From positions 1-35,060 of the forward strand of contig SKKO01000136.1 in the NCBI GenBank assembly GCA_007123715.1: DNA of 35,060 bases, in the 5' to 3' direction. Source of the stretch: Balneolaceae bacterium. GTDB taxonomy: Bacteria; Bacteroidota; Rhodothermia; Balneolales; Balneolaceae. Within the stretch, counting starts at the first letter, position 1. Each line of letters begins with the position of its first letter. The translations under genes and the position numbers were made by a program. The notes below the pieces were generated by a model. That model was given only the letters and a program-made list of their open reading frames with translations, ran no database searches and was not told where the DNA came from. Shown in pieces: positions 1 to 35,060 of this stretch.

Positions 1-75
1 AATATAATTCATCCTCAACAATACAAGTCTTCTCTCAAAGAGCACCCAACTCAACAACCCATCTTTCCAACCACC

Positions 76-258
76 CACTTGCCGTCTGCTTTAGCTGACG
101 GAGATATGGCACTCCAAAGAGGGGCTTTAGCCCTGAACGCACTGGCCTATTTTTAATCCGGTTTTAAGATCGTTTCATAGTCTCAGGCATGCACCATCAG
201 GGCTAAAGCCCATATTTATTTCGACTCATCATCCGTTGGCTAAAGCCAACGGCAAGTG
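76..258. repeat. Composite nested inverted repeat, REP/BIME-like, downstream of serS
   Basis: The 370 bases left of serS hold no gene but a symmetrical repeat. The outer units are 76-101 and 233-258. They are inverted copies of each other: the outermost 10 bases match perfectly (76-85 with 249-258) and each unit is itself a palindrome around GCTTTAGC. Between them lies an inner inverted pair, 121-135 and 197-211, with the core GGGCTAAAGCCC. The two outer units differ at four positions. One change is compensatory: C-G in one stem is T-A in the other, which suggests selection on the hairpin. REP-like palindromes moved by REP-associated tyrosine transposases have this architecture in other bacteria; no such transposase is in the window. 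The rest of 1-370 shows nothing recognisable. Confidence 0.7.
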
Positions 259-370
259 CGCTGTATCCCGGGTATCATCTGTTTCAACTATCAGATTAAA
301 CAGCTACCACTAACGCGTACTTTTACTCATTAGGTACCATGAGAAATCTCTCTGCTGTATTGGAAGTTTT

Positions 371-1639
371 CTACATCTTATCAACACCCATATATGGCCG
401 GAGAACATCCGGCACCAATACATCTCCTGCTTCGGTCTGATATGTTTCCAGTATAGAGGCTACAATACGGGGAAGCGCCAGGCCTGAGCCATTAAGTGTA
501 TGCACCATCTCGGTTTTCCCTTTCTCATTTTTAAAACGAAGCTGCATCCTTCGTGCCTGGAACGAACCGAAATTGGAACAGGAGCTCACCTCCAGCCATC
601 GCTGCTGACCAGGGCTCCACACTTCAAGATCATATTTTTTGGTTTGCGTAAAACCCATATCACCTGTACACATCAACAGGGTGCGATAGGGAAGTTTTAA
701 ATTTTGCAGCAACGACTCAGCGTATTCACGCAGGCTTTCCAGCTCTGTATCCGATTGATCGGGGTGAACAAATTTCACCAGTTCAACCTTATCGAACTGG
801 TGCAGCCGGTTCAGCCCGCGCACCTCCTTGCCATAACTGCCGGCTTCCCTCCGCCAGCAGGGTGTATATGCCGTATAATAAATCGGCAAATCATCCATAG
901 AGAGAATTTCATCCCGGTGAAAATTGGTCACCGGTACTTCCGCAGTAGGAATTGCATAAAAACCGTCGCGCGGCACCGTGTACATCATGTCTTCTTTATC
1001 CGGTATTTGTCCGGTTCCGCGTGCCGAATCCTCGTTTACAAAATAAGGAGCCTGAATCTCCGTATAACCATGGGCAACAGCTTCATTCAAAAAAAAGTTT
1101 ATGAGTGCACGCTGCAACCGCGCCATAAGTCCAAGATAGAACGGGAAACCCGCCCCGGCAACTTTGGAACCCCGGTCAAAGTCAATCCATTTCTTTTCGG
1201 CAGCAATATCCCAATGGGGCAGTCTCCATTCATCCCCGCAAGGTTCACCCCACGACGAGTGAACCACATTATCTTCATCGCTGCGACCAACCGGAACGGA
1301 TGAATCCGGTACATTGGGAATCTGGTAGAGGAGATCTTCCCTCTCTTTTTGCAATATTGACAGTAACTCCTCGAGCTTTTTGATTCTCTCTTTACTGTTG
1401 CCCGTTTCACGGATCAGATCCTGAGCCTCCTCTTTTTTTCCCTGCCCCATCAACTGGCCGATCTGTTTCGCTTTTTTGTTACTCTCGGCGCGGGCCAGAT
1501 CCAGTTCGGTTACGGTATTGCGCCATTCTTCATCTTTATTCAGAACAAGTTCAACAGCCGAGGTATTCTTTTCCCCTTTGTTGGCCATCCCTTGCTTTAC
1601 AAGTTCGCGGTTGTCACGGATAAAATTGATGTCGAGCAT
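371..1639 (-). CDS. serS: Seryl-tRNA synthetase
   Basis: Cytoplasmic class II aminoacyl-tRNA synthetase that activates serine and charges tRNA-Ser (and tRNA-Sec where present). The 422-residue length is normal for the family. Residues about 30-103 form the antiparallel coiled-coil arm that contacts the long variable arm of the tRNA. Class II motif 2 lies at about 263-286, starting WRREAGSYGKE, and motif 3 at 384-398 (GSGLALPRIVASILE). The TAEVP segment at 232-236 belongs to the serine pocket. The ATG start fits the usual N-terminus (MLDINFIRDN). There is no clear Shine-Dalgarno sequence upstream. The gene stands alone, with a REP-like composite repeat beyond its 3' end and a repeat-rich 612-base gap beyond its 5' end. 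Identification is secure. Confidence 0.98.
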   Translation of the reverse strand: MLDINFIRDNRELVKQGMANKGEKNTSAVELVLNKDEEWRNTVTELDLARAESNKKAKQIGQLMGQGKKEEAQDLIRETGNSKERIKKLEELLSILQKEREDLLYQIPNVPDSSVPVGRSDEDNVVHSSWGEPCGDEWRLPHWDIAAEKKWIDFDRGSKVAGAGFPFYLGLMARLQRALINFFLNEAVAHGYTEIQAPYFVNEDSARGTGQIPDKEDMMYTVPRDGFYAIPTAEVPVTNFHRDEILSMDDLPIYYTAYTPCWRREAGSYGKEVRGLNRLHQFDKVELVKFVHPDQSDTELESLREYAESLLQNLKLPYRTLLMCTGDMGFTQTKKYDLEVWSPGQQRWLEVSSCSNFGSFQARRMQLRFKNEKGKTEMVHTLNGSGLALPRIVASILETYQTEAGDVLVPDVLRPYMGVDKM

Positions 1640-1762
1640 AAATTCTTAGATTATAATCAAATTTCGATCAGGCTATAAAGATACGAGGAGTATGAACCCC
1701 TTTAAAATAATTTTACGAATGCATGTAAAGTTTCAAGCCTGAAGGATCATAGCGGTTAAGGC

Positions 1763-1814
1763 AGGAAGTTTTTAGCCACTAAGACGCTAAGGCTCAAAGG
1801 TGCACGGATTTTAT
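1763..1814. repeat. Dispersed intergenic repeat fragment (TTTTAGCCAC ... AAGGTGCACG type)
   Basis: This stretch carries GGAAGTTTTTAGCCACTAAG, then GACGCTAAGG, then AAAGGTGCACGG. The same order of GAAGGTTTTAGCCAC followed by AAGGTGCACGAGG recurs at about 4335-4402 in the next large intergenic gap, with a different middle part. From general familiarity, similar 'agccactaagacgctaagg' sequences occur between genes in many Bacteroidetes and Chlorobi genomes. I read it as a remnant of a dispersed non-coding repeat. No open frame here looks genuine. Confidence 0.5.
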
Positions 1815-1885
1815 AATTGTTGTTACCCGGTTTCTCATATTTTCTGAAATCCTGGCTCGGGGTTTGTTTTGTGGAATCTTTCAAT

Positions 1886-1908
1886 CCGTCAGCTAAAGCA
1901 GACGGCAA
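1886..1908. repeat. REP-like palindrome, inverted copy of the one at 79-101
   Basis: These 23 bases are the exact reverse complement of 79-101, on the other side of serS. The unit is a palindrome with arms CCGTC/GACGG and GCT/AGC around a short AA centre and one T-T type mismatch. serS is thus bracketed by inverted copies about 1.8 kb apart. It lies in the 612-base gap between serS and the Lrp-family gene, which also holds the dispersed repeat at 1763-1814 and the hairpin cluster at 1944-2098. Confidence 0.7.
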
Positions 1909-1943
1909 TTGTAATTTATTTAGTTTGTCTTCCCTTCGACATT

Positions 1944-2098
1944 CACCGTATGGGCGGTGTTCCCCCGCTCCCACTTCAACGCTGACAGATCCAGTGGGTG
2001 CTGTTCTTATTGGGATCCTTCACGGGGCAGGTTTACACTCTGCCCTCCTGTCTGCCCCTAACATAGCTGGCGCAATTACAGGTTGTATCCCGCAACCT
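1944..2098. ncRNA. Candidate structured RNA: four tandem hairpins in a GC-rich island
   Basis: A GC-rich block inside an AT-rich intergenic region holds four consecutive perfect inverted repeats. They are CACCG/CGGTG (1944-1948 with 1955-1959), CCCACT/AGTGGG (1970-1975 with 1993-1998), GGGCAG/CTGCCC (2025-2030 with 2040-2045) and AGGTTG/CAACCT (2080-2085 with 2093-2098). The third 5' arm, GGGGCAG at 2024-2030, can alternatively pair with CTGCCCC at 2052-2058, a possible switch. The strand cannot be told from pairing alone. On the plus strand it would lie about 150 bases before the Lrp-family start, as a leader or separate transcript. On the minus strand it would be independent, or a remnant of a structured mobile RNA such as a group II intron; I see no diagnostic domain V. 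Short open frames across it (1817-2122 plus, 1756-1974 minus) have no protein-like character. Confidence 0.4.
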
Positions 2099-2251
2099 AC
2101 CACCCCTGGTCATGCCAATTAATACAATACAGAACCGTAAATTTTTTTATAAAATAATTGCAAAAATCTTACTATCACTCATTGTTTTCCTAACTAATTA
2201 AAGTTAATTTTTATTTGAATTAGAAATTTAAGGCTTTAGGAGTAATTTATA

Positions 2252-2728
2252 ATGCATCAACTGGACGAAACAGATATCAAAATTTTAAACCATTTACAGG
2301 AAAACGGGCGGGCCCAGCGTAATACTATCGCTGAGATTGTCCATCTTTCGGTACCATCCGTTTCTGAACGGATGAGAAAACTGGAAGAAAAGGGGCTTAT
2401 CGCAAATTACAATGCTATCCTTGATGCCAAAAAGTTTAATTTTGATATTACCGCATTCATTTTTGCAGAAGTAGACGGATCAGAAAGATATCCCACTTTT
2501 GTGAAACAGGTTACCAATCATCCTGAAGTACTTGAATGCCATTCCATAACAGGCGACGGTTCACATATACTCAAAGTCCGTACAAAAAATACCGAGTCAC
2601 TCGAAAAACTCCTTTCTCTGATACAAACCTGGGAAGGCGTTACCCGCACACGTTCGAATATTGTGCTTTCCACTTTTAAGGAAACACGTAAGCTTCCGAT
2701 CGAACAAATCGAAGAAATCAAAAAATAA
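2252..2728 (+). CDS. Lrp/AsnC-family transcriptional regulator
   Basis: DNA-binding regulator of the feast/famine family, typically sensing amino acids or related small ligands and binding DNA as dimers to octamers. The 158 residues have the usual order: a winged helix-turn-helix at about 5-52 (LDETDIKILNHLQENGR start, recognition part around SVPSVSERMRKLEEKG), a linker, then the RAM ligand-binding beta-alpha domain at about 68-142. The turn around GDGSHILKV (101-109) corresponds to the usual effector-binding region. A good Shine-Dalgarno AGGAG at 2238-2242 supports the ATG. It is one of only two plus-strand genes, and an unidentified membrane protein starts 10 bases after its stop, so the two are probably co-transcribed. 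Its ligand cannot be told. A second Lrp-family gene lies at 16289-16792. Confidence 0.93.
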   Translation: MHQLDETDIKILNHLQENGRAQRNTIAEIVHLSVPSVSERMRKLEEKGLIANYNAILDAKKFNFDITAFIFAEVDGSERYPTFVKQVTNHPEVLECHSITGDGSHILKVRTKNTESLEKLLSLIQTWEGVTRTRSNIVLSTFKETRKLPIEQIEEIKK

Positions 2729-2738
2729 GACTGCCGGC

Positions 2739-4232
2739 TTGCAGCTACTCACTCTTATTTTTCTTTACTGGTTTACATCAGCGATAGTGCCGGCAGCATT
2801 TTCTGCTGATCAAGACATAGCCGGAACGAATAGAATTGCACTTTCCATTTCAGGAGATGGTGATTCTTCAATTACTGCTGATGAATTTGATCTTGCCCGG
2901 AGTATCGGTATTACGCTGCTCGAAGTTGATCATCCTTCACAAATAGCCAGTGAATCTGCAACAGGTTTCTATTATTTATTAAACTCTCCGTTACGGTACT
3001 ATACGCCCCATCAAATCGATAATACCGAAAGACTGATTCATGAGATTGAGCTCCATTACAGGTCTTCAGCGGTATTGAACGGGAATGCTATCGCCGCAAT
3101 TAGCCTGTTTAATTATCCCGATGATCGCGGTAATCAGTTTCTGCGAAGCTTAGCCGTTGTCAGTGATTCTTTACATTCAAAAATCGGGAAACCACTCTAC
3201 TACAGGTCGGCGTATTCACAGATTCCTGACATACCAGAGCACCTGAGTTTTGTTGTATCTACTGTTTTTGCATCACACGTTCCAGATCCCCTAAACAGCC
3301 CGGTTATTGATTTTCGGCCTGTTAAAAATGCATCTGAATCTATCCTTGCACTCCAGGAGGTTATGAACCGTCTGTTGGAATTAGAAGAAAGTGTGATCAT
3401 ACTACCGGCCCAATGGTTTTTTGAGCGGCTCGATGCTCAGCCCGACCTCTCACTAATCTTCACTGCCCATATACGTGGTGAAGAAATCATCTTTCCTTTG
3501 CCTGCAGATGATGAAGGAATGCCAGAGCCTAATATAAGTGTAATACTGCTATTTCTGATTCTTGCAGCATTTGTCATTCACTACCGCTTTCAGCCTAACT
3601 ATCCCTTTTTTATTGTCCGATATTTTTTCAACCATCCGTTTTTTGTAGCAGACATCATGGAAAACCGGTTGAGAAATCTAATTCCGGGAATAATCATGCT
3701 CTTAAAACATGCTGCTCTGAATGGGCTGTTTTTATACTGTCTCGGAATTTATTTTATAAGTGATACCGGCTGGAAATGGCTGACTGATGTGTACCCTGCT
3801 TTTTTTATTCAGCCAGTACCGGAATTAACACTCTTTACTACAGGAGTGCTTGCTGCTGTGCTGGTACATTTCATTTCGCTTTCCTGGCTTTTTCTGCTCA
3901 ATAAATCAATCAAGTTCCCAAGCCAGGCCATTCATCTTTATGCATGGCCACTGTCATTGAACCTGGTTTTTGTTTCTCTTCTTGTTCTTTTCATTCAAAT
4001 TGAAGCAAGTGCCCCACCGGTGCTGTTTATCTCTGCCTTGAGTGTAATTATCTGGTTTGTCAGCTACAATGTTGCCGCTATCGAAGGTGCCCGTTTCCTT
4101 AATAAATACCAGGTTTTGAATATTTTTCTTACCGTTGGAGTACACTTTCTTTTGATCGTCGGCATAATCATCTTTGTCATATTTACACCTGAAATCTCTG
4201 AACCGTTGCACTGGCTTATTATGATCCCCTGA
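2739..4232 (+). CDS. Unrecognised exported/multi-pass membrane protein
   Basis: I do not recognise this protein. The open frame could start at TTG 2661 inside the Lrp gene, but TTG 2739 gives a normal signal peptide (QLLTLIFLYWF, cleavage near AAFSA), so I prefer it; no ATG is available near the 5' end. That gives about 497 residues. The first about 240 residues are soluble and would lie outside the cytoplasm. They are followed by about six hydrophobic segments, including ISVILLFLILAAFVI, TLFTTGVLAAVLVHFISLSW, VFVSLLVLFIQI, LFISALSVIIWFVSY and FLTVGVHFLLIVGIIIFVIF. The C-terminus ends directly after the last segment region. It follows the Lrp-family gene after 10 bases and is probably its operon partner and possibly a target. 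Nothing shows catalytic residues; a sensor or transporter-accessory role would be guesswork. Confidence 0.75.
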   Translation: MQLLTLIFLYWFTSAIVPAAFSADQDIAGTNRIALSISGDGDSSITADEFDLARSIGITLLEVDHPSQIASESATGFYYLLNSPLRYYTPHQIDNTERLIHEIELHYRSSAVLNGNAIAAISLFNYPDDRGNQFLRSLAVVSDSLHSKIGKPLYYRSAYSQIPDIPEHLSFVVSTVFASHVPDPLNSPVIDFRPVKNASESILALQEVMNRLLELEESVIILPAQWFFERLDAQPDLSLIFTAHIRGEEIIFPLPADDEGMPEPNISVILLFLILAAFVIHYRFQPNYPFFIVRYFFNHPFFVADIMENRLRNLIPGIIMLLKHAALNGLFLYCLGIYFISDTGWKWLTDVYPAFFIQPVPELTLFTTGVLAAVLVHFISLSWLFLLNKSIKFPSQAIHLYAWPLSLNLVFVSLLVLFIQIEASAPPVLFISALSVIIWFVSYNVAAIEGARFLNKYQVLNIFLTVGVHFLLIVGIIIFVIFTPEISEPLHWLIMIP

Positions 4233-4334
4233 TTTTGCAGAGCCCGCCGCGAATGCAAGCGAACGCCACCCCGGGTCAGGCAACACAATAAGTGCCCATC
4301 GAGTGATTCCGGCTTCGGTTAGAAGAAATGGGAG

Positions 4335-4402
4335 GAAGGTTTTAGCCACCCACGCAGGGATCCCTTTTGGGAAAAGGCACGATGACATGAAGGTGCACGA
4401 GG
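4335..4402. repeat. Repeat-bearing intergenic region between convergent genes
   Basis: The 311 bases between the membrane protein (plus) and rpoN (minus) contain no convincing gene. At 4335-4402 the GAAGGTTTTAGCCAC ... AAGGTGCACGAGG arrangement repeats that of 1763-1814. Left of it, 4240-4290 is GC-rich and includes a CCCGGG palindrome; comparable GC-rich intergenic stretches accompany such repeats in Bacteroidetes. Two minus-strand open frames here (4064-4288 and 3954-4388) run antisense into the membrane protein gene and look spurious. I see no clear terminator for either convergent gene. Confidence 0.4.
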
Positions 4403-4543
4403 TTTTTTTAATGTCACCTTTTATATAGTGTTGCCTTCTTTATGGGCAAAATTAGTGGCTTCCGGTGACATACCCTGGGCTAGAGTAACTTTTACAACCG
4501 CTAAACTCGGACGCAATTTACTCACAAAATCTTTCTGATAATC

Positions 4544-6070
4544 TTAAATAATCTGTTTCCGGAGCCTTGCGACCGGCAGATTCAGGCTTTCCCGGTACTT
4601 GGTAACAGTGCGCCGTGCAACCTTGTAACCTTTCTTTTGTAAAATATCTGTAAGTGCCTGGTCACTGAGCGGCTTTTTCTTGGTTTCATTGTCAATTACC
4701 TGCTGTAGTATTTTTTTTACTACCCTGCTCGACACATCTTCACCGCTTTCGGTTTCAAGGCCTTCACTGAAAAAGTATTTCAGTTCATAAACACCGAAAT
4801 GGGTCTGTACATATTTACCGTTAACCACCCTCGAAACCGTGGATATATCCATCTGAATCCTTTCGGCCACATCTTTTAGAATCATTGGTTTTAAACCCTC
4901 GCCGTGCTTGAAAAAATCTTCCTGCAGAGCAACAATGTTCTTCATTGTCTTCATCAGGGTATTTTGACGCTGGCGGATTGAATCAATAAACCACTGTGCC
5001 GATTCCACTTTATCTTTGATAAATTTTCTTGTCTGGGCATCGTTACCTGCGTTCTTTTTTTTAATTTTCAGGTTTTCCCACATCCTTTTGTATTCCGGAG
5101 AAATCCGGAGCGCCGGCACATTTCTCTGGTTAAGATGAATTACAAACTCACCTTCTCCTGAACTCTCATCCCCGGCAGGTTCATAGTAAACTTCAAAATC
5201 CGGCTCGATGTATTGATGGGTGTCTTCTTGGGGACTGAGCACCGCACCTGGCCTGGGGTCCAAACCCCTTATCAGGTCAAATACTACTTTCAACTCTTCA
5301 TCACTCACATTGAGCCGGTTTTTCAGTTTTTCAAAATGTTTTTTTTCGAATGCATCCCATTCATTTTCCAGCAAGCTGACGGCGGTTTTTCGGACAACCG
5401 GATCAGCATCTGTGTATTTTACCTGGCAAAGCAGGCAGTCCTGCAAATCACGGGATGCAATACCAACCGGTTCAAGCTGCTGAATTCGTTTTCGGACGCG
5501 TTCTACAGCGTTACTATCCACAAGCCTGCCGTGGTTAAAAGCAATATTATCCACTACAGCTTCTATATCACGGCGGAAATATCCGTCTTCATCAAGAGAA
5601 CCCAGAATCTGGTCTGCAATAAGTTTTTCATCATCGTTCAGATCGAGCAGGCTTACCTGCTGCTCGAGCTCTTCAAGGAGTGATTCATGATAGGGGTTAG
5701 GCAGGTCTCTCCACTCCTGATCTGATTGCGAATATGTGTAGGTATTGCCATCGTATTCGGTATTCTGAATGAAAGAGTCCCAGTCTATTTGTTCATTTTT
5801 ATCTACAGGATCAATCTCCGACTCAGCTTCTTCAGTTCCTTTTTCACTTTCTCTATCGTCCCACTCCTGATTCAACTCTTCAACAGAAAGAGTTTCATCC
5901 TGAAGAGGATCTGTTTCTTCCAGAACCGGGTTTATTTCAATTTCTTGCTTAACCCGCTGTTCAAGGCCTATGGTGGGAAGTTGCAAAAGTTTCACAAACT
6001 GTATCTGCTGGGGACTCAGTTTTTGTTGAAGCGTTTGCTTCTGCGATAAATTTTGGCTTGTTCTTAGCAT
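4544..6070 (-). CDS. rpoN: RNA polymerase sigma-54 factor
   Basis: Alternative sigma factor that directs RNA polymerase to -24/-12 promoters and needs AAA+ enhancer-binding activators. The 508 residues show region I at 1-50, glutamine- and leucine-rich (LSPQQIQFVKLLQLPTIGLEQ), which contacts activator and holds the polymerase closed. An acidic region II (about 55-120) follows, then the core-binding domain (about 125-315), the DNA-binding region, and the diagnostic RpoN box ARRTVTKYRE at 485-494. The ATG start is unambiguous. A DUF3109 gene lies immediately upstream with 6 bases between, so the two are co-transcribed. No enhancer-binding protein and no convincing TGGCAC-N5-TTGC promoter is in the window. 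Confidence 0.98.
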   Translation of the reverse strand: MLRTSQNLSQKQTLQQKLSPQQIQFVKLLQLPTIGLEQRVKQEIEINPVLEETDPLQDETLSVEELNQEWDDRESEKGTEEAESEIDPVDKNEQIDWDSFIQNTEYDGNTYTYSQSDQEWRDLPNPYHESLLEELEQQVSLLDLNDDEKLIADQILGSLDEDGYFRRDIEAVVDNIAFNHGRLVDSNAVERVRKRIQQLEPVGIASRDLQDCLLCQVKYTDADPVVRKTAVSLLENEWDAFEKKHFEKLKNRLNVSDEELKVVFDLIRGLDPRPGAVLSPQEDTHQYIEPDFEVYYEPAGDESSGEGEFVIHLNQRNVPALRISPEYKRMWENLKIKKKNAGNDAQTRKFIKDKVESAQWFIDSIRQRQNTLMKTMKNIVALQEDFFKHGEGLKPMILKDVAERIQMDISTVSRVVNGKYVQTHFGVYELKYFFSEGLETESGEDVSSRVVKKILQQVIDNETKKKPLSDQALTDILQKKGYKVARRTVTKYRESLNLPVARLRKQII

Positions 6071-6076
6071 TAAATT

Positions 6077-6661
6077 CTATTTAACAACACCGTTTCTTAC
6101 TTCCCTGCAGGCTTCCAGAAAATCGTGATACCACACTTCCCCATAACGGCGTACAAGAGCGGTCTTTAAAAAATCCGCCAGGTAAATTCCGTTATCTTCA
6201 CCACAGCGGCGTCCTGCTGAGCAGAGTTCCGGGATATACTCAAAATTGGCATAATCAAATCCTGCAATATGTTTAAGCCTTACCGGGTAAAGATGGCAGC
6301 TTATCGGTTTTTCCCAGCTGAACCTGCCCTCATGGTAAGCCTGCTGTATGGCGCATATAGCTACACCTTTATCGTCTTTCTGTACAAATATACATTCACC
6401 CGATTCTATACATGATAGTTCGTAACCTTTTTTTGTATCGCCCTGAACCACACCCTGTTCTTCAACAACAGCAACCGCTTCAGGTGATAAATGATCCTTT
6501 AATTGTTTAAACGCTTTTCTAAGTACCGGAATTTCATCTTTACTCACGGGTGCACCAGCGTCACCAACCACACAACATGCACCTTTGCAACGGCTGATGT
6601 TACAGGCAAATTTAGCCTTTGCTATATCTTCAGATAAAATAACGTCGTGTACTCTTAGCAT
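6077..6661 (-). CDS. DUF3109-family cysteine-rich protein
   Basis: Small cytoplasmic protein of 194 residues with the conserved cysteine pattern of DUF3109, a family related to the YkgJ-type putative zinc/iron-chelating proteins. Cysteines appear as Cys20, Cys25, Cys29-Cys30 (CKGACC), then in LSCIES, ECIF, AICA, ISCHLYP, LCSAGRRC. The CHLYP motif is typical of the family, and the pattern suggests a metal or Fe-S site. The biochemical role is not established. It sits 6 bases before rpoN and is presumably in the same operon, a pairing I believe is common in Bacteroidetes-like genomes. The 278 bases upstream to dprA hold a short hairpin (CCGGC/GCCGG at 6735-6750) and nothing else recognisable. 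Confidence 0.85.
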   Translation of the reverse strand: MLRVHDVILSEDIAKAKFACNISRCKGACCVVGDAGAPVSKDEIPVLRKAFKQLKDHLSPEAVAVVEEQGVVQGDTKKGYELSCIESGECIFVQKDDKGVAICAIQQAYHEGRFSWEKPISCHLYPVRLKHIAGFDYANFEYIPELCSAGRRCGEDNGIYLADFLKTALVRRYGEVWYHDFLEACREVRNGVVK

Positions 6662-6939
6662 ATTTATTAACCGCTCACATAAATTGCGAGTTACCTAAGT
6701 TCTAATTATTAACCTGTTCAACATTCTCGCCATTCCGGCCTCCGAGCCGGGACCCCTGTTTTTTTCGGGATTTCGACCTGTTTTTACCGGACTTTGGTTA
6801 CTATTAATATTTCACTAAAAGTACGGAGATCCCGAGTTAAACTCAGGTGTTGTTTATGCGATAATTATATTGGCTTGTTGCTTTGACCAGATGCAGATTT
6901 TTGTTCAATCTCTATTTCACCTGACTGATATAATTTTTA

Positions 6940-8064
6940 TCAGCATAACCCGAAATATTTTCCGGCTTTCTGTCTCACAGCGCCAAGCATTTCAAGCTCC
7001 AGCAGCTGAGGTAATAATTGATAGGTGGGTTTGCCGCTTTTTACACTGATTTGGTCAATATGCAGATATCCACCCGAAAGTATCTGGCAAATTTCGATAC
7101 CCTGCCCGGTTAACTCTAACGACTTCCATTTATTGAATTCTTCAGGTTTGGCCGGAACCGCAGAATCATTTGTATGAATAGAAATCTCATCAAATATATC
7201 TTCCGGTTTTTGTACCAGTTTACCTTGCCCGGTTTTGATAAGATAATTACAGCCCTCACCTCTCATATGATTCAGAGTATGCGGAATTACAAAGACTTCA
7301 CGGTTTTGGTCAAGTGCATACCGTGCAGTGATCATACTGCCTCCTTTAATTCCGCTCTCGATAACCAATACACCCCGGCTCATCCCACTCACAATGCGGT
7401 TTCTACCCGGGAAATTTACCGCATCCGGCGGTGTGCCGGGCGGATATTCCGTAATAACTGCACCACCGGTTTCAATAATACGGTCAGCAAGATGTTTATT
7501 TTTTGCCGGGTAGATAACATCAATACCGGAGCCTAAAACCGCGACCGTTTTTCCGCCCGCATCGAGTGTACTTTTATGGGCAACTGCATCTACTCCGTAT
7601 GCAAGCCCGCTATTAATACACAGCCCTGCATCCGACAGACTCCTTGCCCACTTTATAGCTTGATCCATTCCGTATTTTGATGGCCTCCGCGTTCCGATGA
7701 TCGCAACACCATCCTGATCCAGCACACGTTTATCACCTTTTATCCATAACAGAACCGGCGGATCATAAATATGTCGCAGGTAACCCGGATATTCTGCATC
7801 ATCAATGGAGACAAGGCTCGCACCGGTTTTTTCCGTTTTTTCAAGAATGCTATCTGTCTCAGGCCACCTGTCGAATGCAGCCACATTTTTTGCCACGGCC
7901 TCTCCTATTCCGTCAATGCGCAATAAGTCACGTGCCCTCATTCCGAACAGTTCAGACGCGTCATTCACCCCGGTTTTATCCAACAGAAGTTTAATGCGCC
8001 TCAACCCTAAATCCGGAACCCGCTGTAGTGCCAGCAGTGCTCTATAGTGATTCCTCCTTTTCAA
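6940..8064 (-). CDS. dprA: DNA-processing protein DprA/Smf
   Basis: Binds incoming single-stranded DNA during natural transformation, shields it and loads RecA. The 374 residues contain an N-terminal helix-hairpin-helix/SAM-like part (about 8-65), the Rossmann-fold DprA core with GTRRPS (124-129), SGLAYGVDAVAH (152-163) and NFPGRNRIVSGMS (217-229), and a C-terminal winged helix (about 315-372). Length is normal. The start is uncertain: TTG at 8064 gives a 23-base overlap with the 3' end of obgE and includes a strong AAAAGGAGG (8061-8053) inside the coding frame, with no ATG, GTG or TTG at proper distance downstream. The family consensus starts close to the HYRALLALQRVPDLG segment, so the error is at most a few residues. 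Probably translated after obgE. Confidence 0.95.
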   Translation of the reverse strand: MKRRNHYRALLALQRVPDLGLRRIKLLLDKTGVNDASELFGMRARDLLRIDGIGEAVAKNVAAFDRWPETDSILEKTEKTGASLVSIDDAEYPGYLRHIYDPPVLLWIKGDKRVLDQDGVAIIGTRRPSKYGMDQAIKWARSLSDAGLCINSGLAYGVDAVAHKSTLDAGGKTVAVLGSGIDVIYPAKNKHLADRIIETGGAVITEYPPGTPPDAVNFPGRNRIVSGMSRGVLVIESGIKGGSMITARYALDQNREVFVIPHTLNHMRGEGCNYLIKTGQGKLVQKPEDIFDEISIHTNDSAVPAKPEEFNKWKSLELTGQGIEICQILSGGYLHIDQISVKSGKPTYQLLPQLLELEMLGAVRQKAGKYFGLC

Positions 8065-9040
8065 TTCGCTGTAGTTTCTCCCAGATTTTCTCTTTTAATG
8101 TTTCCATGTTGTGCCCCGTTGCGGATGAAATTTCGACCATCTCAATATCATCATCAATCTCAACAGGAGTATCGAGCCGGAATCCCGGCTTTAGGTCCAA
8201 TTTAGTAATGGCAAGCAGACGCGGCTTGTCCAGCAGGTCCGGACGGTACGCTTTAAGTTCATGAAGCAGGGAATTATATTCACCGGCTATATCCGCAGTA
8301 CAGGCCACCATGAAAAGCAACAGGCTGTTGCGTTCGATATGTCTTAAAAACCGGAGCCCGAGCCCTTTACCCTCGTGGGCATCTTCGATGATTCCCGGTA
8401 TATCTGCCATCACAAAACTGCGATAATCAGATGATGTTACCACCCCGAGATTGGGTTCAAGGGTAGTAAACGGATAATCGGCAATTTTTGGTTTTGCCTC
8501 TGACATGGCTGCAAGTAACGTACTCTTGCCTGCATTTGGAAAACCCACTAATCCCACATCGGCAATCAGTTTGAGTTCAATTTCCACAGACCGTTCCTCA
8601 CCTTCTTCTCCTACTTGTGCATGCTGCGGAGTTTGATTGGTGGCACTTTTAAAATGCCAGTTACCCAGGCCCCCTCTTCCTCCCTTTGCAATCACCAGTT
8701 TTTGGCCATCCTCGGTAATTTCGCCAATACGTTCTTTCGTATCGGCATCGTATGCAATTGTGCCAAGCGGCACTTCAAGAATTTCCGGCACACCGTCTTT
8801 ACCTGTTTTTCGAGAACTGCCACCGTGTTCACCGTGCTTCGCTTTAATATACTTCCGGTATCGCAGGTCAAGCAACGTATTTAACTGAACATTTCCCTTT
8901 AACACTACATCACCACCCTTACCGCCATCGCCGCCATCGGGACCGCCTTTCGAAACAAATTTCTCCCTGCGAAAATGAGCCATACCACTTCCACCATTTC
9001 CTGCAGTAACATATATTTTTGCGTAATCAGCGAATCTCAT
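8042..9040 (-). CDS. obgE: GTPase Obg/CgtA
   Basis: Ribosome-associated GTPase acting in 50S subunit maturation and stress control. The 332 residues show the glycine-rich Obg domain (1-158, including GGPDGGDGGKGGDVVL and KGGRGGLGN) and the G domain. G1 is GFPNAGKST (166-174), the G2 threonines are near 192-193, G3 is DIPG (213-216), G4 is TKLD (279-282) and G5 is SSATG (305-309). There is no extra C-terminal OCT domain; the protein stops shortly after the G domain, as in many Gram-negative homologues. The ATG and the N-terminus (MRFADYAKIYVTAGNGG) fit the family. accD lies 57 bases upstream and dprA overlaps its end, so accD-obgE-dprA is a likely operon. Confidence 0.97.
   Translation of the reverse strand: MRFADYAKIYVTAGNGGSGMAHFRREKFVSKGGPDGGDGGKGGDVVLKGNVQLNTLLDLRYRKYIKAKHGEHGGSSRKTGKDGVPEILEVPLGTIAYDADTKERIGEITEDGQKLVIAKGGRGGLGNWHFKSATNQTPQHAQVGEEGEERSVEIELKLIADVGLVGFPNAGKSTLLAAMSEAKPKIADYPFTTLEPNLGVVTSSDYRSFVMADIPGIIEDAHEGKGLGLRFLRHIERNSLLLFMVACTADIAGEYNSLLHELKAYRPDLLDKPRLLAITKLDLKPGFRLDTPVEIDDDIEMVEISSATGHNMETLKEKIWEKLQRIEKEESL
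8053..8061 (-). promoter_or_regulatory. Strong Shine-Dalgarno-like AAAAGGAGG at the obgE-dprA junction
   Basis: Read on the minus strand, AAAAGGAGG lies inside the last codons of obgE and just downstream of the TTG (8064) that opens the dprA frame. It is one of the best ribosome-binding sequences in the window, where most genes have none. The next possible in-frame starts are CTG codons at 8037 and 8034, 15 or more bases away. Either the site serves a non-canonical start for dprA or it is a coincidence of an AGG-AGG (Arg-Arg) codon pair. Confidence 0.4.
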
Positions 9041-9097
9041 GTTTTGATTTTATAGGGATAAGATTTTGAGCTGATATAAAAAACAGTTCTCAATCGA

Positions 9098-9940
9098 TTA
9101 TTTATTTTTAAGTATCCTCAATAATTGAGAAATTTTCTTTTTGAGTTTGGGCCTCTTTACAATGAAATCAAGAAAACCATGCTCAAGCAGATACTCTGAT
9201 GTCTGAAAGTCATCCGGCAGGTCTCTCCCGATTGTCTGACGTATAACACGCGGACCTGCAAATCCGATCAGCGCTCCCGGTTCGGCAATATTAAAGTCAC
9301 CCAGCATGGCATAGCTTGCCGTAACCCCTCCTGTGGTCGGATTAGTCATTACAGAAATGAAGGGAACTTTTTCTTTTTCGAGCAGAGCGAGTTTAGCCGA
9401 TGTTTTTGGAAGTTGCATCAGGCTGTACACACTCTCCATCATGCGGGCTCCGCCCGACTGCGAAATAATAACCAGCGGGGTTTTTGTTTCACGTGCATGA
9501 TCAATGGCAATACTCAGGCGCTCTCCCACTACCGAACCCATGCTGCCGCCAATGAATGCAAAATCCATACAGGCAATGATTATATCTTGTTTGTCCAGCT
9601 TTCCGACACCAACACTGCAGGCATCAGATAAGCCTGTTATTTTCTGAGTCTGTTTAATACGTTCAGCATATTTTTTCCTGTCAACGAACTCCAGCGGATC
9701 CGTGGGCAAAATGTCATCTGCAATTTCTTTGTAGCTGCCGTTATCAAAGAGAAATGAAAAATATTCTTTACTGCCAATTCTAAAATGATATCCGCTAAGC
9801 GGATCTACCCAAACATTTTCTTCAAGTTCACGCCGGTGAATTGTCTCCCCGGTAACAGGGACTTTAATCCAAATGCCCTCCGGCATATCCTTTTTCTTGC
9901 TTGTTTGAATGTTGGTGTCTTTTCTTTTAAACCACGACAT
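9098..9940 (-). CDS. accD: Acetyl-CoA carboxylase carboxyltransferase beta subunit, zinc ribbon without cysteines
   Basis: Beta subunit of the carboxyltransferase that moves the carboxyl group from biotin-BCCP to acetyl-CoA, the first committed step of fatty acid synthesis; works with AccA. The 280 residues are full length, with the crotonase-like core including SGGARMMES (162-170), GGVTASYAM (204-212) and GFAGPRVIRQTIG (226-238). The N-terminal segment keeps the family framework (DMPEGIWIKVPVTGE and VWVDPLSGYHFRIG), but all four zinc-ribbon cysteines are replaced: Val27, Thr30, Asp46 and Ser49 stand where the CxxC-x15-CxxC residues should be. The gene is intact with good codon structure, so this is loss of the metal site rather than decay. 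It is followed by obgE after 57 bases. Confidence 0.97.
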   Translation of the reverse strand: MSWFKRKDTNIQTSKKKDMPEGIWIKVPVTGETIHRRELEENVWVDPLSGYHFRIGSKEYFSFLFDNGSYKEIADDILPTDPLEFVDRKKYAERIKQTQKITGLSDACSVGVGKLDKQDIIIACMDFAFIGGSMGSVVGERLSIAIDHARETKTPLVIISQSGGARMMESVYSLMQLPKTSAKLALLEKEKVPFISVMTNPTTGGVTASYAMLGDFNIAEPGALIGFAGPRVIRQTIGRDLPDDFQTSEYLLEHGFLDFIVKRPKLKKKISQLLRILKNK

Positions 9941-9981
9941 ATTTGAAAATTTTATTTCAGAACATTTAAAAATAACGAATA

Positions 9982-10025
9982 AAGCCCGAAGCCAAAATCA
10001 TTATTCAAAAAAATTAGGCGGGCTT
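9982..10025 (-). terminator. Inverted repeat upstream of accD, weak terminator candidate
   Basis: AAGCCCG (9982-9988) pairs perfectly with CGGGCTT (10019-10025) across a 30-base AT-rich loop. On the minus strand the right arm is transcribed first, and a T-rich run (TTATTCGTTATTTTT) follows the left arm. It could end transcription coming from tsaB before accD. The loop is longer than in a typical intrinsic terminator, so confidence is low. Confidence 0.3.
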
Positions 10026-10296
10026 ATTATTAAATAAAAGGTATTCTTATGATTTTCCCAACTGGCATTCCGATGGGGAATGGATAGATCTGAAAAGGCC
10101 GAATATGAAGGAATAAAGTATCCATCAGAAATGGCTTACCCGTACCATCCTTTTCCCACCATATATCATTTTGATGTTTCAGGGCGGATCTGTGGGAGTT
10201 TTCTTCAATGTTTTCTGATGTCTGAATAATAAGCGGTCTTCGATTTACATCATTCCGTTTCTGCACCTTGCAATCAATGTTCCATTCTTAACCGGG

Positions 10297-10555
10297 ATGC
10301 TTTTTGCAAAATCTGTGGCAGAACCAAATAAACCATTCCTTATAGCCGGGAGCCTGCAGCCCCGTTTCAGAGCATGGGATCACACTAAAGGTTACAATTT
10401 ATTGAGTAGCCGTGCCTCCACACAAGCAGGCAATTCCAAACGATGAAATAGAAAAAAGTTTAAAAAAGAAAGGAGAGCATATATCCGGGCACGGGATTAC
10501 GTTGATAGATTTCCCCGAAATCAAACAACGTTCGTATTATTCAGCTGGCTCATAG
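10297..10555 (+). pseudogene. Decayed coding-like stretch between accD and tsaB
   Basis: The 580-base gap 9941-10520 contains no intact gene, but the plus strand has overlapping short frames that read like protein. From ATG 10297 a 49-residue frame reads MLFAKSVAEPNKPFLIAGSL and onward to a stop at 10444. In another frame, from GTG 10412 to a stop at 10553, it reads PNDEIEKSLKKKGEHISGHG and then ITLIDFPEIKQ. Joined by one frameshift they weakly resemble the C-terminal part of a gamma-glutamyltranspeptidase-type Ntn hydrolase (a kPfl-x-GS segment, later an acidic helix and GH motif). Further left, about 10046-10112 also has a protein-like frame (NWHSDGEWIDLKRPNM). The plus orientation opposes the neighbours. 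I read a gene remnant; the identity is a weak guess. Confidence 0.25.
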
Positions 10556-11192
10556 TCAGATAATCAGGCTCAAACTGTTCGACATCTTCTCTTTTAAAAA
10601 GAGGTTTAATCAGTGCATGGTTCCATCCCAGCAAAAGATTTTTTGCACTAATGGCTTCCGTTCCATGCAGTTTACAGATACCAGAGATCTCAGGGCTCAG
10701 CCGTTCCCAGCCGGTTCCAATAATGATGTCATCCTGGTCAAATTCTTTTTCAAGTCCGGCAATTTGCCGAACAGCCGGATCCGAAATCTCCACTGCCACA
10801 TCTGATTTCTTGACAATTTTTTGATAATAAAGATGCTCCCGCCTTGCATCTATTACTGAATGAATGGTGCCTTCACATGAATCAATATAGGGTATTGCAA
10901 AACTGAGGAGTGTTGGCAGGGTGTAAAGCGGAACTTTTTGGCGGAAAAGCAGCCCCTTAATCGCTGCAGCCCCGATTCTCAAACCGGTGTACGAGCCCGG
11001 CCCATTACTGAAAAGTACTGCTTCCAGATCAGGAATACCGGCATCGTAACGGTCTAAAAGTTCCTGTATAAATGTGAAGGTTCGTTCTGAATGAACACCT
11101 TTACCCTCGATTCGTTTTTCTGCTACAACGGTCGGGCTTTGGGCAAGTGCAACTGAACAAACAGGCGTTGATGTTTCGATGGCCAGTATCAT
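10521..11192 (-). CDS. tsaB: tRNA threonylcarbamoyladenosine biosynthesis protein TsaB
   Basis: Partner of TsaD (and TsaE) in making t6A at position 37 of ANN-decoding tRNAs; an ASKHA-fold scaffold protein, not itself the transferase. The 223 residues start with the family N-terminus MILAIETSTPVCSVAL and carry the signature SNGPGSYTGLRIG at 62-74. Length is normal. The ATG overlaps the stop of the upstream DUF3857 gene by 4 bases (ATGA), so the two are translationally coupled. The 3' end runs against the decayed stretch at 10297-10555. No other t6A gene is in the window. Confidence 0.95.
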   Translation of the reverse strand: MILAIETSTPVCSVALAQSPTVVAEKRIEGKGVHSERTFTFIQELLDRYDAGIPDLEAVLFSNGPGSYTGLRIGAAAIKGLLFRQKVPLYTLPTLLSFAIPYIDSCEGTIHSVIDARREHLYYQKIVKKSDVAVEISDPAVRQIAGLEKEFDQDDIIIGTGWERLSPEISGICKLHGTEAISAKNLLLGWNHALIKPLFKREDVEQFEPDYLTMSQLNNTNVV

Positions 11193-13192
11193 AAACGCTG
11201 ATTTTCGATGAACCAGACATCATTACTCAAATCAACCCAGCGGGAGTACATACGCCTTAACTGGCTGTATACATCAGCAGGGAACTCTTTACGGTTGATT
11301 TCGATGTCAAATGAATACTCGATGGTATTGCGCTCTGTAAGATATTCCTCAAATAGACGCGCACCAACAAGGCTGGTCGACCGGGTTTCACCGGATACAT
11401 CAAACGTGAAGCCATCGGGCAGTTGAATGGTGTAATGGATGGAAAGCATTTCCGGTGCATCAAGGGTAATTGGCACCCTTCGTTCTGAGGATTCGAACGG
11501 ATTACGAAATAGATATCCCACAATCATCGGACGGAACTCTATTCCTTCACTAAATGTGATCGCATAATCGGGAATCGTAAAATTTGTCTCCACATTAACA
11601 ATATCGTTATCCTGGCCATCGATGGTAATTCGGTTCTGCTCCAGTACGGCATCACTGTAAACATCGAAGAAAGTATCAGCAATAATTTGGCGCAGTGAAG
11701 AACCACGCTCAATATTTTGGCGAATCTGCTGTGAGGGGTAACCCCTGGTTTCTGCTTCCAGTCGCCCGGTAAGTGAACCATTTCGTGTAAGACGCGCATC
11801 TACAAAAATATCAAGTTTAAAAACGCTGCGGTCGGGTGTTATGTCAATCCACTGATGTTCACTTTCCGTCAATACCATACCTTGTTCATTGTACGACTCA
11901 ACGGGAATGAGATTGGGAAGACTATGCGGAAAAGATGCATCCATAAAAAAGGTTTCACCTTCTAATTCGCTCACGATCAGCATACTATTAAACTGAAATA
12001 GCGATGGAAAAGATTTGTTGATGCGGCCGAATTCACGGGCTGAAAAATAGAGTGGCCTTGCATCAAGCCCCGCCCCTCTCAATAAAGTCAAAAGAACAAG
12101 ATTGATTTCAGCCTGTGTTGAAGGCTCTCCGGCAAGTACATGATCCAGGCTGCCATCTGCAAATACGGCTCTCCGGCCATCATATTGAACAGAACCATTC
12201 ACGGTTTTAAAAATATTTGTCATGGCTGCAATATCAGAAGCTGATTCTTCCGCAATTTCCCTGCCAAGCTGCAACAGCGTATCGTAATTATCGGTAAATT
12301 CGAAAGGATTATTATTCCGTAAAATCTGTGCAGCCACAAACTCCCAGCTGTTTTCAAGAGGCTGCCGGGGCTGACCAAACTCACTGATCTGAAATCTCAG
12401 TTTAGAACGGATGTCATCAATCGAAGAAACGTAACTCGATTCATCAAGCGCAGGTATATTTCCTGCACTCCATTTCTGAATATAAACCGGTTCCGGGCGC
12501 CGGTAAGTAAAAATCATTGGTACACTGCTCGTATCCACGCGCTGTTCTTCATATTTAAGATCGAATTCTACGTTTTCCTGCACTGTTTCATATCGTGCGA
12601 AGTTTGAATTCTGTAAATAGAGGGATGCCTGCCTGGTCGGCACACGGTGAGAGAAATGAAAATCCGGCAATTCTTCAATGTAACGCCTTTCCAGCGTGTA
12701 CTTATATTCAATGATGGATCCCTGTTTAACATCGGGCATTTCAAATTCAAGAATTTTGTAACGCGAATTTAAATCCACAATGCGTGTATCGTTTCGGTGA
12801 AGGTACCTGCGCGTCCCGTCCGGTTGATGGGTGATACCTTCCAGGTTCACAATCCGTTCAATATCATCAGCGAAATAAAACGGTATTCCAACCATTGCGG
12901 CTTCGGCAAAATCAAACGGATCATCACTGAAAATTTTGATGCGAACCAGGTAATCAATTACAGCCACAAGATTTCTGCCCGTTTCGGGAAGACGGACAAA
13001 TGACTGTTTTCTCAGGTATTCAAACGGAAAGGAATGATCCGGTTCGTGGTAAAATTCTTCATCCGGAATAACTCCAAAATGATCAAAGATCTGAAGTTTT
13101 TCAAGCTCCTCAAGATTTTGCTGAGCAGTGGCATCAAACAGATTACAGAATATAAAAGAGGCCAGCAGACCAAGCCAAAAAATGAACCTCAT
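11189..13192 (-). CDS. Exported DUF3857 / transglutaminase-like domain protein
   Basis: A 667-residue exported protein with a signal peptide (MRFIFWLGLLASFIFC, cleavage near DATA-QQ). The DUF3857 domain covers roughly residues 45-250 (EYKYTLERRYIEELPDFHFS), a transglutaminase-like core roughly 320-430, and a C-terminal beta-rich DUF3858-like part the rest. In the transglutaminase part the catalytic Cys position is Ser-Thr (GEPSTQAEINLVLLTLLRGAG) and the His position is FNSMLIV, so it should not be catalytic. This degeneration is usual in the Bacteroidetes members of this family. Periplasmic or surface location and an unknown binding role are likely. It overlaps tsaB by 4 bases. Upstream, 91 AT-rich bases separate it from pyrC. 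Confidence 0.85.
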   Translation of the reverse strand: MRFIFWLGLLASFIFCNLFDATAQQNLEELEKLQIFDHFGVIPDEEFYHEPDHSFPFEYLRKQSFVRLPETGRNLVAVIDYLVRIKIFSDDPFDFAEAAMVGIPFYFADDIERIVNLEGITHQPDGTRRYLHRNDTRIVDLNSRYKILEFEMPDVKQGSIIEYKYTLERRYIEELPDFHFSHRVPTRQASLYLQNSNFARYETVQENVEFDLKYEEQRVDTSSVPMIFTYRRPEPVYIQKWSAGNIPALDESSYVSSIDDIRSKLRFQISEFGQPRQPLENSWEFVAAQILRNNNPFEFTDNYDTLLQLGREIAEESASDIAAMTNIFKTVNGSVQYDGRRAVFADGSLDHVLAGEPSTQAEINLVLLTLLRGAGLDARPLYFSAREFGRINKSFPSLFQFNSMLIVSELEGETFFMDASFPHSLPNLIPVESYNEQGMVLTESEHQWIDITPDRSVFKLDIFVDARLTRNGSLTGRLEAETRGYPSQQIRQNIERGSSLRQIIADTFFDVYSDAVLEQNRITIDGQDNDIVNVETNFTIPDYAITFSEGIEFRPMIVGYLFRNPFESSERRVPITLDAPEMLSIHYTIQLPDGFTFDVSGETRSTSLVGARLFEEYLTERNTIEYSFDIEINRKEFPADVYSQLRRMYSRWVDLSNDVWFIENQRL

Positions 13193-13283
13193 ATATACAT
13201 TTCAAACGAAAATTTAGAAATCATGACCATTATTGTGAATGCAATAAAATAACCAATGCTGATTATTTATACCTTCGAAACAA

Positions 13284-14585
13284 CTAATTTTTTAGCGTAT
13301 TCACACAAAAAAGGCCTTTATTGTAAACTGCAATGGCACGGCCAGTGAGTTTTTCACCAATGTATGGTGAATTCTTTGACTTTGAACGAACCTCTCCGGC
13401 TGAGTAAATCCATTCTTCGTCTTTATTAAACAGTGTAAGGTTCGCTTTATTTCCTCTTTCCAAACGCGGTACATCCAGATTTAATATATTTCTTGGATTC
13501 TGCACCAGTTTTTCCAGGATTTGTGACAGATTAAGAAAACCCGGTTTCAATAATCTCTCTACACAAATGCTCCAGGCTGTATCCAGGCCAATAATTCCAT
13601 TTGGTGCATATATAAATTCCACCTCTTTTTCTTCTATGGAATGAGGTGCATGATCAGTACAGATCACATCAATCGTTCCGTCGGCAAGGCCTTCAATCAT
13701 GGCTTCAACATCGTCCTGAGTACGAAGCGGGGGATGCATTTTTACATACGTATCGAACTTACGGCGTTCCACTTCCTCATCGGTCAGATCAAAATGGTGT
13801 GTGCAAACTTCCGTGGTCACATTCAGGCCTTCAGCCTTTGCTTTTCGGACAAGATCCACAGCTTTTCTTGTACTGATATGAGCCACATGAATATGCCCTC
13901 CTGTAAATCCTGCGAGAAGAATATCCCTGGCAATCATCACTTCCTCGGCTATGGCCGGGCTGCCATCAAGGCCAAGCCTGGCCGAAACTTCACCCTCATG
14001 CATATGGCCGGGACGCGATAAATTAAGGTCTTCCTCATGGTTAATAATAGGAACTCCCAGCATCGAGGAATAGTCCAGGGCTACGCGCATTACCTGGGAA
14101 TTATATACCGGATCCCCATCGTCACTGAACGCTACAGCCCCTCCATTTTTCATGTCGGCCATTTCGGCAATGGATTTACCAGCCCGTTCTTTGGTCACAC
14201 AACCAATAGGATGCACTTCTACCAGCTGATTTTTGGACTTATTTTTGATGAATTCCACCACATCGCGCGTATGAATAGCCGGTTTGGTATTCGGCATACA
14301 AGCTACTTCGGTAAAACCTCCGAACATGGCTGAACGGCACCCTGTCTCAATAGTTTCTTTATGTTCATAACCAGGTTCCCTGAAATGAACGTGCATATCC
14401 ATCCAGCCTCCGCTCACATAGGCGCCATTGCCATCAAATACATTTTCATCTTCCTGCGTGTGAAGGCCGGAGGCTATTTCATCGATTACCCCGTCTTTTA
14501 TCCTTAAGTCGAGGGTTTCATCCCCTACAAAGCCATTGCCCACGGGTTTTACATTTTTAATCAGCAGGTTAGGTATCAAATTCAT
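13284..14585 (-). CDS. pyrC: Dihydroorotase
   Basis: Third step of pyrimidine synthesis: reversible cyclisation of carbamoyl-aspartate to dihydroorotate; cytoplasmic zinc amidohydrolase. The 433 residues match the long class I bacterial form. Metal ligands are visible: HVH in MDMHVHFREPG (His65, His67), the Asp of VAFSDDGDPV (about 155) in place of a carboxylated lysine, His183 in NHEEDLNL, His236 in HVAHIST, and Asp311 in the signature CTDHAPHS. The substrate-binding Arg lies in HFREPG. The ATG start fits; no Shine-Dalgarno sequence is evident. The gene stands alone with 132 bases to the small gene upstream. An allantoinase or hydantoinase is less likely because FREPG and DHAPHS both fit dihydroorotase. 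Confidence 0.95.
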   Translation of the reverse strand: MNLIPNLLIKNVKPVGNGFVGDETLDLRIKDGVIDEIASGLHTQEDENVFDGNGAYVSGGWMDMHVHFREPGYEHKETIETGCRSAMFGGFTEVACMPNTKPAIHTRDVVEFIKNKSKNQLVEVHPIGCVTKERAGKSIAEMADMKNGGAVAFSDDGDPVYNSQVMRVALDYSSMLGVPIINHEEDLNLSRPGHMHEGEVSARLGLDGSPAIAEEVMIARDILLAGFTGGHIHVAHISTRKAVDLVRKAKAEGLNVTTEVCTHHFDLTDEEVERRKFDTYVKMHPPLRTQDDVEAMIEGLADGTIDVICTDHAPHSIEEKEVEFIYAPNGIIGLDTAWSICVERLLKPGFLNLSQILEKLVQNPRNILNLDVPRLERGNKANLTLFNKDEEWIYSAGEVRSKSKNSPYIGEKLTGRAIAVYNKGLFCVNTLKN

Positions 14586-14717
14586 TTCACTATGATTGTA
14601 TTATATTTTAAGTGAAATATAGGCTGATTTAGGGGGAAAAACGATGCTGAGTTTCAGGCATTTTGCTGAATTCGATATTTTAACATTGCTTTAAAAATTT
14701 CAGATAAATGACTGAGT

Positions 14718-14960
14718 TCAGTCTCCAGATTCAACCTCCACATCGGCAACATAAAATGCTTCTCCGTTTCTCACATCCACTAATCCGCTCACTACTCTGA
14801 GCACATCTCCTTTCTTAAATGGAAGTTCAAATTGAAACGAATGTTCTGAGGCAGGCGCGGCCCCACCCTCATTTTCCCATTTAGAATGCTGTTCATAATA
14901 GCGAGCTGCGCTTTCAGGTACATTGAGTTTTATCTTGATCTGCTTTATCCTGGAATCCAT
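14718..14960 (-). CDS. Small hypothetical protein, 80 residues
   Basis: I do not recognise this gene. The 80-residue product is hydrophilic with no signal peptide or membrane segment. It opens with a beta-strand-like KQIKIKLNVPESAARYYEQH, has a loop rich in Gly/Ala/Ser, and ends with FQFELPFKKGDVLRVVSGLV followed by an acidic tail, which would suit a small beta-barrel fold. Amino-acid composition and ATG look genuine and no better frame overlaps it. It lies alone between pyrC and the PLP-enzyme gene, same strand, with 132 and 145 bases on either side. Probably a lineage-specific conserved small protein. Confidence 0.6.
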   Translation of the reverse strand: MDSRIKQIKIKLNVPESAARYYEQHSKWENEGGAAPASEHSFQFELPFKKGDVLRVVSGLVDVRNGEAFYVADVEVESGD

Positions 14961-15105
14961 TATCTCTGATTTTACAATTTTGATGGTTTACTTGTACCCA
15001 TATTAACGCACATCAACTTCCATTCATTCTCTTATACTATTTGGTACTAACTTGAATTTTCTGCTATTCAGAAATAACAAGCGGGTACTGATTTTATGTG
15101 ATATT

Positions 15106-16317
15106 CTATTGCAGCGCCTGATTCAGGTCCGCAATGATATCTTCAGCCGATTCGATTCCAACCGACAAGCGAATCAACCCGTCAGTAATGCCTGCCGATT
15201 CACGTATTTCAGGTTTAACAATAGCATGAGTCATGGATGCAGGATGCTGAATCAACGTATCAACGGTACCCAGACTTACAGCGAGTGACGCAAATTTTAC
15301 GCGGTTCATCACTTTTATACCGGCTTCGAGGCCACCATGCAGTTCAAATGAAATCATACCACCATATCCATTTATCATCTGCGTTTTAATAATTTCAGAA
15401 TCCGGATGGTTAGCTGACCCTGTATACCAAATCTGACTTATTTTTGGATGGTTGTACAAAAATTCAGCAACTTTTTTTCCGTTGATATTATGTTGTTTCA
15501 TCCGCAGAGCAAAGGTTTTTAAACCCATCAGAGTGAGCCACGCCTCAAACGGCCCCGCGATACCCCCAAAATTTTTGCGATACGTTTTGAGATCACAATG
15601 ATCAAAAAAACCTTTTCTCGCCACAAGCGCACCACCAATGAGCGTGCCATGACCGTTCAGGTATTTTGTAGTTGAATGAGCCACAAGGTCTGCCCCCCGG
15701 TTTAATGGACGCATATGCCAGGGTGTTGCAAACGTATTATCCACCATTACAAATGCACCTGATTTGTGTGCCAGTTTTGTAATTTGCTCTATATCGCATA
15801 CGCGCATGGTTGGGTTTGCAATACTTTCAAGGTATACAAGTGATATATCATCATGGTTTTTTAAAGCATTTTCAACAGCATCAAGGTCGTTTGGGTTTAT
15901 ATTCATCACTTCAATATTAAACCTCGGAGCATTTTCCTGTAAAAACTGCGACGTGCACCCATATAGTGTTTCCTGTGCCAGTATCTTTTTACCTGGTGCA
16001 AGTGCCATGATACCTGTGGTAATAGCTGCCATTCCTGACCCAAACAACATCCCTTCGGTTTTTTCACTAATGTCGAGGCCTTCCATATCGGCAATGATTT
16101 GTTCAGCAAGTTCAACAGTCGGGTTGCCCAGCCTTGAATAACTATGAGTTGCGGAACTGTCTTCATGCGCAAAAAAACGCCGGCCCTCTTCTGCATTTTT
16201 AAACGTAAATGTGGATGTTTGGTAAATGGGCATCACGTGCGAGCCATACGGATCATTCCGGGGATGATCTGCGCGAGCACATATCGATTCAAGTGTTTTT
16301 TTCTGTTTCAATAACAT
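15106..16317 (-). CDS. Cys/Met-metabolism PLP enzyme, probably methionine gamma-lyase
   Basis: PLP-dependent trans-sulfuration family enzyme; the best guess is L-methionine gamma-lyase (methionine to methanethiol, ammonia and 2-oxobutanoate). It has 403 residues from the ATG at 16317, which sits 7 bases after a GGAG; the ATG at 16323 is too close to that site. Family features are YSRLGNPT, GSGMAAITTGIMA, the PLP lysine in HSTTKYLNGHG (Lys218) and the C-terminal GLIRLSVGIE. LYGCT (Cys121) carries the active-site cysteine typical of methionine gamma-lyases, where gamma-synthases and cystathionine lyases usually have other residues. The 5' end overlaps the preceding Lrp/AsnC gene; regulation of a methionine gamma-lyase by an adjacent Lrp-family regulator is known in Pseudomonas (mdeR-mdeA). 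Cystathionine gamma-lyase or synthase remains possible. Confidence 0.85.
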   Translation of the reverse strand: MLLKQKKTLESICARADHPRNDPYGSHVMPIYQTSTFTFKNAEEGRRFFAHEDSSATHSYSRLGNPTVELAEQIIADMEGLDISEKTEGMLFGSGMAAITTGIMALAPGKKILAQETLYGCTSQFLQENAPRFNIEVMNINPNDLDAVENALKNHDDISLVYLESIANPTMRVCDIEQITKLAHKSGAFVMVDNTFATPWHMRPLNRGADLVAHSTTKYLNGHGTLIGGALVARKGFFDHCDLKTYRKNFGGIAGPFEAWLTLMGLKTFALRMKQHNINGKKVAEFLYNHPKISQIWYTGSANHPDSEIIKTQMINGYGGMISFELHGGLEAGIKVMNRVKFASLAVSLGTVDTLIQHPASMTHAIVKPEIRESAGITDGLIRLSVGIESAEDIIADLNQALQ

Positions 16318-16792
16318 TTCCATTCTCCGTCACCATAATTTTTGATTGCTCCTTAATAACCGAAAGCACAATACTGGTGTAAATACGTTCCACTCCCGGC
16401 ACCTGCGTCAATTTCTTTCTTAGAAATTGCTCATATTCTTTGGTATCCCTTACCACAACATGAAGAAGATAATCGTACTCTCCCGTGGTATTGTAACAGG
16501 CCAAAATTTCAGGCAAATTGCCAATGTGATTTGAAAATTCTTCCATCTCTCCAAGCTGGTGAACCGAAAGTTTGATTGAACAGAATACAGTAAGCCCTTT
16601 ATCTATCGACTTCCTGTCAATCCAGGCCGTGTACCCTTTTATAACCCCCTCTCTTTCCAGCCTCTTTACCCGTTCTAATGTTGGCGTGGTTGTAAGGCCA
16701 ATTCGTTTTGCAAGCTCGTTGTTTGTAATCCGGCCGTTATCCTGAAGAAGTTCAATAATTTGCCGGTCTGTTGAATCTAATTTAACAGACAT
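16289..16792 (-). CDS. Lrp/AsnC-family regulator, probably of the adjacent PLP-enzyme gene
   Basis: The 167 residues show a winged helix-turn-helix at about 6-55 (DRQIIELLQDNGRITNNELA, then TTTPTLERVKRLEREG) and a RAM domain at about 68-145, including the NTTGEYDYLL effector loop at 101-110. A 20-residue tail (IMVTENGNVIETEKNT) extends past the usual end. Its 3' end overlaps the methionine gamma-lyase-type gene by about 30 bases, so the two are co-transcribed and probably functionally tied: sensing of methionine or another amino acid and control of its breakdown. The upstream region carries a repeated AGAATATTAT site. It differs clearly from the Lrp gene at 2252-2728 and is not a recent duplicate. 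Confidence 0.93.
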   Translation of the reverse strand: MSVKLDSTDRQIIELLQDNGRITNNELAKRIGLTTTPTLERVKRLEREGVIKGYTAWIDRKSIDKGLTVFCSIKLSVHQLGEMEEFSNHIGNLPEILACYNTTGEYDYLLHVVVRDTKEYEQFLRKKLTQVPGVERIYTSIVLSVIKEQSKIMVTENGNVIETEKNT

Positions 16793-16796
16793 ATAA

Positions 16797-16838
16797 AGAA
16801 TATTATTCTGATTATATAGTAAATATACAGAATATTAT
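16797..16838 (-). promoter_or_regulatory. Candidate Lrp-type operator: repeated AGAATATTAT sites
   Basis: Just before the second Lrp/AsnC gene, AGAATATTAT occurs twice, at 16797-16806 and 16829-16838, start to start 32 bases, about three helical turns. The first copy extends to the palindrome AGAATATTATTCT (16797-16809). Phased AT-rich palindromes close to the start are typical of autoregulated Lrp-family genes. The spacing and position support an operator, but the region is AT-rich overall, so chance cannot be excluded. Confidence 0.4.
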
Positions 16839-16915
16839 CCTTCAAATAAATGAATTTACGGGGAATAATGCGTTAAATTTCTTTCTGCAATCTGCAACCC
16901 GGGCCTTTTCGTGTC

Positions 16916-18007
16916 CTATCTTCCAAAAACAGTTTCGATAACATCACCCACAGGCCTGTTATTTTCATATTCAAGGCCAAGTAACCGTGCTACCGTTTTG
17001 GCAACCTGTTTCTGATAAAGATGCATTTCCTCTTTCACAATACCCGTTGCCGGTGTATCGGGGCCTATCACGGCAATCCACATTTCCTCTGAACCTTCAA
17101 CCCGGGATCCATGATGCCGCCACTCATCTACAGGATCGGTACCGCGGCCATGATCAGTGGTGATCACGAAAGTAGTTTTATCTTTGTAAACAGGATGTGA
17201 CTGCACCATTTCCCATAGATTGCGAATAAATGAGTCTGTCTGCCGTGCGGAATAGAGATACGCCTGATAATTACCATCGTGACCAAAATCGTCGGTTTCA
17301 CCATAAGCGATGTAAACCAGCTTCGGTTCATGTTTTTTGATATACTCAACTGCGTAGTGATGCGTAAATGCATCCAGCCGCACAGTGCTCCATGGGCTCG
17401 GAATCTGATGGAGCAATTCATTTAAAAAGATTTCACGATCAGTGAGGCCGTCCCCTTCCGCAGGATCAAAACCGGCGTTTACCGGGATTCCGCTTCGTTC
17501 AGTATTGATGATATACGGAAAAACGTCCCATGAACCAAAAGCGGCTACTCTACCTTCGTATCCGGATTGATTATTCACAAATTCAAGAACAGTGGTGTTT
17601 GGATTCATAATTTTGGCATTACTGTTGATTTCTTCATCCACATAACCCACCAGCAGTTCACTGTATCCCGGATAGGAAAAGTTCCTCCCGTTTGCCACAT
17701 CCACATAATTGCCGTACGTGCGGTTTCCGTAAAGCTGGCCGTTTTCAGCAATCACACTCCAAAAAAATGGCAGCAGCAGCTTTTTCCTTACTTCGGGGTT
17801 CTCATCCCAAAATGTTTCGATGAGAGCTTCTGGATTTCGAACATAATCTTCATGTGAAATCAGTTTTTCATCTGCACCTGTGTAGAGTTCCTGCCAGCGC
17901 AGCCCGTCTAACGAGATTAAAAATACACGTTCAGTTCTATTTGAGTTTTGTGCAAATAGCTGTGTTCCCAAGATGAGAATGAACAGGGTTAGCAGTATTT
18001 TTTTCAT
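16916..18007 (-). CDS. Exported alkaline-phosphatase-superfamily hydrolase (phosphodiesterase/sulfatase-like)
   Basis: A 363-residue protein with a clear signal peptide (MKKILLTLFILILGTQLFAQ, cut after FA). It has the two-zinc core of the alkaline phosphatase superfamily, nearest to nucleotide pyrophosphatase/phosphodiesterase and phosphoglyceromutase-like members. Putative metal ligands are Asp34 (ISLDGLRW), Asp239/240 and His243 (GETDDFGHDG), Asp285-His286 (TTDHGRGT) and His299 (RHHGS). The nucleophile position is Ser111 in NFSYPGYSE. A phosphodiester, phosphomonoester or sulfate ester could be the substrate. It is the last gene of the accessory block on this strand, 136 bases after a second enzyme of the same superfamily; the two are too different to be recent duplicates. 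Upstream (18008-18143) there is an imperfect inverted repeat around 18067-18112. Confidence 0.85.
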   Translation of the reverse strand: MKKILLTLFILILGTQLFAQNSNRTERVFLISLDGLRWQELYTGADEKLISHEDYVRNPEALIETFWDENPEVRKKLLLPFFWSVIAENGQLYGNRTYGNYVDVANGRNFSYPGYSELLVGYVDEEINSNAKIMNPNTTVLEFVNNQSGYEGRVAAFGSWDVFPYIINTERSGIPVNAGFDPAEGDGLTDREIFLNELLHQIPSPWSTVRLDAFTHHYAVEYIKKHEPKLVYIAYGETDDFGHDGNYQAYLYSARQTDSFIRNLWEMVQSHPVYKDKTTFVITTDHGRGTDPVDEWRHHGSRVEGSEEMWIAVIGPDTPATGIVKEEMHLYQKQVAKTVARLLGLEYENNRPVGDVIETVFGR

Positions 18008-18143
18008 GATACGAATTATTGGTTGGCTTGATGTTTATTTGTGAAAATTTTATTCAATCTATTTAGGGTGCCTGCAGCTCTGTATCATGCACCGGCAGTA
18101 CAGCCTGCACCTTAACCATTCAAATTAAGCAGGTCTTTTATGT

Positions 18144-19118
18144 TTAGTAAGCCCTGCTGAAAGCGTGCCTTACAGGCCTTGCAATCCATGCATCGGGCTG
18201 TTGAAGCCCGAATATGTATGCAATAGTCGCAGCCGTATCATATGTGTTTATAAATGGCCCCAGGTCTTTATCCGCTGCAACCCCTGCACCATATATGATC
18301 CATGGGATCAAAATCTCTTCATCTGTTGCCCCTCCATGGCCTGTACCAATACCACCGTGATCGGAAGAAATCATGACAATAGTACGGTTTTTAATGCCAC
18401 TCTGTTCAATCGCAATTAGTGCAGTCCCAATCAGACTATCCGCATGCTGAACAGAGTTGTAGTATTCCACAGAACCATGCGAAAACCGGTGCCCGAAATG
18501 ATCCACATGATCGAGCTGGATAAATAGAAAATTAGGGCGCTCGGCCCGGATATGCTCATTGGCTGCACGTATGGTGTCTTCAGCCCACAATACACGATCT
18601 TCTGTTGTTTCACGGGGAAGATCGGGCATATAAACTGCATCCACAAAATCGTGCTCGAACAACCTGCCAAACCCCGGCCAGTCATAATACGATGCCAGTT
18701 TAAGCTCAGGTCTCTGGCTTTTCATGATGTAGAAGATGGTCGGGAAAAATCCGCCTGGCCCGGCAGCGGTTGGAGTTACCTGATAGTCATCCTGCTCCCA
18801 GCTGTTCGAAGTCACACCGTGCTGCTCAGGGCCGGCTCCCATAATCATCGAAGCCCAATTCGGACTACTATTGGTCGGCATAACTGCCCGCGCGGCTAGT
18901 GTATAGGCACCATTCTGCATCAGGTAATCGATATTCGGGGTATGGGCATTCCGGATTCCGTCAGGACTGAGCGCATCCACCCCGATAAATATCACATGGT
19001 CAACCCCTGCAACTCCATCATGTTGATGGATGTTTTGATCTACTGTATATGATACTGCCCATTGGCCGGCGGCTATGATAAAAATGGTAAAGAGTATTCG
19101 TTGAACCGGTTTTTCCAT
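18144..19118 (-). CDS. Exported type I phosphodiesterase/nucleotide pyrophosphatase-like protein
   Basis: A 324-residue protein with an N-terminal hydrophobic segment (ILFTIFIIAAGQWAVSY) that acts as signal peptide or anchor. The fold is the phosphodiesterase branch of the alkaline phosphatase superfamily. Asp48 lies in FIGVDALS. The nucleophile is probably Ser84 in TNSSPNWASMIMG, where the eukaryotic NPP enzymes have Thr in TFPN. Further ligands are Asp203 and His207 in QLDHVDHFGH, Asp253-His254 in SSDHGG, and His261 in GTGHGG. The HTPNIDYLM segment is typical. It would cleave phosphodiesters or pyrophosphates in the periplasm. The upstream GDPD gene ends 80 bases before its start, on the same strand. 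Confidence 0.85.
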   Translation of the reverse strand: MEKPVQRILFTIFIIAAGQWAVSYTVDQNIHQHDGVAGVDHVIFIGVDALSPDGIRNAHTPNIDYLMQNGAYTLAARAVMPTNSSPNWASMIMGAGPEQHGVTSNSWEQDDYQVTPTAAGPGGFFPTIFYIMKSQRPELKLASYYDWPGFGRLFEHDFVDAVYMPDLPRETTEDRVLWAEDTIRAANEHIRAERPNFLFIQLDHVDHFGHRFSHGSVEYYNSVQHADSLIGTALIAIEQSGIKNRTIVMISSDHGGIGTGHGGATDEEILIPWIIYGAGVAADKDLGPFINTYDTAATIAYIFGLQQPDAWIARPVRHAFSRAY

Positions 19119-19198
19119 TGGAATTTATTTTCGCAGTATGTGGATGTAGTGTTGTAAGAAAAAAATATTGCCATGAATGAGGAAGTTTAACCGGGTGA

Positions 19199-20008
19199 TT
19201 ACTTAAAAAGAGGTTCATAAACCGAATCGATCTGGTAATAACGCACACCAAGGCCGAGCAGCCTGTTCACATCCCGTTTGGCCCCTTCCCATGTATCTTC
19301 TCCGGCCTGTACATACCTGAATTCATTTACAGCAGCTACCACAACTACATTGAGCTCCCCTGCTTTCTGAACCATCTCTTCAGTTAACTGGCTTGCAAGC
19401 ATAAAAAGATGGTACCTGCTGCTCACATCCTCACCTGCATCTTCAGCTTCCAACAAACCATTAAAGCCGATTGAATGTGAAGTTCGATCATGAAAATACT
19501 CTTTTGCCTGCGCACTGCTAAGGATAAATGTGGTTTCCAGAAGTCGATTATCAATAAGAGCCTTTTCAATTTCCCTGTAAAATCTTTCCGAGAGATCATT
19601 CCCTTTTACATCGAGCATCAGCCTTATCCGCCCCGCTGCCAGCGCAGCGGCTTCGGAGAACAGGATTGGCCTTTCTCCGTCAATTTCCGATGAAAGTTCC
19701 TGGATTTCATCCCAATTCACTTCTTCCACCCGTCGCGGATCGTTATAGAACCGCCGGAAATCAGCATCATGGTGAAGAATTGCCCTGCCATCCCTGGTTT
19801 CGCGTATATCTACTTCAATCATCCAATATCCGCGTTCTATTGCAGAGAGAATAGCCGCGCGTGAGTTTTCGGCATGGTTTTCATCCACAACTCCGCCGCG
19901 GTGTGCGATTACGTATACTTCCGTTTCCTGTGCCTGCTGTCCCTTCACCAAAACAGGCTGAAGGAACAGGTTCATTGTAAATATCAGGCAAAAGATTACT
20001 TTTATCAT
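19199..20008 (-). CDS. Exported glycerophosphodiester phosphodiesterase
   Basis: Hydrolyses glycerophosphodiesters to glycerol 3-phosphate and an alcohol. The 269 residues (ATG at 20008, preferred to the TTG one codon earlier) begin with a signal peptide (MIKVIFCLIFTMNLFLQPVL). The GDPD TIM-barrel signature is complete: VIAHRGG (catalytic His36, Arg37), AENSRAA with Glu47, MIEVDIRETRDG with Glu65 and Asp67 as metal ligands, and ILHHD with His79/His80. The C-terminal half (LGLGVRYYQIDSVYEPL) is typical of family members whose last strand ends in D. It lies 15 bases after the aldehyde dehydrogenase gene, so it is in the same operon. Together with the adjacent phosphodiesterase-like genes it points to breakdown of phospholipid headgroups or similar phosphodiesters. 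Confidence 0.93.
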   Translation of the reverse strand: MIKVIFCLIFTMNLFLQPVLVKGQQAQETEVYVIAHRGGVVDENHAENSRAAILSAIERGYWMIEVDIRETRDGRAILHHDADFRRFYNDPRRVEEVNWDEIQELSSEIDGERPILFSEAAALAAGRIRLMLDVKGNDLSERFYREIEKALIDNRLLETTFILSSAQAKEYFHDRTSHSIGFNGLLEAEDAGEDVSSRYHLFMLASQLTEEMVQKAGELNVVVVAAVNEFRYVQAGEDTWEGAKRDVNRLLGLGVRYYQIDSVYEPLFK

Positions 20009-20023
20009 CAATATATGAAGGAT

Positions 20024-21502
20024 CTAAAATTTGCGGTCCCAGTCACGAATCCAGCGTTCCACAATCACTTTGGTTTGTGTATAGAACTCTACGGCGTGAT
20101 GGCCCTGGGCGTGCAGGTCGCCGAAGAAACTCTCCTTCCAGCCGCTGAACGGGAAATAAGCCATTGGTGCTGCCACCCCGATGTTAATGCCGATATTTCC
20201 TGCTTTGGCCTCGTAACGGAACTGTCTCGCTGCCGCTCCACTGCTTGTAAAGAGGCATGCCATGTTCCCATATACCTGGCTGTTTATCAGTTCAATTGCT
20301 TCATCAACCGTATCTACGTGCATCAGGCCAAACAGCGGCCCAAATATTTCGGTTTTGGCAATGGAGCTGCCTGGGGCAATATCATCCATAATGGTTGGAA
20401 ATGCCCAAAAACCACCATCGTACGATTCCACATTTTTTCCGCGACCATCCACAAGGATACGCCCGCCTTCTTTGGCTCCGGTTTCCACAAATTCATATAC
20501 CCTTTCCCTGCTTTGAGGTGAAATGACCGGTCCCATTTCGGTATCATCATTGAGGCCATAACCAACTTTAAGTCCGGCTGCCTTCTCTGAAATTGCTTTT
20601 GTGAAAGGTTCTCTCGCGCTTCCCACTGTAATGGCAAGTGAGTTTGCAAGACAACGCTGCCCGGCACATCCAAATGCTGAATCTCCCACAATTCGGGTGG
20701 TCATATCCATATCGGCATCAGGTAGTACAATAACCATATTTTTTGCCCCGCCCTGTGCCTGCACACGTTTGCCATTAGCTGATGCCGTGGCATAAATATA
20801 TTTCGCTACCGGTGTGGAGCCCACAAAACTCACCGCTCTAACCGCCGGATGCTCCAGCAGAACATCCACAGCTGTTTTATCGCCGTTCACAAGCTGCACC
20901 ACGCCCGGAGGAAGATCAAGCTGATCCAGTAATTCGAAAATCTTGGTGGTAGCCATCGGAACCTTCTCACTCGGTTTTAAAATAAAACAATTACCTGCTG
21001 CCAAAGCATATGGCAGGAACCATAGCGGAATCATCGCCGGAAAATTAAACGGGGTTATAGCTGTCACCACGCCAAGTGGCTGCCGTATCATGTGCTCATC
21101 AACGCCTGTGGCAATATCTTCATTATTCGTGCCTTGCATCAGCATGGGCATTCCACAGGAATTTTCAACGTTCTCAATACCCCGTCTGATTTCCCCAATG
21201 CTTTCTTTGTAGGTTTTACCGCATTCGTTTGTGATTATTTTGGCAAGTTCATCGGCGTGTTCTTCAAGCAGGTTTTTGAATTGGAACATATACTGAATAC
21301 GCTTGGTTACTGGAACCCGGCGCCATCCATCAAATGCCTTATCTGCTGCAAGTATGCATTCTTCCACTTCCTGTTTTGAAGAAATGGGTACTTTTGCGAT
21401 TGCTAAACCGGTAGCCGGGTTTATCACTTCCCCTGCATGGCCAGACTCCGAATCTCTCCAACGGCCGTTTATGTAATTTTTAAGCTGATTTACTGAATTC
21501 AT
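20024..21502 (-). CDS. mmsA: CoA-acylating (methyl)malonate-semialdehyde dehydrogenase
   Basis: Cytoplasmic aldehyde dehydrogenase that converts methylmalonate semialdehyde or malonate semialdehyde with CoA and NAD+ to propionyl- or acetyl-CoA and CO2. The 492 residues show the family N-terminus ([12 protein letters not shown]), [22 protein letters not shown], the catalytic Cys284 in GCAGQRCLA, and GGAKN in place of the general-base Glu motif of ordinary aldehyde dehydrogenases, which marks the MMSDH/IolA group. Arg107 and Arg283 match the conserved arginines that bind the substrate carboxylate. Valine, thymine, beta-alanine and myo-inositol degradation all pass through this step. It is the only clearly cytoplasmic catabolic enzyme of the accessory block; 15 bases separate it from the GDPD gene, which fits myo-inositol or a related substrate but does not prove it. 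Confidence 0.93.
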
Positions 21503-21608
21503 TCGATTTTGGTTTAATGATTACTGATTGATCCTGTTCTACCGTAGCTGAGTTAGATAATAGCATGAATTAAGAAAACGATTTCATACTTGGAAAATAA
21601 CAATTTAA

Positions 21609-22463
21609 TCAAAGTAATTCTCTGATCCTGATATTTTTCCAGTATACTTTTTTCCCTTCTGCCCACCATGTACTTCCGCCATGAACCTGCAGACCAATAT
21701 GACCCTCATCGCCTAATTGCTCATAAACCCGTTCTTTATCAAAACGCGGATGGATATTTGCAGCGGCATCGAATTTCCCGATCATCACTCCATTAATCCA
21801 GGTTGTGATGATGGGATATTTACCTTCACAGCGTATACGCAGTTCGTTATAGTCATTTAATTTCCACGCCGTACGCCACTCTTCTTTCGTACATGCATAA
21901 CGGTCAGGATTTTCATCAAGGTCCGGATAGAGGTCAAACGACCTCATTTCGAGATCAACAAGGTTTCCTTCAGCATCAAATACGCCAAAATGCCTGAACG
22001 GTTCGGTTCGCCAGGCTCCCGTCCCCTGTCCGTACAAAAAACCGGAGATGCCGCCATTGTTCGGCTCATCGTGATAATCCACATAGACCTGGTAGGAATC
22101 GCCATTGTGTAACGAGCGCAGAAATACCCCGGAGTCACATCCCCACTCCGGTTTCACATCCATAATAAGCTCAAAATCGCTGTATGTTTTGTCAGTAAGA
22201 AGTACACCGCCATTTCCCGAACCAGGCGGATCCTGTTCACAAACAATCGCCCCGTTTTCAACTTTCCAGCTCGCGCCGTTAATATGCCATCCATCCAGAT
22301 TTCTGCCATTAAAAATGGAAACAAATTCTTCATCGCAGGGTGTTTTAAACGCAGAATCTTTTTTACCGAAGGATGCTAACCCGAGAGCCGAAGTCGTACC
22401 AAGGCCTGCGGTAAGAGCGGTTGTAGATTTTAAAAATTGGCGGCGGTTGATCTGTTTTTTCAT
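21609..22463 (-). CDS. DUF1080 (3-keto-disaccharide hydrolase family) protein with Tat-like signal
   Basis: A 284-residue protein. The N-terminus has a twin-arginine signal (Arg7-Arg8 in NRRQFLKS followed by the hydrophobic TALTAGLGTTSALGLA), so it is probably exported folded. The rest is one DUF1080 jelly-roll domain (about 45-282): FVSIFNGRNLDGWHINGASW, GGVLLTDKTYSDFELIMDVKP, then a long loop and the closing KKVYWKNIRIREL. Some family members hydrolyse 3-keto-glycosides after periplasmic oxidation of the sugar; others are only carbohydrate-binding. The presence of a sugar-type quinoprotein dehydrogenase in the same block makes an oxidise-then-cleave route worth considering. It lies 39 bases after the EEP gene and 106 bases before mmsA. 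Confidence 0.88.
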   Translation of the reverse strand: MKKQINRRQFLKSTTALTAGLGTTSALGLASFGKKDSAFKTPCDEEFVSIFNGRNLDGWHINGASWKVENGAIVCEQDPPGSGNGGVLLTDKTYSDFELIMDVKPEWGCDSGVFLRSLHNGDSYQVYVDYHDEPNNGGISGFLYGQGTGAWRTEPFRHFGVFDAEGNLVDLEMRSFDLYPDLDENPDRYACTKEEWRTAWKLNDYNELRIRCEGKYPIITTWINGVMIGKFDAAANIHPRFDKERVYEQLGDEGHIGLQVHGGSTWWAEGKKVYWKNIRIRELL

Positions 22464-22502
22464 CGGGTCAGGGATTTGGTTGGTTTTGATTGCATCTTGG
22501 TG

Positions 22503-23417
22503 TTATTTGTTAAATTCTATATCAGCCACAACCGGAAGATGATCGGAGGGGAAATGGCCGTCACGAATATCCGCGAGAATACCATGCTGAATAACTGAAA
22601 ATTTGGGGTTGACAAATATATAATCAATCCGCCGTTCGGGAATGATTTCCCGGAATCCATTCCATGTGGTTGTCGGGCCATGATGGCCATAACGAGAGTG
22701 ATAAAAGCCATCGAACAGCTCTACCCTTACGGGCCCAAGGGCCGGATCGGTAAGAATTTTATACGGATCCTGGCTCTCCACAGTGTTCAGGTCACCCATC
22801 ACAATCACAGGATCACCTTCGGATAGTTCAGCCACTTTCTGAAGAATCAGTTCCGAACTTTTACTGCGTGCCTCCTCCCCGCGATGGTCATAATGAGTAT
22901 TGAAAACGATAAAGCGCCGGCTGTTTTTCTTGTCATACAAGCGAGCCCAGGTAGCAATCCTTGTGATAGCTGTATCCCAGCCCATACTGCCTGGAATATC
23001 CGGAGTTTCAGATAGCCAGAAAGTCCCGTCTTCAATAAGGTCAAAACGGTCAGTTTTATAATAGATGGCACAAAACTCACCGCCTTCCCTGCCGTCATCG
23101 CGCCCTATACCCACCCATCCGTATTCCGGAAGCAATTCTTCCAAATCCCTGACCTGGCTTATTAACCCTTCCTGGATGCCCACAATATCATTTTTATGGA
23201 AACGGAACATGCCGGCGACAAAATCCTTTCGATACGGCCAGGCATCCGGCCCATCGTTTGGATTGTCAAAACGAATATTAAATGACATTACACGGAAAGA
23301 TTCACTCATCTCTGAGGAACCATATAGATTTCGATCACCATCTACACAAGCGGCGAAAGAAATAAGAATAATAATCATGCTTAAAAAAATAATGGCGTAT
23401 TGCATTGTAGTGAACAT
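22503..23417 (-). CDS. Endonuclease/exonuclease/phosphatase-family lipoprotein
   Basis: A 304-residue lipoprotein: hydrophobic h-region and a lipobox FAAC with Cys24. The mature part is a complete EEP-fold metal-dependent phosphoesterase: MSFNIRFDN (Asn47), IQEG (Glu83), FNTHYDHRG (His175, Asp177, His178), MGDLNT (Asp209, Asn211), RRIDYIF (Asp265) and SDHLPV (Asp292, His293). Surface or periplasmic members of this fold include DNases, sphingomyelinases, inositol-phosphate phosphatases and other phosphodiesterases; the sequence alone does not decide. The GWDTAITRIATWARL segment is common in the sugar-phosphate/lipid-type bacterial group rather than in nucleases, as far as I can judge. It starts 18 bases after the CRTAC1-like gene and is in the same operon. 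Confidence 0.9.
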   Translation of the reverse strand: MFTTMQYAIIFLSMIIILISFAACVDGDRNLYGSSEMSESFRVMSFNIRFDNPNDGPDAWPYRKDFVAGMFRFHKNDIVGIQEGLISQVRDLEELLPEYGWVGIGRDDGREGGEFCAIYYKTDRFDLIEDGTFWLSETPDIPGSMGWDTAITRIATWARLYDKKNSRRFIVFNTHYDHRGEEARSKSSELILQKVAELSEGDPVIVMGDLNTVESQDPYKILTDPALGPVRVELFDGFYHSRYGHHGPTTTWNGFREIIPERRIDYIFVNPKFSVIQHGILADIRDGHFPSDHLPVVADIEFNK

Positions 23418-23435
23418 AACTTTTTTAATTTGTAA

Positions 23436-26400
23436 TTATGGTGAAACCGTCCTCGTGACTCCTTGTATGTTATAGAACGTAATTTCCCGCATCTTCCCGG
23501 TCAGGTAAACCGATCTCGCAGATTGGGATAAATAACCCGATCCGTGATAAAATTCCACTTTTTCCTTACTTCCGTCTTGAAAACTGATAATTGCTGAAAT
23601 TTCATTTTCTTCTGCCCTTAACCGTTTTGCCTCTTGTGGGTTTGTGATTTTAAACAGTTCAGCCCGGCCATCATTTCGTGCTGCGAGTACAAGCTTTTCA
23701 CCGTCAGCCCCCCCAAGGGTAACCAGAGACTTTCCATCCTTATCCAGATAGAAGCCAGTCTCTGCATATTGAATCGCCTTGAAATTGCCGTTACCGTCAC
23801 CCATCAAAACGAGACCGCTAAATGCATCATACCTCCCTGTAAATACATCGGTTGAATAGGAGTTTCCCGAGAGAAGAATATCTGTGTTACCATCACCGTC
23901 AAAATCAGCTGTCATTATTCCGAAAACCGGAGCAAACTGTGCCTCAACAGGTAACGGTTTTACTTCAAAACCGTTACCGTTTCGGTTTTGAATAAGGCTG
24001 GACTGAAATGTGTGTATACTGTAACTCTCTGCCTCATTCATTTGCCGGGAAGACAGAATATCATTTAGTTTTGCGTCACCATAAGAAGAATAGGTCGGAA
24101 ACCGCCGGGCCATTTCAGGAATCTGCAATACAAGATCATCCCTCAGGTGTACCAGATAGCGTTCACCGTGAACAACCCGGCTTATGAGGGGATCTGTAAT
24201 TCCATTCCCGTTAAAATCACCAATATGCATCATTACAGGGCCATTCTCTCTGTTCCTGAGCAGGGAATTTAGGCCGAGATTTCCGGCAACATAATCCGTG
24301 AATCCATCCTGATTAAAGTCAGCCGCCGTAATACTGTTCCACCATCCCACTGTTTCTGCCAGGCCAAGGTCTGCCGTCACATTTACAAGACTTCCATTAC
24401 GGTTTTCAAAAACGGTGACCGGCATCCATTCACCAACAAGTATGAGGTCTTTCCAGCCGTTGTTGTTGTAATCGGACCAGATTGCCGATGTAACCATCCC
24501 AATATTTTTAAGCCCGGGAGCCACCTCTTCTGTGATATCTTTGTACCTCCCCCCTGCATACTTCAGGATAAAAATTTCCGGTTTTTTAGGGTAGTGATTT
24601 GGCACTACCCTGCTGCCCACAAAAAGTTCAAGACTGCCATCCTGATCTATGTCGGCAGCCACCACTACGGAACTGCTCCCCCTGATATCGGGCAAGGCGT
24701 CGGATATATGTGTAAACTTTCCGGTTCCATCGCCAAAATAGAGTCGGTCTCTGTAATATTGTGAACCCGGGGCAAATTCGCTGCCTCCACTGGCTACGTA
24801 AAGATCAAGGTGACCATTTCCATTTGCGTCGAAGAGAAGGGCCCCTGTATCTTTTTCGTATGCAGAACCGGGATCCAGGTCGTGGCCTGTAAAGGTGCCA
24901 TCCATATTTTGCAGAAACACCCGGCCCGATTGCCCGAAACCACCACCTATAAAAAAGTCGTCCAGTCCGTTTTTATTCATATCACCCACAGCAATTCCCG
25001 GGCCGGTTCTTGAAAATTTATGAGGTAACAACGGCTGTATGTTGAAATCAATGAAATTTTCTTCAGTATGAATAAAATCCATTTGTGCAGATTCGGTAAT
25101 ATTTTTAAAAATCTGTGACATTTCCGTGGAAGGTGGCTCATACTTTACCGGAATAAGCGGCTGCTCCCCATATACAACCTCTGCAATACTGTTCACCGGT
25201 AAAGCAGTGATTACCTGCTTTTGGTCATCTGGCCAGATTACCACAAGTGAGTCGATTTCAGTTGCTTTACCCAGCCCGAAATGAACGGGTGTTGCCATTG
25301 CGGAAAGATATCCCCTTGATACGGAATACTGATGGTGGAGGCTTTCATCATCAAAATAAAGCGATAATTTTGCACCAATACCCTGACGGTTATTTTCCGG
25401 TCCGGATATCTTTATTTGAAGAAAATGATTCTCATGCTGAGACCGGTTGCTGTAAATAAACACTTCCTGGTTTATATTGTTAATAACCAGGTCTAGTTGC
25501 CCGTCATTATTCAAATCCGCAAATGCCGCCCCGTTTGAATAGGATGGTTCACGAAATCCCCATTCTGAAGAAACATTACTGAACGTAAGGTCACCGTTAT
25601 TCCTAAAAAGATAATTTTTCTCAAATACTCCATCCAGATGTTGCAATTCATCATAAAGCCTTTCCATCATACTGCGGTCAAAAACACCACTTCGCAGGAT
25701 ATCCATTTTAATCTTTGAAAAATCATTGTCGGCGGGATTACGCGGAAGGCCGTTTGTGATCATCAGGTCGAGCCGGCCATTGTTATCCAAATCTGCGAAA
25801 AGGGCCGACCAGCTCCAGTCTGTACTTTCCACGCCTGCTAACGGGGCAATATCCGCAAATACAGGATGTCCATATGGAGTCTGTCCGCTGTTTAGTTGCA
25901 GCACATTTCGTTTTACCTGCGGTTCATAACCCATCACCTGTTGCGACAAGTAGCGCTCATAACCGGCTGATTCGTACATCTGTTTGAGCCTCTTGTTCGA
26001 TTCCGGCAGCATATCAACGGTAATGATGTCCATGAGCCCGTTATTATTCATATCACCGAAATCTGTCCCCATGGATGCATAGCTTTGATGACGAAAGTAA
26101 CCTGCCGCACGGTTGGTAAAGGTACCGTCGCCATTATTGATATAGACAAGGTCGTTCGGCAAAAAATCATTGGCTACATGTATATCCGGCCACCCGTTCC
26201 CATTGATGTCGAATACATTAATGCCCAGCCCGTAACCCTCAATTAAAATGCCCGATTCCGCTGAGACATCCGTAAAAGTACCGTCCCCGTTATTCCGGTA
26301 TAATTTATCTGTGTTAATGTGTTCACCATTCAGGAGTTTTGGCTTAATCACATTTGGTGGCACATCACCATGACCGTTATTGAGCACATAAAGATCAAGA

Positions 26401-26990
26401 AATCCATCTTTATTGTAATCAAAAAATACAGCCTGGGTAGAAATCCCGGTATTGGCAATCCCGTACTCCAGGGCTCTTTCGGTGAAAGTTCCATTTCCGT
26501 TATTGATATAGAGTTCATTTGCCCGACGGGCAGGATCGGCGTATGGCCCGCCAAAACTGATGTAAATATCCAGCAATCCGTTATTGTTGATGTCAACAAG
26601 CGTTACCCCGCTTGCCCATTTTCCTTCTGTATGGATACCGGATTGGCTGGTAATGTCGGTAAATCTAAAATCACCTTCATTTTTATAGAGCCGGCTTTCA
26701 CCCATATTTGAAGCTAAAAAAATATCATTATATCCGTTATTGGTTATATCGCCGATGGCGACACCCGCTCCGTTATAAAGCATTTCAAACGTTACAATAT
26801 TCAGATCCACACTCTCGTCAACGCGGTTTACGAAAGAGATTCCGGTTTCAGAAGAATGAAGCAATTCAAACATCTCTGAAGGAATATTTATTTCGCTTTT
26901 ACAGCCTGCGAACATAAAAAAAACAATCACGATGAATACTCGTGAGGGTTGTATTGGAAGCTGAAATTTAACAGGAAATTGTGCTGACAT
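23436..26990 (-). CDS. Giant CRTAC1-like lipoprotein with FG-GAP/VCBS repeats and ASPIC/UnbV domain
   Basis: An 1184-residue surface lipoprotein (lipobox FAGC, Cys30). Two blocks of FG-GAP/VCBS beta-propeller repeats (about 60-510 and 640-1100) flank an ASPIC/UnbV domain at about 520-610 (GIGAKLSLYF, RGYLSAMATPVHFGLG, VIWPD). Many repeats carry a calcium-loop pattern D-x-N-x-N-G-x-x-D, for example ADLDNNGRLDLMITNG and GDMNKNGLDDFFIGGG. The fold is known from CRTAC1-family and UnbV-type proteins, which often accompany SusC/SusD genes in marine Bacteroidetes and relatives; their function is not settled, and calcium-dependent glycan or matrix binding is the usual suggestion. It lies 126 bases after the quinoprotein gene and 18 bases before the EEP gene. 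Confidence 0.92.
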   Translation of the reverse strand: MSAQFPVKFQLPIQPSRVFIVIVFFMFAGCKSEINIPSEMFELLHSSETGISFVNRVDESVDLNIVTFEMLYNGAGVAIGDITNNGYNDIFLASNMGESRLYKNEGDFRFTDITSQSGIHTEGKWASGVTLVDINNNGLLDIYISFGGPYADPARRANELYINNGNGTFTERALEYGIANTGISTQAVFFDYNKDGFLDLYVLNNGHGDVPPNVIKPKLLNGEHINTDKLYRNNGDGTFTDVSAESGILIEGYGLGINVFDINGNGWPDIHVANDFLPNDLVYINNGDGTFTNRAAGYFRHQSYASMGTDFGDMNNNGLMDIITVDMLPESNKRLKQMYESAGYERYLSQQVMGYEPQVKRNVLQLNSGQTPYGHPVFADIAPLAGVESTDWSWSALFADLDNNGRLDLMITNGLPRNPADNDFSKIKMDILRSGVFDRSMMERLYDELQHLDGVFEKNYLFRNNGDLTFSNVSSEWGFREPSYSNGAAFADLNNDGQLDLVINNINQEVFIYSNRSQHENHFLQIKISGPENNRQGIGAKLSLYFDDESLHHQYSVSRGYLSAMATPVHFGLGKATEIDSLVVIWPDDQKQVITALPVNSIAEVVYGEQPLIPVKYEPPSTEMSQIFKNITESAQMDFIHTEENFIDFNIQPLLPHKFSRTGPGIAVGDMNKNGLDDFFIGGGFGQSGRVFLQNMDGTFTGHDLDPGSAYEKDTGALLFDANGNGHLDLYVASGGSEFAPGSQYYRDRLYFGDGTGKFTHISDALPDIRGSSSVVVAADIDQDGSLELFVGSRVVPNHYPKKPEIFILKYAGGRYKDITEEVAPGLKNIGMVTSAIWSDYNNNGWKDLILVGEWMPVTVFENRNGSLVNVTADLGLAETVGWWNSITAADFNQDGFTDYVAGNLGLNSLLRNRENGPVMMHIGDFNGNGITDPLISRVVHGERYLVHLRDDLVLQIPEMARRFPTYSSYGDAKLNDILSSRQMNEAESYSIHTFQSSLIQNRNGNGFEVKPLPVEAQFAPVFGIMTADFDGDGNTDILLSGNSYSTDVFTGRYDAFSGLVLMGDGNGNFKAIQYAETGFYLDKDGKSLVTLGGADGEKLVLAARNDGRAELFKITNPQEAKRLRAEENEISAIISFQDGSKEKVEFYHGSGYLSQSARSVYLTGKMREITFYNIQGVTRTVSP

Positions 26991-27116
26991 GAATGGGGAA
27001 TCAGTTCACTGTATATCAAATATTCTTAATGCAACATTGATTACGTAAAACATACAAACAAAAATTTTAAATCTTATTTTGCCATCATACACTTTACGAT
27101 ATTAGCCATTTCAATA

Positions 27117-29273
27117 CTAATTACCCGGAAGTGCAAAAACCACAAATGAATCGCCGGGTTCGGTAACCAGTTTACGATGGCCTTGTCCACAGTAAAGGCA
27201 ATTACCTCCCACGCCGATTACTACATATTGTTTACCGTTAATCTCGTATGTGCTTGGTGTGGCAAATGCACCGGTTTCCAGTTCGGTTTCCCATAAAATT
27301 TCTCCGGTATCTTTGTCAAAGGCCCGAAACATCCTGTCGCGGGTGGCAGCGATAAAAATCAATCCACCCGCCGTCACCACGGGTCCGCCCAGGTTTTGTG
27401 TGCCAGTTGGCGGGATTCCCCGTTCAGTAAGCTGTTTAAATTCCCCGAGCGGAACTTGCCATAAGATTTCACCCTTGTTCAGGTCGATGGCATTTAATGT
27501 GCCCCATGGCGGCTTAATGGCTGGAAATCCTTCCTCATCGCGGAACTGATAATAACTTCTGTGTACATATGGCGGAATATTGGCCGTTTGTGCGTCAACT
27601 TCAGCATTTTCTTTCGTTTCGATATCATATAGAAATGAGATGATTGCACTTACTTCATTATTATTAAGAGAAAGCGGAGCCATGGCACCGCGCCCTTCCA
27701 CTATAACGGATGCAGCTTCATCTGTAGAAATATTCTCCCCGATATTCAGCAACTCCGGAAAAGGAGGCACACCTTCCCGGTCAAATCCATGGCAAACGGC
27801 ACAATGGGCCGTATAAAGCTGTTCACCGAATGAAAGCATTCCAAGTTGCAGGCTTTCGGTCTCTACCATTGGCATCACGTAGGGAATATTATTGGCATTC
27901 ACGTACATGATTCCACTTGACGGGTCGTGAGCGGCACCACCCCACCATGCCCCGCCATGCAGGCCAGGCATGATGATTGTACCAGGACTTGTACTGGGAG
28001 GGTCATAAATTCCCCTGGAGCTGTATTTTCGGAATTGCTCCCGTGCCCAGGCATTTTTTTCGGGCGAAAGATCTGTAAGATCATCCTCAGTTAAACCATG
28101 CATGGAAAAAGGCTCCGGCTTTACAGGGAACGGCTGGGTAGGCCATGTTTGCTCTCCCAACAATGTGGATGGCGGCACCGGCCTGTTTTCAATCGGGAAG
28201 AGTGATTCACCTGTATCGCGGTTCAAAACAAATACCATTCCGGTTTTTGTCACCTGGGCTACAGCGTCAATAAATTGACCATCGTGATAAACTGTCAAAA
28301 GATTTGGTGGCGTAGACAGGTCATAATCCCAAATATCATGGTGAGTCGTCTGGAAATACCAGATCAATTCGCCAGATGTGGCATTTAAAGCTACAATTGC
28401 ATTTCCATAAAGATTTTTGCCAATACGGTCGCCTCCATAAAAATCGTAGGAAGGAGAGCCTAAAGGCACATAAACTACACCCCGTTCATCATCCAGGCTC
28501 ATGCCGCCCCAGTTATTTGCTCCGCCAAGTTTTTCCCAGGAATCTCCCGGCCACGTATCATAGCCATACTCGCCCGGATGGGGAATCGAATGAAATATCC
28601 ACTTTATCTCACCCGTTCTTACGTCGAATGCCCTGACATGCCCTGGGGTATGGCGTTGCGGGCCTTCGGGCACCCTGCCTCCAATGATGTATAAATCATT
28701 GTAAATAATTCCGGGAGAGGTTGGACTGATTGAGAGCTCTTCAGCCGGTTCACGGTTAAGGCCTTCTCGCAGATCAATCCTGCCATCTTCGCCAAAATCT
28801 ATAAGAGGTTTACCGGTGTTTGCATCAAGTGCATAGAGAAAAAATCCCCTTGTAAAGAAAATACTTTCTTCATTTCCGTCAGTCCAGTAGGTCACACCAC
28901 GATTAGCATGGCTCGGCCCACCGGCATCGAACGTCCAAAGCTCCTCACCAGTTTCAGCATTAAGAGCAATAATCTTTAGAGCTGGCGAGCTGATGTACAT
29001 CCTGTTACCGATTATAACCGGGTTTGCCTGTATGGTTGAACGGTCTGATTTATCACCTGTTCGGTAAACCCATGCCACTTCAAGATTCTGAACATTGGAT
29101 TTGTTGATTTGCTGAAGAGAGGAATACTGGCTATTCGCATTATCCCCGCCAGCAACAGTCCATGAAATATAATGATCGGGATTATATGGAAAGGTTTTAT
29201 CCTTTTTTGATTCCCCGCATGCTTGTATTAGACCTGCAAAGAGCAATAGTATGACAAACTTTTTTGTATACAT
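27117..29273 (-). CDS. Quinoprotein (PQQ-dependent) dehydrogenase with inserted cytochrome c domain, lipoprotein
   Basis: A periplasmic PQQ-type dehydrogenase of 718 residues from the ATG at 29273. An upstream start (29351) would add 26 residues before the lipoprotein signal MYTKKFVILLLFAGLIQAC, so I reject it. The eight-bladed propeller shows LNAETGEELWTFDAGG, GGANNWGGMSLDDERG, YDFYGGDRIG and FQTTHHDIWDYDL, which place it near the membrane glucose/quinate dehydrogenase group. A class I cytochrome c domain with CAVCH (Cys491, Cys494, His495) is inserted before the last blades, whereas most quinohaemoproteins carry it at the C-terminus. It would pass electrons from a sugar, polyol or alcohol to the respiratory chain. 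No PQQ biosynthesis genes are present. A terminator separates it from susD, and the CRTAC1-like gene follows after 126 bases. Confidence 0.92.
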   Translation of the reverse strand: MYTKKFVILLLFAGLIQACGESKKDKTFPYNPDHYISWTVAGGDNANSQYSSLQQINKSNVQNLEVAWVYRTGDKSDRSTIQANPVIIGNRMYISSPALKIIALNAETGEELWTFDAGGPSHANRGVTYWTDGNEESIFFTRGFFLYALDANTGKPLIDFGEDGRIDLREGLNREPAEELSISPTSPGIIYNDLYIIGGRVPEGPQRHTPGHVRAFDVRTGEIKWIFHSIPHPGEYGYDTWPGDSWEKLGGANNWGGMSLDDERGVVYVPLGSPSYDFYGGDRIGKNLYGNAIVALNATSGELIWYFQTTHHDIWDYDLSTPPNLLTVYHDGQFIDAVAQVTKTGMVFVLNRDTGESLFPIENRPVPPSTLLGEQTWPTQPFPVKPEPFSMHGLTEDDLTDLSPEKNAWAREQFRKYSSRGIYDPPSTSPGTIIMPGLHGGAWWGGAAHDPSSGIMYVNANNIPYVMPMVETESLQLGMLSFGEQLYTAHCAVCHGFDREGVPPFPELLNIGENISTDEAASVIVEGRGAMAPLSLNNNEVSAIISFLYDIETKENAEVDAQTANIPPYVHRSYYQFRDEEGFPAIKPPWGTLNAIDLNKGEILWQVPLGEFKQLTERGIPPTGTQNLGGPVVTAGGLIFIAATRDRMFRAFDKDTGEILWETELETGAFATPSTYEINGKQYVVIGVGGNCLYCGQGHRKLVTEPGDSFVVFALPGN

Positions 29274-29443
29274 CCAAAAATTATTAGTTATGATAGATTT
29301 TAATCCGGATACATCTGCAATGAGGATGAACGGAATTGCAGGCAGATTCAACCGTTACATTACAAATAGGACAAATGGGATACCTTTTACCCTTACCTTG
29401 AAATAAATACATTTCATTATTACGGGTATGGCATCAATTATAT

Positions 29444-29495
29444 AAAAAAAGAGAAGGTCTCTTTACCGATTACCGGTCACGAAACCTTCTCTTTT
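29444..29495 (-). terminator. Intrinsic terminator after susD
   Basis: A perfect 12-base inverted repeat: AAAAGAGAAGGT at 29447-29458 with ACCTTCTCTTTT at 29484-29495, loop 25 bases. On the minus strand the hairpin follows the susD stop by about 22 bases and runs straight into a T-tract (29450-29444). It should end most susC-susD transcription, so the downstream genes need read-through or their own promoter. Confidence 0.8.
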
Positions 29496-29517
29496 GATGT
29501 TATTATGGAACAATTAG

Positions 29518-30996
29518 TTAGTGACCGGGATTTTGTTCAAGTACCCCGCCACTGATATCTATCTGGTTTTGCGGAATGGCGTAGTAATAATGTTTTGGGC
29601 GCACAAAATTACGTGTCGGATCGAACGGGCCTCTGTCTTCGCCATAAATAGCCACAATATCTACGATATTCGCTTTATCCCAGCGCATCAGGTCGAAATG
29701 GCGTTTGTTTTCGCCAGCAAGTTCTACGCGCCTTTCATGGATGATATGCTGCATAGTGGCATTTGTTACCGGTGCGAGACCGCTGCGTTGCCGAACAGCA
29801 TTAAGCTCTGTGTCACCATTTTGGCCAAGGCGGATTTTTGCTTCAGCCACATACAGATACGCTTCTGCAGATCTCATTAATGGTATATTGCTATCACCAT
29901 CAAGACCACCTGCTGAACGCCACTGAGAAAATTTTTGAAAATGATATCCGGTTGTGGGCGACAAATCTGCAGAGTAAACCGTTTCCCCCCTGTCTCCGCC
30001 TAAATCATAAACATCACCCGGTCTCATAATTGAATACCCTTGCCTTGGGTCGTCATCTTCGTATTCTTCAAGAAGGTTGGGTAACGGTGCATGAAAATCC
30101 CAGCCGCCCCATGGCCTTGGTGAACTGTATATACGATGTGCAGGTGCACTCCATCCCTGAGCTCCGGCAACCGTAAACAGGATTTCCGGATTGTATTGAG
30201 TCTCAATTTTAAAGTTCTGATCAAATACAGGTGCCAGCGGATAGGGGCCGCTGATAACCTGATTCCCAGAGGAAATAGCGTCCTGGAACCGCTCCTGGAA
30301 CATATATAACTTGGTGAGATAAGCCCATGCCGATCCTTTGTTCGGCCGCCCAACACTATTCCCTGAGTGAGTGAGTGGTAACAAATCAGCAGCTTGTATC
30401 AGATCTGATTCAATTTGCGACTGTGTCTGTTCCAATGTTGCGCGTGGCTTATTGAAATCATTGTCAATCACATTCTGCTCAAGAATGAGAGGCATGCCAC
30501 CAAATAGTTTTGACAAATACCAGTATGTAAAGCCACGCATAAAGTAAGCTTCACCAAGAATACGGTTCTTGAGCCCCTGGTCCATATTTATATTGGGAAC
30601 ATTGATTATAATGTCGTTCGAACGGTTGATGATTTCATACATCCTCCTCCATGTACTTTCAAAGTAGGGGTGAGAGGAGTCGTAAGTAAAGTTTTCGATA
30701 TCTGAATGCACTCCATGGTCGCCTGCACGGTATTGATCATCCTCAGGGATGCCCATCAGCGTATTAATGCGATGGCCCCACAAGTCATGATTGCCTAATG
30801 GCTCATATATCGCATTTACCGCTGCTTCAGCATCATCGGAATTTCTCCAGAAGTCTTCTGTAGTTGTTTGGCCGTATGGCGGTACATCCAGAATACCTTC
30901 ATCACAACCGTACATAAAGGAAAATAAACCGGGAATCAGGAACATTAAAAATAACGCTCCCCAATTCATTTTGATTGATGTTGTTTTTGGTTTCAT
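29518..30996 (-). CDS. SusD/RagB-family outer-membrane nutrient-binding lipoprotein
   Basis: Surface lipoprotein that forms the lid on a SusC-type channel and captures the substrate. The 492 residues from ATG 30996 begin with a lipoprotein signal ending in FMYGC (Cys31); AGGA 4 bases upstream and the normal signal peptide decide this start over ATG 31035 or TTG 31050. Typical SusD features are the N-terminal VPPYGQTTTEDFWRNSDDAE, TPR-like helices (GEAYFMRGFTYWYLSKLFGG, then GSAWAYLTKLYMFQERFQDA), and the C-terminal LMRSAEAYLYVAEAKIRLGQ, RRVELAGENKRHFDLMRW and YAIPQNQIDI. It lies 50 bases after susC. The ligand cannot be read from sequence; the downstream enzymes suggest a phosphodiester or oxidisable sugar compound. 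Confidence 0.96.
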   Translation of the reverse strand: MKPKTTSIKMNWGALFLMFLIPGLFSFMYGCDEGILDVPPYGQTTTEDFWRNSDDAEAAVNAIYEPLGNHDLWGHRINTLMGIPEDDQYRAGDHGVHSDIENFTYDSSHPYFESTWRRMYEIINRSNDIIINVPNINMDQGLKNRILGEAYFMRGFTYWYLSKLFGGMPLILEQNVIDNDFNKPRATLEQTQSQIESDLIQAADLLPLTHSGNSVGRPNKGSAWAYLTKLYMFQERFQDAISSGNQVISGPYPLAPVFDQNFKIETQYNPEILFTVAGAQGWSAPAHRIYSSPRPWGGWDFHAPLPNLLEEYEDDDPRQGYSIMRPGDVYDLGGDRGETVYSADLSPTTGYHFQKFSQWRSAGGLDGDSNIPLMRSAEAYLYVAEAKIRLGQNGDTELNAVRQRSGLAPVTNATMQHIIHERRVELAGENKRHFDLMRWDKANIVDIVAIYGEDRGPFDPTRNFVRPKHYYYAIPQNQIDISGGVLEQNPGH

Positions 30997-31046
30997 TTTG
31001 TCCTGTAATTTCTTGGGTGTTTGAGTTTTAAACATTTGCGGGATTA

Positions 31047-34000
31047 TCAAAAATCAATGACTGTTCCGAATGTCCACGTTCTTGGCTGCGGATATTGCGC
31101 ATAGTCAACATTTCGCTGCAGGTTACCGTCTGTATAGCCAAGTTCGGGGTCAATTCCCGAGTAGGGTGTGATGGTAAATACATTGATTCCGGTTACATAG
31201 AAGCGAACCCCTCTCAGGCCTGCAATTTCCGTAATACTGTTTGGAAGTGTATAACCAAGAGTAAAGGATTTGAGCCTGAAATAACTTCCACTTTCAATGA
31301 AAAGGTCGGATGCCCTGTGGTTCAGGTTATTTCGAAGTGTGGTCATCCTCGGAATGGTATTACTTGAACCCTGGCCATTCCACCTGTTTTCTGTTTCAGC
31401 ATACATGTTGAATGGATATGTAGGATCAATCCCCTGCATCCGGTCAGCATTAAAAATATCAACCCCGGCTGCTCCAACAAAATGGAGATTCAGGTTTAAG
31501 TTTTTGTACCCTGAAGAAACACTCAGTCCATAAGTCATATCCGGATGCGGGCTGCCAAGAATTTTCCGGTCATCAGCGTTGATAACTCCGTCACCGTTCA
31601 GGTCAACAAATCTCACATCTCCAGGCCTGATATTGGCTCTTCTTGGGTCATTGGAAATATTCGGATCGCTATCAATTTCCTGCTGATTTTGGTAAAGGCC
31701 ATTTGTTGACCAGCCATAAAATGTTGCAATCGGGTGTCCCTGGAAAGTTCGTGCAATTTCCTGATTCGGCCGTCCGTAAGTTACAGATCCAAGAAAATCA
31801 TTATTCAGGTTAGTTACCTCGTTCCTGATAAATGATGCATTTCCGGAGACTGAAAAGTTAATCTCGCCAACCTGGCCGGAATATCCCAATTCAATTTCCA
31901 GCCCCTGGTTCCGAATTTCACCAACATTCACATCCGGTACCGAAGCTGTTCCGAGAACTGCAAGAATAGGAGGTGCAAGCAGTACATCTTTCGAATCACG
32001 AATAAAGTATTCCACCGATGCATTTATCCTGTCATTATACATACGTGTATGCACACCGAAGTTGATCATCTCAACCGATTCCCAGGAGATATTTCTGTTA
32101 GGTATCCTGGTTTGGCTTATGCCATTCACCTGTGCACCCTGGAAACTGTATCGCGCGTTTTGAGCATACAATCCCAAAAACTGGTGCCTTGCAATAGACT
32201 GGTTGCCTGATCGACCCCATCCGGCAGTTAATCTCATGTTGTTTATGACCGGCCTGAGATTATCAAAAAAGCTCTCCTCAGAAATACGCCATCCAGCTGA
32301 TACTGCCGGAAACACACCCCATCGGTTATTGGATGAAAATCTTGATGAGCCATCATAACGAATACTTGCAGATAACAAATACTTGTTGGCAAGGGCATAA
32401 TTCACACGGCCAAGATAGGATAAAAGGGCATCTTCGATGGTTGTACCGGATGCTCCAGCTATAATATTTCCAGAATTGAGGACACGCTGTGTGGGTGACT
32501 CATCTTTAAAATCTCTTCTTAACGCAGAGAAATTTTCACCTTTAAATGTTTCCTGAACGATACCCGCCAGACCGTCAATGTCATGATTTTGAGCAATAGT
32601 GCGCCTGAAATGGAGAAACAATTCAGAAGAAACGGAGGTACCCTCAGTGTAAGATCGGTTTAACTCGTTTTGAGGACGCGCTCTTATTTGACGGTCAATG
32701 ACAGGAAAAAATTGATAAAAATCATCAATCGCATAATCCAACCCAACGCTTCCCCTTAATGATAAACCTTCAAACAGGTCAATTTCACCTTCAACATTTC
32801 CAAGAACCCTTCTTCTTTCCGTGTTTGAATCTGAATCCTGCTCTATTGTAAAGATGGGATTGTTTATATCGCCAAACTCACCGCTGATTTGAGAGGAACC
32901 ATACGAACCATCTTCGTTTTGAACAGGAAGACCTGGATGAAACCGAATGGCACTCCACAAAACACCTGTTTGTGCCGATAATGTATTTAATGTATTGCCA
33001 TTTGTACGCGTTAATGAAAGGTTTTGGCGAAGGTTAATACGACTGCCTACGCGGTGGAATGAATTAATTTTCAAACCATAACGGTCAAAGTATGATGATT
33101 TCATCATTCCCTGCTCATCGGCAAAGTTACCGGAAATGTAAAATGAAGAATTGCTCGAACCTCCCTGGATCGAAAGATTATAATCCTGTATTGATCCTGT
33201 ACCAAGAAGTTCGTCCTGCCAGTTTGTTCGTTGTGTTTGATATGTCTGATCTTCCCAAATCGGATTTACCGGCAGCCCATCGTTGGTAAATCGCTCGCGT
33301 TTCAGCATTGCCAGTGTTGGTGCATCCAGTACATCAATTGTATTTATCGGGCGTGAATAACCAATGGATGAATTAAAACGAACCTGCAAATCCTGATTAA
33401 ATCGACCCCGTTTTGTTGTTACAAGAATTACACCATTTGCTGCTCGGTTTCCATAGACAGCGGCTGAGGAGGCATCTTTCAGAATATCAATAGACTCCAC
33501 ATCGTCTGAATTGATGTTATTCAGACTTTGCAAATCCGATGGCATCCCATCGATTACAATGAGAGGATTGGCATCATTTACAGTTCCTGTACCCCGGATG
33601 CGGATAGCCCCTCCGGTTCCCGGTGCTCCGCCACCCCGTACAATTTCAACTCCGGATGCCTGCCCCTGTAATACCGTTGAAAGATTGGTAATAGGTTGAT
33701 TATCGAGCTGTTCGGAACGTATGGACGCTATTGAGCCTGTAATTCTTTCCTGGCGCTGCATACCGTAACCAACCACAACAATATCGTCCAGCATCTCCAA
33801 AGCCCTTTCAAGGGTTACATTAATTTGTGTGGCCGAACCAATTTCAACCGTTTTTGTAATGTATCCTACTGAAGTAATTACAAGCGCATTCAGCCCTTCA
33901 GGAACATTGATTTCAAATTCACCACTCGTATTTGAGTTTGTCCCAATCAGCGACCCTGTAAGTTCTCTGCTGCCTTGCACTACAATGGTTGCTCCGGGCA

Positions 34001-34490
34001 CAGGTGTGCCATCAACTGCATCTCTGATTACACCGATTACTGTTTCCATGAGAATTGCTTCAATTTCTTCTCCATCTTTTTGGATGATAAGAAGATAACC
34101 TTCACGGGAAATCCGAAAATCAAGCCCTGTGTCACTTAGAATTTTATCAAGTGCATCACTGATCCAGATTCCTTCCTCAATAACGGTAACGTTTACATCG
34201 GGAAGAATATCACCACGCAGTGTGAGTTTCATACCGGTCTTTTCAGCTACAGTTCGAAGAGCTGTCATTAAAGGCGCATTATTGATATTCAGGTTAATTT
34301 CTTCCTTTATATCTGTTTTGTAGAACATCTTTTGCATCGCCGTTATGTTTGCAAAATATTGTTCCTGATTTGTCAAAGCCGGCTGTAGTTGAAATGACGC
34401 AAATGCTTTATTTTTTTCAGCACCTGCAATCATTATCACAGCTGAAAGCATTATGAGCTTTATGAGATATCTAAATTTTTGTTTTCTCAT
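31047..34490 (-). CDS. SusC/RagA-family TonB-dependent receptor with STN domain
   Basis: Outer-membrane importer driven by TonB, partner of the SusD protein. The 1147 residues have a signal peptide (about 1-31), an STN (secretin/TonB N-terminal) domain at about 64-138 (LNINNAPLMTALRTVAEKTG), a CarboxypepD_reg-like domain at about 152-228 (VIGVIRDAVDGTPVPGATIV), a TonB plug at about 245-355 (ERITGSIASI, LQGQASGVEIVRGGGAPGTG) and a 22-strand beta-barrel ending in aromatic VIDF. The STN domain marks receptors that signal through a FecR-type anti-sigma factor to an ECF sigma factor. Those partners usually lie upstream of susC, which here would be beyond the right edge. The immediate 570 bases upstream hold none. 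ATG start is unambiguous. Confidence 0.97.
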   Translation of the reverse strand: MRKQKFRYLIKLIMLSAVIMIAGAEKNKAFASFQLQPALTNQEQYFANITAMQKMFYKTDIKEEINLNINNAPLMTALRTVAEKTGMKLTLRGDILPDVNVTVIEEGIWISDALDKILSDTGLDFRISREGYLLIIQKDGEEIEAILMETVIGVIRDAVDGTPVPGATIVVQGSRELTGSLIGTNSNTSGEFEINVPEGLNALVITSVGYITKTVEIGSATQINVTLERALEMLDDIVVVGYGMQRQERITGSIASIRSEQLDNQPITNLSTVLQGQASGVEIVRGGGAPGTGGAIRIRGTGTVNDANPLIVIDGMPSDLQSLNNINSDDVESIDILKDASSAAVYGNRAANGVILVTTKRGRFNQDLQVRFNSSIGYSRPINTIDVLDAPTLAMLKRERFTNDGLPVNPIWEDQTYQTQRTNWQDELLGTGSIQDYNLSIQGGSSNSSFYISGNFADEQGMMKSSYFDRYGLKINSFHRVGSRINLRQNLSLTRTNGNTLNTLSAQTGVLWSAIRFHPGLPVQNEDGSYGSSQISGEFGDINNPIFTIEQDSDSNTERRRVLGNVEGEIDLFEGLSLRGSVGLDYAIDDFYQFFPVIDRQIRARPQNELNRSYTEGTSVSSELFLHFRRTIAQNHDIDGLAGIVQETFKGENFSALRRDFKDESPTQRVLNSGNIIAGASGTTIEDALLSYLGRVNYALANKYLLSASIRYDGSSRFSSNNRWGVFPAVSAGWRISEESFFDNLRPVINNMRLTAGWGRSGNQSIARHQFLGLYAQNARYSFQGAQVNGISQTRIPNRNISWESVEMINFGVHTRMYNDRINASVEYFIRDSKDVLLAPPILAVLGTASVPDVNVGEIRNQGLEIELGYSGQVGEINFSVSGNASFIRNEVTNLNNDFLGSVTYGRPNQEIARTFQGHPIATFYGWSTNGLYQNQQEIDSDPNISNDPRRANIRPGDVRFVDLNGDGVINADDRKILGSPHPDMTYGLSVSSGYKNLNLNLHFVGAAGVDIFNADRMQGIDPTYPFNMYAETENRWNGQGSSNTIPRMTTLRNNLNHRASDLFIESGSYFRLKSFTLGYTLPNSITEIAGLRGVRFYVTGINVFTITPYSGIDPELGYTDGNLQRNVDYAQYPQPRTWTFGTVIDF

Positions 34491-34925
34491 GAAAACACTC
34501 CATACTATGTTGTTAGAGATTGAGGGTTTTGAAGGGTTAAAAGAGACACGCCACCATCAGGTATTATAAAATGGTGTTGCCGGTTTGCCATTCATCATGA
34601 TAGACAATCTGAAAATGTTACACCCTGCAACATTTAATTAAAAAATACATGGTGGTCTTTTTTAAGTTTGTGATAGTTTTTCAAGTATTCTTTTAATGTA
34701 TTTTCACGACAGCACCCATTGATTCTGACATTCAGATTTTTTTTAACGGATGAATAGTGCCTTTCACTTACTCTGTTAATCGGTTCATCTGTTTTTCCTG
34801 TTTTGTGCAATGCATGCCCCTGATATGAAGCTTCTGTATCGGTTATCTGCTCAAAACAATCCGCATCGCGGATGACCGATTTTATAGGCCCGCCACTTGG
34901 GTTCATGGCTGTGCTATTTTTTGAA

Positions 34926-35037
34926 ATCCCATTTGGGTGATATCCGATTTTCGATCTTAAATACTTCGCATATCTGCAATCGGATATCAAATTGGCGCAG
35001 CCAAACCACACATCTAAACCCCACATTTTAATGTGGG
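34926..35037. repeat. Cluster of perfect inverted repeats upstream of susC, right edge
   Basis: The 570 bases 34491-35060 hold no convincing gene. Three strong palindromes cluster here: CCCA/TGGG with loop TT near 34928-34937, an 11-base inverted repeat GATATCCGATT (34939-34949) with AATCGGATATC (34978-34988), and CCCACATT/AATGTGGG with loop TT (35020-35037). GGGTGAT occurs at 34935-34941 and again exactly 100 bases on. Closer to susC lie weaker stems (CACCAT/ATGGTG at 34552-34576, AATGTT/AACATT at 34614-34634). The 138-residue minus-strand frame 34634-35050 spans these palindromes and looks incidental. This could be a dispersed repeat or the remnant of a small mobile element extending past the edge. 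Confidence 0.5.
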
Positions 35038-35060
35038 TGATCAAGCGCATCCCAACACCA

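Follow-up and report, generated by a model that had tools for sequence, protein, structure and literature searches.

The closest described systems are the REP, BIME and REPIN elements that occur with a RAYT (TnpA_REP), as set out for E. coli and Pseudomonas in the relevant part of PMC8266576. In Bacteroidetes, the genes of TnpA_Y1 subclass 2.6 (RAYT group 5) are, according to the portion of PMC6006769 that deals with this subclass, flanked by 'atypical secondary structures' of which copies lie elsewhere in the genome. The CGTC-tagged REPs have also been reported from Bacteroidetes, and the section of PMC3733652 that treats them reports that no transposase was found in association with them.

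The window analyzed here is the whole 35,060-nucleotide stretch of contig SKKO01000136.1 (Balneolaceae bacterium, GCA_007123715.1), whose genus can be assigned to Rhodohalobacter from a genome of the same genus (G018), whose transposase gene is identical to an R. halophilus gene. A GC-rich island (1944-2098) lies between its divergent serS and lrp genes, and we read this island, with a probability of about 0.82, as repeat debris whose core is a dead REP-like copy of a kind spread by a cognate RAYT. The features concerned are as follows.

371-1639, minus strand: serS, seryl-tRNA synthetase (gene annotation)
1731-2145, no strand, approximate: lineage-specific insert of ~400 bp that carries the island (alignment with orthologous gaps)
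1861-1953, plus strand: dispersed repeat with a CCGTCAGCTAAAGCAGACGG palindrome, more than 30 own-genome copies, inverted partner at 76-102 (own-genome matches)
1960-2047, plus strand: composite of REP, insert and short flanks (repeat matches in own genome)
1978-2033, plus strand: decayed, interrupted A-type REP-like copy, AACgCTGACAG / ATCCAGTGGGTG / CTGT...insert...CAG GTT (BLAST to own genome and relatives, intact consensus)
1978-1988, plus strand: REP left arm, AAC, bulged g, CTGACAG (alignment with intact copies)
2001-2004, plus strand: REP right arm, first part, CTGT (alignment with intact copies)
2005-2027, plus strand: 23-nt insert at CTGT^CAG, a diverged member of the second dispersed family, tCCCATNGGGATCCCTNCGGGG (family comparison)
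2028-2033, plus strand: REP right arm, second part, CAG GTT (alignment with intact copies)
2182-2235, plus strand: lrp-upstream block common to all nine aligned gaps (gap alignment)
2252-2728, plus strand: Lrp/AsnC family regulator (gene annotation)

The stretch from 1861 to 2250 has 42 matches in the own genome, with one repeat at ~1861-1953 and another at ~1960-2047. The core of the second (1977-2004) recurs by BLAST in 17 of 98 genomes, the own genome included, and belongs to a dispersed hairpin of the form RACgCTGWCAG-ATCCRGTNGGTG-CTGWCAGGTY, which in intact copies from relatives reads AAC-g-CTGACAG-ATCCRGTNGGTG-CTGTCAG-GTT. The hairpin comes in two types, an A-type with ATCCRGTNGGTG as its fixed 12-nt inner sequence and a B-type whose loop varies widely and often holds a second stem. 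When 30 genomes were searched with the pattern ACGCTGWCAG...CTGWCAGGT, copies were present in 15 of them, made up of 15 of the 19 same-genus genomes and none of the 11 others, and the reversed control pattern gave zero in all 30. The own genome has 12 copies by this pattern and 11 A-type places at three or fewer mismatches (control 0).

The window copy itself is both decayed and interrupted. Its hairpin is destroyed by the 23-nt insert: folded as single-stranded DNA the copy has z values of +1.05 (plus strand) and +0.16 (minus strand) and no longer forms a hairpin, and the intact hairpins range from -2.9 to -5.4. The composite matches G000:C313 at 92% over 86 bp and is present, with further change, twice in G000:C70. 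Since these three other own-genome copies carry the 23-nt unit at the same REP position, the composite was probably duplicated as such. The two composite REP copies on C70 (L109, 1976-2094 and 4284-4403) are in direct orientation ~2.3 kb apart, and one of them overlaps the end of an open frame that is degenerate and, read by eye, looks transposase-like.

The REP-like stem shows clear compensatory changes across dispersed copies. These were scored at the two positions of the stem that the search pattern does not fix, using 88 distinct copies with distinctness judged by context only. Watson-Crick pairing holds at the inner position in 84 of the 88 (49 A-T, 34 T-A, 1 C-G; permutation mean 43, maximum 59). 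At the outer position it holds in 86 (52 A-T, 34 G-C; permutation mean 46, maximum 60). Copies commonly differ at both members of a pair, A-T against T-A or A-T against G-C. Thus the covariation that the preliminary description proposed to look for in homologues is strong, but it resides in the stem of the dispersed hairpin and not in the stems listed there. Likewise, its suggestion of a remnant of a structured mobile RNA holds in part, in that the island does contain the remnant of a mobile element with a covarying hairpin, the element being DNA (a REP) and not RNA. The stem is also irregular in the manner of group 2 REPs, with an internal loop and a bulged g following AAC/GAC in the predicted fold. 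Neighboring copies within 150 bp of each other are inverted in 17 of 20 pairs and form A/B heterodimers in 13 of the 20, and 77 of 81 copies lie outside long ORFs. GTAG within 12 nt outside the hairpin was found in no left and one right flank of 40 A-type copies, and again in no left and one right flank of 45 B-type copies.

A link between these hairpins and a transposase emerged from reading 12 loci, among which L099, L101 and L102 have a ~210-aa gene between hairpins and L106 has a degenerate version of it. The encoded protein contains the HUH motif NHFH and the motif YIHxNP, in which the catalytic Tyr sits in a YxxxNP arrangement. The NCBIfam model REP_Tyr_transpos (NF047646) gave 43-48 bits for the three proteins, short of its cut-off of 80, and Pfam matched only one of the three, at 16.6 bits against a cut-off of 23. 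A structure predicted from an alignment of 22 relatives (mean pLDDT 92.5) has as its best PDB match 4er8_A, a complex of E. coli TnpA_REP with a REP hairpin (E 2.2e-7, TM 0.57/0.72), and the protein, with its motifs and this modeled TnpA_REP fold, is a divergent REP-associated tyrosine transposase (RAYT). The RAYT family is present in 37 of 98 genomes, the own genome not among them, and its relatives extend across Bacteroidota and neighbors.

Comparison of 30 RAYT loci revealed that the hairpins accompany only the close relatives. In six of the seven close loci (at least 59% identity), A-type hairpins lie at a distance of 22-363 bp from the gene, on one side or both, although four of the seven (L148-150, L165) are loci of discovery, leaving only three that are independent. 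The seventh (L151) has an interrupted B-type hairpin upstream, broken at CCTG^ACAG, as seen in L179, which is apparently the same contig. By contrast, none of the 23 distant RAYT loci has family hairpins, and none were found in the flanks of 30 PF01797 loci. An early rejection of a RAYT as the mover had relied on the absence of repeats at those 30 PF01797 loci and was overturned by the clusters with the divergent RAYT, a protein that PF01797 scores poorly or misses. Upstream of a distant, 40%-identical RAYT (L169), by ~50 bp, there is a different palindrome with a CTGACAG stem, AACCCTGACAGGCTTGCGAAGCCTGTCAGGGT, which is possibly a sister REP family.

The same comparison bears on whether some other enzyme, another Y1 or a DDE transposase, moves the repeats with the RAYT being a mere neighbor. 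Several copy-rich genomes do lack a strong cognate RAYT: seven of the 15 pattern-bearing genomes (G000, G001, G004, G007, G009, G016, G017) have no RAYT match of at least 185 bits, three of these (G000, which is the own genome, G001 and G004) have no match at all at E 1e-15, and G017 has 28 hairpin copies with only weak RAYT matches. Furthermore, an own-genome composite adjoins the degenerate, by-eye transposase-like frame described above. Copies without a RAYT could equally reflect incomplete draft assemblies or enzyme loss, and the presence of hairpins at close RAYTs, together with their absence from the 23 distant RAYTs and the 30 other Y1 loci, argues against a different mover, which we consider unlikely. 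When the own genome was searched permissively for a RAYT, the sole result was a distantly RAYT-like frame at C173, whose motifs differ. With copies remaining and no cognate RAYT detected, the family therefore looks orphaned in this genome. As a separate observation, the G017 locus L098 (G017:C186) has seven strict REP copies clustered in 9 kb, with no RAYT among the frames listed.

A second alternative is that the hairpin family acts as RNA, as a 3'-end stabilizer or terminator, and is conserved for a function in transcripts and not through RAYT mobility. Stem covariation suits RNA as well as DNA, and the copies do favor positions downstream of genes, and also convergent gaps (25 cases) over divergent ones (eight). 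Against this, A-type copies downstream of genes occur in both orientations relative to the neighboring gene (23 opposite, 14 same), the family is patchy between genomes, and the hairpins flank one RAYT clade specifically. An RNA role in place of mobility thus has a slightly smaller chance than a different mover, and the two roles do not exclude each other as REPs can do both.

We judge far less probable that the island is a structured leader or riboswitch-like RNA that regulates lrp (or serS) through alternative pairing, a leader of lrp being one of the readings in the preliminary description. Several of the observations behind this idea were reproduced. The island is upstream of lrp, its GC content is 0.57 over 1951-2100 with both flanks lower, GGGGCAG (2024) has a choice of two partners, CTGCCC at 2040 and at 2052, and a recount found the arms of all four short perfect stems in the sequence:

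1944-1959: stem CACCG/CGGTG
~1971-1997: stem CCAC/GTGG, with a long loop
2026-2044: stem GGCAG/CTGCC
2081-2097: stem GGTTG/CAACC

What is poorly supported is that such a density of stems is hard to explain by chance, as it is only mildly unusual. Four stems with loops of 20 nt or fewer compare with a mean of 1.5 in dinucleotide shuffles, yet four are reached by nine of 500 shuffles and by 14 of the 226 tiles of 155 nt within the window; when loops are held to 9 nt or fewer only three stems count in the island, a number reached by 18 of 500 shuffles. Nor does the minimum free energy of the island set it apart from shuffles on either strand (plus strand z -0.51, 58 of 200 shuffles equally stable; minus strand z -1.11, 29 of 200). 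A search of the window against the Rfam covariance models gave no match at gathering score and only chance-level hits below the cut-off (E 2-4.5), and the island has no match in phage and plasmid collections. The meaningful structure is the imperfect palindrome split by the insert rather than the listed stems, of which the end hairpins at 1944-1959 and 2081-2097 are left unexplained by the REP-like family. Two ORFs run across the island and neither has a Pfam match, so a coding origin was dropped; the island is no fragment of a known protein-coding gene, a match to which was to count against a structured RNA.

The orthologous gaps also speak against a leader RNA. Of 58 genomes, 55 have a match to lrp, the own genome among them, and we took 30 loci, of which 29 have a measurable serS-lrp gap, L136 being left out because it has no serS match. 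The window has the longest gap, at 612 bp; its closest relative, G020, follows with 467 bp, and the remaining 27 gaps are 174-332 bp long. In an alignment of nine of the 29 gaps, one block next to serS and one next to lrp are common to all nine, with the island outside both and missing from the orthologous gaps. At the same gap position G020 carries repeat debris of its own, which is different. As the island is confined to extra, lineage-specific sequence between the conserved blocks, it is not a conserved leader of lrp, and a false lead is thereby removed. The conserved block at 2182-2235, which separates the island from the gene, is likely to be the real lrp promoter or an operator/autoregulatory site. 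Finally, an integron attC remnant is hardly credible, since although the hairpin has AAC/GTT ends and one extrahelical, bulged base, it lacks the second core-site pair and the unpaired central spacer of attC sites, structural grounds on which this origin was dropped, and its copies are single or paired between genes and flank a RAYT rather than cassette genes.

The insert within the window copy belongs to a second and smaller family, tCCCATNGGGATCCCTNCGGGG, of 21-24 nt that is found in eight of 30 genomes, all of the same genus (control 0), with copies in L263-L319. We collapsed 63 copies to 45 by flank similarity, dropping those too near a locus end, and the flanks of these 45 distinct copies form a stem of at least 6 bases in 12 cases (permutation mean 1.75; 0 of 500 permutations reach 12). 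The hosts include several unrelated palindromes. On this basis we tentatively propose, at somewhat less than even odds, that tCCCATNGGGATCCCTNCGGGG is a separate mobile element of ~21-24 nt that favors the centers of palindromes or hairpins, including REP arms at CTGT^CAG. If true, few known mobile DNAs would be smaller, and the element would parasitize other hairpin repeats. The nesting of the family suggests hairpin tips as a possible target of very small DNAs. The small dispersed repeats of cyanobacteria, likened here by description only, resemble this family in size and in nesting inside other repeats.

Other repeats are scattered through the same part of the window. Palindromic dispersed repeats of the CCGTCTGCTTTAGCTGACGG and GGGCTTTAGCCC types are located at 1861-1953, 76-102, 116-136 and 197-217, and the first of these types, CCGTCTGCTTTAGCTGACGG, has more than 30 own-genome copies. 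A further type, TTAGCCACTAAGACGCTAAGGC...AAAGGTGCACG, is present at ~1767-1806 and ~4340-4400, the latter copy looking as if interrupted by a GGGATCCC unit, and in relatives repeats of this type adjoin REPs or contain second-family inserts.

Spread by a RAYT in an ancestor is, in our analysis, the likeliest route by which the REP-like copy reached the serS-lrp site, by a mechanism reasoned from E. coli TnpA_REP. The mover would be a cognate RAYT, RAYTs being Y1 HUH transposases akin to those of IS200/IS605. It would recognize the ~33-nt hairpin in single-stranded DNA and spread it in the manner of a non-autonomous mini-transposon, in many cases with the two hairpin types joined in inverted orientation. 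Strand-specific binding of the single-stranded hairpin, followed by Tyr-mediated cleavage and transfer, would proceed as in E. coli TnpA_REP. RAYT-dependent spread in the ancestor would then have been followed by nesting and duplication at sites in the own genome, and most likely the window copy has no function where it now lies. With a REP family defined in both of its hairpin types, together with its compensatory changes and cognate RAYT clade, substrate recognition by Bacteroidota-type RAYTs, which have been little studied, can be tested directly. We came across no account of this hairpin family in the literature searched on Rhodohalobacter and Balneolaceae repeats and on Bacteroidetes RAYTs, and solely on that ground the REP family, which lacks a GTAG tag, is apparently undescribed.

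Set beside the REP, BIME and REPIN elements, the family has the same short imperfect palindromes with stem irregularity and many intergenic copies, the same inverted pairs of two types and an HUH transposase gene flanked by hairpins, and the predicted fold of its RAYT is closest to that of E. coli TnpA_REP (4er8). It differs from them in having no GTAG/GTGG tag by the stem and in having one hairpin type with the fixed 12-nt inner ATCCRGTNGGTG, and its RAYT is divergent and scores below curated cut-offs. With the CGTC REPs as characterized in that section of PMC3733652 it shares inverted heterodimers, a mostly intergenic location and, in B-type hairpins, an end in CGTC on the other strand. However, GTC is here paired with GAC, as opposed to the unpaired CGTC tag; the 7-bp arms are at least 12 nt apart in nearly all copies, as opposed to an 8-9-bp stem with a 4-5-nt loop; and the present family flanks a RAYT. 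There is agreement too with subclass 2.6 as outlined in that portion of PMC6006769, which shares flanking structures with copies elsewhere, a Y motif of YIH-x-NP and relatives in Bacteroidota. The HUH-Tyr distance is ~87 residues here versus a stated median of 82, NHFH stands in place of NH[LIV]H, and in L148-L153 the WQ motif has I, V or F instead of its W (e.g. GTLIEG). By its motifs the hairpin/RAYT family departs from subclass 2.6 in an HUH residue and in the W motif, and it fits the account of genes flanked by structures with copies elsewhere in the genome.

Follow-up and report, generated by a model that had tools for sequence, protein, structure and literature searches.

A SusC/SusD-linked phosphoesterase block in a Balneolaceae genome as a candidate exported arm of inositol catabolism

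The ten-gene block described here is probably the exported arm of a myo-inositol regulon, and it would feed on inositol phosphodiesters such as the headgroups of phosphatidylinositol. Glycans are the familiar substrates of SusCD systems, and organic phosphate has been added more recently. The present block suggests inositol lipids as a food for these bacteria, beyond a phosphate source alone. The window, that is the whole stretch of 35,060 nucleotides that was analysed, comes from a 3.9-Mb draft genome (G000, called the own genome below) whose close relatives are named Balneolaceae. The starting points can be read in the DNA directly. They are the genes and their conservation, the adjacency to iol genes, the lack of mmsA in the iol operon of the own genome, and the shared operator-like sites.

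Gene content and conservation of the block

The sequence-only reading had placed ten genes of named families on one strand. This was confirmed by the coordinates (10/10 genes on the minus strand, 16916-34490) and by domain assignments from Pfam and NCBIfam. The genes and one predicted regulatory site are as follows.

31047..34490, minus strand: SusC-like TonB-dependent transporter, 1147 aa (Plug, TonB barrel, CarbopepD_reg_2 and a weak STN in Pfam)
29518..31050, minus strand: SusD-like surface lipoprotein (SusD_RagB 6.6e-31, SusD-like_3)
27117..29351, minus strand: PQQ dehydrogenase with an inserted cytochrome c domain, probable lipoprotein (PQQ 1.9e-199, 664.7 bits; Cytochrome_CBB3 at residues 509-574)
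23436..26990, minus strand: CRTAC1-like lipoprotein (8 FG-GAP_3 stretches and UnbV_ASPIC)
22503..23417, minus strand: EEP lipoprotein of a sugar-phosphatase-like subfamily (Exo_endo_phos in Pfam)
21609..22463, minus strand: DUF1080 / 3-keto-glycoside eliminase-hydratase-like protein with a twin-arginine signal (3keto-disac_hyd PF06439, 7.9e-31)
21572..21587, no strand assigned: predicted operator of the iol LacI regulator, AAGAAAACGATTTCAT, 78 bp upstream of mmsA
20024..21502, minus strand: MmsA/IolA, CoA-acylating (methyl)malonate-semialdehyde dehydrogenase (TIGR01722, 572.7 bits against a cut-off of 448.5)
19199..20011, minus strand: exported GDPD-family phosphodiesterase (GDPD in Pfam; nearest solved relative 3i10)
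18144..19118, minus strand: AP1, exported NPP-type alkaline-phosphatase-superfamily enzyme (Phosphodiest 9e-31; NPP structures)
16916..18007, minus strand: AP2, exported alkaline-phosphatase-superfamily enzyme (Pfam; metal-site motifs kept in 10 homologues)

The spacing between neighbouring genes ranges from -4 to 166 bp, and SusC and SusD are adjacent with a 4 bp overlap. Read by eye, the N-termini of SusD, PQQ, CRTAC1 and EEP are of the lipoprotein type and those of the remaining genes except MmsA are of the Sec/Tat type. This agrees with the earlier remark that most N-termini are of an exported type, and MmsA alone among the ten proteins looks cytosolic. For SusD and PQQ, the TTG listed as start codon probably lies too far upstream; an internal Met followed by a lipobox is the likelier start. 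No glycoside hydrolase or polysaccharide lyase family was found by Pfam among the ten genes, in agreement with the earlier reading, and the DUF1080 protein is the sole carbohydrate-active-type protein. The SusCD pair stands beside exported phosphomono- and phosphodiesterases (GDPD, AP1, AP2 and EEP), which is the PUS-type arrangement. The left part of the window (371-16792) carries mostly housekeeping genes (SerRS, RpoN, DprA, Obg, carboxyltransferase, TsaB, amidohydrolase and a Cys/Met PLP enzyme) and also two Lrp-type regulators.

The core of the block, PQQ-CRTAC1-EEP-DUF1080-MmsA-GDPD, is kept whole or in part in six Balneolaceae genomes and at more than one chromosomal site. A chance block had been expected to show SusCD and the phosphoesterase genes separated and never co-occurring in relatives. 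The recurrence of the core in six genomes at different sites rules out such a chance neighbourhood. Orthologues of the PQQ enzyme with 65-89% identity are present in G061, G065, G067 and G068, with a fragment in G047, and no other PQQ homologue exceeds about 55%. The full gene order from SusC to AP2 is found in G061, where it extends on to the adjoining genes for Lrp, amidohydrolase and DUF3857. Partial gene order is kept in G047, G065, G067 and G068. SusC is 86% identical in G061 and 67% in G065. The identity of SusD in relatives is 65-88%, and the SusD query against genome contigs found two relatives only. The block or a variant of it adjoins amidohydrolase-DUF3857-TsaB in G000, G061, G047 and G063, but in G065 these three genes lie about 155 kb from the block, which is missing beside them. 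Therefore, the genes of the block stay together after relocation.

The attachment of SusCD is variable, as G067 has the PQQ-to-AP2 genes with a different SusCD. AP1, AP2, EEP or CRTAC1 is missing from the cluster in some relatives; CRTAC1 is missing from the G067 island, and AP2 of G065 sits on a separate contig. In G047 (contig C432, positions 1-300 of the locus read there) the tail of the PQQ gene is 99% identical to the window and the adjoining CRTAC1 is 77% identical. This jump is read as recent recombination or an assembly chimera. A variant locus without a PQQ orthologue occupies the same chromosomal slot in G063 (C97:75000-109762). It contains MFS, EEP, ECF, FecR and another SusCD. These are joined by two DUF1080 proteins, a protein with a cupredoxin domain, ThuA, an Nramp-like protein, MmsA, AP1, AP2 and a GMC-like oxidoreductase.

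Connection with the iol genes

The sequence-only reading had guessed at an inositol substrate. The guess is strongly supported by the iol adjacency, by the own iol operon without mmsA, by a shared operator-like site and by co-occurrence with PI-PLC and iolD. In G065, an SDR gene, iolB, iolC, a Cgl0159-like aldolase gene, iolD and an MFS transporter gene lie between SusD and PQQ. For iolG and iolE, contigs C3 and C7-C10 of G065 were searched, and neither gene has a close match in them or on the 746-kb cluster contig. In G067, one contig of 41,411 bases brings together the PQQ-to-AP2 genes, the iol pathway, a PI-phospholipase C, LacI and a SusCD pair other than that of the block. The order begins with a metallophosphoesterase, a PI-PLC-C1 protein, DUF1080b, EEPb, GDPDb, MFS, PQQ, EEP, DUF1080, MmsA, GDPD and AP2. 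After AP2 come an SSS symporter, iolG, iolB, iolC, the aldolase, iolD and a sulfatase-like protein, and then a protein without a Pfam match, SusC2, a SusD-like protein, iolE and LacI.

Inside the window, mmsA is the only iol core gene, and the rest are on contig C177 of the own genome; in G065 and G067 iol genes adjoin the core. The C177 operon consists of an ABC transporter, iolG, iolB, iolC, the aldolase and iolD, with iolE and LacI adjoining. Curated cut-offs are exceeded by MmsA and by the C177 genes iolD (917 against 715) and iolC (388 against 300), and iolG is also over (358 against 355). IolE scored 210.6, below its cut-off of 290. The assignments of IolB and the aldolase are based on 71% and 61% identity, respectively, to the genes of relatives. 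No mmsA lies beside this operon on C177, and it is the sole gene missing from the operon. In G048, G066 and G068, mmsA is located between LacI and iolE. The window copy is the only close mmsA in the own genome. Therefore, the window MmsA most likely supplies IolA, the final step that is absent from the own iol operon.

Several iol clusters carry the perfect palindrome ATGAAAACGTTTTCAT in front of iolE or mmsA and in front of LacI. At two or fewer mismatches it has 30 intergenic matches and 1 coding match in 528 kb of loci picked for iol and PI-PLC genes, a choice favouring the motif, whereas shuffled palindromes (n=299) gave a mean of 0.11 intergenic matches and a maximum of 3. The predicted operator in the window has two mismatches to the palindrome, a level that chance can reach. 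It is the sole match in the window at three or fewer mismatches, with 0.62 expected by chance. The slot upstream of mmsA also holds a predicted operator in G061, where the copy is better, and in G047; no iol-type operator was found before mmsA in G065, G067 and G068. Five places in the own genome are within one mismatch of WTGAAAACGWTTTCAW. The window site is one of these five, the best matches in the genome, and the others are upstream of the C177 iol operon, at the PI-PLC locus on C138 and at two more places.

The predicted operator covers the mmsA side of the block and not the SusC-PQQ side. Genes for an ECF sigma factor and FecR are located upstream of SusC in G061 and G065, which suggests separate control of the SusC side. 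Those of the own genome are on C141 and were assigned by synteny across a contig break; MFS, FecR and ECF on G000:C141 (positions 1-4500 of the locus read there) probably continue the right end of the window (35060), by synteny with G061. The block probably comprises at least two regulatory units, the SusC side beside ECF/FecR as in relatives and mmsA-GDPD-AP behind a LacI-type predicted operator. A scan for sigma-70 promoters and terminators performed no better than shuffles.

The distribution of the genes across genomes was also compared. Among the 92 family genomes, iolD is present in 12. The following Fisher values ignore shared ancestry and are overstated, most carriers being of one genus: MmsA orthologues (>=60%) occur in 10/92 family genomes, all among the 12 iolD carriers (9e-12); PI-PLC-C1 occurs in 13/92, that is in 10/12 iolD carriers versus 3/80 others (2.4e-9); and DUF1080 orthologues occur in 9/245 class genomes, all of them iolD carriers (iolD 31/245; 2.7e-9). 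Three of the nine DUF1080 carriers come from another family, and the block neighbours are not kept around the DUF1080 relatives of another family (G159-G161). Six iolD carriers are without the PQQ/DUF1080 pair. Therefore, inositol catabolism as such can do without the pair.

The PI-PLC-C1 genes sit in a separate SusCD locus. Besides PI-PLC, this locus has SusD, a SusC with a length of about 1005 aa and often also a protein of 585 aa. In G063 this locus runs directly into the inositol ABC/iol operon. In the own genome the corresponding region (C138:43000-62999) encodes a second SusCD system. Two PI-PLC-C1 genes stand there in tandem, accompanied by four Gfo/Idh-type oxidoreductases, an ApbE-like protein and the first part of a DUF1080 gene, and operator-like sites lie upstream of SusC and of DUF1080.

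Proposed pathway and alternative explanations

The account that follows is our inference for the substrate, for the direction of transport and for all reactions. The Ca2+-dependent PI-phospholipase C of the second locus, assigned by family, would attack inositol lipids together with its own SusCD. The window SusCD would then be the route by which inositol phosphodiesters or phosphates pass the outer membrane. Judging from their families, GDPD and the two AP-superfamily enzymes may cut the phosphodiester and EEP may remove the phosphate. By the same family logic, the PQQ/cytochrome c dehydrogenase would oxidise either the ring or a sugar attached to it; cleavage of the resulting ketone by elimination and hydration would fall to DUF1080. 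The product would enter through MFS, ABC or SSS transporters and be degraded by IolG, IolE, IolD, IolB, IolC and the Cgl0159-type aldolase. The window MmsA, whose place in this scheme follows the gene content and order, would supply the last step missing in the own iol operon.

The enzymes themselves were characterised further. The PQQ enzyme scored 477 bits against TIGR03074 (glucose/quinate/shikimate PQQ family), under the cut-off of 832.65, and so lies outside that family. The PQQ proteins of the locus form one clade with 100/100 support in the tree. No PqqE homologue over the family cut-off was found in 17 genomes; the model gives weak matches in all control genomes, hence the cut-off is decisive. 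Therefore, PQQ would have to be either imported or made by another route, and import may be the case in these 17 genomes. Several PQQ-type dehydrogenases were observed in the same genomes. The nearest solved structures of EEP are 3g6s, 3mpr and 4c1r, the last of which is named mannosyl-6-phosphatase, and its catalytic motifs are kept in the alignment. The subfamily nearest to EEP is that of the Bacteroides mannosyl-6-phosphatases. This makes monoesterase activity more likely than diesterase activity, and EEP may remove phosphate from a sugar phosphate or an inositol phosphate. The sequence-only reading had named EEP among the enzymes that cleave phosphoesters and had phosphodiesterases release the alcohol; for EEP, a diesterase role is made less likely by this closeness. 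Its account of the locus is supported in part, strongly for the inositol link and less so for EEP as a diesterase. The DUF1080 model (pLDDT 66) best matched 4jqt (Z 20.4, 182 aligned, 2.4 A) and also matched 9fbe, a 3-keto-glycoside eliminase/hydratase (Z 17.6, 184 aligned, 3.3 A). PF06439 and this moderate-confidence model place it in the 3-keto-glycoside hydrolase/eliminase fold. The fold search with the AP2 model (pLDDT 65) returned the AP superfamily only, at TM 0.4-0.5, and no subfamily.

Other explanations of the block were weighed against these results. In a more specific form of the inositol explanation, which does not compete with it, a glycosyl-inositol phosphate (PI-mannosides, GIPC or GPI-like lipids) is imported, and PQQ and DUF1080 strip the sugar by a 3-keto route and free the inositol. 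DUF1080 with a periplasmic dehydrogenase is the pair proposed for 3-ketolactose (PMC9007349), the DUF1080 fold matches the 3-keto-glycoside eliminase/hydratase, and the own PI-PLC locus carries four Gfo/Idh-type oxidoreductases with a second DUF1080. However, the window is without a glycosidase, and a PQQ enzyme is present instead of any LacABC- or Gfo/Idh-type 3-dehydrogenase among the window genes scanned. This specific form is considered possible but tentative. We also considered that the first two steps of inositol breakdown might take place in the periplasm. Here, the PQQ enzyme would make keto-inositol or a keto-inositol phosphodiester and DUF1080 would eliminate water or the phosphate group. 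Phosphoinositides would thereby be opened by oxidation and beta-elimination, not by hydrolysis, and MFS would import the product. The clearest case would be G065, with MFS, iolD, iolB and iolC and no close iolG/iolE on the 746-kb contig. We regard this route as rather improbable.

It is also unlikely that the block serves phosphate scavenging, as a system like PUSI of Flavobacterium johnsoniae that is expressed on phosphate starvation and yields inositol as a by-product. The phosphoesterases do adjoin SusCD, and PUSI pairs SusCD with PI-PLC-C1 and a metallophosphoesterase (PMC8115612), like the second SusCD locus here. On the other hand, the block shares a LacI-type predicted operator with the iol operon, and iol genes occur within such clusters. 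Both speak for carbon use, and the co-occurrence with iolD stands against scavenging as well. A general sugar-oxidation PUL, in which PQQ, CRTAC1 and DUF1080 act on an unrelated sugar or polyol, with the phosphoesterases and a relocated mmsA as chance neighbours, would be in line with the roughly 50% identical PQQ paralogues in many other contexts. The locus-specific PQQ clade, the DUF1080 orthologues found only with iolD and the cluster kept at different genomic sites make it very unlikely. The exported arm of a myo-inositol regulon is the explanation that we prefer.

Comparison with known systems

In PUSI of F. johnsoniae, PusCD1 stands with PI-PLC-C1 and a metallophosphoesterase under phosphate starvation (PMC8115612). 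The block resembles it in having SusCD with exported phosphoesterases in place of glycoside hydrolases and a companion locus with PI-PLC-C1 and a metallophosphoesterase. Unlike PUSI, it is tied to iol genes and a LacI-type predicted operator instead of phosphate starvation, and it adds a PQQ dehydrogenase, DUF1080, MmsA and GDPD. A survey of iol clusters found them in 3% of Bacteroidetes species, in three families (PMC9430895). Like bacterial iolABCDEG clusters, the own genome has the set of IolG, E, D, B, C, aldolase and MmsA. It differs from the surveyed clusters in the coupling to SusCD, PI-PLC and a periplasmic oxidising arm, with mmsA within the SusCD locus.

The 3-ketoglycoside pathway is known with LacABC and DUF1080 in Caulobacter and with BT2157 of Bacteroides (PMC9007349). 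The exported DUF1080 beside a periplasmic dehydrogenase is common to both systems, but in the block the dehydrogenase is a PQQ/cytochrome c enzyme and the partners are phosphoesterases and inositol genes. The membrane-bound PQQ inositol dehydrogenase (mIDH) of Gluconobacter oxidises inositol outside the cytoplasm (PMC9171043). Among NCBIfam groups, the window enzyme comes nearest to the glucose/quinate-type PQQ family, and the two enzymes are likened at the family level. What sets the window enzyme apart from mIDH is its inserted cytochrome c, its lipoprotein-type N-terminus and its score below the TIGR03074 cut-off.

No paper joining SusCD with inositol catabolism was found in the literature searched, with subscription papers outside its coverage. 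If the explanation is true, a SusCD system wired into inositol catabolism would make phosphoinositide lipids a carbon diet for Bacteroidota-type bacteria, in which iol clusters are reported to be rare. It also proposes a testable role for the PQQ/DUF1080 pair outside sugar oxidation and provides a predicted operator whose target genes form a defined set. Compared with known phosphate utilisation loci, the block is a variant form of the SusCD-type organophosphate locus, apparently one built around inositol as carbon.
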